Positions 1 to 64,000 of a stretch of DNA of 64,000 bases are shown piece after piece. The stretch spans positions 614,001 through 678,000 of the forward strand of contig JAYJMM010000020.1 of NCBI GenBank assembly GCA_037349105.1, in the 5' to 3' direction. The DNA comes from Limnomonas spitsbergensis (Eukaryota; Chlorophyta; Chlorophyceae; Chlamydomonadales). A program made the translations under genes and the position numbers. Each line of letters starts with the position of its first letter. Position 1 is the stretch's first letter. The notes beneath the pieces were generated by a model. That model saw nothing but the letters and a program-made list of their open reading frames with translations. It had not been told where the DNA came from and made no database searches.

Positions 1-1060
1 TTGCCTCCGTCACCACTCACATGTCTACTCCATCAAAACACTCATATTGTTTGCTTTGCCCCGGTTGCAGGTGACAGGACTGCTCATAACTGGCGGTGTG
101 TGCCTGGCCTCTGAGCCGCCTTAGAGTGGAGCGTTTGCAAACATATCTCCTCCTCTCACTCCACCCCTCCTCCACACCAAACACCCCTGTTGTCCCTCAA
201 CCCCCATCCTTTCACGCCCTGCCTCCGCCACCACTCACCTCTCTTCTTCATCGCATAGGTCGCAGGTGACGTTCATGAACTGGCGGTTTGTGGCTGGTGT
301 CTGAGTCACCCCAAGAGTGCTGTGGCGGTGAATATCTCACCTCCTCTAACTCCCTGCCTCGGCCGCCACTCACCTCTCTTCCCCATCAAATTACATATTT
401 TGCATTGCCCCGGTGGCAGGTAACCTGATTGATCATGAGCTGGCAGTAATTGGTGTGTCCCTGAGTCGCCTTAGACTCTCAGATTGCAGCTGCTGTGATC
501 ATCCCCTCCTCCTCTCACTCCCTGCATAACCCCTCTCACACCTATGTTGCATTGCCCCAGTGGCAGGTGACTTGACTGTCCATGAGCTGGCGACTGGGTG
601 GTCTCTGAGCTGGCTATGAGTGGAGTTTTTGTGAAGATCCCTGATCCCTCCTCCTCTCACTCCACCCCCCCTTAACAACTAACAATATTGCATAAAGGTA
701 AATTGAGTGCTTATGCGCTGGCAGTGGCTGGGTGGTATCTGAGCCGCCTCTGAGTGGAGATTTTGCAAACTCTCCTCCTCCTCTCACTCCACCCCCCCCC
801 CTCCATTACCACACATCCTTCTTCTCCACCGCCCCGATGGCAGGTGACTTGACTGCTAACGAGCTGGCGCTGTCTGGCTGGTCTCTGAGCCGCCTCAGAG
901 TGCGGCGGTTGTGAACACCCGCCCCCCTCCTCTCACACCCTTCATAACCCCTCTCATACCTTTGTTGCATCGCCCTGGTGGCAGGTAACTTCAGTGCTAG
1001 CGCACTGGCGGTGACTGGGTGGTCCCTGAGCCGCCTCATTTTACTCTATTTCATTTTTTA
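1..1060 (+). repeat. Decayed acceptor-side copies of the 1192 exon
   Basis: About seven copies, near 69, 250, 417, 565, 693, 840 and 981, resemble the start of the exon at 1192: an AG acceptor, then a GGTGAC-like start, then a stretch encoding HELAVTGWSLSRLR-like residues. They are spaced roughly 100-180 bp apart. Most carry indels or stops soon after the homology, so they look like duplicated exon-start debris rather than used exons. The copy at 840 still reads LTANELALSGWSLSRLR. Confidence 0.7.
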
Positions 1061-1191
1061 CTGAAGTTGAAATTACAATCTACTATCAGGTGCAGCAGCT
1101 GTGATACGCCCCTTCACCCCCCACTCCCTTCCTCTACCACCATACACCTGTCTTCTCCATCACCAAACACCATAATTGTTATTGGCTGTAG

Positions 1192-4100
1192 GTGACATGA
1201 CTGCTCATGAGCTGGCGGTGACTGGCTGGTCCCTGAGCCGCCTCCGAGTGGAGCGCTTGCCTGAGCGTGTGGAGAAGGCTTTCAGACGCTCGAGCGTGGC
1301 CAAGATCAAGGAGTTCACCAACCAGGGGCTGGGCAACATGTTGTGGTCGGTGGCCAGGTGGGGGACGGGGGGAGGAAGGAGCAGGGGGGGTGAGGCGAGG
1401 GAGAGAAAAGGTTTTCAGACGCTGGAGTGCGACCAGGATCAAGGAGTTCACCAACCAGGGGCTGGGCAACATGCTGAGGTCGGTGGCCAGGTGGGGGACG
1501 GGGGGAGGAAGGAGCAGGGGGGGTGAGGCGAGGGAGAGAAAAGGTTTTCAGACGCTGGAGTGCGACCAGGATCTAGGAGTTCACCAACCAGGGGCTGGGC
1601 AACATGCTGAGGTCGGTGGCCAGGTGGGGGACCGGGGGGAGGAAGGAGCAGGGGGGGTGAGGCGAGGGAGAAAAAGGTTTTCAGACGCTGGAGTGCGACC
1701 AGGATCTAGGAGTTCACCAACCAGGGGCTGGGCAACATGCTGAGGTCGGTGGCCAGGTGGGGGACGGGGGGAGGAAGGAGCAGGGGGGGAGGGGCAGGGT
1801 AAGGGGTCAAGTAGAGGGGAGGAAGACGGGGGTGGGAAGACAGAAAGTTGAGGGAGAAGGGTGGGAAAGGGGAGGGGGAAGGGGGGGGGGGGGGGGGGTT
1901 ACATTGCATGGAGAATATATCTCATGAGTTACTCCTGGGTGTAACGCTCGCCTGCATAACTCCCATGTGTAACATCCTCATGTGTAACCTCCTGCCCACC
2001 CCCCCCCCCTCACTGCTTACCATCTCCCCGTGTGTAACCTTCCCGTGCTTACCCCTCCCCACGCAACCTCCATTCCTCCCAGCCCTGTGAAAGGTCCACA
2101 TGCATACCCCCCGGTGTATCCCCCCTGTCTAACCCCCCTGCATAACCCCCCTTGCGCAACCTCCACGTGTGTACCCCCCCTGCGTAGCCTCCTTATGTGT
2201 AACCTCCTCATGTGTTACCTCCTCATGTGTAGCCCCCTGTGAATCTTCCCTGCATGACCTCCATGTGCAACCCCTTGTGGAACCCCCCCTGTGTAACCCC
2301 CCCTGTGTAACCTCCACTTTCGAACCCCCTCCTTCCTGCAGGATCATGCGCCGTGGTACAGCCTCATGTTTACCCCCCCCCCCCTGTGTAACCCCCCCCT
2401 GTGTAACCTCCACTTTCGAACCCCCTCCTTCCTGCAGGATCATGCGCCGTGGTACATCCTCATGTTTACCCCCCCCCCCCCCTGTGTAACCCCCCCTGTG
2501 TAACCTCCACTTTCGAACCCCCTCCTTCCTGCAGGATCATGCGCCGTGGTACAGCCTCATGTTTACCCCCCCCCCCCTGTGTAAACGCCCCGTGTAACCT
2601 TCCTGCGTAACCTCCACTTGTGTAACCCCTCCTTCCTGAAGGACCATGCGCTGTGGTACGCGGCAACACTGGATTCAGATTTGGAACTGCCTTGTAACCT
2701 TCCTGCGTAACCTCCACTTGTGTAACCCCTCCCTCCTGCAGGATCATGCGCTGTGGTACGCGGCAACACTGGATTCAGATTTGTAACTGCCCTGTGTAAC
2801 CTTCCTGCGTAACCTCCACTTGTGTAACCCCTCCTTCCTGCAGGATCATGCGCCGTGGTACGCGGCAACACTGGATTCAGATTTGTAACTGCCCTGTGTA
2901 ACCTCCCTGCGTAACCTCCCCTTGTGTAACCCCCTCCTTCCTGCAGGATCATGCGCCGTGGTACCTCCCCATGTTTACCCCCCCCCCACGCCCCGTGTAA
3001 CCTCCCTGCGTAACCTCCACTTGTGTAACCCCTCCCTCCTGAAGGGCCATGCGACGTGGTATGAGGAAACACTGGATTCAGATTTGTAACCGCCCTGTGT
3101 AACCTTCCTGCGTAACCTCCACTTGTGTAACCCCCTCTCCTTCCTGAAGGACCATGCGCCGTGGTACGAGGTTACACTGGATTCGGATTTGTGCGGTGGA
3201 GGTGTACAGACGGATCCATCTAATGAGCGCGGTGGATCTGACACAGGTGTGGACTAGTGTGGACTGGGGAGGACAAGGTACAGACATGAAGAGTGAAATT
3301 GTGTCGGCAAGGTGTACAGACGGATCCATCTAATGAGCGCGGTGGATCTGACACAGGTGTGGACTAGTGTGGACTGGGGAGGACAAAGTACAGACATGAT
3401 GAGTGAAATTGTGTCGGCGAGGTGTACAGACAGATCCATCTAATGAGCGCGGTGGATCTGACGCAGGTTTGGACCAGTGTGGATTGGGGACGACGGGGGC
3501 GGGATTAGGTGTGGACTGGAGTTGGACAAAGTTTAGACATGAAGTGTGAAAGTGTGTCGCGGTGGTGTAAAGCCAGGTCTAACTCACGAATACGGTGGTA
3601 TGAACATGGGTGTGAACATGGGTATGGACATGGGTGTGAACTGGTGTACAATGGGACTGGGTCGGGTTTGAGCAGTACATGAGAACGTCTACATTTCCCC
3701 TTCCCTAGTCCCTACCTGTTTAACCCCCCTCCCCCCTGCCTTCCCCCTATTAGTCAATGTGGGTGCAGGCCAAGCTCGACCACAACCCCCCTTCCCTACC
3801 CACTTAACCACCTCCCCCCCCCTCCCCCTCCCCCTCCCCCTCCCCCCCTCCCCATCCCCCTCCCCCTCCCCCCCTCCACCTCCACCCCCCCCCCCCTCCT
3901 CCTCCCCCCCTCCCCTGCCAGCTTGTAGGCGATATGGGCGCTGGCTAAGATGGACCACACACCCCCTCCCCGATTCAATCATGTCCCCCATCCCCCCTGC
4001 CAGCTTTCAGGCGATCTGGGCGCTGGCTAAGCTCAACTTCATCCCGCTGTGTGCTGTTGCGGCTGCCCCCCTAACCCCCCCCCCTAACCCCTCCCTACCC

Positions 4101-7100
4101 GTTTCAACCTGTCCTTAGCATCCCTCCACCATACTGCCTCCCCCTGATTAGGCCATATGGGCGCCGTCTAAGATGGGCTATATCCCCCTCCCCCTCTCCC
4201 CCCTGACCCTGGATGCCCGCCTCAGTCCCCTACCACCCCCCTCCCCTCTCCTCCCTATCTGCTTCACCCCCCCCCCCCTCCTCCCCTACTATTTGCAAGG
4301 CCATTCGGGCGCTGGCGAAGATGGGTTATATCCCGCCTCGTGCCGCTGTGGCTACCCACCTCACCCATCACCCCCAACCCTCCTTACCCCTCACCCCTCA
4401 CCCCTCTACTTTCCCCCTCTCTCTCCCTACCCGTTTCAATATTTTCCGCAACATCGCTACCCCCGTTTCCTGCCCCCTGTCAGGCCATATGGGCGCTGGC
4501 GAAGATGGGCTACCTCCCGCATCGTCCTGCTGCGGCTAACTGCCCCAAATCCCCTTCCCCCTCTCCCCCCTCCCTATCCTTTTCAATCCTCTCCTTTATC
4601 TCCCCCCCCACCCCCTGCCTGCCCGCTACCAGGCCATATGGGCGCTGGCGAAGATGGGCTACATCCCGCCTCGTGCCGCTGCCACTGCGTTGGAGGCGCG
4701 TGTGTTGGTCTTGCTGCCATCAATGCAACCGCAAGCGCTAACTGGCACGCTGCACTCGATGGCATGGATGGGGATTGTCCCTAGCAAGCAATTCCTGCTG
4801 GTCAGTATGGGAGCAGCTGGAGGGTGGGGACGGGGGGGGTGGGGGTAATGTGTTTGAGGCGAGGGGAGCAGAGGGGGAGGGAAAGAGGAGACTGCGTTGG
4901 AGGCAAGTGTTTCGGTCCTATTGCCCTCAATGCCCTGACGGACATGTTGCACTCCATGGCCTGTATGGGCAAGGTCCCTATCAAGCAGTTCCTGTTGGTG
5001 AGTATGGAAACAGAGGGAGGGGGGGGGGGGGGCGGATAATGTGTCTGAGGCGAGGGGAGCAGGGGGGGGGAGGGGGTGCTGAGTTAGAGGCACGTGTGCC
5101 CTCAATGCAGCCCCAGTACCCGGCCAGCATGTTGCACTACATGGCCTGTATGGGCATGGTCCCTATCAAGCAGTTCCTGCTGGTGAGTAGGCAGGGGGGT
5201 AGGGGGAGAGAAGGGGGAGGAGGAAGGGGAGGAGGAGGGGGAGGAGGAGGGGGAGGAGGAGGGGAGGAGAGGGGGGGGGAGGGGGGGGGAGGGGGAGGAG
5301 GAGGGGGAGGAGGGGGAGGAGGGGAGGAGGATCATGATAACGCTAGTTATGTGGGACCCATTTAATACAACTCCTCCCATCACAAATTGGGCTTATAAAT
5401 CCTAGGGTGCACCAGTAACCCCTCATGTAACTCCTAGGGTGCACCAGTAACCCCTCATGTTACACCTAGGGTGCACCAGTAACTCCTCACGTTACACCTA
5501 GGGTGCACCAGTAACTCCTCATGTAACTCCTAGGGTGCACCAGTAACTCCTCATGTAACCCCTAAGGTGCACCAGTAACTCCTCATGTAACTCCTAGGGT
5601 GCACCAGTAACCCCAAGCAGTAAGAGGTTTTTGCATGGTCCTCGTACGCCAGGAAGGCTTTACCTCGAACCCCCCCCTATGGGGTAAAGCCTTTCCCAAG
5701 AAGAGGGGGGTACCCCAAGAACAGGGGGGGGGGGCAAGCAAGGGGGGTACCCCTCATGTAACTCCTAGGGTGCACCAGTAACTCCTCATGTTACTCCTAG
5801 GGTGCACCAGTAACTCCTCGTGTAACTCCGAGGGTGCACCAGTAACTCCTCATGTAACTCCTAGGGTGCACCAGTAACTCCTCGTGTAACTCCTAGGGTG
5901 CACCAGCAACTCCTCATCTAACTTCTAGGGTGCACCAGTAACTCCTCATGTAACTCCTAGGGTGCACCAGTAACTCCTCGTGTAACTCCTAGGGTGCACC
6001 AGTAACCCCTCATGTAACTCCTAGGGTGCACCAGTTACTCCTCGTGTAACTCCTAGGGTGCATCAGTAACTCCTCGTGTAACTCCTAGGGTGCACCAGTA
6101 ACTCCTCGTGTAACTCCTACGGTGCACCAGTAACTCCTCATGTAACTTCTAGGGTGCACCAGTAACTCCTCATGTAACTCCTAGGGTGCACCAGTAACTC
6201 CTCGTGTAACTCCTAGGGTGCACCAGTAACCCCTCATGTAACTCCTAGGGTGCACCAGTTACTCCTCGTGTAACTCCTAGGGTGCATCAGTAACTCCTCA
6301 TGTAACTCCTAGGGTGCACCAGTAACCCCAAGCAGTAAGAGGTTTTTGCATGGTCCTCGTACGCCAGGAAGGCTTTACCTCAAACCCCCCCCTATGGGGT
6401 AAAGCCTTTCCCAAGAAGAGGGGGGTACCCCAAGAACAGGGGGGGGGGCAAGCAAGGGGGGTACCCCTCATGTAACTCCTAGGGTGCACCAGTAACTCCT
6501 CATGTTACTCCTAGGGTGCACCAGTAACTCCTCATGTAACTCCTAGGGTGCACCAGTAACTCCTCGTGTAACCCCTAGGGTGCAACAGTAACTCCTCATG
6601 TAACTTCTAGGGTGCACCAGTAACTCCTCATGTAACTCCTAGGGTGCACCAGTAACTCCTCGTGTAACTCCGAGGGTGCACCAGTAACTCCTCATGTAAC
6701 TCCTAGGGTGCACCAGTAACTGCTCGTGTAACTCCTAGGGTGCACCAGCAACTCCTCATCTAACTTCTAGGGTGCACCAGTAACTCCTCATGTAACTCCT
6801 AGGGTGCACCAGTAACCCCAAGCAGTAAGAGGTTTTTGCATGGTCCTCGTACGCCAGGAAGGCTTTACCTCGAACCCCCCCCTATGGGGTAAAGCCTTTC
6901 CCAAGAAGAGGGGGGTACCCCAAGAACAGTGGGGGGGGCAAGCAAGGGGGGTACCCCTCATGTAACTCCTAGGGTGCACCAGTAACTCCTCATGTTACTC
7001 CTAGGGTGCACCAGTAACTCCTCGTGTAACTCCTAGGGTGCACCAGTAACTCCTCATGTAACTCCTAGGGTGCACCAGTAACTCCTCGTGTAACTCCTAG

Positions 7101-9497
7101 GGTGCACCAGCAACTCCTCATCTAACTTCTAGGGTGCACCAGTAACTCCTCATGTAACTCCTAGGGTGCACCAGTAACTCCTCGTGTAACTCCGAGGGTG
7201 CACCAGTAACTCCTCATGTAACTCCTACGGTGCACCAGTAACTCCTCATGTAACTCCTAGGGTGCACCAGTAACTCCTCGTGTAACTCCTAGGGTGCACC
7301 AGTAACTCCTCGTGTAACTCCTACGGTGCACCAGTAACTCCTCATGTAACTTCTAGGGTGCACCAGTAACTCCTCATGTAACTCCTAGGGTGCACCAGTA
7401 ACTCCTCGTGTAACTCCTAGGGTGCACCAGTAGCCCCTCATGTAACTCCTAGGGTGCACCAGTTACTCCTCGTGTAACTCCTAGGGTGCATCAGTAACTC
7501 CTCATGTAACTCCTAGGGTGCACCAGTAACCCCAAGCAGTAAGAGGTTTTTGCATGGTCCTCGTACGCCAGGAAGGCTTTACCTCAAACCCCCCCCTATG
7601 GGGTAAAGCCTTTCCCAAGAAGAGGGGGGTACCCCAAGAACAGGGGGGGGGGGCAAGCAAGGGGGGTACCCCTCATGTAACTCCTAGGGTGCACCAGTAA
7701 CTCCTCATGTTACTCCTAGGGTGCACCAGTAACTCCTCATGTAACTCCTAGGGTGCACCAGTAACTCCTCGTGTAACCCCTAGGGTGCAACAGTTACTCC
7801 TCATGTAACTTCTAGGGTGCACCAGTAACTCCTCATGTAACTCCTAGGGTGCACCAGTAACTCCTCGTGTAACTCCGAGGGTGCACCAGTAACTCCTCAT
7901 GTAACTCCTAGGGTGCACCAGTAACTGCTCGTGTAACTCCTAGGGTGCACCAGCAACTCCTCATCTAACTTCTAGGGTGCACCAGTAACTCCTCATGTAA
8001 CTTCTAGGGTGCACCAGTAACTCCTCATGTAACTCCTAGGGTGCACCAGTAACTCCTCGTGTAACTCCTAGGGTGCACCAGTAACTCCTCATGTAACTCC
8101 TAGGGTGCACCAGTAACTCCTCGTGTAACTCCTAGGGTGCACCAGTAACTCCTCGTGTAACTCCTAGGGTGCACCAGTAACTCCTTATGGAACTCCTAGA
8201 GTGCACCAGTAACTCCTCGTGTAACTCCTAAGGTGCACCAGTAACTCCTCGTGTAACTCCTAAGGGGCACCAGTAACTCCTAATGTCACTATTAGGGTGC
8301 ACCAGTAACTCCTCATGTAACTCCTAGGGTGTACCAGTAACTTCTCATGTAACTCCTAGGGTGCACCAGTAACTCTTCATGTAACTCCTAGGGTGCACTA
8401 GTAACTCCTCATGTAACTCCTAGGGTGCACCAGTAACTCCCTTGAACAACCTCCCCTCGTTTAAAAAACAGGCGTTCCTGGAAGAAGTGGCGCTCAAGGG
8501 TGCATTGCTGACTCAGCGATCTCACCGCGGCATTGGATCCGTCATCTCGCACTTCAGATCCGAGATCTCCAGATCCGAGGGAAGAGCCCGTGGCCTAGCG
8601 GCCGCTGCCGCCACTGAGGCCGGGAGGAGAGCTTTGAGGCCCGCAGACAAGCGTGAGCTGCGGCGGCTCCGTGCAGCCGAGCAGGGCGTGGCTCGCCGAT
8701 CGGCGGTCGCTGCCAAGCGGGCAACGGCAGCGGCAGCGGCCGATGCCAAGCGGGCAGCGGCAGCGGCAGCAGCTCAATCAGGCGCAGTGGCATCCACGGC
8801 GAAGCCAGCCCCTCTGGCTGCTGCGGGCGGGTCAATTAAAGTCAGGGCCCCGGGGCGTATGCCGTTCATGCTGCCAGGCGCTCCTCGCAGCCGGCTAAAA
8901 AACGCGGCCACGACTGACAGGGGAGGCGCTGAGGCAAGGGTTGCGGGTGATGCAGGCACCGGAGCCTTTGCTGCCAGCTCAGGTACCCTGAGGCAGCAGT
9001 GTCAGACCACGGCCGTGGCGGATCTGATATCGATAGATCCGAGTGTGGATCTAGATCCGAGCACGGGAGAAGATCCTGCTGCGGGAGGAGGCGAGGTGAA
9101 GAAGAAGTTGAATTACAGGGAGAAGCGTCTTAAGCACCAAGATAGGCGTGAGGCGGTGGATCCTGGATGTGCATCCAGATCTGATTACATCAGATCTAGA
9201 TCTATGAACAGATCTCGCGGTGTCACACTGGACAGGCCTGGAGCACCCTCCCTGGTCAGCTTTGAGGGTGGGGGATCCGGATCCGTAACCGACAGCGGGG
9301 CAGATCCGAGATCTGGATCCGGCGGATGCATCGAGCCGCTGTTCGATCCAACCTCCGTGGCATTTGATCGTGCATGGGATTATTTTCTCGTGGTGCAAGG
9401 GAGGCAGGAGGCGCTGAACCTGCCACTGCAGCAACAGAAACAGCAGGAGCAGCAACAACAGCAGCAACAGCAGCGACAACAAAAGCAACAACAATAA
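1192..9497 (+). CDS. OPR-like organelle RNA-binding protein, 3' part (5' end outside window)
   Basis: Visible exons are 1192-1357, 3150-3246, 4633-4800 and 8472-9497 (TAA). Each intron is GT-AG and the phases join (2/1, 0/0, 0/0), giving about 484 residues. Helical-repeat signatures are spread over the first three exons: GLGNMLWSVAR, DLTQAIWALAKMGYIPP, and a third unit with LHSMAWMGIVPSKQFLL. They resemble octotricopeptide (OPR)/RAP-family repeats, which bind organelle RNA and control its processing, stability or translation in algae. The last exon is a long Ala/Arg-rich, then Gln-rich tail ending in a run of Q; I see no RAP domain in it. The start lies upstream of base 1. Each exon is bordered by decayed copies of its own ends. 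The repeat family is fairly sure; the RNA target is unknown. The 3150-3246 exon rests mainly on phase and an open frame and is the least certain. Confidence 0.65.
1358..1790 (+). repeat. Donor-side copies of the 1192-1357 exon, about 132-bp unit
   Basis: Three near-identical units follow the exon. Each holds a copy of the exon end (KEFTNQGLGNML-like coding) and its donor, AG followed by GTGGGGGA, near 1487, 1618 and 1750. The reading frame differs from the true exon because of indels. Confidence 0.8.
1900..3149 (+). repeat. Acceptor-side tandem copies before the 3150 exon
   Basis: A TGTGTAACC-rich tract merges into about eight units of roughly 100 bp. Each contains CCTTCCTGCAG or CTGAAG followed by GA(T/C)CATGCGCCGTGGTAC, at about 2334, 2434, 2529, 2634, 2737, 2838, 2942 and 3043. 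They duplicate the intron end and the first bases of the exon at 3150. Confidence 0.75.
3247..3480 (+). repeat. Donor-side copies of the 3150-3246 exon, about 111-bp unit
   Basis: Two more copies of the exon end (GTGTACAGACGGATCC through GGATCTGACACAG) and the following GTGTGGAC-like donor occur to about 3470. The first is almost identical to the exon itself. Confidence 0.75.
3790..4632 (+). repeat. Pyrimidine-rich tract and acceptor-side copies of the 4633 exon
   Basis: C/T-rich DNA (3800-3920) is followed by five partial copies of the exon start, near 3926, 4003, 4152, 4303 and 4483. Each has an intron-like pyrimidine stretch, an AG or near-AG, and sequence encoding IWALAKMGYIP-like residues. 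Similarity to the true exon rises towards 4633. Confidence 0.75.
4880..5335 (+). repeat. Two donor-side copies of the 4633-4800 exon, then GGGGGAGGA tract
   Basis: Near 4890-4997 and 5083-5183 the second half of the exon is repeated, ending in a KQFLL-type sequence followed directly by GTGAGT. The first copy has lost bases in the middle. From 5190 to 5335 there is simple G-rich (GGGGGAGGA)n sequence. Confidence 0.75.
5395..8440. repeat. 32-bp minisatellite with 1.2-kb higher-order period
   Basis: The unit is about 32 bp: TAACTCCTCATG followed by TAACTCCTAGGGTGCACCAG. It fills almost the whole intron before the last exon of the OPR-like gene. Four copies of an unrelated insert of about 150 bp start near 5613, 6326, 6816 and 7532. 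Inserts 1 and 3, and 2 and 4, lie 1203-1206 bp apart, so a block of about 1.2 kb was itself duplicated. The insert contains the inverted repeat GGCTTTACC / GGTAAAGCC and GGGGTACCCC. Confidence 0.9.
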
Positions 9498-11160
9498 GCT
9501 GTACCGCATGGGCCCAAGGGAGACCCTGCGGACAATAACCGGGATGATGATCGTGCGTCGTTGTCATTATCTGATGGTGTCGACTGAAGCCTCTAGATCT
9601 AATGTTCGGATCTTAGCCTGGATCTATGGGGACTGGATCCAGGCTTGGATTAGGGGCGAGGAGGGATGGCGCCCGAGTTGTGCCAGGCAGGGAGGGAGCT
9701 ACGCTGCATCGGCAGCCCTTGCTCCCTGAACAGGGATCCATACATCCCCCAGATCTACTGGATCTACTGGCTCTATTGGATCCAGTGGATCAGGCCTAGC
9801 ATTTGGACATCGATGCGCCTAAGCCACAGGTTGCTTGGGTCTGGGACATTACTGACGTAAGAGCGTCACCCTGGGCGAGGCCTGGCCCTACTAGCCGCAG
9901 GGCAGATGTTTTTTGTGAAGGATTTTGCTTATCCCTCCTAGTGCACTTTGTTTGAAATGACCTGGCGGTGCGCACAGCTGATCGAAGCCTGCATGGGCCT
10001 TGGGTAGTGCCTTGCGATTTAAAGCCTGGGCAGGGGTGTCTTGGCGGCTATGTAACAATCTCAATAAGTTACATTTACTCATACCACTTGACTGATACTA
10101 TGTCTGACTTCTATTGGCCGTGTTTTTGTGTGTCAGTCCTGTACTGCGGCACATGTTATAACTTAAAAGGTGTAACGTCATTAACTCCAAAGATGTAACA
10201 CCTCTGGGCCCCGTGCTCAAAAGTCTCTGCTGCAGGGACGCCCGGTTTGGTTGGCATCAAATGGAAGAAAAGGTGGGGAACTGGCTGCGGACACCACTCA
10301 GCACACAACCACATACCAGTAGCATGGGAATGAATCCCAGTAAGCAGAAGATAAGCCCCAGTCACAAAACAGGACGCAGGTAAAATTTGAAATTTGTCAC
10401 ACAGTCTCTGCCCTACAGCCGCCACTAGTACCACAGTTGTAACAATTCGAGGGCGCAGCCTAGAAGCAAGTGCAGAGGGGATCAACCCCTAAGCATAAGT
10501 CAATCGAACTCCTCTGCACCTACTTTCTGCACATGTCTTCTTGCTGGGGCGTATCTTCTGCACTATGGGGGGCATTCCCACGCCACTGTTGTGGTTGTGT
10601 GCTAGTTGCTTGACCAGGGGGGGCACTGGGTTTCGCTTTCAGTCCTAGAGTATCATTAGCTTGTACCGGTGTACGGACACATATCCCATGCATGAAATGT
10701 GATGCTCTGATGGAAAGTAAAAACTTCGCAGCACGCAGTGCACTACGCCTGGCTGTCTGTGGGGTCACGGTAGGTCATGAACACGTTGGCAGCGTCTGCC
10801 ATTGCACCGCCATCAACGAGATCAGCGTCCTCCCTCCATAACTGCAGCCATCCGCGCAACGTGCCGTGCGCAACGTCTGGCTGACCGTGGGGTCCCAGTA
10901 GGACATGAACACGGCAGTTAAAGGGGCCTACCATTGCACTGTACCTCCATTAGCGACAGCAGCGACCTCTTTCTATAACGTTAGCCATCCCTGCATCCTT
11001 AGCATGATTCCTCAGGACCGCACTATCATCGCGCAGTGCGCTACGCCTGGCTGACCCTTCGCAAAGAGCTATTAAATGCACTCCATTATTAGTGGCGTCT
11101 TGGCGGAGTAATTCTGCAGGTTCACTGCTTCCCCGTAACAAGTCATCATCACGCAGTGCG
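9498..11160. other. Convergent intergenic region with copies of the reductase C-terminal exon
   Basis: This lies between the OPR-like gene (ends 9497) and the reductase gene (ends 11161 on the minus strand). 9500-9810 is rich in GATC motifs continuing from the last exon. TGTAA at 10051, 10171 and 10194 are possible poly(A) signals for the plus-strand gene. On the minus strand, 10740-10800, about 10870-10920 and about 11035-11060 are partial copies of the last reductase exon. The first still reads VFMTYRDPT, then SQA and a stop. I see no independent gene. Confidence 0.6.
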
Positions 11161-14100
11161 CTACGCCTGGCTGACCGTGGGGTCCCGGTAGGTCATGAAC
11201 ACGTTGGCGATGTCTGTCATGCACTCCGGGGTAAGGTCCTTGTCGAAGGCTCCGATGTTCTCCTTAAGCTGCTCCAATGACGTGGCACCAATAATGGAGG
11301 AGGCCACAAACCACCTGCAAGGGGGAACCATGTATATCGGTAACCCGTTTTAATTTAAAAATTGCTTATATATAAGACATGCACTCTGGGGAAAGGTCCT
11401 TGTTGAAGGCACCAATGTTCTCCTTGAGCTGCTCCAATGACGTGGCACCAATCAGGGAGGGTCATCGGCCAAAGGAACATGGTATTCTTTACCATCCGCC
11501 ATATTTAGCGATCGGCGACCTTGTATACATTTTCACCTTATATAATATTATTTGACATTATATGATGTTATTTTAAAATTAACGATGCCTTATTTAAGGT
11601 GCCGACAAAACTCATTTAAGGTACCGCCGCCGCACCATATTGCTTACATGTCGGATTGTCTGGTGGCCGCCGAACTGTAGTCGAGGCATCCGAATATATA
11701 CTGCCCCTCCCACCTGCTTTTGCACCAAGACAAAGATCTACTTCCCCACCTCCCATAGTCCCATTGCCCATGCTTGTTGGCCAGCTTTCAGGGCCTGTTA
11801 TATCATCATGTGGCAGCCAAACTGTACTTCCAGCATCATACATACTTCCCCCCCCACCTGCTTTTGCACCAAGACAAAGATCTACCGCCCCACCTCCTGT
11901 TGCCCATGCTGAAATCCTGACCCCCCCCACCTGCTTTTGCACCAAGACAAAGATCTACCGCCCCACCTCCTGTTGCCCATGCTGAAATCCTGACCCCTCC
12001 ACCTGCTTTTGCACCAAGACAAAGATCTACCGCCCCTCCTCCTGTTGCCCATGCTGAAATCCTGACCCCCCCCACCTGCTTTTGCACCAAGACAAAGATC
12101 TACCGCCCCACCTCCTGTTGCCCATGCTAAAATCCTGACCCCCCCCACCTGCTTTTGCACCAAGACAAAGATCTACCGCCCCTCCTCCTGTTGCCCATGC
12201 TGAAATCCTGACCCCCCCCACCTGCTTTTGCACCAAGACAAAGATCTACCGCCCCTCCTCCTGTTGCCCATGCTGAAATTCTGACCCCCCCCACCTGTTT
12301 TTGCACCAAGACAAAGATCTACCGCCCCACCTCCTGTTGCCCATGCTGAAATCCTGACCCCCTCCACCTGCTTTTGCACCAAGACAAAGATCTACCGCCC
12401 CACCTCCTGTTGCCCATGCTGAAATCCTGACCCCCTCCACCTGCTTTTGCACCAAGACAAAGATCTACCACCCCACCTCCTGTTGCCCATGCTGAAATCC
12501 TGACCCCCTCCACCTGCTTTTGCACCAAGACAAAGATCTACCGCCCCTCCTCCTGTTGCCCATGCTGAAATCCTGACCCCCCCCACCTGTTTTTGCACCA
12601 AGACAAAGATCTACCGCCCCACCTCCTGTTGCCCATGCTGAAATCCTGACCCCCCCCACCTGCTTTTGCACCAAGACAAAGATCTACCGCCCCACCTCCT
12701 GTTGCCCATGCTGAAATCCTGACCCCTCCACCTGCTTTTGCACCAAGACAAAGATCTACCGCCCCTCCTCCTGTTGCCCATGCTGAAATCCTGACCCCCC
12801 CCACCTGCTTTTGCACCAAGACAAAGATCTACCGCCCCACCTCCTGTTGCCCATGCTGAAATCCTGACCCCCTCCACCTGCTTTTGCACCCAGACAAAGA
12901 TCTTCCGCCCCACCTCCTGTTGCCCATGCTGAAATCCTGACCCCCTCCACCTGCTTTTGCACCAAGACAAAGATCTACCGCCCCACCTCCTGTTGCCCAT
13001 GCTGAAATCCTGACCCCCTCCACCTGCTTTTGCACCAAGACAAAGATCTACCGCCCCTCCTCCTGTTGCCCATGCTGAAATCCTGACCCCCCCCACCTGC
13101 TTTTGCACCAAGACAAAGATCTACCGCCCCACCTCCTGTTGCCCATGCTGAAATTCTGACCCCCCCCACCTGTTTTTGCACCAAGACAAAGATCTACCGC
13201 CCCACCTCCTGTTGCCCATGCTGAAATCCTGACCCCCTCCACCTGCTTTTGCACCAAGACAAAGATCTACCGCCCCACCTCCTGTTGCCCATGCTGAAAT
13301 CCTGACCCCCTCCACCTGCTTTTGCACCAAGACAAAGATCCACCACCCCACCTCCTGTTGTCCATGCTGAAATCCTGACCCCCTCCACCTGCTTTTGCAC
13401 CAAGACAAAGATCTACCGCCCCTCCTCCTGTTGCCCATGCTGAAATCCTGACCCCCCCAACCTGCTTTTGCACCAAGACAAAGATCTACCGCCCCACCTC
13501 CTGTTGCCCATGCTGAAATCCTGACCCCCTCCACCTGCTTTTACACCATGACAAAGATCTACCGCCCCAACTCCTGTTGCCCATGCTGAAATCCTGACCC
13601 CCCCCACCTGCTTTTGCACCAAGACAAAGATCTACCGCCCCACCTCCTGTTGCCCATGCTGAAATCCTGACCCCCCCCACCTGCTTTTGCACCTAGACAA
13701 AGATCTACCGCCCCACCTCCTGTTGCACCAAAACAAAGATCTGCCGTCCCACCTGCTTTTACACCATGACAAAGATCTACCGCCCCACCTCCTGTTGCCC
13801 ATGCTGAAATCCTGACCCCCCCCTACCTGCTTTTGCACCTAGACAAAGATCTACCGCCCCACCTCCTGTTGCACCAAAACAAAGATCTGCCGTCCCACCT
13901 GCTTTTACACCATGACAAAGCCAGCTCTGTGGGGGTGAGGCCATGCTTGGTCGCCACGGCCGAGTAGTCTGCAATGGCCGATTTTACCTGACATTTTAGG
14001 GGTCACCAAATCAGCATGTGCGCGTCCAGAATCACAAGCATCTCCATCCATACATTATGCTGCATTAGGGGATGCAAGGACAAAGGCATGAAATATATAC

Positions 14101-17100
14101 GTCAGTGCCGAGTATACTGCAATGGCCGATTTGACTTGCAACCACATGGGTCGACCAAATCAGAATGCAAACGACTGGAATCACAGGCAACTCAATCCAC
14201 ACATTAGTATAAGGGGGTGTTAGGACACGTATGCAAAAGAACCGCCACTGCCGAGCAGTCCACAATGGCCGATGTAACATGAAACAAACAACAGAGCCAA
14301 GCGAATGGGATGCAAGGACACGCATGCAAATAAACCGCGAGTAGCATTGAGGACAAAGTCAAACCATTGACCGGGCTGGCGCTGTACCGCCCCATGGGGA
14401 ACAGGTTGAGACGGGATCTGGGGTTTAGGGCTTAAGGTCAAAAGGTCAAAACCCAAAAAGTCAGCACCGCTCACCAGGCTGGCGCTGTACCGCCCCATGT
14501 AGCCGGGGAACAGGTTGAGACGAGATCCGGGGTTTAGGGCTTAGGGTCAAAATGTCAAAACCCGAAAAGTCAGAACTGCTCACCAGGCTGGCGTTGTACC
14601 GCCCCATGTAGCCGGGGGACAAGTTCTCCAGTGAAGCGCGCTTTGGCTGAACACTAAATGCATTTCTCATTTGCGGAGACAAACAAGCCTACGGTAGGTT
14701 ATGAATGCTTCAAGGAAAAAAGTCAGCACCGCTCACCAGGCTGGCGCTGTACCGCCCCATGTAGCCGGGGAACAGGTTGAAACGGGATCCGGGGCTTGCC
14801 TTGCCGTCGTTGTACTTGTTGCTCAAACTGAATAAAAAGAACATGGTGGCATTGCGTTCAGTTTCATTGACACTTTGTAAATAAAGACATGCTCGGAGTA
14901 TTTTGCCTCTGGGTGAGCCAGCCACCGGCCACCCTATGCCCCAAACCCTTAACCCTTTAGTTTGGCTCATAGTGAGCCAGCCACCTGACCGGCACACACC
15001 AGCGTGTATTGGGGTGGCACCATGAGGACTTGACCCACAAAAACATCTTCCGAGCCAACAGACAGGATACTGAGATTAGCGTTTAGGCTCCCAACTGGGG
15101 GAGCCCTGGCTGCTCTCAACTGGGGGAGCCCTGGCTGCTCTCAACTGGGGAGCCCTGGCTGCTCCCAACTGGGGGAGCCCTGGCTGCTCTCAACTGGGGG
15201 AGCCCTGGCTGCTCCCAACTGGGGGAGCCCTGGCTGCTCCCAACTGGGGGAGCCCTGGCTGCTCCCAACTGGGGGAGCCCTGGCTGCTCCCAACTGGGGG
15301 AGCCCTGGCTGCTCCCAACTGGGGGAGCCCTGGCTGCTCTCAACTGGGGGAGCCCTGGCTGCTTCCAACTGGGGGAGCCCTGGCTGCTTTCAACTAGGGG
15401 AGCCCTGGCTGCTCCCACCTGGGGGAGCCCTGGCTGCTCTTAGACTCCTTGCTAGTCCTCGTTGCCTCCTCACAGGAACATGTTTGTCCATCTAGAGGTG
15501 GCTGTCAGGCTCACGTTCCGAGTGTCCACCTGTACACACCAACGTGTATTGCGGTGACATGGTTTGTTCTCACCTCCCCCCCGCCAGGGGTGAGTAGGCT
15601 ATCAGGCCCACGTTTGGAGTTCCCAACCGACTACCGGTACGTACCAGTATGTTTTGCTGTGGACGGCAAGGTTTGTTCTCACCTCCCACCAGCCAGAGGT
15701 GAGTAGGCTAGTAGACTGCCTTGTCTCCTCAACTCTCACAACTCCCATGGGGCGTAGCAAACTTAACCCTACCCTTCACTGTTCCCTGCTCCCTTGCTGT
15801 CTCTTCCTTCCTGGGCCAAGATTGCTGTAGCATGGTTTGTTCTTACCTCCCTCCAGCCAGAGGTGAGTAGGCTAGCAGGCCAACGTTGTGCTTCCGGCAC
15901 GTCTCCGCCAGATCCGTCTCGTAAGGCATGCGCACCTGCGCGGTGGATTTACAAGTAATTCAAAACGAGGTATGACTGACTAATTCGAACTGCCAGATCC
16001 GTCTCATAGGGCATACGCACCTGGAGGGTGGAAACAAGTGCGCCTGGTGACCAGGGGCTGGACTAAAAGGATTTCGACAGGGTTTCATAAAGGTTCCATC
16101 TGCAAGGATTATACCGGTAAGGATACAAACATGAATGAACAGGTTTCAAAGTTCAAACTGTGTCAAGAAGGGGTTTTCAAACCATGGACAGACCGCTACC
16201 CACTATTTTGGACGGTTCTGAAGTGATTCATACTTTTTAGCTGTTTTATAATGTTTATGACATGATCTTGGCGTGTTTGAGGCTTGCATCTAGTGAACCA
16301 CGGCCAGCCTAACGCTTTCTTGAAATATCCAGATGAGATCCCTTACAAGCAGGTTGCAACTGTTTTGGAATGACACATTATTGGGTAAGTAAGCGAGCAG
16401 CACCCAGTGAACAACAGCCAGCAAAATGCCCCCCTTTGCACTTCCTATGCTAACAGACCCTCCTTACAATCATGCTGCAGCTGTTTTGGATGGACACAAT
16501 CTTGGGCAGGTTTGTGAGCTGCGCCTGGTGAAGGAACTACGAACAACATACTGCCCCTCCCCTCCTAGAAGGACATAACACCCCCCCTTTGACTACAAAG
16601 ACTCCCTGCTTACAATCATGCTGTAGCTGTTTTGGATGGACACGATCTTGGGCAGGTTTGCGAGCTGTGCCTGGTGGACGAACTCGCACACGCCGTAGCT
16701 TGTCTCATTGCTCACTCCGATGTGACGCACCTGCAACCATCAGGAAAGGGCAAGCTGATAAATATATTTATTACTTGGTCTCATTCCCGACTCCAATATG
16801 ATGCACCTGCAAACATCAAAAGGCAAGGAAAGGGTATGCTGAGACATTTATTGAAAGCTAGTTTCATTTAGCAACAGAGATACAGCTACATGCTCGCGCC
16901 CAAATATGAATTATGCCATAGCTTGTCTCGTTGCTGAACCCGATGTGGCGCACCTGCAACCATCAGGCAAGGAAAGGGAGGGCGCATGCTGATATGTATA
17001 TATAAATGTATATATATTGATTTAGCAGGGAGGGCACAATAAAATGGCGCAATAAAAAGGCTCAAGCTATATCTCCAAGAGGCGGATCCCTCATTCCCCT

Positions 17101-20100
17101 CCTCCCCTATCTCGCTCTGCCGGCCTTGATGACATCCCCCAGACCAGCACAGTCGATGCTCGAACCCTCCACCTCCAAAATGCTCAAGCTATATCCCCAA
17201 GAGGCGGATCCCTCATACCTCTCATTCCCCTCATCCCCTGCCTCACTTTGCCGGCTTTGATAACTTCCTCTGTTAATGCGCACGCTAGGTCCCCAACCGG
17301 CAGATCCCTCATACCCCTCAGCCCCTCCCCTGCCTCACTTTTCCGGCTTTGATAACTTCCTCCAGGGCACGCAGCTGCTCGTCAAACGGAACCGACTCCC
17401 GCTCCAGCTGTACAGGGACAGAGCAGCCAGCAAAGGCAGCAAGTGTGAGAGAGTGTGTGCGGGGGAGGTGGGAGGGGGGGGGAAGTGTGGAATGAATGGG
17501 TTTGAGGGGTTGTGCGAGTGTAGGGGGCAGCAAGTGTGGATTGAACAGAGTGCAGCTCCTTGTCAGAAGGCTAAGTCTCCCTCTCAAGCAGATTAGGGAC
17601 AGGGCGGCATGGGCAGCAAGTGTGAGAGGGTGGGTGCGGGGGGGAGGGGAGCAAGTGTGGTATGAACAGGGCATGCAGCTACACAGGTTGATTTAAGTGT
17701 AACGTATGTTGATTTAAGTGTACACATGTTGATTTAAGTGTACCATGTGTTGATATTTGAGTAACACAGGTTGTCATAAGTGTATCACAGGCTGATGTAA
17801 GTGTAACCCATGTTCATGTACCGTATCCACGGCAACGGCGCGGATGTGGCTTCCGCCCAAGCTGCATTGTTTCCTTACCCCCCACGCCTCCCACGGGGCG
17901 TAGCTTTCTTTCTTTCGTGTACCACACCTACCTTAATGTCATACGTGGGCATGCCGAAAAGCGGTACGTAGCGGTCTGGCCTGCAAAGAGCGTTATAATC
18001 AATGGTTTTGAGGATACAGATTGAGGGTGCACAAAATTGATGTCTTCCTACCCCCTCCTCCACCCCCCCTCCTCCTCCACCCCCCTCCTCCACCTCCACC
18101 CCTCCTCCTCCTCCACCCCCCCTCCTCCACCCCCCCTAACAGATGGTCAGGGTGGAAATATACTCCCTTCCACCTCCTTCCCCCCTCTCCTGCCCCTGAC
18201 AGATGGTCAGGGTGGACGATTCAAGGTTAAAAGATACCTCTGCCATCCCCTCCCCCCCCCGCCCCCCCCCCCCCCCCTCCATGTTAAAAGATAACCCGGT
18301 CATCCCGCTTCTCCCCCCCTCTCTATGTTAGTTCTTGCCAGGTGATCAGGGTGTGTGCACAGAAGGTACCCATCATCAAAAAGCTACCACCACAACACAG
18401 ACCTATCCTCTTCCGTGCAATCTTATGGTATGGCACGCATGCGGCCCCGGCCCCAATCTGCACTGCTTCCTGAACCTCCACACTCATGCAGGGCATATCT
18501 TTATTTATTTCATAAGAAAGATAGTAAGCTATGCCACGTGGGAGTTGTGAGTGTTAAGGAAACAGCGCAGCCTGGGCCGAAGCCACATCTGCGCCGTTAC
18601 CGACCGGCCGTTTCTTTCATTCATATACAGGTACAGACCACCCTACTTGCCAGTGGATCTGGAGCAAGTCAATGTGGTCCGTCTGCAGACGCTTGGGACT
18701 TTGAGCATGGGGTCGACAGAGCCCCCACACATGGGACCGGGAAGCCCTGCTTCAGCCAACTCACCCTGCGCTGGGCAGCCCTACTGTGCTGACCAGTGGA
18801 TCTATAGCAGGACGATGTGATTGGTCTGTAGGCGCTTGCAGCTAGGTGGCTAGGCAAAGAACAGTAGTCAAAAGAGCCCTCCCATACGGGGGTCGGAGCA
18901 GCCCTACAGTACTGACCAGTGGATCTGTAATAGGTCGATGTGGTCGGTCTGTAGGCGGTTGAGGCTACCTAGCTATCACAATGTCTGGCAGGAGATCCGG
19001 ACAGCCCTTCTCACCAGTGGATCTGCAGCAGGTCGATGTGGTCGGTCTGTAGACGTTTGAGGCTGGCGTCCACACTCTCCAGAATGTGCTCCCTGTTGAC
19101 GCGTGTGGTACGGGGCGGGTTGCGCGCCCAAGTCCCCATCCGGTCGCTGTACCCACAGACCTGCCGGGGCAGTACAAGCGGAGTACAAGTAATGTACACT
19201 TTCAGTGCCATAACAAACGTCAGCGGGTGGTATGGGGCGGGTTGCGCGCCAAAGTGCCCATTCGATCGCTGTACCTGCAGACATGCCGGGGCAATACAGA
19301 TGAAGTACACTTTCAACAAGTAGCACGACATGGCACACTATGGCAGAAGTTTAATGGAATAGTATTGCCTAGGTAGCATTATGCACATCAGCAGGTGGTG
19401 CGGGACGGTTTGCGCGCCCAAGTGCCCATTCTATCGCGGTTGCCGCAGAAGAAAAAACGTAGATGAAAGCCAGTGACCCCCCTGGGCAAGTAACCGGCAC
19501 ACAACCACCTGGGTCCAACACTGCCTTCCTTCCCTTTGAAGCGAGGATGACTGAGTCTCGTTTGCGCCCCATCAGCCAGCTGCCAATATATTATATATCA
19601 CTCTGTTGCACACCCTGGGTGTTAGGTCTTGGCCTTTCACCATGGCCCAACACTGTGACCCTTCAACCAGCTGCTGATGCATCGGTCCATTGCGACCTCG
19701 GTGTTAGGCCTTTCCTTTAACCTTGTCCCAACACTGTGCTCCTTACCTTTGATGCGAGGATGACGGACTCCCACTTGCCCCCTTCAGCCAGCTGCTGGTG
19801 TATCAGTCCGTTGCGACCTCGGTGTTTGGCATTTTCTTTCCCTTGACCCAACATTGCCTCCCTTACCTTTGAAGCGAGGATGACTGAATCCCGTTTGCGC
19901 CCCTTCAACCAGCTGCCGATGTATCGGTCCGTTGCGCCCTGAGTAGCAGCCTCAGTGGGCACTGGGTACATCTCTGCCTGCACAATGTTGGGGTTTAAAG
20001 TTGGGGTTGAACAACAGCTTCAACCAGCTGCCAATATATCGGTCCGTGGCCCCTGGGTTGCAGCCTCGGTGGGCACTGGGTGCATCTCTGCCTGCAAAAT

Positions 20101-23100
20101 GTTAGGGCAGAGGGTAAAGAGTTTAGGGCAAAGGTCTGCTTCATCCAGCTGTCGATGTATCGGTCTGTGGCCCCCGGGGTGGCAGCCTCGCTGGGCGCAG
20201 AGAACATCTCTGCCTGTATAAGGTGTAGGGTTCAGGGCGAAGGGTCCAGGGTGAAGCGCCCCTTAAACCAGCTGTGCATGCATCGGTGCGTGGCGCCCTG
20301 CCCGGGTGGCGGCTTCGGATGTAGGGCCCTAAGGGTTAGGGGTGAACGGCAAAGGGCGTAGGGTTTAGGGCAAAGAGTTTAGGGCAAAGGGCATAGGGTT
20401 CAGGGCAAAGGGTGTAGGACAGAGGGTACATGGTTTAGAGCAAAGGGTTTAGGTCAAAGTGATCAGGGTTCAGGGGAAAGGGCGTAGGGTTTATGGCAAA
20501 GGGTATAGGGTGTAAGTCAAAGGGTGCAGGGTTTAGGGCACCGACTTAAGGGTTAAGGGGTAAGGGTTGAGGGCAAATATATTAGGTTGCGGGGGCAATG
20601 GGTTATGGGCAAAGGGTGGCCGCGGATCAGGGCTGAGGGTTAAGGGTGAAGGGGTTTAAGGGCTTAGGGTCCACTGGTCCAGGGTCTAGGTCTATATGTC
20701 CATGACCCAGGGTTAAGAATGTATGACTGAGGATGAACGGCTGCGCCCGAGGGCGCAGTGTGCATCTTGGCCAGCCTAGGTTTAAGGGTATAAGGTGGAG
20801 GATTTTGGGCGTGGGTTAAAGGTCATCAATGTGCAGGTTATCAACGCCATCGGCGAGAGAGGGTATATCATAAGGCAACAGCTGATGCATCAACACATAT
20901 AAGCGACAAGCCACGGATAACCTGCACAGATCATGGCCTCATCCGCTGCTGGTGGCAAAAATGGAATGCTACATCAACCCCATCTAAGCCACAAGCAACA
21001 GATGTCATGGCCAAATTTGCATGCCACAAGGTAAAAAAGGCATTCAGGCGGCCGCCCTCTAAAGCCTTGAACCTCTACGTCCGTCATCGTTACAACTCAT
21101 GCAACTTGTGCAGTGTTTCACATTACCGGTAGGTTGCTTCAGCTGGAGTTCTGGTAGCCAGTCACCAGCCCCTGACCCCTAACCCCTAGCCCCTGACCCC
21201 TAGCTCATAACCCCTAATCCCTAACCCCTAACCTCTAGCTCCTGACCCCTAACCCCTAATCCCTAACCTCCAGCCCCTAGCCCCTAATCCCTAGCTCCTG
21301 ACCACTAACCCCTAGCCTCTCACCCCTAATGCCTATCCCCTAGCCTCTAGCCCCTAGCCCCTAGCCGCTGACCCCTAATCCCTACACCCCAGCCCCTAGC
21401 CTCTAGCCCCCAGCCCCTGACCCCTAGCCCCTAATACCTAGCCCCTAGCCTCTTGCCCCTGACCCCTAGCCCCTAATACCTAGCCCCTAGCCTCTTGCCC
21501 CTGACCCCTAGCTCCTAACCCACCATGCTTTGGCCAGAACGGGAGGCTTCCTGGATCCACTCGCTTGCTTGCGTATCGATTCGTTTATTCTGTCAAGACT
21601 CACTCGCTTTTATTCTGTCAAGACTCACTCGCTTTTATTCTGTCAAGACTCACTCGCTTTTATTCTGTCAAGACTCACTCGCTTTTATTCTGTCAAGACT
21701 CAGCTTTTATTCTGTCAAGACTCAGCTTTTATTCAGCAATGCTGCTGCCCATGACCAGGAAGCAGAATCACCCGGGACGAAAACCGGTACGAAAACCAGA
21801 AGTACGGGACAGTCAAACGGTACGGCTAACATGGACGGGCTGGTAAGAAAACGGCAAATTTGGTGTTTTACCGCGGTGCGTTAATGTTTAATGGTGCGGT
21901 AAACAGTACAGGCTCTGGGCCCAAACGGCCGTATTGGGTAACTCTGCCAGGGAGAACTTATGCAGAAACTGCTTTGATGCTTGGCCTTCCGGTCAAAGGA
22001 CGGGTAAGGTTTGGTAACCATTTCGCAGCATACCCATAAGAGAAAACCACCGTGAGGAAGTTGCTTCTTCTTTTTGCCTCATGGTAAGGGCACAGAGGTG
22101 ACTGCAGCCCCAGGCTACACTGTTTGCTCCAACGCCCAAATTGGGCGTAGTTTCTTTCTTTCTTTGGTACCCATCGGAACAGCCATGGGTGACTGGCAGC
22201 GGCGTGTGGGAGATGGTTAGAGCTGTGCGCCGATGTGGCTGCGGCCCCAAGCTGCGCTGTTTCCTTAACCTCCACGCCCCAAAAGGGCGTAGTTTTCTTT
22301 CTTTCTGTGCGCACATAAGACAAACACTAGCAACACCCTTCCCCCCCTACGGCCGGCAGTGGCCCGCTGAAGACGATCAGGGTAACCCAGTACGGCCATA
22401 TTGGCTAAAACCCCGTACCGTACCGTTTGGAACTACCATATTGTCCATTTTCTTACTAGACCATCCCATTATGTCCGTACCGTACTGCACCCCGTACCTA
22501 ACCGTTTGACCGTACCGTATTCCGTACCGGGATACCCTGATCCCCGCGCACGTTTAAGACAAACGCCGGCAACACCCTCCCCCCCTCCGCACCGTATCCT
22601 GCAAGGCAAGAGGCAAGGAACACATAAATATAGTAAGGGGGTTTGGCTATAGGGTTACCTGCAAGCCTTAGCTGAGAGGGGGAAGTAGAACACAGATATT
22701 CAGGGTGGGGTTTACAAGCTGTAGGTTTTAGGGTTTATAAGGGGCATGCATATGCGGTTGCTGACAGCACAGAGAAAAGCGGCAGTCTGCGGGGAAAACA
22801 TGCGCACTTGGTTGGTTGGTTGGTTGGTAAGGACCAACCAACCAACCAGAAAAACCGTCTGGTTGGTTGGTCCTAGCTTCCAAGACAGCTTGACCCAAGT
22901 GTATCATGTGGAAATATAAAGGTAACGGCGCGGAGGGGGGGAGGCTGCGCTGTTTCTTTAAATGTCACGCCTCCAACGGGGCGTAGCTTTCCTTCTTTAT
23001 TCCTGTGGGAATATAAATCCTGCAAAGTGAGCAGGTGTTTTAGCGCAGTGCGTTATTGCTTAACGGTGCGGTAAACAGTACAGGCTTTGGGCCCAAACGG

Positions 23101-26100
23101 CCCTATTGGGTAACTCTGCCTGGGAGAACTTATGCAGAAACTGCTTTGATGATTGGCCTTCCGGTCAAAGGACGGGCAAGGTTTGGTAACCATTACCAGC
23201 ATACCCATATGAGAAAACCGCCGTGAGGTAGCTGCTTCTTTCTTTTTGCCTCATGGTAAGGGCGCAGAGGTGACTGCAGCCCCAAGTGGGAATATAAATC
23301 CATTCAAAGTGAGCAGCGTGACTCAGACGGAGAACACGGTCGTCAAGCACGAACAAACGATAGAAAGGAAGACATCTGCCTCCCGCATGAGTGTGAGTGG
23401 TGTGCAAACAGTGTGACATAGTCTTAGGTCACGCCTGTTGTCACCATCATAGACCAAAAACGACCGCCATCAGAGGCAAGTAGCTACGCAGCTGGTTTCC
23501 TCTAAGCGTACATTCAAGGTGCAGGTGGCAGCTTGGTAGACAGGGCCACCTAGCAGGGTTGCCTGGAATGGAATACGGTACGGTCAAACGGTACGGTACG
23601 GATACGGATAACCCCGCTCCCAGGGTTACCCTGTACGGAAATACGGTGCGGTGACACCGTACGGTACGGATAAAACCACGTTACGGCCAAAATGGCCGGA
23701 CAGGTACAAAAAAGGCCGACACGTTGTTCTAACACGGTACGGTATTGTTAAACGGTGCGATACGATACGGTAAACGATATGGGATTTGGACTCAAACAGC
23801 CGTACTGGGTAACCCTGCCTGCTCCTGGCAGGCTTCATCACTGGCGCTGCGCGCTGACAAGCCCTGCTAGGAAAGTAGACAACCAGATGCCAATTAGTAC
23901 CGGAATAATTGAAGCTAGACAGCCGGGCTGTGCACCCTCTGCCCCAGCGTTGGTGTCCCCTTCACCTCTACACAGACGTCATCAATTCAAATGAATTGAC
24001 ATTCAGAGCAAATCCTTGAGCTATTTGACAAACCGTTCTGGAGAGCTATAACAAAGCGTTTACCATCCTCGAGGATCCTCGTTTGGGGGTGCAGGGCAAC
24101 AGTTGTTCGGTCGAGACAGACATACACGGTACCGGCGCGGATCTGGCTTCGGCCCAGGCTGCGCTGTTTCCTTAACTGTCACGCCCCAACAGGGTGTAGC
24201 TTTCTTTATTTCTGTTCGGTCGAGCGTTACGAGTTAAGATCCAATAACTCAGGCTTAAGCTTTAGGGTTAAGGGCTAAGGGCTGGGCGCTGAGGATTTAG
24301 GGTTTAGGGCTAAGGGCTGGGCGCTGGGGATGTAGCTCACCACGAAGTTGATGCCAACGTCTACGGCGTAGCTCAGCTGCTCATGGGCCTCCGCCTCCGT
24401 ATTCTGCTTGCCAAATGTCATGGTGCCCAGACATACCACTGCAATCAGGCAGGGGGGCAGGGTTTAAAATAAGGGATTAAGGATTAGGGTTTAGGGTTTA
24501 GGGTTTAGATCCACGAAATGAGCCTCTGCCTCTCTTGCTTGCCAAACATTTAAGTGCCCAGACAAAACACTACAGACAGGCAGGCAGGGTTTCAGGGCTT
24601 AGGACCACGAATTGAGCCTCCCCTTCCATGTCCTGCTTCCCAAATGTCAGAGTGCCCAGACACAACACTCCAGGTAGACAGGGTTTAGGTTGTAGGGATT
24701 ATTATGTAGGGTTTATGATGTAGGGTTTATGATATAGGGTTCAAGATGTAGGGTTTGTGATGTAGGGTTTATGATGTAGGGTAAAGGATATAGGATTTAT
24801 GATGTAGGGTTCATGATGTAGGGTTCATGATGTAGGGTTTATGATGTAGGGTGTATGATTTAGGGTTTATGTTAAAGGGTTTATGATGTAGGGTTTATAT
24901 CCACTAAATGAGCATGTGCCTACATGATCTGCTTGTCAAAAAGCATGGAGACCAGATATACCACATGTGATTAGGGTAGAGGATTAGGGTTCGAGGCTTA
25001 GAGTTTAGGGGTAGGGATCAGGGTTTATACCAAAAAGTGCTATCCGTCCCCACCACTGTGGTCTGCTCGCCAAATGCCACAATGCCCAAAAAGTCTCTAA
25101 ACTGCAACCAGGGGTTGGGGGGGGGGGGTGGGGGTACGGTTTAGATCCATGCAGTGCGCAACATGGATGTCAGACAGGGGTCAAGGATTCAAGGATGACC
25201 GGTAGAGGTGCGACGCACAAAGAATTAAATCGGGGTCCCAGGACGGTTGTGTGCGGAGCGCACGTACTGTCCTGGGACCCCGATTTAATTTGCGGTGTTA
25301 CAAAACTAGCACCCTCTCACCGAAACCCGCTACCCCCCACAGTGGGTAAGACTCAGGGTTGATATCAACAAGCTTCGTGGTTCCCAGACAGGCCAGTGCA
25401 GGCAGGTAGGGGTTGAGGGTTCATAAGTACGGGTTTTATCCACTCAGCCAGCATCATCGACCCTAGACAGGAGTTATAGGTTCACAATTTATGGTTTAGA
25501 TTAACAGATCCACTCAGTCAGCATCATCGATCCCAGACAGGGGGTGTGGACTTATGAGTTCACCATTTGTGGTTTAATTCCACTCAGTCAGCATCATCGA
25601 TCCCAGACAGGGGGTGTGGACTTATGGGTTCACCATTTATGGTTTAATTCCACTCAGTCAGCATCATTGATCCCAGACAGGGGGTGTGGACTTATGAGTT
25701 CACCATTTATGGTTTAATTCCACTCAGTCAGCATCATCGATCCCAGACAGGGGGTGTGGACTTATGAGTTCACCATTTATGGTTTAATTCCACTCAGTCA
25801 GCATCATCGATCCCAGACAGGGGGTGTGGACTTATGGGTTCACAATGTATGGTTTAATTCCACTCAGTCAGCATCATCGATCCCAGACAGGGGGTGTGGA
25901 CTTATGGGTTCACCATTTATGATTTAATTCCACTCAGTCAGCATCATCGATCCCAGACAGGGGGTGTGGACTTATGGGTTCACAATGTATGGTTTAATTC
26001 CACTCAGTCAGCATCATCGATCCCAGACAGGGGGTGTGGACTTATGGGTTCACCATTTATGGTTTAGATCCACTCAGTCAGCATCATCGATCCCAAACAG

Positions 26101-27969
26101 AGGGTGTGGACTTATAGGTTCACAATTTATGGTTTAGATCCACCCAGTCAGCGTCATTGAAATCTTGCGGGGATCTTCCGGGCACTTATCCAAGTGCGGG
26201 TACGATACATTTTGTTTAAAGCATTGTGTTTAAAAATATCCACCAAGCCATTGTTGGTTGGTTTCCATCTGAGTCGCGTCAGAGTCAAGGTCTGACCCAG
26301 TTCAGCATGCTTTTATACTTGCTGACACAGGCCAAGCCTGAACCCAGGCAGGACCTGGGAATAATCTCATCCAGAAAGCTATTTGTTTCCCGGAACGCCG
26401 GCCGTGCCCAGGCCAATGAACTTTGGGTCCCAATCGGCCCGGCGAGAAAATGCAAATTAAAGTGGCAGATTCAGGTGTTGAAAAGGGCAGATCCAGGTGC
26501 TGAAAGTGGTAAATTCAGATTTTGAAAGTTGCAGATTCAAGTGTTGAAAGTGGCAGATTCGAGTGTTTAAAGTGGCAGATTCAGGTGTTGAAAGTAGCAG
26601 GTTCAAGTGTTGACAGTGGCACATTCAGGTGTTGAAAGTGGCAGATTCAAGTGCTGAAAGTGACAGATTCAGGTGTTGAACATGGCAAATTCAGGTGTTC
26701 AAAGTGGCAGATTCAGGTGTTGAAAATGGCAGATTCAGGTGTTGAAAGTGGCAAATTCAGGTGTTGAAAGTGGTAAATTCAGGTGTTGAAAGTGGCAGAT
26801 TCAGGTGTTGAAAATGGCAGATTCAGGTGTTTAAAGTGGCAGATTCAGGTGTTAAAAGTGGCAGATTCGAGTATTGAAAGTGACAGATTCAGGTGTTGAA
26901 AATAGCAGATTCAGGTGTTGAAAATAGCAGATTCAGGTGTTTTGCCGCTTCTTGCGACCATGGTAGCACAACCCGTCTGGACCTTTACCGCTTCTTGCCA
27001 CCCATGGTAGCCAAATCCGGCTGATCGTTTGCCGCTTCTTGCCACCAATAGTAGCACAACCCAGCTAATCCTGTGCTATTATGTGCTACATAGTACCATA
27101 TCATGCTATATTGGTAGACAATCCGGCTATCCCTGCCTAATATGCCATGTCATGCCATATCGGGTCCCTTGGTAGGACAATCTGGCTAGCCCAGGCCTTG
27201 ATGTGCCATGTCTTGACTTATCGTACTGCCAACGCACATGCTAGTGTACCTTGGCAGTACCATATGGCTAGCCTGTGCCTTAACCCATGTTCGATACCAT
27301 GATGCAACCCAGGTATCGTGACAGTCGAACAGGCAAGGTTCCATGTGCCTGAGGATTCATGAACTTACGAGCCATGTGCCGATGCGGGGGATCATATGTG
27401 TTGTACAATTGATGCTCGGTGCCACATGCGATGTGCATTGGATGAGGTGAACCGCATGCATTATACATGTGATGCTAACCATGCGCGGATGGCATGGCTT
27501 CTAGGCTGCACCATGGTCCTGGTTGCATCAGATAGCAGCAGGATTTGAGCTTGCTCAACCCCGACCAGCCTCATGCGGCCGAGCATTAAGCAGCGGCACA
27601 GCGCCCTTCCGTGTGCGCCAACCTACACTAAACTATGTCTTGATTGGGCTTGGAAACTGAACATGAGATGTCTGGGCAGCATGCGCCCCATGCTAGCGTT
27701 GGGCAAGTCCCCCGACAAGTCGCTCAGGTCACAATTCACGGCCTATGCTTCAGGTTTACGATTCTATTAGATTGGTTTCAGCAATTGATTTCGATACCTG
27801 ACACATCCAAGTCGCTGTCTCCGAGGCGGATGCGGTCGGCCGCATGTGCCTGCTGTGTGGCTGACACAGGGGCGAGACGTACGGATGGCCGCTGGAGACC
27901 GCCAGGGCAGGGTCGCAACAGCTGGCGATGGGAATCGCGAAGCGTCGAAAACGAAACTTTGCTCTGCAT
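11161..27969 (-). CDS. Aldo-keto reductase, Tas/plastid type (12 exons)
   Basis: Exons in coding order: 27969-27798, 24438-24341, 22598-22593 (microexon), 19977-19867, 19160-19015, 17980-17932, 17407-17339, 16730-16614, 15935-15847, 14827-14737, 13987-13899, 11314-11161. All junctions are GT-AG and in phase; the product is 396 aa. It should be an NADPH-dependent oxidoreductase with a TIM-barrel fold. Family motifs: LGTMTFG, AEMYPVP, SLKRLQTD, LLQIHWPDRYVP, KVRHIGVSNETSYGV, IVSIQNSYS, GLLAYSPLAGGSLS, RFNLFPGYM, HGLTPTELAL, IIGATSLEQLKENI. The AKR tetrad is Asp91 (microexon), Tyr96, Lys129 and His177, with the usual 5-residue Asp-Tyr spacing. The first 45-50 residues are Ser/Arg-rich and almost acid-free, with VSA-TQ near residue 42, like a plastid transit peptide. 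The closest family known to me is plant plastid Tas-like reductases. The substrate is unknown. Confidence 0.88.
11365..11470 (-). repeat. Acceptor-side copy of the last reductase exon
   Basis: The stretch repeats the middle of the 11161-11314 exon (coding for IGATSLEQLKENIGAF-like residues, with changes) about 150 bp upstream in the gene's direction. It begins GCTCCAATGACGTGGCACCAAT on the plus strand and lacks a clean acceptor. Confidence 0.65.
11640..13898 (-). repeat. 73-bp minisatellite made from an exon end and its donor
   Basis: About 28 units of 73 bp fill the last reductase intron. On the minus strand each unit holds CTTTGTCTTGGTGCAAAAGCAG followed by GTGGGGGG. The true exon end at 13899 reads CTTTGTCATGGTGTAAAAGCAG followed by GTGGGACGG. 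The units closest to the exon (13740-13900) match it best, including ACACCATGACAAAG on the plus strand. Units show point changes and length changes in the C run. The long open frames across the array are a by-product of the repeat and are not genes. Confidence 0.9.
14085..14290 (-). repeat. Acceptor-side copies of the 13899-13987 exon
   Basis: Two decayed copies (about 14085-14140 and 14235-14285) repeat the intron end and exon start that encode the KSAIADYSA region. Both are diverged and keep only short homology. Confidence 0.7.
14360..14625 (-). repeat. Donor-side copies of the 14737-14827 exon
   Basis: Three copies (near 14365, 14480 and 14582) of the segment encoding RFNLFPGYMGRYSASL, with the following GTGAGCGG-like donor. 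The 14480 copy is nearly intact over this part. Confidence 0.8.
15083..15440. repeat. 25-bp minisatellite
   Basis: About 14 units of CTGCTCCCAACTGGGGGAGCCCTGG with small changes, inside the reductase intron 14828-15846. No coding meaning is seen. Confidence 0.9.
15480..16035 (-). repeat. Edge copies around the 15847-15935 exon
   Basis: Donor-side copies near 15490, 15585 and 15690 contain AGCCTACTCACCTCTGGCTGG-like sequence on the minus strand and a GTGAGAACAAACC-like continuation. One acceptor-side copy at about 15988-16030 repeats the exon start encoding VRMPYETD-like residues. Confidence 0.7.
16230..16990 (-). repeat. Edge copies around the 16614-16730 exon
   Basis: Donor-side copies near 16245-16300, 16345-16400 and 16480-16520 repeat the part encoding AQLANLPKIVSIQN in decayed form. 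Acceptor-side copies near 16790-16830 and 16915-16980 repeat the intron end and the start of the exon (GATG.G.CGCACCTGCAACCATCAGG on the plus strand). Confidence 0.75.
17060..17820 (-). repeat. Edge copies around the 17339-17407 exon, and a 20-bp repeat
   Basis: Donor-side copies near 17105-17145 and 17220-17275 repeat the VIKAGK-encoding end. An acceptor-side copy at 17545-17640 repeats the exon start and the AGCAAGTGTGAGAG intron sequence. From 17690 to 17820 there is a degenerate repeat of about 20 bp, GTTGATTTAAGTGTA. Confidence 0.65.
17831..17916 (+). mobile_element. CTTT-tailed short dispersed repeat (SINE/MITE-like)
   Basis: A member of a family present about 20 times in this window. 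Consensus parts in order: AACGGCGCGGATGTGGCTTCGGCC, GCTGCGCTGTTTCCTTAAC, a small inverted repeat ACGCC-CC.ACGG-GGCGTAG, and a CTTTCTTTCTTT tail. This copy lies just outside the 17932-17980 exon donor. Confidence 0.65.
18020..18335. repeat. C/T-rich low-complexity intron filling
   Basis: CTCCTCCACCCCC-type tracts broken by three copies of AGATGGTCAGGGTGGA-like sequence near 18140, 18200 and 18340. No gene is seen. Confidence 0.7.
18640..19450 (-). repeat. Edge copies around the 19015-19160 exon
   Basis: Three to four donor-side copies (18645-18700, 18790-18850, 18915-18965) repeat the end encoding RLQTDHIDLLQIHW. Acceptor-side copies near 19225-19300 and 19385-19455 repeat the start encoding GYSDRMGTWARNPP in decayed form. 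Confidence 0.8.
19490..20300 (-). repeat. Edge copies around the 19867-19977 exon
   Basis: Donor-side copies near 19530-19590, 19660-19700 and 19745-19820 repeat the region encoding SWLKGRKRDSVILASK. Acceptor-side copies near 20030-20100, 20140-20215 and 20265-20320 repeat AG, then GCAGAGATG and the part encoding PVPTEAATQGATDRYI. Several stay open for some distance but have lost one splice site. Confidence 0.8.
20220..20830. repeat. Telomere-like TTTAGGG-related tract
   Basis: Degenerate AGGGTTTAGGGCAAAGGG-type units. They resemble the plant/algal telomere unit TTTAGGG but are too irregular and too deep inside a gene intron to be a chromosome end. Confidence 0.75.
21165..21530. repeat. CCCCTA(A/G)-rich degenerate tandem tract
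   Basis: Units of CCCCTAACCCCTAGCCCCTGA type, 6-8 bp, on the strand opposite to the 20220-20830 tract. Lies in the same reductase intron. Confidence 0.75.
21587..21740. repeat. 25-bp tandem repeat
   Basis: Five to six units of TATTCTGTCAAGACTCACTCGCTTT, the last two shortened. Confidence 0.9.
21882..22113 (+). repeat. About 230-bp dispersed repeat, copy 1
   Basis: Highly similar to 23052-23283 in the same orientation. Shared landmarks are GCGGTAAACAGTACAGGCT, CTTATGCAGAAACTGC, CCGGTCAAAGGACGGG, GAGAAAACC.CCGTGAGG and GCAGAGGTGACTGCAGCCCC. A shorter relative lies at 56395-56470. It joins a CTTT-tailed element at its right end. Confidence 0.75.
22378..22539. mobile_element. hAT-like MITE with CAGGGTAACCC termini
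   Basis: Left end CAGGGTAACCCAGTACGG; right end CCGTACCGGGATACCCTG, a near-perfect inverted repeat. The inside is rich in CCGTACCGTA motifs and no ORF is present. No 8-bp target duplication is visible at this copy. It lies directly beside the proposed microexon. Confidence 0.65.
22593..22598 (-). CDS. Proposed 6-nt microexon encoding Asp-Thr
   Basis: The flanking exons end INFV (24341) and start AEMYPVP (19977), both in phase 0. The family has Asp-Thr between them, and that Asp is catalytic. In the 4.4-kb gap the minus strand reads CCTCTTGCCTTGCAG, then GATACG, then GTGCGGAGG. This is a pyrimidine-rich acceptor, exactly the two missing codons, and a GT donor. A decayed duplicate of the donor-side sequence lies near 22335-22365, as seen at many other exon edges in this window. 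Transcript evidence is needed. Confidence 0.7.
23052..23283 (+). repeat. About 230-bp dispersed repeat, copy 2
   Basis: Second copy of the element at 21882-22113, about 1.17 kb downstream, same orientation, with scattered substitutions. Confidence 0.75.
23621..23817. mobile_element. hAT-like MITE with near-perfect 8-bp target duplication
   Basis: Left end CAGGGTTACCCTGTACGG; right end CCGTACTGGGTAACCCTG. The flanking 8-mers are CCCGCTCC (left) and CCTGCTCC (right), 7 of 8 equal. CAGGG termini and 8-bp duplications are typical of hAT elements. There is no transposase ORF, so it would be non-autonomous. Confidence 0.7.
24130..24215 (+). mobile_element. CTTT-tailed short dispersed repeat
   Basis: Clean copy: GGTACCGGCGCGGATCTGGCTTCGGCCC, then GCTGCGCTGTTTCC, the ACGCC...GGTGTAG inverted repeat, and CTTTCTTTATTT. 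Confidence 0.7.
24240..25080 (-). repeat. Telomere-like units mixed with acceptor-side copies of the 24341-24438 exon
   Basis: Apart from the exon itself, copies of its start (encoding LGTMTFGKQN in decayed form) occur near 24520-24570, 24610-24670, 24900-24965 and 25040-25090. TTTAGGGTTTATGATGTAGGG-type units lie between them, mostly 24670-24900. Confidence 0.65.
25223..25290. repeat. Perfect 22-bp inverted repeat (hairpin)
   Basis: Arms 25223-25244 and 25269-25290 are exact reverse complements. The 24-bp centre contains a second small stem, GTGCG-GAG-CGCAC. It is in the reductase intron between exons 1 and 2. Confidence 0.85.
25435..26160. repeat. 70-bp minisatellite
   Basis: About ten units of 70 bp containing CACTCAGTCAGCATCATCGATCCCAGACAG. 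The GCATCATCGATCCCAGACAG part loosely resembles the start of the 24341-24438 exon on the plus strand, so it may be an amplified edge copy. Confidence 0.88.
26455..26945. repeat. 22-bp minisatellite
   Basis: About 22 units of GTGGCAGATTCAGGTGTTGAAA with scattered changes, in the first reductase intron. Confidence 0.9.
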
Positions 27970-29612
27970 TTTTGTGATGGGAAATCCGGTGGTCGGATGG
28001 TAATGATATCCGCTGAACCGAGTTTGATGCAGATGCTCGGTAGCCGAGAGTTGGATTTGCCTTGAGGCAAGAAGCGTTTAACGATGCGCAAGGCAGATTC
28101 TGGCCGATGCCTTTCTGACTTTGTAATGGAGAGAAAGATAACGCTGCAGCGTGTCTTCAGGATTTCTCAGTGCCGTACACCGAGAAAATATGTGCCATCA
28201 TGCATTTTCCGAACAATTTCACACTTGATTGTGACTTTGCCTCGAGCATGCTTGCCTTTGACAGCTGAAGAGCTGCTAACCGGAATGTTCGTTGTGCTAG
28301 CACAGCAGCTTTGTCAAGGATGGGATGCCAGCCTCGCACTTTACAATGCTGAAGCAAACGAAAACCAATAAGAGCAAGCAAGAGATAAATGTACATGGTC
28401 TAGATACATGCACTTGTTTGCCAATGACGTTACACATCTGGGCCCTGGTCAAATAAGGCTCAGCCGCGTGGGCGCCTAACTAAACAGTTGGGTGGAAAGA
28501 TGGAAAGAAACACAGAAGGGGGCAAGACAAACTAAAGGGGGGGGGGGAGTGGGGAATAAAGTGAAGGGGCAAAACAAAAGGCTGGAAAAAACAAAGGAAC
28601 TTCCAACCTCTGAAAATGTCTACGCCTCAACGACATCTACCACGCACTTGTTTGTTAATTTCTTAATTTTTACAGGGTACAAATGAAACACATTACCCTT
28701 AATTTAATGATGCAACAACTCCGTACATGCTCAAGAAACCCGGTTGCGTTGGCATTTGGAGCGAAAGGAAAAAAAGAAATGGAAAGGAAACGTAAGGGAA
28801 GGAATTTCGGCGAAATTAAAAATAACATATACATAATCAATTAATCATACAACGTAGCCCACAACAACATATACCACATCGTGTGCACAAGATAGGGAAT
28901 CCACCCACAGGTGAAAGCGCTCGGCAACTAGAGAGGAGGTGTAGAAGGGGTTTACCAGTAGGGGTCAATCCATATTGTAGGCACGAAGGCGAGAAACATC
29001 GCCCAACAATCTTTGGGATGGGTCCAAGGCTGACCGTGGAAATCAGGTTGCAACAGAAAAGTCAGCCCATCCGGCAATATAAAGGCTCAAGAGTCAAGGG
29101 GGAAGTCTGGGTTGTGACACTAGTACAAAACATGAACCCGGTGGCCTAAGAAAGACATGGGGGGAATTCCTAGTTAATGTTGGAAGTCCTGGCTGGGCCA
29201 GAATAAGTCAACGACTCAATGTGCCCTTCACCATGGGGGGGGGAGATTTGGGGGGGCACGCGTGCATGGTGGTAATTGAAACTGCACAAGGACAAGTCAA
29301 TGCGCTCATCAACATGGTAGACAGGGTTCTGGGTTAAGGACTTAAACACATGATGCACTAGAACAAGGCGATTCGCCTGGCACCCTTCGGTAAAAGGGGT
29401 CCCGCACCGCATAGTAAAATCCGGACCGCATAGGTAGGGACACAACGTCACGACACGGTATTCAATAACCTAGGGGAGGGGTTTAGGGTTTCATTGGTGG
29501 TGGTCCACTAGGTCCACGGCCTACGGCCCCAAGCTTCGTTGTTTCCTTAACCTCTACGCCCAAATAGGGCGTAGCATTATTCAGAATGGCTGGCCGTTGA
29601 CCGTCATCAGTG

Positions 29613-29780
29613 CTTGGCGCCCCCGCAGGGCCGCCAATCTGGATTCTTGGCTAGGCGGCCCCGCAGGGGTGCCAATCGGCATGTTATGTAATCGTGTTGG
29701 TGTATGTGTGTGGCTTGGCGCCCCCGCAGGGGCGCCAATGGGCTGGATTTTCTGGCTTGGCTCCTCCGCAGGGAAGAAGA
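29613..29780. repeat. Four tandem GC-rich palindromes
   Basis: Units of TTGGCGCCCCCGCAGGGGCGCC type near 29613, 29650, 29712 and 29757. The 29712 unit is almost a perfect palindrome; the others are degenerate. They are separated by 20-40 bp of different sequence. Confidence 0.75.
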
Positions 29781-30668
29781 AGCAGGGGAGGAGACGAAGA
29801 ATTGGAATACCCCAATAATTCGAGAGCTGACGACCGACGTGTGTAGGGCACCCCGTTACAATGACATCATCCGCCACCCAGCCACGGCCGACCAGACGCA
29901 CGACCAGCCCACCTGTCAGCCAGCCTAGTAACCTACCCAGAGTCTCTTAGTACGCCATACAGCTCGGTTTCCATAGGAAATAGTAAAGAAAACGCCGGAG
30001 TCCTGATGACCATTATACCGTACCGATGGACTCGTCACCTCTTTGCCTAAAACTGGAATCAAACGGGCCTGTCTGCATTGTATATTGGTACGGCACTAGC
30101 GGTCGTGCGCCAAGGTAGCAAGTGTTCTAAATAGAAAGATCCTTGGCACAGCTCCCAAAAAACATTTATTAAAACTGCGTTAGCTACCGTCAAACCATAT
30201 GTGGTTTCCTTCGCTCTGTCGTTTCCCCTGTAACGGGACGTCATCTCAGCAGGGTGGAAGCTTGACCTCGCTTCGTCCTCAGCGCTTGAATCGCCCTGGT
30301 CTCTCCTACCTGTCAGCAAAGTCTTCTTTCTCAGCCAGAGGACACCGGCTGACATCGACTGGCGCCTTCTTGGATCAACAACCCCTCATCGTGAGTTTGT
30401 TTTGAAGTTTAAAATGAGATGTTTGTGGCTAAATATGTTATGTTATTGATTGGTGCATCCTGTCTTGTCGGCCTTTGGCTCCCACGTGCCTCCCGAGACA
30501 GCAGGGTTGTCATGATGACCCGTAATAACTATGGATTTGGGATTTGGGGCTGTAAGGTGCAGTTCCCATCCAGCATGGAACTCAGCATGGAACTGTATGA
30601 TTGGATCAGGGCTATCAGGTACAGCTCACTACCAGCATGCAACTGCATGCATGGACAGGGGTCTAGGC

Positions 30669-30864
30669 GTCTAGCATACCGTAGTCACGGATGCATTTCG
30701 TTGTTTTGATCGTGTTCTGGGAGCAAAGAAATCAATTGTGAAAATTTCTTGACTGGAATTTTTCATGTGAAGGGGCAACAAAAAAAACCCGCCAAAACAG
30801 CGACTTTTTAAGCAACAGCGAACTTCGAAAACAACGAATCACGTCCGTGACTACGGTATAGAAG
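30669..30864. repeat. Foldback with imperfect inverted arms of about 32 bp
   Basis: ATACCGTAGTCACGGATGC...CGTTGTTTT (left arm, ending about 30706) is matched in reverse complement by AAAACAACGAATCACGTCCGTGACTACGGTAT (right arm, about 30829-30860). It lies about 180 bp before the HPR-like ORF and could be a small MITE. Confidence 0.65.
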
Positions 30865-31041
30865 CAACAACATACTGCCATGCAGCGGCTGTTCGACTAA
30901 CAGCTGCTGACTAGAAAATACGATTTCCCCCAGCAAAGAATGTGTTCCCCAGCCATGTTCCGATATCAGAAATAACCAACTCACTCTGGCCTGGCTCTTG
31001 CTGCTCTCGCCTCCAGGGAACAAGTTGTCTTTCAGTTTGCC

Positions 31042-32913
31042 ATGACCCCCATGCATGCCCTGACCCTATATGTGCAGGACGCTTGTTTGCTGCCTAGGTC
31101 TCATCGCTCTAACCAGCTCTACAAAGGCTCTGCTTGGCTACTGCACGCTCTACCAGGCGACCAGCAGTTGAGCGATCGGAATGGACCAACTGCAGCCACG
31201 TATGGCAGCCCAGGTCTGGGAGGCATCCCGCTTTCCCCACGTCCACAGCGGCCTCAACAAGAGCCTGAGCAACTGCCGATGGCAGGGGGCAGTTCTAGGA
31301 CCACTGGACGGCCGGTCCTAGAAGTGCAACGCAATCAAGAGGGTATCGTTGACGCTAAGTCCATGAAAGAGACGATCAAGTGTTGCTGGAATACGGAGCA
31401 CCTTGACTCGTTTGTTGCGGAGCATCGACACAGATTGGACCACACCCATGCATCAATGGCCCTCTATCAAGCGCAGCGGATCGTGAGTAGACAACCGGTC
31501 AGGCCTGCTGGAGGTATTGAGGCAGCTTCAATAGCCAATGTCCTGCAGCTGGTGCAACAAAAAATACCGGAGATGCAGTCCCTAAGTATCTCAAAGAGCA
31601 TGTCTGCTCTTGCTAAGCTAAACATCCGAGATGACGCGCTGATGTCAGCATTTATCAAACAAGCTAGTTTGGATACTTTAGGATTCAAACCACAAGAGCT
31701 GGCCAACACTCTGTGGGCCATGGCCAAGCTGGAACACCCTGACGCAACATTTACAGATGTGCTTCTTTTTGAGGCGAAGGCAAAGCTGCATGGCTTCACA
31801 GCAGAAGACTTGAACAACACCATTTGGGCCATGGCTATGCTGGGGCACCATGATGCATCTTTCGTGGATGCGCTTCTTCTCAAGGCTAAAGCTTTACTGC
31901 CTGACTTCAATGCATCAGCTTTGAGCTACATCCTCTGGGCCTTAGCTGAGCTGGGGCACCGCGATGCAGTGTTCACGAGTGCGCTCTTGCTTGAGGCAAA
32001 GACGAAAATGCATAGCTTCAATCCCAGAGCCTTGACCACCATCGTCTGGGCCATGGCTAGGCTGGGGCATCCAAATGCAGCATTCACCAACGCTATTCTT
32101 CTTGAGGCCAAGGGCAGGCTGACAGGCTTCAATGCGCGGAACCTGGCCGACATCATTTGGGCCATGGCAACTTTGGAGCACCGTGATGCAGCATTCACAA
32201 AATTGCTTCTGATCGAAGCAAGGACGAAGCTGCCTAGCTCTACTGCGAAATCCTTGGCCAACACTCTCTGGGGTATGGCCAAGCTCGAGCACCATGATGC
32301 CAGATTTGTTGATGCGCTTCTGATTGCGGCAAAGGCGAAGCTGCCTAGCTTCAATGCACAAGCCCTGGCCAAAGCCATATGGGCCATGGCCAAGCTAGAT
32401 CACCACGACGTAGAGTTCATACGTGCGCTCCTGCTTGAGGCAAGGGCGAGATTGCCTAGCTGCACACCACGTGAGCTGACCAACATCATATGGGCCATGG
32501 CCAAGCTGGGTCACTCAGATGCGGCATTCACGGGGGCGCTTCTGTGCGAGGCGAAGGTGAAGCTGCCTCTCTTCAAGGCACAAGCCCTGGCAAACACTTT
32601 TTGGGCCATGGCTAAGCTGCAACACCTTGATTTAGATTTCACAAAGGCTCTGCTGCTTGAGGCAAAGGCGAAGCTGTCTAGCTTCAAACCACAAGAGCTG
32701 ACCAACACCCTTTGGGCCATGGCTACAACAGAGAATGTTCGCGATGCAACGTTCACGAATGCGCTTTTGGTTGAGGCAAAAGCGAGGCTTACTAGCTTCA
32801 ATGAGTTAGACATCGCCAGCACTCTATGGGCCTTAGATAAGCTGGAGCACCCTGATACAGAGTTCAGGAATGCTCTTTTGCTTCAGGCCAAGGCCATGTC
32901 ACCTAGCTCATAG
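31042..32913 (+). CDS. HPR/OPR-type helical-repeat protein, uninterrupted ORF, 623 aa
   Basis: The protein has a Ser/Pro/Gln-rich N-terminus of about 100 residues, a linker with ETIKCCWNTEHLDSFVAEHR-like sequence, one weak repeat, then eleven clear repeats from about residue 225 to the end. Nine or more are exactly 37 residues; one is 38. Each has a WAMAKLxHxDAxF core followed by LLLEAKAKLxxF. Such arrays form paired helices; related OPR and heptatricopeptide (HPR, 37-aa) proteins bind RNA in chloroplasts or mitochondria. No C-terminal RAP domain follows; the stop comes inside the last repeat. The first ATG is at 31042, but a longer spliced 5' part is possible. Unlike its intron-packed neighbours it has no introns, so a recent copy through RNA is possible. 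Confidence 0.88.
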   Translation: MTPMHALTLYVQDACLLPRSHRSNQLYKGSAWLLHALPGDQQLSDRNGPTAATYGSPGLGGIPLSPRPQRPQQEPEQLPMAGGSSRTTGRPVLEVQRNQEGIVDAKSMKETIKCCWNTEHLDSFVAEHRHRLDHTHASMALYQAQRIVSRQPVRPAGGIEAASIANVLQLVQQKIPEMQSLSISKSMSALAKLNIRDDALMSAFIKQASLDTLGFKPQELANTLWAMAKLEHPDATFTDVLLFEAKAKLHGFTAEDLNNTIWAMAMLGHHDASFVDALLLKAKALLPDFNASALSYILWALAELGHRDAVFTSALLLEAKTKMHSFNPRALTTIVWAMARLGHPNAAFTNAILLEAKGRLTGFNARNLADIIWAMATLEHRDAAFTKLLLIEARTKLPSSTAKSLANTLWGMAKLEHHDARFVDALLIAAKAKLPSFNAQALAKAIWAMAKLDHHDVEFIRALLLEARARLPSCTPRELTNIIWAMAKLGHSDAAFTGALLCEAKVKLPLFKAQALANTFWAMAKLQHLDLDFTKALLLEAKAKLSSFKPQELTNTLWAMATTENVRDATFTNALLVEAKARLTSFNELDIASTLWALDKLEHPDTEFRNALLLQAKAMSPSS

Positions 32914-33485
32914 GTCTCAAGAAAGTAAAGAAAGGTCAATGGTGTCTTGAGTCTCTTTGACTGCGCTGAAGCTGGGCTGGTGATGTATTTTTTGATATGT
33001 CGTATCATCGTTCAGATAAGAACCTCTGACTGACCTCTCTCTACATAATGAGTTTTGGGGAACACTGTCATTTTGGTTATACATGTTTTGGTTCTACATG
33101 AATAAGGGAAGGTTGCATTGAGGTGCTCCACTGGTTGGCCGTGTGTCTCCGTGTTGCTTTATGTTCTGTTTTGGTTCATGTTGCTAGTTTCCCCCTAGTT
33201 TGCTTCACCGGGCCACTTCGAAAAAGGCTTTCCAAGGGTGGAACTTGCGTCAGCTTTGAAACGACAAGATTATATGCAGTTACGCAATCTAGTCTTTGTG
33301 TTACGTGCATGTCTTTATAATGGTGAATGAAGATTGAAGGCTCCTGCGAATAATCCTTTGGGCACTTTCCCAATCTTGGTTCTTAATATATATATGCGGA
33401 CGCGGTGATTTGGACAACCATATATGAGGCTCGGCTTGGCCGTTCGTATATTTCTGTTAGGCAGAATGATGGACTGTGCATGGGT

Positions 33486-33740
33486 CAATAACGTTACACC
33501 TCTGGGCCCGCTCAAAGCTTGGCCGCGTGGGCGCCCAACTGTTCAGAAGGGACTAAAGAAGGAACTTAAAGGAAGAGAGGGGGGAAGGAACAAAATGAGA
33601 GGCCGGGAAGGCAAAGAAGTCCAACACCTGTGAAGTTTTGTGAAGTTTCTACAGTCCAACGGGGCATCACATTTGATGCATGGGACTTGTGCCCGTAAAC
33701 CGGTACAGGCACTAAATATGAGTTCCACTAGAGACTATCC
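33486..33740 (+). repeat. Dispersed repeat, ACGTTACACCTCTGGGCCC family
   Basis: Shares its start (TAACGTTACACCTCTGGGCCC, then TTGGCCGCGTGGGCGCCCAAC) with 28428-28720 and with a fragment at 50037-50120. A second shared part (GGGGCATCACATTTGATGCATGGG) matches the minus strand at about 10640-10715. Confidence 0.65.
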
Positions 33741-35112
33741 CTCAACAAAGCCTCTAAGAAAAGACAAGTCCAGAAAAGGATTGTGCATGGGTATGGTATT
33801 TCATTGCCTTTCCTTGCAACGGCAAGGCCATGTTGTATTTTTGATATTCAACGTCGAGGGGGCCGTACAAGGTCATGAATCATGAAGCCTCGACAAGCTT
33901 CCAAAGTATAGCAGTTGCTACGCGCAAGGGATGTTTTGTCAACCACCATTGTTTGGTTACTTCACTCGGGCTCCTATGTTACTGATAACTACTTCATGTA
34001 GAGGGCCTTCATGGCATCTTCTGTATGAGGAAAGGCGAATACTGTGCAAGTCTGCAAGACTACCATCAGCTGAGAGTGTGCAAAGTCCACATGACACAGA
34101 TGAACAGTCAAGCCAGGGGAAGAGGCCCAAGATAGGGGGCAACACACAATAGAAGTGTCACACTGGCATGTGAAGTAAACGCGAGAAGAGAAAGCCCTTG
34201 GCAGAGGGCAGAGACAAGACGGAGGGCGGCGTAGACATTTGTGGCTGAGTTCTGGGAGGTCGATGGGATCTGAAATCCCCATTGGAAAGTCGTTTAAAAA
34301 AATAAGCCCCCTTATACTTGCCCCCCCTAATAAACTGAAGCACCAACACTTGGTGCCGTCCAGATGAAAATGCAGACCAACTCAACGCAAGCTTCAAACA
34401 ACACACTGAGCAGCTAGTCATGAACATCCCGTATTGTTCAAAATAAGTCAGCAAGGTGAAGGCGTGTAAGCCGTGATATCTCAAGCGACCTCAGCGTTCC
34501 ATGAAAGCGCTCAGACACTGCGTGTCCAATATCGAAACATAAAACCAGGTATAAGTAACCATCCACAGTAATTAAAACTGACACACACCATCCACAAGCT
34601 CAGATATCTTCCACCACAGAATCTGCTACTGAGTGACCCAACAAAGCATACAAGGAAGAGGATGTCCTAAACTGCCTCTAGTACCGTATGCATAGCTTCC
34701 ACGCACCCATAGCTTTCCTTCCTCCTCCCCCCAGTGCTACCTTACAGCCATCTAGCTGACCTCTTAGACCTCTGGCTCCATGTGGCCCACTCGGCACGCA
34801 CATGGCATGCATCTCCCGCCTGAAGTCATGTGAGCCTAGTACCACTGTAAGGAACACGCTTCTTGTTTGCTGACAATGGCATGGATGTGGCGCCCGCCCC
34901 AAACTGTCCCTAGAAAGAAAGAAAGGTACACCCCGTGGGGGGCGTGAGAGATAAGGAGACAGCGCAGCCTGGGCCAAGCCACCTCTGTGCCGTTACCGTC
35001 AAACTGTCTCCAGTATCCATAACCTGCACACACCTGTAGCTTTCTGTTACCGTGGTCCCCTTCCATCCATAACCTCTTCTCAACATACAGCTCCAGAACC
35101 TTTTTCAAAAGC

Positions 35113-35443
35113 TCTATTTGGTCTGGGACTTGGTTGATATGTCACAGTCCCTGTCATAGGATCCATGTGCCCCTGTGAATGCTTGAAGGCCTTGTGCATC
35201 TCCCACATGTCGATTGCTACCTAGCACTATGGCCCCCTTCCTGAACCTCTTCTCAACCCACAGCTCCGAAACCCTGTAAACAGCTTTATTTGGTCTTGAA
35301 CTTGGCTGGCATGCCACAGTCCCAGTCCTAGGGTCCAGGTGCCCCCGTGAATGCAGGCATTGCGCATCTCCCACGCGTCGTCCGCTGCCTCAGACCATGG
35401 TCCCCTTACCGAACCTCTCTGACGGTGCAAAGCTCTGGATTCA
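35113..35443 (-). repeat. Copies of the terminal chromodomain exon
   Basis: Two clear units (about 35115-35215 and 35290-35400) repeat the last exon from DDTWE to the end, with changes. One still encodes a sequence close to MPAKFKTK before its stop. A more decayed relative may lie near 34770-34850. Confidence 0.7.
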
Positions 35444-38400
35444 CTATTTGGTCTTGAACTTCGCTGGCATGTTGCAGTCCCAGTCGTAGGATCCGGGTGT
35501 CCCTGTGAAGGCCTTGCGCGTCTCCCACGTGTCATCCGCTGCCTCGTAACCCCACCACTGCAAGTGTGACAGAAAGGATGACACATACATAATATACATG
35601 AGTACATATCATGGCAGTACACACCATGGCCGTACACAGCATGGCATTCAGTGCTGTGACAATTACAATCCTTACGTTGTCTGAATTACGTAGCTAAGTT
35701 TGAGCCACAGTAGTTTAAAAAAAATGCTGGGCAAATTCAGCTAATTACCAGTAACAGACCTTACTTGCTAATAAGATTTCTGAATTACGGCGCAATTGCA
35801 CAACACTGATAGCTTTACATCACGCACTAGGCAGTATAACATACTGCAGTACAATACACGGCAGTACAATAAATGACAGCTTCACTCACTCTGATCAGGA
35901 AGTAGTCGACGCTGCCTTCTTGCCTGCAGAGCATGACAACAAAAGCACACAATCGCACACCATGAATAAAGAAAGAAAGCTACGCCCCGTGGGAGGCGTG
36001 GAAGCTGTGGAAGCAGCGCAGCCAGGGCCAAACAAGGAATACAAATAAATCTGAATCAGGCGAAGGGCGGCAGCAGGGTTTCCAAGCCAATAACTGATGA
36101 TCTTCTATCATTGAAACGAAGAACAAAGCTGTCCAGCAGGGCTGGCCTACACCGTATCTTGCACTGCTATATCACTTCACTCATTATGGTACCTTACCTA
36201 GTGCTACGGGTATATGCCGTTTAGGTACATGTGTGCGAGGACATGAACAAGTTATGTCCATGGTGGTGCAGCAGGACACAACCTCTCTTGTCCACGCAAA
36301 TGATTGGGCATTCCCTTTTTTTATTTCCTAGATTGTACGCCGAGGACAAGGTTTGAGATTCGAACTTCCTGATCACTAAAAGAAAATGGCGGTTTTAAGG
36401 CAGTAGGGCTGACTACACTAAATACCCGTATCTTTTGCATTAAGCACTTGAACCCCAGCCTCATCCTCTTAACATGCATCCACTCATTTCAGCCCCGAGC
36501 TGCGCCGTGCCCTCAACACGCACGCCCCAAGGGAGGCGTAGTTTTTTGTTGTTGCATATAAATGCAATAAAGAAAGCTACGCCCTATTAGGGCGTGGAGA
36601 TTAAGGAAACAGCGCAGCTTGGGGCCGTAGCCACTCATCACTGGTAGTCCATGACACGAACGCGTAGCTAGTTTTAATTTCTTTAAGTCCACGATCCGTT
36701 CCCGTAGCACACACGCCCCTAGGGGCGCGTAGGTTTCTCCCCACCCCTTTCTTGTATCCAATTTTCGTGTATCCACTTTTTCTTGCATCCACCTTTTCTT
36801 GCATCCACTTTTTATGGTATCCACTTTTTATGGTATCCACTTTTTCTTGTATCCACTTTTTCTTGCATCGACTCTCTCTTGCATCGACTCACTTGTAGTC
36901 CATGATCCGTTTCACAAAGAACTCGTTGTGGCCATCCACCGGCGCCAGCCTCTTGCCGCTATTCCTGCCTCCAGCTCCAGCCTGGGCTGCCGCACCCTTC
37001 TGCTGCTGCTGGCCCTGCTCCTCCCTCTCCTCCTCTGCTCGACATCTCCTGGCCCTCTTCTTCCCCTCCGCAGTCACCCCATGCTCCAACAGCAACGCCT
37101 GCTGCTTGACGCTAGGGGCAGCAGCCCTCTTCGTTCTCTCCTGCACCACTGGCTGGGCCGGCTGTAGCCCTTTGGCACTGGGGCCCGTGGGCGGCTTGGC
37201 ACGACTGGCAGCAGGTCCCTTTGCGCTCTGAAGTGCAGGCCGCTCTGCATTCTGTGCTGCAGACCCCTTAGCATTCTGTGCGGCAGACCCCTTTGCAAGC
37301 TGTGCTGCGGGCTTCTCTGCCTTCTTTGTTGCGGGCCGCTTGCTCTTTGCAGAGGCGCAGGGCCGCTCCTCCCCGTCCACCTTGCCCTTTACCCTGGCAT
37401 CATTGTCCCCAGCCTCCGCCTCCACCGACTTCATGCCGCCGAGGGGCTGGGCCGCCGCCGGCGGGGTTGGGGACGAGGAGCTGGGCTGGCCGTCGGGGAG
37501 GGAGGCCGGGGAGGGGCAGGGCAGGGCTTCGGCAGGGGAGCCCTTTACGAAGGCAGGATCGTAGTCATAGGCCCTACATAGGCCGTGGGGGAGGCGTTCA
37601 CATGAACAGTGGGGGAGGCGTTCACAGAGGGGAACGGAGCAGGCCGGCGGCGAGAGAGAGTTGTTGAAAGGAGTGGCGTATGGGGTATTCTCAAGGGTGG
37701 CAGGGGAGCCCATCACAAAGGCAGGATCGTAGTCATAGGCCCTACATAGGCAGTGCGGGAGGCATTCACAGGGGAGAACGAAGCAGGCTAAGAGAGATTC
37801 GTTTGAAGGGGAGGCGCGAGACGCATTCGCAAGGGCGGCAGGGGAGCCCTTCACGGAGGCAGGAGCGTAGTTGTCGGCCCTTTACATGTGGGTTTAGGGT
37901 GAAAGCTCAGGAAGGGAAATGTATTCCACACCGGCTGGGATTGAGGCCAGGGAGGGGCAAGGCAGTGTATTGGTAGGGGAGCCTTACACAAAGGCAGGAT
38001 CGTAGTCACAGGCCCTACGTGTGGGTTCAGGGTGAAAGCTTAAGGGTTTAATATAAGGAAAATAAATTCCATATCCGCTTCCCCTCCTCCAAGGTTCATA
38101 TGCCCCTCCCCTCCCCCCCTTTTTGTCGCTCTTACCTGTATGAGAGACCCCTGCTGTTATCCTTGTCAGGCTAGGCCCCCCACTCCACCCTACCTGATAA
38201 TGCCCTTGCACCTGCACTTGGATGCTGTCCTCGTTCTCCTGCTCCCCTCCTCCCAGATTGCCAATGTCCTACTCCCCTACCCTCCTTGATTGATTGCCTT
38301 ACCTGTATAAGTGCACCCTGATGTTGTCCTCGTCCTCCTTCTCTATAACGATGGTGTCGTTCGGGAAGATCACCTGCAGGCAAATATATGTTGAAGGTTT

Positions 38401-41400
38401 AGGGCTGTGGGCAGGGTTACCCGGTACGTAAATACGGTACAGGCAATGAAGGTGAGGGTTTAGGGCTGTGGGCAAGGTTACCCGGTACGGAAATACGGTA
38501 CAGGTAATGAAGGTGAGGGTTTAGGGCTGTGGGCAGGGTTACCCGGTACGAAAATACGGTACAGGCAATGAAGGTGAGGGTTTAGGGCTGTGGGCAGGGT
38601 TACCCGGTACGGAAATACGGTACAGGCAATGAAGGTGAGGGTTTAGGGCTGTGGGCAGGGTTACCCGGTACAGAAATACGGTACAGGCAATGAAGGTGAG
38701 GGTTTAGGGCTGTGGGCAGGGTTACCCGGTACGGAAATACGGTACAGGCAATGAAGGTGAGGGTTTAGGGCTGTGGGCAGGGTTACCCGGTACGGAAATA
38801 CGGTACAGGCAATGAAGGTGAGGGTTTAGGGCTGTGGGCAGGGTTACCCGGCACGGAAATACGGTACAGGTAATGAAGGTGAGGGTTTAGGGCTGTGGGC
38901 AGGGTTACCCGGTACGGAAATACGGTACAGGCAATGAAGGTGAGGGTTTAGGGCTGTGGGCAGGGTTACCCGGTACGGAAATACGGTACAGGCAATGAAG
39001 GTGAGGGTTTAGGACTGTGAGCAGGGTTACCCGGCACGGAAATACGGTACAGGCAATGAAGGTGAGGGTTTAGGGCTGTGGGCAAGGTTACCCGGTACGG
39101 AAATACGGTACAGGTAATGAAGGTGAGGGTTTAGGGCTGTGGGCAGGGTTACCCGGTACGGAAATACGGTACAGGCAATGAAGGTGAGGGTTTAGGGCTG
39201 TGGGCAGGGTTACCCGGTACGGAAATACGGTACAGGCAATGAAGGTGAGGGTTTAGGGCTGTGGGCAGGGTTACCCGGTACGGAAATACGGTACAGGCAA
39301 TGAAGGTGAGGGTTTAGGGCTGTGGGCAGGGTTACCCGGTACAGAAATACGGTACAGGCAATGAAGGTGAGGGTTTAGGGCTGTGGGCAGGGTTACCCGG
39401 TACGGAAATACGGTACAGGCAATGAAGGTGAGGGTTTAGGACTGTGGGCAGGGTTACCCGGTACGAAAATACGGTACAGGCAATGAAGGTGAGGGTTTAG
39501 GGCTGTGGGCAGGGTTACCCGGTACGGAAATACGGTACAGGCAATGAAGGTGAGGGTTTAGGGCTGTGGGCAGGGTTACCCGGTACAGAAATACGGTACA
39601 GGCAATGAAGGTGAGGGTTTAGGGCTGTGGGCAGGGTTACCCGGTACGGAAATACGGTACAGGCAATGAAGGTGAGGGTTTAGGGCTGTGGGCAGGGTTA
39701 CCCGGTACGGAAATACGGTACAGGCAATGAAGGTGAGGGTTTAGGGCTGTGGGCATGGTTACCCGGCACGGAAATACGGTACAGGTAATGAAGGTGAGGG
39801 TTTAGGGCTGTGGGCAGGGTTACCCGGTACGGAAATACGGTACAGGCAATGAAGGTGAGGGTTTAGGGCTGTGGGCAGGGTTACCCGGTACGGAAATACG
39901 GTACAGGCAATGAAGGTGAGGGTTTAGGACTGTGAGCAGGGTTACCCGGCACGGAAATACGGTACAGGCAATGAAGGTGAGGGTTTAGGGCTGTGGGCAA
40001 GGTTACCCGGTACGGAAATACGGTACAGGTAATGAAGGTGAGGGTTTAGGGCTGTGGGCAGGGTTACCCGGTACGGAAATACGGTACAGGCAATGAAGGT
40101 GAGGGTTTAGGGCTGTGGGCAGGGTTACCCGGTACGGAAATACGGTACAGGCAATGAAGGTGAGGGTTTAGGGCTGTGGGCAGGGTTACCCGGTACGGAA
40201 ATACGGTACAGGCAATGAAGGTGAGGGTTTAGGGCTGTGGGCAGGGTTACCCGGTACAGAAATACGGTACAGGCAATGAAGGTGAGGGTTTAGGGCTGTG
40301 GGCAGGGTTACCCGGTACGGAAATACGGTACAGGCAATGAAGGTGAGGGTTTAGGACTGTGGGCAGGGTTACCCGGCACGGAAATACGGTACAGGCAATG
40401 AAGGTGAGGGTTTAGGGCTGTGGGCAGGGTTACCCGGTACAGAAATACGGTACAGGCAATGAAGGTGAGGGTTAAGGGCTGTGGGCAGGGTTACCCGGTA
40501 CGAAAATACGGTACAGCCAATGAAGGTGAGGGTTTAGGACTGTGGGCAGGGTTACCCGGCTCGGAAATACGGTACAGGTAATGAAGGTGAGGGTTAAGGG
40601 CTGTGGGGGTGAGGGTTCAGTGGGAATCTACATGTCGCGGCCTCTCCCCTATCATATCCCCGCCTGTCACCTACTCAATTGCAAACATGTGCCATCCTCC
40701 TGACAGCCCCGCACTACCTCCGGGTCGAGGGAGAAACACAACCTCCCACTTACACCTTATAAATGCCCCCCCTCCCCTCCCCTCCCCTACCCCTAATCCT
40801 TTTTAGCGTAACATGGTTGGGATCTTCCTAAAAAACAAATACCCCTGTACCTGCTCAATAGCGAATGTGCGCCATCCTCCTGACAGCCCCGCACTACCTC
40901 CGGGTCGAGGGAGGAACACAACCTCCCACGAGGCATCCCCCAGGTGCAGCTTTATCGTCCTGCAGCCACAGTGTGAAAGGTGTGCAAATGTGGGAGGTGT
41001 GGGGTGGAGGAGGGAGGAACACCACCTCCCATGAGGCGTCCCCCAGGTGCAACTTCATCGTCCTGCAGCCACACAGTGTGAAAGGTGTGGACGGGGTAGG
41101 AGGTGTGGGGTAGACGAGGGATGAATACGACTGCCCAAGAGGCAGCACCCATGTCCAGTTTCTCGTCCTGCAGGCACACAGTTTGAAAGGTGTGAAAAGG
41201 GAAGGAGTTGAGGGGAAGACAAGAGATGAATACAACCGCCCAAGAGGCAGTACCCAGGTGCAATTTCACCGTCATGCATACCACAACGCACAAGGGTGTA
41301 TAGGGCAGTCAGGGTGAGGGTTTAGTGGGAAACCACCTACAGACTGTGGGGGTGAGGGTTTCGTAGTAAATCACCTACATATTGCGGGGGTGAGTGTTTA

Positions 41401-44400
41401 GTGGGAAACCACCTACAGACTGTGGGGGTGAGGGTTTAGTGGAAAACCACCTGCAGACTGTGGGGGTGAGGGTTTAGTGGGAAACCACCTACAGACTGTG
41501 GGGGTGAGGGTTTAGTGGGAAACCACCTACAGACTGTGGGGGTGAGGGTTTAGTGGAGAACCACCTACAGACTGTGGGGGTGAGGGTTTAGTGGGAAACC
41601 ACCTACAGACTGTGGGGGTGAGGGTTTAGTGGGAAACCACCTACAGACAGTGGGGGTGAGGGTTTAGTGGGAAACCACATGCAGACTGTGGGCGTGAGGG
41701 TTTAGTAGGAAACTACCTGCAGGCTGTGGGGGTGAGGGTTTAGTAGGAAACCACCTACAGACTGTGGGCGTGAGGGTTTAGTGGGACACCCCCTACAGAC
41801 TGCGGGGGTGAGGGTTTGGTGGGAAACCACATGCAGACTGTGGGCGTGAGGGTTTAGTGGGAAACTACCTACAGACTGTGGGGGTGAGGGTTTAGTGGGA
41901 AACCACCTACAGACTGTGGGGGTGAGGGTTTAGTGGGAAACCACCTACAGACTGTGGGGGTGAGGGTTTAGTGGGAAACCACCTACAGACTGTGGGCGTG
42001 AGGGTTTAGTGGGAAACCACCTACAGACTGTGGGTATGAGGGTTTAGTGGGAAACCACCTACAGACAGTGGGGGTGAGGGTTTAGTGGGAAACCACCTAC
42101 AGACTGTGGGGGTAAGGGTTTAGTAGGAAACTACCTGCAGGCTGTGGGGGTGAGGGTTTAGTAGGAAACCACCTACAGACTGTGGGCGTGAGGGTTTAGT
42201 GGGACACCCCCTACAGACTGCGGGGGTGAGGGTTTGGTGGGAAACCACATGCAGACTGTGGGCGTGAGGGTTTAGTGGGAAACTACCTACAGACTGTGGG
42301 GGTGAGGGTTTAGTGGGAAACCACCTACAGACTGTGGGCGTGAGGGTTTAGTGGGAAACCACCTACATACTGTGGGGGTGAGGGTTTAGTGGGAAACCAC
42401 CTACAGACTGTGGGGGTGAGGGTTTAGTGTGAAACCACCTACAGACTGTGGGGGTGAGGGTTTAGTGTGAAACTACCTACAGACTGTGGGGTGAGGGTTC
42501 TGTGTGAAACTACCTACAGACTGTGGGGGTGAGGGCTTAGTGGGACACCTCCTACAGACTGCAGGTGTGAGGGTTTAGTGTGAAACTACCTACAGACTGT
42601 GGGGTGAGGGTTTAGTGGAAAACATCTGTTTACTGTTGGGTGAGGGCTTAGTGGGACACCCCCTACAGACTGCAGGTGTGAGGGTTTAGTGGGACCCCCC
42701 CTGCATACTGGGGGGTGAGGGTTTAATGGGAAACCACCTGCAGACTGTGGGGGTGAGGGTTTAGTGTCAAACCACGTACAGGTTGCAAGCATACGAGTCA
42801 CCCAAGTTGATGAATTGTTCGTATACTCTTTCATACCCCTGGCACACTTCAACCTCTGACAGTCTTGTTCCATTGTCGTGGCAGGAGTGTGAAACAGTTT
42901 GAACATGGCACATGCATTTCCCTTTTTTGTGGGGAACTGTAGCCCACCTCTTGTTCATGGCAAAGTGGTGGGCGAATGTGGAGGGAAGCTGGCTCCAGAA
43001 CCCTCCGCTGACCTGGCTGTCCGACATTTCCTGCACACAGGAAAGGTACGGGGTTTAGGGTTTCGTGTTCAACAGTTCATTTAAGTGTGGACAAACAAGG
43101 GGTGGGCAAATGCGGAGGGCAGCTGGCTCCGGAACCATCTACTGAACTGGAGCTGCCCACATTTATAGCATAAGGAATGCTAGCCACTCCCTTCAATGCT
43201 AGGTTTGCATACAAGACACACAGGGGGACATTGACGGAGGGGACCACGCGACGTTCATTGAGATGAAAGTGCATCTAGCCACTGCTACTGGTGCCCACAC
43301 TTATGGCAGGAGTGTGCAAGCCAAACAATTTTAGTCCCTTCAAGGGGCCTGTCACTTAGAAGGTTGCCGAGTCTTCCAAAGCAAAGGTTTTCGGCCGGGA
43401 CGGAGCCTTTCCACGCAACAAGTTTGACATGGAAAATTACAAACTTTCCTTCCGTATTAAAAAGCTGAAGTCCCGGACGCCAGTAAAACCTCCCCATCCC
43501 AAGGGTCGACTGTAGTTGTCGGGGGACTCATCCGCCCCTCTAAGTGACAGGTCCCTTGTCCCTTCCACCAGAGCTAGGGTTGTATCCGACCTAGCAACAT
43601 TTGGAATACCTTGACTATGGAGACTTTTATTGAGATCGGCATGCATAGCTAGTTCTGCGACTGGTGCCCATATACAGTACAGAGGCACCGTGAATCAATG
43701 CTAGTCCCTGCCTTCAATTCTAGGGGTGGCATATCAATAACACGGGGATACCTTGACTGTGGAGACCACACCTCGTTTATTGAGATCTGTGTTCAAAGCC
43801 ACGGCCAGTTCTTTTGCCTCGTCGGCTGCGGTATAGCTTGCGATACCCATCCAAGGCTGGCAGGGGAGGCACGGAGGGGGGCAGGGATGAGGGTGAGGTA
43901 TAGCTTGCGACGCCCATGCAAGGCTGGCAGGAGAGGAATGGCGGGGATTAGACAGGGGTGGTGGTAAGGCCAACGAAAATATCAGCAGTGGCACAGCCTG
44001 AACATGTCAGCTATACGCATTGCTTTTATTGCTAACCACTCAGTAAACAGGTTCACTCATGTCTTCACCTGGCAGTAGGCAGCATTACTCGGATTACCGA
44101 CCAGTGCAAATGATGATTGTTACAAATACTTGCCAGGTATCGGCATCACTCGCTTTTCTACCTGCCAGCCGTCAGCATTCCGAGAGACGCGTGTGGTGTT
44201 GCCTCTGAGGACAGTTCGCATGACCATCTTGCGCCCCTTCCTGCGCCACGAAAACCAAACAGGTGATTTGTGGTTGAATGTATGTTGCTGAATCTCCGCA
44301 CAGTCCGCATAAAGAAAGAAATACATGAAGAAAGGAAGCGTATCATGGCGTGGAGGTTCAGGAAACGCAGCTTTCCGCATAATCCTTTAGCGGTTTTCCT

Positions 44401-47400
44401 GGCGCCAAGATAACACAGCTCGCTTCCAGGTCTTCGACTATGAACATTAACTTAGTGTGACTCCCCTTTCAACCCTAAACCCTCAACTTGTGTAACTTCA
44501 GGTCACACCTGAACCATCAATGGATGTGACTCCCCTTCAGCACTGCATTGGTGGCTCTCATTGCCTTCAAGCCTTCAACTATAAACCCTGAATGAACGTA
44601 TAGCTTCAATTAAACCCTACAACATCAAGGTATGTGACTTCCCTTCAATCAGCCCTTAACTAATATCTTTCACCAACAAATATCTTTCACCAACAAATAT
44701 CTTTCACCAACTAATATCTTTCACCAACGAATATCTTTCACCAACTAATATCTTTCACCAACGAATATCTTTCACCAACTAGTACCACTGGCCTAACTGG
44801 CGCCGCTCACTCGATGAGAACCTCTCCCTCCATGTTGCGGAACATGCGGTCAGCGTTAAATCCCTAGCATGAAACGTATGCTAAATTACTGTCATTTCCC
44901 TTCAAAGCTTCCTAGTACCTATTCCTGGCCGGCCTGTACGCCTGGCTGAAACAAGTACCGCCGCTCACTTGATGAGGACCGCTCCCTCCATATTGCGTAA
45001 CAAGCGGTCAGCGGTAAATCTATAACATACAACATAGGTTAAATCAAATACTGTCATCTCCCTTCAAAGCTTACTAGCACCTATCCCTGGCCCACCTGTA
45101 CGCCTGACCTAAACTAGTCCCGCCACTCACTTGATCAGGACCTCCTCCTCCATGTTGCGGAACGGGCGATCAGTGATACTTTCTAGCAGAAACCCTAGGT
45201 GAAATTACTGTCACTTCCCTGACCCTTCTTCGAAACCCGACCGGCTCCCAGTTCCCAGTCCCATCTTACGTTGCTAGCACCCCTGGCCCAATCTGTACGC
45301 CTGACCTAAAGTAGTACCGCCACTCACTTGATCAGGACCTCCCCCTCCATGTCGCGGAACAGGCGGTCAGCGTTGTACTCCCGAGCAGGAAGCTTCTCCA
45401 CCCTGAGGGGTAGGCAACAACACATCGATACAATAAGTTGCTAAGCTTCTGGCAAACAAAGAGGATTTGTAAACGCTGCTGAGTAGGTGGAAGGCCTCGG
45501 GAGGCAGTGCCGCGTTGTACTCCCGAGCAGGAAGCTTCTCCACCCTTGAGCAAGTCCGGGTTAATGATTCAATGTCTGTCAATCAAAGGGAACCCTGCAT
45601 TCAGTGGAAGGGCCAGGGCAGGGTAACCCGGTACGGAAATATGGTGCGGTCAAACGGTACGGTACGGCCAAAATGGCCGGACTGGACAGGAAATGGCCAA
45701 TACGGTCTTCTAACACGGTATGGTACTGGTAAACGGTGCGGTAAACGGGCCCAGGCTGTCGTACTGGGTAACCCTGGGCCAGGGAGACAGTGCATCGTTA
45801 TGTTCCCTAGCACGAAGCTTATCCACCCTGACGGGTGAGTAAGAACACATCCTGCTCAACCATCTTCAAATGTAAGCCACAGAAAAGGAACGAAAGCTTA
45901 ACCATTCAGTGGAAGGGCTAAGGAGTCAGTGCAGCGTTTCACTCCCTGACATGAAGCTTAACCATTCTGAGTGGTAACCAAGAAAATATCCTGGTTATTT
46001 ATTTTTGAATGACCGCAAGGGGAACAAAGTTGAACCATTTAGTGGAAGGGTCAGGTAGGCATTGCAGCGCTATTTTCCAAACGTAGCGGAAAAACCGTCC
46101 ACCCTGAGGAGCAATCAAGGAGGAGGATCACATCCTGGTCATAAATCTTAACATTTCTGCAAGGGGCACAAAAGCCTAACCATTTGGTTGAGGGGCCAGG
46201 GATTGCAGCGCTATATTCCCTAGATAGCAAAAAGCGTGTCCACCCTGAGGAGCAATCAAGAAGGAAGAACACATCAACACATCCAGCAGGTCAGAAATAA
46301 AGCAAAAAGCTACGCCCCGTTGAGGCATGAGAGTTAAGGAAACAGCACCACCTGGGCTGAAGCCACATTTGCGCCGTTACCGTGAGAAAAAATACACATC
46401 TCCAGCAGGTCATACATCGTAAAATGTCCGAAAAGCAAAGAGAATACAACTCAACCATTTAGTGGTGGGCTACAGAAACTGTTTTGCGCGCTTGTACTTG
46501 CACAGCCAGCCAGCCTTTTCAAGAAAGAAAAAAGCTACGCCCTGCTAGGGCGTGGAGGTTCATAAAGCAACTCAGCTTGAGTCCGTAGCCAGATCCACAC
46601 TGTAACGATTGGTCCTTCCATGGATCCTGAGCTCCATCATTTACGCTGTAATGGCGAATGCTGCCGGCAGGTCTTTTGATCCGTTAAATTACATAAAGAA
46701 AAAACATTGCACAAACTGCTCGGGCATGGAGGATAAGGAAACAACGCAGCTTTGGAGCACAGCCCGTGCCGTACCCAATTATCTACAGAGCATTGGACAA
46801 CCTTCAGCAGCCCCCAGGGCTGACTGGGTGGGAAGCAAGGTTCGGCGCAGATGTGGCTACAGCCTCAGGCTGCGCTGTTTCCTTCACCTCCAAGCCCTAG
46901 AAGGGTGTAGCTTTCTTCCTTTCTTTAGGGATCAAGCTATTCAATCAGATCGGCAGTCTACAGCCCATGCTGCACCAAAACTCGCCGGCCGTATACCATT
47001 GTGAAGCTAAACTGCAGCTGAAGCAGCTCAGAACCTACGATGCCACATACAATAGAAAAGCTACGCCCTGTGGGAGGCGTGAGAGTTAAGGAAACAGCGC
47101 AGCCTGGGCCGAAGCCACGTCCACGCCGTAACCGTTACGATGCCACATACCGGTGGCACCTGAGGTGGGCCTTAGCACCTGAGGTGGGCCTTAGCACCTG
47201 CTGTGATGTAGCTGAAGTTGTTTTTATTATTTTTAAGAGGACGCCCGCAGCTGGAGCACCCTAAACCACAGCATACCACATTGGGATAGGTGATGCAGTG
47301 ATGGCCTTACCTGAAGGAATGCAACTTAGGGTTTAGGGTTTAGGGTCTCAAGTTATATGCCGTTCCGTGGAAAATCGCAGCTGGACAACCCTTAGCCACA

Positions 47401-50400
47401 GGGGTAGTACCCCAGGGGTCTAGGTCATGCAATAATGGACTTACAGCCTGCCAGACCGGCGGATCTCAACCAACCTCTCCACGGTCTAGCGCATGGCACG
47501 CGGCCTTTGCTGCACATAAAACTCTTGTCCACGCTTTAGCTATCTTGCATTTGGAGCAACCTCACACCTATAGTGCCACACTGCCACGAATGGTGGCTTA
47601 CGTGATGGCCTCACCTGCCAAGCTCCACCACCAGTATCTCCACAGTCATGTATGTGGCACGCGGCCCATGCTGCACCATGAAACCTCGGCCGTAGGCCGT
47701 GTTGCAGCTGAATTTTAGGGAACACCCTAAAACCCAGCGTGACACGGTGGCCTAGGCGATGCCTTCATAGGCTCACCTGCCAAGCCTACAGATATCCACC
47801 CCAACCAGTACATCTACGGTCTTGCGCATGGCACGCAGCCTACCCTGCACCCATGAAACCTTGGTATGTCGTGGTGTAGCTGAATCGCAGCTGGAGCCAC
47901 CCAAACGCTTCAGGGCCACAGAGGTCCAGGTGATGGACGTACCTTCCAGATGTACAGATCTCCACCAATCTCTCAACGGTCTTGCACACTCATGGCCCGT
48001 GGCTTATGCTGCACCAACACCTTTTGGTCGTATGCTTCGAAACCCCAAACCCTATGCTGCACCAGCACCCTTCGGTCGTATGCTTTCATTTAGCAGAAAC
48101 ACAGCCATAGCAACCCAAAACCCAGCGTGTCACAGTAGTGATGGTATCACCTGCCAGATCTGCGGAGCTCAAACACCACTATCTCCACCGTCTTGCACAT
48201 GGCCTATGCCGCGGCCTATGCTATACCAAAAACCCTAGACCATGCTCTAGCTGACTTGCATCTGGAGCCCCAAACCTGTTGTGCCTCCCTGTCACACCGC
48301 CACCTATGCTGGTCTTGGTAATGGGCTCACCTGCCAGATCTGCGGAGCTCCACCATTATCTCCACGGTCTTGCGCATGGCACGTTGTCGCGGCGCTTTGA
48401 CATGGATGCTACACCTGGGATCGTCATTGGGGTTGGGTCAAACAAATAATAATTTATTGAACTAATAAGAACGAAAGAAAGCTGCGCCCTGTGGGTTGGG
48501 TCACAACTCATTATGTGTTGGTCGCCAGGCGGTATGCTAAGAAAGGAAGAAAGAAAGCTACGCGCAATTAGGGTGTGGGGGTGAAGGAAACAGCGCAGCT
48601 TGGGGGCGCAACCATGGGGGCGGTGTGCACACTGCATGGCACGTCGTCGCAGCACTTTGACATGGATGCTGCATGGTCTACATCTGCGATCGGAGATGGG
48701 GCTGGTTATGAGATGGTGATAGCCAGGAATTGGAGGCACGGTAAGGCATGTGGCCACGGACCTTTAACACGGATGCCACACCAGGGATCGGAAATGGGGT
48801 CCGGTCAGTAATGTTGATAGCCGGGAAAGAAAAAAGAAAGCTACGCCCAATTAGGAAATGAGTCGGGTCAGTTATGTTGATTGCCAGGCGTAATGAACAC
48901 TTCAATGTGTGTGGCCACGGCACTTGCACATGGATGCCACCTGCCCCAACAACAGGAAATGCATCCATTCATTTATTTCGCAGATGCAGTGATTACCACA
49001 CATGTATGGAGTGTACTCTTTGTACTGGTAATATATTTTTTGTGTGGACATTCTCTGCAGTATGGGTGTCAGGATAGGCTGAATGACATTGCCATGCATG
49101 TTTGGATTGCCATGCATGCAGGAGTTCGGGAATTGCCATGCAGGCATGCAAATAAGTTGAACGATTGCCAATATGCCATAGGCGCTTTTAAGATAGTTCG
49201 CGTATATAGAGAGCATAATTAGTTCCATAATTACCAGCACCCATGCAAATGAGGTCCGCAATTGCCATGGGTGCTGGAGACTTAAGATATTGCCTTGCAT
49301 GCATGCAGGGGGTAGGAGGGGCGGAAGTGTGACAGATGATGGTTGAGATCAAGAGCAGCTTTGGCAAAGCAATATGAAGAGAATCGGACAAGGTGCATGG
49401 CCCATGGTGCATGGTGCCATGCATGGCACCTACCATGCCGCAAATCGTGGTAAAATAGGGAATCATCGGCCATCGTAGACAAACCATAAACGCACGCGTA
49501 CAAATGAGCTAAGCACTTGCAAACGAGACAAGGGGAATTGCTGTATGTGCATGGCCATGGACTTGCAAAGTAGTAGACTTTGACATCGATGTTCCAGTAC
49601 AAGATTTCTACAAGGGCTTGCCTGCCTGGTTGCTTGAGCATGCATGGCCATGGCCATGGAGAGAAAAATCTACAGCAATGTGCATGACCATGGACTTGCA
49701 AAGGACTTCGGCATCTATGTCCCAGTAAAAGATTCCTACGAGGGCTAGTCTGCCTGGTTGCCTGAGCAAGCATGCACATAGCCATGGAGATTCACAGCTA
49801 TGTGCATAAACATGCAATGAAGAGAAACCCACTGCTGCGACGTTCCAGTAAAAGATGTGAACGAGGACTTGCCTGGTTGCCTGAGCAAGCTGCTCCTTGG
49901 ACTGAACAATGCCCAGCTCCAGAAGCTTCCTCTTGTTCTCCTGGCATGCATGCAGGGGTATAGGGTTTAGGATGCTGACAAGCATGCAGGGGTACGTATT
50001 TAAGGTGCTGGCATTCATGCAGGGCTCAATGCCTACAATGACGTTACACCTCTCGTCCCTGCTCAAAAGGCTCGGCCACGTGGCGCCCAACAGTGAAGTT
50101 GGGAGGCAAAAAGTTAGTGAAGGGGCATGCGGGGATAAGGATTTAGGACGGTGGCATTGTTCAGGCCGGCCTCCTCTTCCCTCCTTCTCTTGGCATGCAT
50201 GCAGGGGTAAGGATTTAGGACGCTGGTCTTGGTCAGGCCAACCTCCTCTTCCCTGATTCTCCTAGCAAGCATGCAGGGGTAAGGATCTAGGATGCTGGCC
50301 ATTGACAGTGTTACAGAGCCGTCCCATGCATCGTCAGGTACATAGTTGTTTTTACAAAGTGAACGCAACCACCCACAGCCTTTAGCGAAAGGGCCAGGCA

Positions 50401-51154
50401 GAGCGAACCGGGAACATAGTGGGAGCATCTTTGTAGAGACAGGTTCCTATTATAGACAGGCCTCCTCCTCCCTGCTGCTCCCATGCAACAGGGAACGTGT
50501 AGGGTCCAGAGCGCCTTCAATCTGTGCTGAAATTTAGCACGATACAGAACGATACAGGGCAATGCGGCCCAGGCGGGATTTCACTGCCAAGGTAGCACGA
50601 TATGGCGGTTTAGCCGGAATTGGTTGCCACGCTCTGCTGGCATGCAGATCCGAGCGACATGGTAGCACGATGTGGTACAGTTTTCAGTCGGATTGCACTA
50701 ACTACATAGAAAGCTTTAGGGCACAGGTTCATCAGTTGGATGCATCCACCAGTGCAAGCCGAGCAAGAGAAATGAGACAAGGCAGATAGAGTCAGCAGCA
50801 GCAGAATGGGGATGTACTAATTGACCTCGAAGCACAGGTGCAGGAGTTGCACCTTGTCTGCATGCCATGTATGGTTTAGCAATGTGAAGGGACACATGCA
50901 TGGCGCGGGCTGCAGGGTACAGACATCCATTTGTTGGCCTGGGCGCCAGCAGGCTCAGCAGGTGCGAGGGATGGGACAGCTGGGAAAGTCGCACAGATAT
51001 ATCCAAAAAGACGCATCCTTGGAATTTACACGCTGTAAAGCGTGACAGACAAGTATTGCGTTGGGGTGATGGGACATATCCGCTAAATCATGCCCGCGCG
51101 CGCAATTCAAACCTGCATTCGGTCATGTCGCTCCTGCTCAAAAGCGACCAGCAT
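35444..51154 (-). CDS. B3 DNA-binding domain plus C-terminal chromodomain protein (12 exons)
   Basis: Exons in coding order: 51154-51113, 49940-49873, 48414-48331, 45402-45328, 44240-44162, 43856-43752, 43030-42837, 40959-40851, 38373-38303, 37480-36893, 35923-35890, 35557-35444 (TAG). All phases join; product 520 aa. Residues 1-37 (FEQERHDRMQ-ENKRKLLELGI) resemble the N-terminal segment of plant At5g42700-like B3 proteins. Residues ~151-276 form a B3 domain: QVSGGFWSQLPSTFA, LHLGDASWEVVFLPRPGG, AGLSGGWRTFAIEQ, PNDTIVIEKED, IRVHLYR. An Ala/Lys-rich basic linker of about 195 residues follows, with likely nuclear signals (KSKRPATKK, GKKRARR). Residues ~460-497 are a chromodomain (NEFFVKRIMDYK, SVDYFLIRWWGYEAADDTWE) with F, W and Y at the methyl-lysine cage positions. 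Probable role: nuclear DNA-binding protein that also reads methylated histone H3. Least certain: the 42837 donor and the start codon. Confidence 0.82.
36490..36640. mobile_element. Inverted pair of CTTT-tailed repeats
   Basis: A plus-strand copy (about 36490-36560) and a minus-strand copy (about 36565-36640) sit tail to tail, around TTGCATATAAATGCAA. Together they could form a hairpin of about 140 nt in the intron transcript. Confidence 0.65.
36755..36890 (-). repeat. Short repeat derived from donor-side intron sequence
   Basis: TCCACTTTTTCTTGCATCCAC-like units of about 20 bp (plus strand) run right up to the donor of the 36893-37480 exon, whose intron starts GTGAGTCGATGCAAGAGAG. The nearest units share GATGCAAG with that donor region. 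Confidence 0.7.
37540..38040 (-). repeat. Acceptor-side copies before the 36893-37480 exon
   Basis: Four units around 37550, 37720, 37850 and 37990 contain AAGGCAGGATCGTAGTCATAGGCCCTACAT and the neighbouring pyrimidine tract. They repeat the intron just before the exon. Confidence 0.7.
38385..40612. repeat. 61-bp minisatellite containing a MITE terminus
   Basis: About 36 units of 61 bp with two parts: GGTGAGGGTTTAGGGCTGTGGG (telomere-like) and CAGGGTTACCCGGTACGGAAATACGGTAC (matching the left end of the hAT-like MITEs). The array begins only about 12 bp from the acceptor of the 38303-38373 exon. Confidence 0.92.
40640..41285 (-). repeat. Edge copies around the 40851-40959 B3 exon
   Basis: A donor-side copy (40672-40750) repeats VVFLPRPGGSAGLSGGW but turns FAIEQ into FAIE-stop. 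Three acceptor-side copies (about 41015-41065, 41130-41180 and 41235-41280) repeat the start encoding KLHLGDASWEVVF. Confidence 0.82.
41325..42775. repeat. 38-bp minisatellite
   Basis: About 38 units of GGTGAGGGTTTAGTGGGAAACCACCTACAGACTGTGGG. It fills most of the intron between the two main B3-domain exons. The units contain a telomere-like GTGAGGGTTTAG core and many GTGAG motifs on the plus strand, which is not the coding strand. Confidence 0.92.
43085..43660 (-). repeat. Edge copies around the 42837-43030 and 43752-43856 exons
   Basis: 43090-43160 repeats the exon start encoding SGGFWSQLP-like residues with a stop. 43190-43270 and 43560-43660 repeat the end encoding DLNKRGVVSTVK in decayed form. 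Confidence 0.65.
44665..44785. repeat. 18-bp tandem repeat
   Basis: About seven units of AATATCTTTCACCAACTA, alternating CTA, AAA and CGA ends. Confidence 0.88.
44795..45185 (-). repeat. Donor-side copies of the 45328-45402 exon
   Basis: Three units (about 44805-44860, 44970-45015 and 45130-45180) repeat the segment encoding DRLFRDMEGEVLIK with its GTGAG(T/C)GG donor. They diverge at the exon-proximal bases but remain readable. Confidence 0.82.
45490..46270 (-). repeat. Acceptor-side copies of the 45328-45402 exon
   Basis: Units near 45500-45550, 45795-45840, 45930-45970, 46055-46110 and 46205-46255 repeat CTCAG, then GGTGGA.AAGCTT and the part encoding VEKLPAREYNA. Most have shifts. Confidence 0.75.
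45619..45776. mobile_element. hAT-like MITE with perfect 8-bp target duplication
   Basis: Left end CAGGGTAACCCGGTACGG; right end CGTACTGGGTAACCCTG. Both sides are flanked by GGCCAGGG (45611-45618 and 45777-45784). The inside is CCGTACCG-rich and non-coding. It is inserted inside the array of acceptor-side copies, so it is younger than that array. Confidence 0.82.
46297..46600 (-). mobile_element. Two CTTT-tailed repeats, minus orientation
   Basis: Copies at about 46297-46385 and 46523-46600. The first shows all parts from AAAGCTACGCCCCGTT to CACATTTGCGCCGTTACCGT. Confidence 0.7.
46845..47130. mobile_element. Two CTTT-tailed repeats in opposite orientations
   Basis: A plus copy (about 46845-46925, ending TTTCTTCCTTTCTTT) and a minus copy (about 47055-47130). 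Confidence 0.7.
47280..48960 (-). repeat. Edge copies around the 48331-48414 exon
   Basis: At least five donor-side units (about 47440-47530, 47610-47700, 47760-47880, 47940-48040 and 48140-48200) repeat the end encoding RAMRKTVEIMVELRRSG, several with stops. Acceptor-side units near 48635-48690, 48740-48785 and 48905-48950 repeat the start encoding SIHVKAPRQ. CTTT-tailed fragments lie at 48470-48500, 48550-48610 and 48825-48855. Confidence 0.75.
49080..50490 (-). repeat. Edge copies around the 49873-49940 exon, and GCATGCA-rich DNA
   Basis: Donor-side units near 49610-49640 and 49745-49775 repeat CAGGCAACCAGGCA. Acceptor-side units near 50160-50205, 50240-50280 and 50455-50485 repeat the intron end GCATGCATGCCA(A)G and a RRREEE-type start. 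49080-49560 is rich in GCCATGCATG without a gene. Confidence 0.65.
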
Positions 51155-51393
51155 TCTTGGACTTGCTGATGTCGAAGGGACCCGGGGACACCAGTTGACT
51201 GCGGGGGTTTTGATCGCTCGCGCTGTGGCAACAGCATTCGTTTCAAAAAAATCGGTTGGCCTCGAAGATGGGATCTGCTGGAATCGGTTAGCCCCTCGAA
51301 TCCCGATGAGGAGGAAAACCCTAAGCGCTCGCTGCCTCACAACTGTGCAGGGGGGTCACATGCGCTAGACTGATTTCAATTAGCCTCCAGCTG
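51155..51393. promoter_or_regulatory. Putative bidirectional promoter
   Basis: Only 239 bp separate the proposed start codons of the B3-chromodomain gene (minus) and the F-box/kelch gene (plus). No TATA box is seen. A direct repeat AATCGGTT(G/A)GCC occurs at about 51250 and 51282, followed in both cases by CCTCGAA, and may be a binding site. 5' untranslated ends are not visible. Confidence 0.5.
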
Positions 51394-54300
51394 ATGTCCT
51401 TCCCCGTCTTGGATATAGTGGACCCGTCGCCCCCTTGCCAGCCCGCTGTTGCCGAGGTGGCCAACCCGATGGACGCCCTGGACGATAACCTGCTCTCGCA
51501 CACGCTCTCGTTCCTCGACGCCCCCTCGGTGCGCATACCTGCAGTAGCATTATTCACACATGCAGGATGAAAAGTTATGTATACTACTGCAGATTCAGAA
51601 CCGTGGCTCGAAGTCCCCCCGGCCCGACACAGCACACCTCATCTTCTATCCAATATTCCAATCCACAGCACCAGCGCCAGCACGACATGGCATCCCACAT
51701 CACACACCTCCCAAATGCCCCACTCGCATTCCGTTTCGATTTCAACAAGAATCACGAAATGCCATCCATGTTTCATGACGCAGATCGGCTCGGCGGCATG
51801 CACCGGGAAGCTCTTGAAGGACGCCTCAGCACAGCCTGACTTGTGGCAGACGCTGTGGAAGCGCGACTGCCAGTCCGTTTCCCGGCACTTCCCAGAACCC
51901 GATCAGGTAGGATTCAAGACTCAGCCTACAGGGGATATCCTGGCTGTGGGGTCAAGCCCTTGGCCGCTTAAGCCATGGCAGGAGCGGAGAACAGGAGTCC
52001 ATGTCCCCAGCAAAGTCACCAATCAGACCGGCACTTCCAAGAGCCTGAGCAGGTAAAGTGAACGGCCGAGCTTTTAAGATGCAGCCTGGCTGTGGGGTTA
52101 AGCCCTGACAAGGGCAGAGCGATACAACCCATGCCCCCAGCCAGCCAGCCAACAGGTGGCATGGCACTTCACTGTTCCAAGAGTAGGAGGAGACATGGGT
52201 GAAGGTCGAGAAGGCAGGCTGTGGGGTCGGGCTCTAGCAGGCATTTTTGTATTGGCAGCCAGGCGTATAGGCTGCTGAGTTCAGCTATGACGGGGGTGTG
52301 AGCCTGTGAGCCAACCGAGGCGACACGGATAGGCGCAGTGGCACATCCCACCCACGTCACTTGAGCTGGTCGGCACAGTGGCATATGATGAAGCCAGGTA
52401 TTGTGATGGACTGACCACCCCTGTCCCCTGCTGCCCTTCCGTATTGATATGGTCCAGGTGCAGGTCTTGAAGAACGCGTGATCAACACTATCTTATACTG
52501 CCTCTTCCCACTTGCTGCCCTTCCGTTGTAGTGTGGTCCAGGTGCAGGACTGGAAGAATCTGCGATCAACACTCTCATATACTGCCTTTTCTCCCTTGCT
52601 GCCCGTCCGTTTTGATATGGTCCAGGCGCAGGACTGGAAGACCACTGCGATCAACACTCTCTTATACTGCCTTTTCTCCCTTGCTACCCGTCCGTTTTGA
52701 TATGGTCCAGGCGCAGGACTGGAAGACCACTGCGATCAGCACTCTCTTATACTGCCTATTTTCCCTTGCTGCCCTTCCGTTTTGATATGGTCCAGGCGCA
52801 GGACTGGAAGACCACTGCGATCAACACTCTCTTATACTGCCTATTCTCCATTGATGCCCGTCCGTTTTGATATGGTCCAGGCACAGGACTGGAAGACCAC
52901 TGCCATCAACACTCTCTTATACTGCCTATTCTCCCTTGCTGCCCTTCCGTTTTGATATGGTCCAGGTGCAGGACTGGAAGACCACTGCGATCAGCACTCT
53001 CTTATACTGCCTATTTTCCCTTGCTGCCCTTCCGTTATAGTGTGGTCCAGGTGCAGGACTAGAAGACCACTGCGATCAACACTCTCTTATACTGCCTATT
53101 CTCCCTTGCTGCCCTTCCGTTTTGATATGGTCCAGGTGCAGGACTAGACGACCACTGCGATCAACACTCTCTTACACTGCCTATAGCACCCTATATAACA
53201 CCCTCTTACAGCTGACCATGCCTTGAATCACCCTCCCCCCCTGCTGCCTGCCTGCTGTTAGTGTGATCCAGGTACATGACTGGAAGACCACTGTGAGGAG
53301 AGGTCTGCTTCTCTCCCTGCTACCCACTCCCTGACCATGCCTTGAATCACCTCCCCCCCCTGCTGCCTGCCTGCTGTTGGTGTGGTCCAGGTACATGACT
53401 GGAAGACCACTGTGAGGAGAGGTCTGCTTCTCTCCCTGCTACCCACTCCCTGACCATGCCTTGAATCACCTTCCCCCCCCTGCTGCCTGCCTGCTGTTGG
53501 TGTGGTCCAGGTACATGACTGGAAGACCACTGTGAGGAGAGGTCTGCTTCTCTCCCTGCTACCCACTCCCTGACCATGCCTTGAATCACCTCCCCCCCCT
53601 GCTGCCTGCCTGCTGTTGGTGTGGTCCAGGTACATGACTGGAAGACCACTGTGAGGAGAGGTCTGCTTCTCTCCCTGCTACCCACTCCCTGACCATGCCT
53701 TGAATCACCTTCCCCCCCCTGCTGCCTGCCTGCTGTTGGTGTGGTCCAGGTACATGACTGGAAGACCACTGTGAGGAGAGGTCTGCTTCTCTCCCTGCTA
53801 CCCACTTCCTGACCATGCCTTGAATCACCTTCCCCCCCCTGCTGCCTGCCTGCTGTTGGTGTGATCCAGGTACATGACTGGAAGACCACTGTGAGGAGAG
53901 GTCTGCAACTGGCTGAGCTTGGAAATGGGAAATGGGAGCGCGTACGACAGAGCCAGGTGTGTGTGGACCGTCGATGCTTTTTCTAAGCTTGTTTAATGCA
54001 TCATCGGACAGAGGACATGGGAGTGTGTCCGGCAGTGCCAGGTATGTTTTCATGTTTTGTCTTCGCTAGGTTGATATTTGTAATGGAAATGGGAAATGGG
54101 GTGCGTACTCCATAGCCAGGTGTGGATGGCTGTTTAGGCTGCCGGCATAGGGGGCCTACACAACCCCATATGGTGAATTGATCGCCGACAGTGATGCATG
54201 GCCGAAAAGGTTTTCACTGCCTGCCTCCCACAGGGTTAATGGCTTAGGACCTTAAGCCTTATCCCTAGACCCTACACCCTACACCCTGAAAGACCTGAAC

Positions 54301-57300
54301 CCTAGCCAAAAAGGTTTTCACTGCTTGCCTCCCACAGGGCCGGCCTCATCCTCGCGAGGGCCACGCTGCCGCCTCCTGGGGGACAGAGAGCATGATCCTG
54401 TTCGGAGGTCAGTCCTTGGATCAATATATCTCACCAACAACCTGATCCTGCTCAGTGGCCAGTGCCTCCTGAATACTGGGGGACAGAAAGCATGATCCTT
54501 TTTGGAGTTCAGTCCTTGGATCAATGCATCTCACCAACAACCTGATCCTGCTCAGTGGCCAGTGCCTCCTGAATACTGTGTGACAGAAAGCATGTTTATG
54601 TCCGGAGGTCAGTGCACGCTGCTGCCCGCAGGGGCGTGAGGGTTAAGGAAACAGTGCGGCATGGGTCTGGGGGACACACAGCCTGATCCTTTTAGGAGGT
54701 CAGTGAACATCCCTGCGTCCTCCCTACCTAAAGAACTCAAAAGCTGACTACCGGTTTAAATTGATGTATTGCCGCCTCCTGGGGGACACACAGCATGATC
54801 CTTTTGGAGATCAGGTCCTGGATCAATACATATCACCAACAGCCTTGTCCTGCTCAGTGGTCTGTGCACATCCCTGCGTCCTCCCTGCCTAAGGAACTCA
54901 AAAGCTGGCGACCAGCATGTATACAATCTATGTATTTTATATTTGCTTTGCTTCTGACAGCCTGAGCCAAAAACTTCCAGAGCGTTTTTTGTATTTAGCA
55001 GGTTTGGGTGGAGGCATCCGACATGACACCAAGCTCTTGCACCCAACACCTGCTGTTGACCACTTTGTGATCTGCTGTAAAGAACTGAATGGACATTTTA
55101 TGCAATTCATCAGGTTGGGGTGGCGGCATCCGAAACGACACCTGGCTCTTGCACCCTAACCCCGAGCCGGTGGCGGGCCAGCCTATGGTGTGGACCCCCT
55201 TCAAACCGACGGGACGCCCTCCTGTTATTCGGTAAGGATGAGAGGAGGTAGAGGATGGGGAAGTGATGTGATGAGGGGGAGGGAGGAGGTTGTTCGGTCC
55301 TGTACGAGAAAAAGAGGACGGAGTGGAAGGGGGGGGGGGGGGGGCTGTTTCTCCCTTCAAGCCGACTAGACGCCCTCCTGTATTAGGCAAGGATGAGATG
55401 AGGTAGAGGATGGGGAAGTGATGTGATGAGGGGAAGGGAGGAGGTTGGGTTTGTCTTGTTTGAGGAAGAGAGGGGAAGGGGGGGGGGGGGGAGGTGCTGT
55501 TTCCTCCCTTCAAACCAACCGGACACCCTCCTGTTATTAGGCTAGGATGTGAGGGGAGGCATGTGAGTCCTATGGGAGGGAAATCAGGAGGGGATGGGGG
55601 GGGGTGAGACGTCATTATGTAAGGATGAGACGAGTTAAATGGTCATGTGGGACGGAAACAACGAGGGGAAGGAGGGAAATACCTCCTTTGTACTCAATTT
55701 ATGGTCTCACAGAAAGGAGGGATGATTTATCACCCTTAGACCATCTTATATTAGTATGTATGAAGTAAGAGAGGTGTTAACAGGGAGGCCAGGCAGGAAT
55801 TAGAGGGAGGCTGTGTAAGTAAGTGGAAGTTATGAGAGGAAAGAGGGGGGGGGGTATTTATTCAAGAGAGGTTAGGGGTTAAGGTCACAGCATAACTTGA
55901 CGTAGAAGGGGAACATGGTGCTGACTCTATCGATGTTGCCAACCATGTTCGTGTTGCAGCTGGTGCGAGATATTGTTGCCGACCCTATTACTGTTGTTGC
56001 TACCATCGTCATTTGTGTTGCTGATCGTGTTGCTGATTCTGTTGCTGATACAGTTGTTGATGCTGATGTTGTTGTTGTTGCTGTTGTTGCTGTTGCTGAC
56101 GTGTAGGTATGGTCACAGCGTAACTCGATGCGGAAGGAGCGGGGACATGTTGTTTGTATACGGAGGTAAGGGGGGAGAGGTCCCTAAACCCCTAAACTTT
56201 AATCCTTGAACCCTGAACCCTCAAAAGATAAAACTCGATGTGGAAGGAGAGGGGACATGTTGTGTGTGTACAGAGGTAAGGGCGAAGAAGACCCTGAACT
56301 CTAAACCCAAAGCCCTAAGACCTTAACCCTTAACCCCGTTAATGAAAGAGGCAACATGCTACTTGTGTCACTAACACGACCACCCGTCTAACAAAGCAGA
56401 TACCCATCAGAGAAAACCACCGCGAGGGAGTTGCGTCTTGCTTATTGCCTCATAGTCACGGTGCAAATGTGGCTAAGGATGTGGCTAAGGCTACGATCCC
56501 ATTATGTTATTCAACAATGATTTTCCGGTTTTCAGGGATGCATTGTGGCGCCTGCTGCTAGGAGACTGCCTAACGATAAGGCTAGCCCTGTTGCCCTATT
56601 CAACGCTATTTCGATTGCCGTGGCTTAAGGGAAATTTGATGTAGATCGTGAACCCTAACATCACCATGTCTCTCGGTCTTGGGGATGCAATGTGCTGGCC
56701 ACTGTGGGGAGACTGCCTTGTGATAAAGCTAGCCCCGTTGCCCTATTTTAAGGCTATTTCGATTGCCGCTTTTCAGGGAAATTAAACCCTGAACCAATCG
56801 CCGTTCGCCCCAAAATGCGAAACAAGCTGTCATTGTATACCATTAACGAGCCGCTTCAGCCTTTTAGTCTCGGCCTCCCCCAGGTCGGAGTCCCCTTTAA
56901 GACCCCTGAATTCAATACCGTTTTTCCCCATGACAGGGATGCGATGTGGTGGATGCTGAAGGGAGACTGCCTTGAGATAAGGCAGAAGTCCTGTTTCGCT
57001 ATCTTGAGGTTATTTCGATCACTTCAGTTCAGGGGGAAACAAATGCCTGAAATTATTTCCCGTTTCTCGGGGATGCAATGTGGTGGAAATGGGGGCACCG
57101 GCATGGCTCCGCCCCAGGATCCTCGAACCTGCTAAAAATGACAAATTTAATGTTAACCCTAACCCATAAAATTACTCTGCTTTATCTCCTCGTGTTCAGG
57201 GATGCAATGTGGAGGTTACTGTGGGGAAATTGAGGCACCCGCATTGCTCCGCCCTAGGAACACGGACTCCGCGACGCTGGCGGCGGCGGCAGCGGCAGGT

Positions 57301-60300
57301 GACAGCGCGGGAAGCCAGTGGGTAGTTCTGCCTTGTAGCACCCATGTGTGTGTATGTGTGTCAGTGTCGGTGTCGGAAAAACAAGTTAAGTGGCTGCCAG
57401 CTCTTTAGGGTTGAGAGTTAGGATCAAACATATAAGGTTAAGGGTTTAGATCAATCATATAAGGTGTTGCAGCACTTACGTTTGTCTGCTCTTTTCCTGT
57501 TGGCTGGTGCAAGGAGCCACCCTAAACCCTTAAACCTTAACCCTTAATGCTTAACCCTTAACCCTAATGCATGAATTCGGCCTCAGCCCTGCACCTCCAT
57601 ACTCAATCCTTGATTTCTGAATCTTTAACCCTTAACCCTTAACCCTAATGCATGAATTCGGCCTCAGCCCTGCACCTCCATACTCAATCCTTGATTTCTG
57701 AACCCTTAATGCTTAACCCTTAACCCGAATGCATGAATTCGGCCTCAGCCCTGCACCTCCCTACTCAATCCTTGATTTCTGAACCTTTAACCCTTAACCC
57801 TTAACCCTAATGCATGAATTCGGCCTCAGCCCTGCACCTCCATACTCAATCCTTGATTTCTGAACCCTTAATGCTTAATCCTTAACCCTAATGCATGAAT
57901 TCGGCCTCAGCCCTGCACCTCCATACTCAATCCTTGATTTCTGACCCTCAGGGTCCCTGAAGCCTAATAAACCACAGGCGCTGTTTCATCAACCTGCCCT
58001 GTTTCCTTCACCTCCACGCCCTTGTAGGGGTTGACTGTGAAAGGTTTGGGGGTTAGGGCGTAGATTTCTTAGCGTTCTTTCTTACGCCGCAGGGGCTTGG
58101 CCTCAACTTCAACTTTTAACCTCCATTCCCGAATCTTTATATTTCTCAACCCAAATTTGCTTCAGGGAACGCGGGGAGTGTGGACGAGCCTGAGGAGCGC
58201 CTGGGGTCTGACTACGAATGGTGAGGCCATTGTGTGTACCGTGTCACACTTTCCACACACTGGTCCACACTTCACTGGGAACTGGGGAGTGTGGACGAGC
58301 CTGATGGGCGCCTCGGGTCGCACTTAACTGGGAAGCGGGGAGTGCTGACAAGCCTGGAGTCCCACTACAGACACTGAGGTCGTTTTTTTCATTGGTCCAC
58401 ACTTTTCCCATGTGCCTCTGAGCATTCTGTCCGCACGGACTAAATGGCGAGTTGCTCAATCTCAGCCCCTCTCCCTCATCCTCCCACATCGCTCTTTCCC
58501 CTATGCCCCAGGCATTACCCATTTTAACTCATTATTCCTCATCCTCCCTCCCTGCTTCCCCAGGCATCATCCAAAGCTGTCTGGAGATCCTCCGGCCAGG
58601 AGAGGGTACCACTCTGCCTGCGCCCCTGAACTCGGTGTCTGCGCGGATTGAATGGCCAGCTGCTCACCCTCAGCCCCTCCCACATCCCTCTCCCCCCCTG
58701 TACTCCAGGCACCACCCAAAGCTGTCTGGAGATCCTCCAGCGAGGAGAGGGTATCACTCTGCATGCGCATCAGAAGATGGAGTCCGTGTGTTTGTGTTCG
58801 GAGGCATGGCTCAGAGCGACTGCTGTAACACGCTGGCAGGTGTGAACGGACTAGTTGGGAGGGGGGGGGGGGCATATGTTGGACAAGGGGGAAGGGGTCA
58901 CTAAAAATCTGAGCTTTTTGAAAGTCAAAAAGTACCAAGCACTGTAAGATGAAGGTTTGCCCAAATCCTTCAAATAAGCACTGGCTCTGTCCCAAGCTGC
59001 TACGCTCTTTCAACTGTTGCAACCCCCGTTCACTTGCTTCAAAATTCTGAGCCCTAGTTTTAAATTGATATTTTTGAGTGATTGATGTGGAGATAGAGAC
59101 GTGTGAGGTGCCCACCACCACTTGAATGGCTCTGTCCCCAAGCTGCTGCTAAACCCTTGTTTTCTTGTATGGCTTTCAGTGATTGATGTGGTGAAAGAGA
59201 CGTGTGAGGTGCCGACCACCACTGGATTGGCGCCAGAGGCGCGCTTCGGTTGCTCGCTTGCTGTGTACAACAACAAGCTATGGGTGGTGAGGTCATGGTG
59301 TTGCAAATGCTGTTGCTTTTGTTGCATGCTCGCTTGCCGTGTACGGCAACAAGCTATGGGTGGTGAGTTCATGGTGTTGCAAATGTTGTTGCTGTTGTTG
59401 CATGCTCGCTTGTCGTGTACGACACCAAGCTATGGGTGGTGAGGTCATGGTGTTGCAAATGCTGTTGCTGTTGTTGCATGCTCGCTTGTTGTGTACAACA
59501 ACAAGCTATGGGTGGTGAGGTCATGGTGTTGCGGGTGCGTGTTGCGCGGTGTTACAGTTATGGGTGCGTGTTGTTGCTGTTGTTGCGGGTGTGCTGTTGT
59601 TGCAGGTAGGTGCTGTCGCTGCTGTTGCGAAGGAGGTTGAATAAGGAGGGGGGGAAATCACTCTGAAGGACGGTTGAAGACCGATATCCGAAGTCCTCAT
59701 TTGTGTAGTTTGGAGGGGCCTTGGCCAGGACGTGGCCCTCTGGATGGGGGGGGGATAGTTTGAAATGTAATAATTCGACCTGTGAGGGGGGTATGTTTAC
59801 ATGTGTCATGCTTACAGAGTGGAGGGGGCCACGGCCACGATTTGGCCCGGCCAGGGGTGAAAAAAAAATGGAATACATTGCTCGACCTAAAATGCTGTTT
59901 CCCAATTTTGCATGCTTACAGATCGGAGGGGGCCACGGCCACGACCTTGCCCGCTCAAGCTATGTCATGCATTTATTTCATAAGCTCGCAAGACCTCAAA
60001 TACTGATTCCCAATTGTTCATGCTGACAGATTGGAGGGGGCCACGGCCACGACCTGGCCCGCTCAGGCTATGACCTGCATGATGTCCACTGCTTGGATCT
60101 GGCCACATGGGAGTGGCAGCAGCCAGCCCTTGCCAACAAGCCGCGAGACACAAGGTACGGGTGTGTGTGGGGGGTGGGTAATGTATACAGTTCATGTACT
60201 GCCATGGTACTGCGTATACATGGTTCCTTGGGAGTGGTAGCAGCCAGCCCTCGCAAAAAAGGCACAAGACACGAGGTACTGGGATATGTGTACTGCACCT

Positions 60301-63219
60301 GTACTGCATTTTCATGGCGACATGGGAGTAGCAGCAGCCAGCCCTCGCCAACAAGCCACGAGACACTAGATTATGGGTGGTATGTGTTTTGTGTACTGGA
60401 CAGGCGTAATGCATCACACTTCCCTTTATTCAAATGAATGATTTGTGTACCGTCATTGATGTGTGATTTGGGCATTGTCATACATCACACTTCCATGTCA
60501 CTCTTACTGGATAGCTTGCGTACAGTCATTGATGTGTGATTGGGGCATTGTCACACGTCACACTTCCATGTCACTCTTACTGGATAGCTTGCCTGCAGTC
60601 ATTGATGTGTGATTGCGGCAATGTCATGCATCACACCTCTTCCACCACTGCTTGAGGAGTACTGGCATTACGAGCAGCAGGTGTTTGAGTAATTACACTG
60701 ATGTGTGACGAGGTGCCCTGGTCACTGTGCACATCGAGCTACTTCAGTGCATCCACCTTTGCCTCAGTATTATCACTAATAATTGAGTAATATTACTGTT
60801 TTGTTACCAGGGGTCTGGGCCGCTGTCACGCGTCACACCTCTTATGTTCCTGTTTGAGTAACATTTGTTACATGTGTTAACTTGAGTAATTCCACTGTTG
60901 TGTGACCAGGTGTCTGGGTCGCTGTCATGCGTCGCACCTGGTGGGCCACAAGCTCGTCATGTTTGGAGGTGGGAGGACACACGCCGTTTATGTTTTAGGT
61001 TTTAGGGTTTGGAGGTGGGTGGACACACGCCGTTAAGGGTTCAGGGTTTAGGGTTTGGAGGTAGGTTTACTCACGCTGTTTTGGGTTTAGGGTTAAGGGT
61101 TTGGAGGTGGGTGGACTCACGCCGTTTTGGGTTTAGGGTTAGGGGTTAAGGGTTTGGAGGTGGGTGGACTCACGCCGTTTGGCTCTTTTGGCTTATCCGG
61201 AAAAGATAAGGGTGCTTGCGTCAATCATGTCATGAGGTGGGTAGAAACGCATAGGTTTGCACTGGATAGTTGGCTCACGGCACTCTGCACTCAGCGCACG
61301 TTGGGCTGGCACTTGATAGTTGGCTCTGCCTTACCCTTTCGACAAAGGCTGAGGGTGTTGTGCTCATCTTGCAGCAGGATATCAAAGTGGGTTGACACAC
61401 GCTGTTTGGCTCTGCTCAGCCCTTTCAAAATGGGTGAGGGTCATTATGATCCCCGGTGCCCTGCCAAGATCCACCCCCATTGGCTATCCACCGCACCAAC
61501 ACACTTTCCCTTGAGTCCCAGGCAGCCTGCCGCTTGGCGACAGAACAACCGACCTGGACCTTGCCACGCTGACGTGGGGTCAAACCAGATCCATCGGGTG
61601 CCCGTCACTCTCCACAATTTATTCATCATTTACATTGCACCTGTTTCTATTGATCCCAGGCAGCCTGCAGCTGGGCAACAGTGTCACGTACCTGGACCTG
61701 GCCACGCTGACATGGGGCCGACCCATCGCCATCGGGGATGCACCACATCGACGCATGTCAGCTGTCATGGCGCTCGTGGGCTCCCAGCTCTATGTGTATG
61801 GCGGTTGGATCTACTCAAAAGGAGAGGTGTGAATCTTTGGAGGTGTGGATCTCTAGCTGTAAACATTAAACCACTACCATATGCAAGCCAGCTGCCAAGA
61901 CGCTCTTGGGCTCTCAGCTGTATGTGTATGGCGGCTGGGTATACTGGCAAGGAGAGGTGTGAATCTGTAGCCGTGAACCCTAAACCACCAACATAAGCCA
62001 GCCAGCTGTGATGGCCTTGGTGGGCTCTCAATTGTATGTGCACGGCGGCTGGATCTTCTTGGAGATGTGTGAAAGATGAACTCTAAAACTGCAGCCCTAA
62101 ACCGTCACCTGGGGCATGTCAGCCGTGATGGCGTTGGTGGGATCCTTGCTATATGTGGAACGGCGGCTGGGTCTACTTGCAAGGAGGTGTATGAACCCTC
62201 AATCATAATCCCTAGACACTTGACCCTAATTCATCATCTGGTGGTATCAGCTGTCATGGCGCTAAGCTTGATGTGCCCGGCGGCTGGATATAGATATATT
62301 CACTAAGAGAGGTGGGGAAACCCTTGACCATAATTCTGCAACTGCAGTGCTCCTTGGTTCATCTCCTCCTCCTCTGCACCTTCCTCGCCTGCTTGCTCAG
62401 TGCGTCATGCACTCACGTCCTCCTCTTCCCCCTAATTCCAGATGGGAGATCTTCACAAGTTTGAGCTGTTTCTGGAGAGCAAAGATGATAAGGAGAGGGT
62501 GGCTGTAGCAGCACAAGAGGATGCAATGGCCAGGACAGCAGCTGGTGAGTCACTAAGGCCTGGCAGAGGGTGGGCAGGGAGAGGGAGAGGGAGGGGGGGG
62601 GGGGGGGGTGGAGGAGGGGGGAGGGGGTCCTAGCAACCCAAGAGGATGCAATGGCCAGGACAGCAGCTGGCGAGGCCTGACTGAGGGGGGGTGGGGCGTT
62701 TTGCCCTCCACATTCCATCACATCCTACTTGCACCTACAGGCTGTGCGGCCGATCATCTCCAACATATGTGGGTCTGGCCCCTTGCTGCGCTTTTCTACT
62801 TTACTCTCCCTCGCTTTCTGCTTGCGTCAGCAGGCTCTGCAGAAAATTATCTCCAACATATGTGGGTATGGCCCCTGGCTGCGCTCTTCTTTTCATTTCC
62901 CCCCTCTGGGTGCTTGCGTCAACAAGCTCTGTGGCCGATACCCTCCTCTTAGACAGATGTGGCTCTGGCCCCTTGCTGTGCTCTTCTCTCTCTCGCTTGC
63001 TGCTTGCACCTACAGGCTGTGTATCCGATTATCTTCAACATCCGTGGTTCTGGCCCTCTTGCTGTACTTGCTGCGCTCTTCACTTCACTCCCCTCGCTTC
63101 CTTCTTGCACCTTCAGGCCCTTCAGCTGATCCTTCTGCCTCTGATGGGGAGGAAGAGGAGGAGGGGCAAGTCGGAGGCCGGCAAGGGGACTTGAACACAG
63201 CCATGGCCTTGTACAACAG
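51394..63219 (+). CDS. F-box/kelch-repeat protein (15 visible exons, 3' end outside window)
   Basis: Exons: 51394-51528, 51784-51906, 53870-53956, 54339-54408, 55114-55231, 56107-56165, 57200-57298, 58166-58220, 58709-58839, 59180-59286, 60030-60154, 60910-60968, 61660-61826, 62442-62544, 63117-63219. All are GT-AG and phase-matched, giving at least 513 residues. Residues about 26-75 are an F-box (MDALDDNLLSHTLSFLDAPS, then LWQTLWKRDC), which would bind Skp1 in an SCF ubiquitin ligase. Six kelch motifs follow, suited to a six-bladed propeller for substrate binding: GHAAASWGTESMILFGG, GHSVTRCGRSGDMLFVYGG, YHSACASEDGVRVFVFGG, GCSLAVYNNKLWVIGG, CHASHLVGHKLVMFGG, MSAVMALVGSQLYVYGG. After the propeller comes an acidic segment (DGEEEEEG). 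The substrate is unknown. Exon 57200-57298 fits by phase but reads a poor kelch sequence and is the weakest. Confidence 0.87.
51990..52370 (+). repeat. Donor-side copies of the 51784-51906 exon
   Basis: Copies near 52025-52060, 52165-52190 and 52350-52385 resemble CGGCACTTCCCAGAACCCGATCAG and its GTA donor, each more decayed than the last. Confidence 0.6.
52430..53200 (+). repeat. About 85-bp minisatellite of an acceptor-exon junction
   Basis: Nine units, each with GATATGGTCCAG, then GTGCAGGACTGGAAGACCACTGCGATCA. They repeat the acceptor and first codons (V(H/Q)DWKTT) of the 53870 exon. Period is 83-86 bp. Confidence 0.85.
53205..53869 (+). repeat. About 120-bp tandem copies up to the 53870 exon
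   Basis: Five units plus the true junction (GGTACATGACTGG near 53270, 53391, 53511, 53629, 53749 and 53869), almost identical. Each has a CT-rich tract, a CCAG acceptor and VHDWKTTVRRGL-coding sequence; only the last continues into the full exon. Confidence 0.9.
53990..54900 (+). repeat. Edge copies around the 54339-54408 exon
   Basis: 54010-54050 and 54085-54125 copy the end of the preceding exon with its donor. 54470-54505, 54575-54615, 54665-54705 and 54770-54815 copy the GGGGACAGAGAGCATGATCCTGTTCGGAGGTCAGT end of the 54339 exon. Confidence 0.75.
55000..55600 (+). repeat. Edge copies around the 55114-55231 exon
   Basis: An acceptor-side copy at 55000-55055 (CAGGTTTGGGTGGAGGCATCCGACATGACACC) precedes the exon. 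Two donor-side copies (about 55350-55400 and 55500-55550) repeat the end encoding FKPTGRPPVI with a GTAAGG-like or altered donor, inside G/A-rich DNA. Confidence 0.75.
55920..56340 (+). repeat. GTTGCTG-rich tract before, and donor copy after, the 56107-56165 exon
   Basis: 55950-56100 is a trinucleotide-rich (GTT/GCT) stretch that reaches the acceptor. 56230-56280 repeats CTCGATG.GGAAGGAG.GGGGACATGTTGT with GAGGTAAGG. Confidence 0.75.
56500..57110 (+). repeat. Acceptor-side copies of the 57200 exon
   Basis: Four units near 56535, 56682, 56935 and 57070 have T(T)C(A/G)GGGATGCAATGTGG and some following sequence. In them the frame DAMW..L.GDCL is open; in the true exon the phase-fitting frame is a different one. 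Confidence 0.7.
57490..57955. repeat. About 80-bp tandem repeat with telomere-like part
   Basis: Five units of CTTAACCCTTAACCCTAATG, GCATGAATTCGGCCTCAGCC and CTCAATCCTTGATTTCTGAA. No coding meaning is seen. Confidence 0.88.
58240..58700 (+). repeat. Edge copies between the 58166 and 58709 exons
   Basis: 58275-58330 and 58332-58365 copy GGGGAGTGTGGACGAGCCTG. 58561-58650 is a near-perfect acceptor-side copy of the 58709 exon, with acceptor CCCCAG, and stays open for 80 nt before a stop in frame. Confidence 0.8.
59075..59630 (+). repeat. Edge copies around the 59180-59286 exon, about 76-bp unit
   Basis: 59072-59130 copies the start (GATTGATGTGG.GA.AGAGACGTGTGAGG). Three downstream units (59327, 59402 and 59478) copy the end encoding LAVYNNKLWV with the GTGAGGTCATGG donor. 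Confidence 0.85.
59705..60375 (+). repeat. Edge copies around the 60030-60154 exon
   Basis: Acceptor-side units near 59725, 59812 and 59920 repeat ACAG, then (A/T)(T/G)(T/C)GGAGGGGGCCACGGCCACGA. Donor-side units at 60225-60280 and 60320-60370 repeat the part encoding QPALANKPRDT. Confidence 0.85.
60425..61180 (+). repeat. Edge copies around the 60910-60968 exon
   Basis: About five acceptor-side units (60480-60880) carry GTGTGA..(G/A)GG, then C..TGTCA(T/C)GCGTCACAC. Five donor-side units (60965-61180) carry TTTGGAGGTGGGTGGAC(A/T)CACGCCGTT, mixed with GGGTTTAGGG. Confidence 0.75.
61495..62320 (+). repeat. Edge copies around the 61660-61826 exon
   Basis: 61505-61590 copies the start (TCCCAGGCAGCCTGC...GACCTGGACCTTGCCACGCTGAC). 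Four downstream units (near 61885, 62000, 62120 and 62250) copy the end encoding SAVMALVGSQLYVYGGW with decaying GAGAGGTGTGA donors. Confidence 0.85.
62560..63110 (+). repeat. Edge copies around the 62442 and 63117 exons
   Basis: 62625-62680 copies the end of the 62442 exon (CAAGAGGATGCAATGGCCAGGACAGCAGCTGG). Four acceptor-side units (62735, 62830, 62920 and 63010) copy CA(C)CTACAGGC.GTG..GAT of the 63117 exon. Confidence 0.75.
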
Positions 63220-63359
63220 GTGGGATTGTGGTACATAGACCATGTAGTAAATCAAGTAGGACTGAAGTGCACGTGGTGTTGTACTCGATGTATGTTTGTA
63301 GTTCATGCAGTACATAATGTACTTCATGTGACAATGTACCACAGGTGAGGTTTTTTTAG

Positions 63360-64000
63360 GGGGGACCCAGGGGCCGTAGCGTCCCGCCACCATTGGCCCT
63401 CTCTCATCCCATATTTCCTTAAGCTGAGGAACCCGAAGGGGGCGCAGTGCCCTGCAACCACCCGCCCGCCCTTGTCCAATATTGCCTCATTACTGGACTG
63501 CTGGGCTGTGGCTTGATCAGGTGCGGCCGAAGTGCCGAGGCTGAGCACAGCGGTCTCCCCCCCCTCCCCCCCCCACACACACACCTCCGCTAGTGCACAT
63601 GCCCATACCCTCTTTTGACCTGTCCGAAACAACCTGATTAGAGGGGACTGGGATGCCCAGGCTGAGCACGACGGTGTTCCCCCGCCCCCCCCATACACCG
63701 GTACTAGTGCACATGCACTTACTCTTTTTCGACCTATCCGCCACAACCTGATTAGGAGCTACCAGGATGCCCAGATGGTGCATAACGGTGCGCCCCCCCC
63801 CACACACACACACCTCCGCTAATGTACATGCACTTACCCTCCTTTGACCTGTCCGCCACAACCGGATTAGGTGTGACTGGGATGAACAGACGAAGCACCG
63901 CGGTGTTCTTCCACCCACCTCCGCTAGTGCACATGCACATACCCTCTTTCGACCCATCCGCCACAACCTGATGAAGAGCGGTTAAGGTGACCAGGCTGAG
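63360..64000. repeat. About 110-bp tandem repeat running off the window end
   Basis: Units with CGACC(T/C)(G/A)TCCGCCACAACCTGAT, then GA.G..ACTGGGATGCCCAGGCTGAGCAC, at about 63615, 63728, 63843 and 63948. By analogy with the rest of the gene it may be acceptor-side copies of the next exon, but that exon is not visible. Confidence 0.7.

Follow-up and report, generated by a model that had tools for sequence, protein, structure and literature searches.

Genes and duplicated exon edges in the window

The stretch of DNA that we analysed (64,000 bp, hereafter the window) comes from the 260-Mb genome of a chlamydomonadalean green alga and holds an aldo-keto reductase (AKR) gene, a kelch gene identified by Pfam Kelch, and exons that appear to belong to an OPR-like gene. 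The closest protein matches are from Chlamydomonas eustigma for the AKR (71%) and from Chlamydomonas sp. UWO 241 for the OPR (38%). Local direct copies make up 34,010 of the 64,000 bases (53%) and are present in every 4-kb bin, where they cover a fraction of 0.11-0.97. Local pairs are direct in 596 cases and inverted in 16, and TRF detected high-copy arrays of 73 bp (x28), 32 bp (x94) and 61 bp (x36).

The exons of the AKR gene were taken from the spliced alignment of four algal AKR proteins, a method that is blind to repeats. The four alignments give the same exons, save for a last exon that is 6 nt shorter at its end in one of them. Self-alignment places partial copies of exon edges beside most of these exons (Table 1), with no edge copy found at the threshold applied for the exon at 17932..17980. 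A first-pass annotation of the window had proposed that exons in four genes are surrounded by decayed copies of their own edges. Four of its sites (19867, 19015, 14737 and 13899) are exact exon ends in the AKR model, which is the one model within the window to have independent protein support for its exons; the kelch and OPR exons were read from the sequence. At 11 of the 13 sites listed in that annotation a local direct copy (BLASTN, E<=1e-3) extends across the coordinate by 10 nt or more in both directions, whereas 40851 and 59180 fail this spanning test. All copies lie on one side of the exon at 10 of the 11 spanned sites; the exception is 19867, with copies on both sides due to a whole-exon duplication.

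In the kelch gene, 0.29 of within-exon points and 0.53 of intron points are spanned by copies, and a dispersed element sits in intron 1. In the AKR gene, the spanned fraction is as high within exons as in introns (0.50 vs 0.52), which may be explained by short exons with copied edges together with the one whole-exon copy. We considered OPR coding repeats as the source of the copies and rejected this, because the AKR and chaperonin genes are patterned alike without such repeats. An assembly error was likewise rejected, as the copies differ among themselves (65-99% identical).

Table 1. Exons and arrays in the window with the copies of exon edges beside them
Feature	Position	Strand	Basis	Copies
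OPR-like exon (gene identity suggested by sequence)	1192..1357	+	copy scan, TRF	acceptor copies 11-138, 349-471; donor-edge array 1275-1789 (133 bp x 3.9)
OPR-like exon (read from sequence)	4633..4800	+	copy scan	acceptor copies inside 3985-4533
AKR exon	11170..11314	-	spliced alignment	
73-bp array, 27.8 units, in intron after AKR exon 13899..13987	11848..13872	-	TRF, self-alignment	26 places align directly with exon end + GT donor
AKR exon	13899..13987	-	four-protein spliced alignment, self-alignment copies	final 22 nt + donor recur in downstream array; single upstream acceptor-edge copy 14285-14107
109-bp array, decayed exon-end + donor copies	14355..14625	-	TRF, self-alignment	
AKR exon	14737..14827	-	four-protein spliced alignment, copies	three downstream donor-edge copies 14625-14565, 14535-14455, 14426-14355
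AKR exon	15847..15935	-	spliced alignment, copies	upstream acceptor copy 16032-15992; downstream donor copies 15714-15666, 15614-15548
AKR exon	16614..16730	-	spliced alignment, copies	upstream acceptor copies 16972-16915, 16852-16778; downstream donor copy 16538-16458
AKR exon	17339..17407	-	spliced alignment, copies	upstream acceptor copy 17666-17552; downstream donor copies within 17270-17055
AKR exon	17932..17980	-	spliced alignment	
AKR exon	19015..19160	-	spliced alignment, copies	upstream acceptor copy 19309-19223; downstream donor copies 18966-18775, 18695-18641
AKR exon	19867..19977	-	spliced alignment; acceptor set by longer alignment alone	whole-exon duplication within 20317-19659
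Upstream AKR exon	24341..24438	-	two-protein alignment, self-alignment	acceptor-edge copies within 24898-24518
120-bp array, 5.8 units, 98% matches; candidate AG|GT acceptor-like edge at 53870	53212..53906	.	TRF, copy scan	
Kelch exon	59180..59286	+	Pfam Kelch, TRF, exon from sequence	donor edge inside 76-bp array 59251-59532 (3.7 units; unit 1 is the exon's own edge)
Kelch exon	60030..60154	+	Pfam Kelch, exon from sequence, copy scan	two acceptor copies inside 59806-59972
Kelch exon	61660..61826	+	TRF, exon from sequence, copy scan	acceptor copy 61505-61598; donor copies in 61840-62052

Polarity, size and decay of the copies

We surveyed gene loci elsewhere in the genome, chosen by protein family. 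Nineteen were taken as gene regions and 18 analysed, L054 being dropped because of stop codons in its matches; the three proteasome loci are our own pick from 38 matches. Exon positions are established for the chaperonin genes, as for the AKR gene. At 10 of the 18 loci the edges are approximate, being derived from Pfam matches, and a few are without a clear AG or GT. The paralogue models leave out blocks without a convincing exon, together with their partners (L050 651-698 and 3854-3893, the latter an old copy; L048 510-1984, 4378-4397, 4512-4579, 5605-5655 and 6133-6246; L044 500-536 and 4713-4945), as well as the outer edge of each terminal exon. Because of these omissions, some true exons are counted as intron.

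Copies of acceptor edges were said to lie upstream of the exon and those of donor edges downstream, and this polarity was confirmed for 125 of 127 non-redundant copies in 20 gene models (2 in the window and 18 elsewhere). Both exceptions come from the single exon duplicated as a whole, one at each of its edges. Two large exon-edge arrays (26 and 29 copies) supply 55 of the 127 copies, and without them the polarity holds for 70 of 72. At the 18 surveyed loci edge copies were found at 29 of 208 splice junctions, with the same polarity in 29/29. The polarity follows from the geometry of tandem duplication, since the spare copy ends up upstream when the duplicated segment crosses an acceptor and downstream when it crosses a donor. 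A simulation with uniform placement reproduces it as well: among 2172 simulated junctions with copies, 152 had a wrong-side copy, as expected from whole-exon duplications. The regular two-sided pattern described in the first-pass annotation is present, but it also arises in simulations that lack any junction preference, and its polarity calls for no special mechanism. Two-sided copies of exon edges were not described in any of the titles or opening lines of abstracts listed from the open-access literature.

Unit lengths in 249 clusters fell at 70-149 bp in 126 cases and at 60-169 bp in 146, with 48 at 10-49 bp and 9 at 50-69 bp. The sizes agree with those of duplications made by nick or patch repair (mostly 50-200 bp), with a second class at 10-49 bp also present. 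These lengths come from our own scan; the blastn-based histogram was empty below 60 bp, presumably because of the way in which blastn handles matches near the main diagonal, and the spanning counts therefore probably miss units under ~60 bp. The direct, local orientation expected of such repair was found in the window and at the 18 loci (180 direct vs 13 inverted pairs at the latter). Head-to-tail adjacency was clear in 46% of 46 arrays (identity at least 80%; match covering 0.7 or more of the offset), the copies being decayed. The ratio of match length to offset had a median of 0.52, and length and offset showed a rank correlation of -0.28. Some copies may thus be only partly tandem or have lost bases. 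Decay of the breakpoints prevents a measure of microhomology; the two pairs more than 98% identical, out of 13 candidates, show apparent homologies of 1 and 5 bp.

Outside the two big arrays most edge copies are single or few, and diverged. Almost all are partial, with a median exon part of 41.5 nt and a mean exon-side identity of 0.84-0.86. Splice dinucleotides are retained in ~70% of them (AG 28/40, GT 23/32), similar to the rate of the surrounding bases, indicating that the decoy sites persist at roughly neutral rates. As ~70% of the decoys keep the dinucleotide, most are not silenced by losing it. The copy nearest the exon, expected to be the most alike, was so at just 12 of the 22 junctions having at least two copies, and there is no clear age gradient with distance from the exon.

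Continued intron growth by tandem duplication until recent times is supported: some arrays and pairs in the window reach 96-99% identity, and among 19 homologous junction pairs with copies, 15 carry them in just one of the two paralogues. The junctions that both paralogues have copied, 4 according to the spanning test and 5 in the comparison, are compatible with shared ancestry or with recurrence. The proposal that introns consist largely of copies of the adjoining exon was not confirmed. In the AKR and kelch introns 60-62% of bases lie in some local copy but only 28-36% in copies whose partner takes in 12 nt or more of exon; 16-17% are exon-homologous; at the 18 other loci the corresponding fractions are 23-24%, 9-13% and 5-6%.

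Copies at junctions and at random intron positions

In eight paired loci copies spanned 14/132 exon edges and 266/1600 random intron points, compared with 62/1600 within-exon points; duplication was rare inside the exons of the first chaperonin models. We did not take the lower raw rate at edges as depletion, because the simulations expect junctions to be spanned at about half the intron rate, and we used a ratio test instead. The junction/intron ratio at the 18 loci was 0.85 (29/208 junctions; bootstrap 95% 0.64-1.10). A simulation with uniform placement and preserved coding sequence gave 0.54 (18-gene sets 0.34-0.76; P=0.004), so that there is possibly a ~1.6-fold excess at junctions. The observed ratio alone was recomputed under 18 settings, among which it varied between 0.49 and 1.22. 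When 30% of simulated duplications were aimed at junctions the ratio rose to 0.99-1.24, and at 60% to 1.18-1.75. In the AKR and kelch genes, which had been chosen by the first-pass annotation, 18/30 junctions were copied at an intron coverage of 0.52-0.53, giving a ratio of ~1.15 that resembles the 60%-aimed simulation (1.18 at coverage 0.52).

Together these comparisons indicate an enrichment at exon edges that is modest at most and depends on the settings; there may be a mild junction preference. A centring of duplication on splice junctions was not shown, and there is no sign of breaks at the exon/intron border: of 204 matches close to an exon edge, just 9 have their end 6 nt or less from the junction.

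Origin of the copies and consequences for splicing

We consider it quite probable that short tandem duplications arise frequently anywhere and are filtered by selection on exons, and the pattern is mostly as expected from random duplication combined with a protected protein sequence. Short segments, typically 70-150 bp, would often duplicate locally in tandem whatever the type of sequence, presumably when adjacent nicks or staggered breaks are repaired. Selection would remove duplications inside exons and tolerate those in introns. A duplication across an acceptor would yield two copies of the acceptor and exon start, with only the downstream one joined to the remainder of the exon, and after one across a donor only the upstream copy would be usable; the site adjacent to the exon would presumably be the one that is spliced. 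The spare copy would become intron and decay, staying recognisable as the used copy is conserved, and repeated rounds would flank an exon with arrays of decoy edges on either side.

Transcription or splicing might instead favour duplication near junctions (through R-loop edges, exon chromatin or co-transcriptional breaks), making introns grow from both ends inwards. The possible excess over the uniform simulation, the frequent copying seen in the AKR and kelch genes, and observed ratios that fall between the uniform and the aimed simulations speak for such a link. We nevertheless regard it as unlikely, given that the excess is small and sensitive to the settings, that few matches end at a junction, that the copies show no clear age gradient and that the window is full of duplications everywhere. 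It is improbable, too, that duplication is coupled to exon edges and that the spliceosome at the same time chooses the exon-adjacent site among near-identical decoys. Replication slippage or unequal exchange alone, producing minisatellites anywhere of which some cross exon edges, is compatible with unbiased duplication filtered by exon selection, and would fit the high-copy arrays of the window and the size of the two exon-edge arrays. Against it stand the low numbers and divergence of most edge copies elsewhere, and a mode at 70-150 bp with a dip at 50-69 bp that is unlike what slippage on short units should produce. It is rather unlikely as the sole process; slippage probably acts secondarily by expanding arrays.

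It is very improbable that function has preserved the copies as alternative or mutually exclusive exons. Many do keep their splice dinucleotides, but at about the surrounding rate, the exon side decays too, and just one whole-exon duplication occurs in 20 gene models, where such exons should be complete, open and conserved. Introners or other mobile elements that carry splice signals occur in some eukaryotes (PMC9860276), and the kelch intron does contain a dispersed element; the chance that they account for the copies is nevertheless negligible, as these are built from the exon edge of their own gene. Among the matches listed by genome searches with two window regions outside the AKR gene, exon edges did not form a dispersed family; the matches were the regions themselves, low-complexity and telomere-like sequence and the kelch-intron element, simple repeats being invisible to these searches. 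The end of an OPR-like exon had one match elsewhere among those listed (82%, contig 37), probably a paralogue.

Frequent duplication filtered by exon selection has parallels in known systems. According to PMC7971508, tandem duplications are the commonest insertions in rice, are enriched at 50-200 bp with a share that drops above 125 bp, and are put down to adjacent nicks being repaired. For this origin, by way of patch-mediated double-strand breaks, PMC7407515 and PMC7971508 cite Vaughn and Bennetzen 2014. The copies in the alga are similarly direct, local, mostly 50-200 bp and common in non-coding DNA, but form diverged stacks at splice junctions and elsewhere and were compared across paralogues only. 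Fill-in of 3' overhangs by CST-Pol alpha-primase followed by NHEJ can turn staggered breaks into small tandem duplications, as demonstrated at Cas9-nickase breaks in mouse cells (PMC8355091). Gao and Lynch 2009, on ubiquitous internal gene duplication, are cited in PMC4974935 with respect to internal duplications and the creation of introns; there too segments within genes are duplicated, exon-intron structure included, but in the alga the copies are added to introns already present and leave the modelled protein as it was. Tandem duplication of an exonic AGGT segment can create a new intron (PMC4974935, PMC3443670, PMC2891723), and there too the duplication supplies AG and GT sites, but the segment in the alga crosses an existing junction and adds only decoys to an existing intron. 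The copies counted do not fit that scheme, the criterion for counting them being that they take in 12 nt or more (10 in the AKR self-alignment) of existing intron past the AG or GT.

For annotation the copies are a caution to gene finders and repeat maskers, as real exons are ringed by exon-like decoys with splice dinucleotides. They also imply that introns can lengthen without transposons. Even under the ordinary reading the alga offers a natural experiment on splice-site choice: one intron holds the same acceptor or donor edge two to about thirty times, and the protein requires the copy nearest the exon body. If the coupling to exon edges were true, a scan for the first AG would err, and splicing-linked mutagenesis would be combined with strong exon definition.

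Exon edges and their copies in the window

The exons of the aldo-keto reductase (AKR) gene were modelled with a splice-aware script that is blind to repeats, using proteins of C. eustigma, C. schloesseri, Gonium and Coccomyxa. All four algal proteins agreed on nine minus-strand exons (19,977-11,170), except that the last exon was 6 nt shorter with one of them. Because spliced alignment ignores repeats, it is excluded for AKR that the exons were picked by their copies. Four sites named in the first-pass annotation (19867, 19015, 14737 and 13899) are exact AKR exon ends in this alignment. When a longer stretch was used, two of the four proteins added an exon at 24,438-24,341, which makes 19,977 an acceptor. 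Local copies span 6/9 acceptors and 6/9 donors of this ten-exon gene, and 3/6 acceptors and 3/6 donors of the kelch gene, whose exons were read from sequence. The largest case is a 73-bp array, in which 26 places align with the last 22 nt of the preceding exon plus its donor. The first-pass annotation had reported edge copies at 13 coordinates, and 11 of these passed the spanning test.

The assembly holding the window comprises 260 Mb in 124 contigs, and the window's proteins place it in a chlamydomonadalean green alga. Among the matches listed, the closest relative of AKR is from Chlamydomonas eustigma (71% identity in protein comparison), and that of the OPR/FAST-type protein (31,033-32,910) is from Chlamydomonas sp. 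UWO 241 (38%). The latter protein, a repeat protein with FAST_1 (four stretches) and DUF6832, occupies a single open frame of 645 aa, unlike the OPR-like gene at 1-5000, which is rich in introns. A dispersed element of ~87 bp in kelch intron 1 matches at least 31 other places in the genome, on both strands and at 78-89% identity, and is a candidate SINE, MITE or introner-like element; two other genomic copies, when compared, share sequence extending further left, so the one in the window may have been truncated from something longer. One TTTAGGG-rich stretch (60,986-61,155) resembles arrays near the first bases of contigs 1, 2 and 104.

Repeats and related features, in window positions unless marked local
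Feature	Position	Strand	Unit and copies	Relation to genes
73-bp array	after AKR exon 13987-13899	minus	73 bp, 27.8 units	AKR donor edge
Minisatellite	5396-8440		32 bp x94	without modelled exon edge
Minisatellite	38392-40607		61 bp x36	without modelled exon edge
Minisatellite	41312-42781		38 bp x39	without modelled exon edge
Dispersed element	58898-58985		~87 bp	kelch intron 1
TTTAGGG-like repeats	20331-20540, 24261-24898, 60961-61180			scattered
OPR/FAST-type protein	30976-32910			single open frame
L047 array	local ~4790-7300		~83 bp period, 29 copies	donor edge, chaperonin intron

Polarity of copies in independently chosen genes

Chaperonin and proteasome genes were chosen by Pfam family, independently of repeats; of 19 regions fetched, 18 went into the analysis. 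Among them are eight chaperonin loci of the HSP60/CPN60/CCT type, which make up four diverged paralogue pairs (L044/L045, L048/L049, L050/L051 and L052/L053). Their exons align at 75-92% and their introns are mostly unalignable, so that exon edges could be set by conservation. In these loci 23/128 junctions were spanned, all 23 with acceptor copies upstream and donor copies downstream; in ten more loci (seven chaperonin, three proteasome), whose edges are approximate, 6/80 were spanned, all with the same polarity. Copies were found at 19 of 64 homologous junction pairs, and for 15 of the 19 in one paralogue only, indicating that most detectable copies postdate the paralogue split or were lost in one paralogue. 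Intron coverage by local copies varied widely, from ~0 (L039, L041, L043, L046) to 0.37-0.49 (L047, L058). The L047 array, whose listed copies are ~95% identical, is a second case resembling the window's 73-bp array.

If a duplicated segment ran from intron into exon, the downstream copy alone would be continuous with the remaining exon; if it ran from exon into intron, the upstream copy alone would be. The spare copy of a junction-crossing duplication would in either case be intron. Simulated genes, with duplications placed uniformly and rejected if they altered the coding sequence, showed the same polarity as observed. One-sided polarity thus needs no new mechanism.

A possible preference for exon edges

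If duplications were placed uniformly, junctions should be spanned at roughly half the rate of positions within introns, since the latter serve as both source and copy. Uniform simulations, run both without and with small indels and real dinucleotide composition, gave junction/intron ratios of 0.49-0.73 (equilibrium and growth, several mutation rates); 1881 uniformly simulated genes gave 0.54, with a range of 0.34-0.76 for sets of 18. The 18 loci showed 29 junctions for an exposure of 34.0, a ratio of 0.85 (bootstrap 0.64-1.10), which exceeds the simulated uniform range (P=0.004). Aiming 30/60/90% of duplications at junctions yielded ratios of 1.24/1.75/2.38 at low coverage and 0.99/1.18/1.48 at coverage near 0.5, so the 18 loci fall between uniform and 30% aimed. 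For the two window genes, both chosen for the pattern, the ratio was ~1.15 (coverage 0.52-0.53), close to that of the simulations with 60% aimed. For the enrichment at edges proposed in the first-pass annotation, the comparison is 0.85 against 0.54 and depends on settings: when margin, E-value and identity were varied over 18 combinations, the loci gave ratios of 0.49-1.22, with the null kept from one setting. The excess is modest at most, and simplifications of the simulation model could also yield it.

Breaks at exon borders found little correspondence in the match ends, which lay within 6 nt of a junction in 9/204 near-edge matches (two large arrays included). Constant addition of copies next to the exon would give an age gradient, yet the nearest copy was the most alike at 12/22 junctions, and any gradient is absent or weak.

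Source of the duplications and fate of decoy sites

Local pairs were mostly direct, seldom inverted (180 vs 13 in the 18 loci, 596 vs 16 in the window), and unit lengths fell into two classes, with 48 of 249 clusters at 10-49 bp, 9 at 50-69 and 126 at 70-149. Local duplications occupy 53% of the window and are present in every 4-kb bin. Tandem duplications are reported as the most frequent insertions in rice, enriched at 50-200 bp with a share that drops past 125 bp, and are ascribed there to adjacent-nick repair (PMC7971508, after Vaughn and Bennetzen 2014); small tandem duplications are also reported from mouse cells, where they arise at staggered breaks that carry 3' overhangs, via CST, Pol alpha-primase and NHEJ (PMC8355091). 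Judged from size and orientation only, repair of nicks or staggered breaks would be the most likely source here. Of 46 arrays, only 46% had their copies strictly head to tail, and match length did not rise as offset grew. High-copy arrays probably underwent secondary expansion through slippage or unequal exchange.

Among 72 copies (two large arrays excluded), the decoy AG was retained in 28/40 and the decoy GT in 23/32. Per base, 68/80 (AG) and 55/64 (GT) were kept, or 85-86%, and mean identity was 0.84-0.86 for the exon part of the copies and 0.79-0.81 for the intron part; nothing in this comparison points to a faster loss of decoy dinucleotides than of other bases. Retention at acceptors is notable, because AGs in similar intron context sit upstream of the AG that the protein requires.

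Intron gain through tandem duplication is an accepted route (PMC3443670, PMC4974935, PMC2891723), and duplications internal to genes are described as common (Gao and Lynch 2009, via PMC4974935). In those known cases new introns are made or proteins altered; in this alga, unlike them, existing introns acquire decoy edges and the modelled protein is unchanged. The titles and abstract openings listed from an open-access library included no account of such a two-sided exon-edge pattern. Exon-edge copying here is unusual in degree and ordinary in logic.
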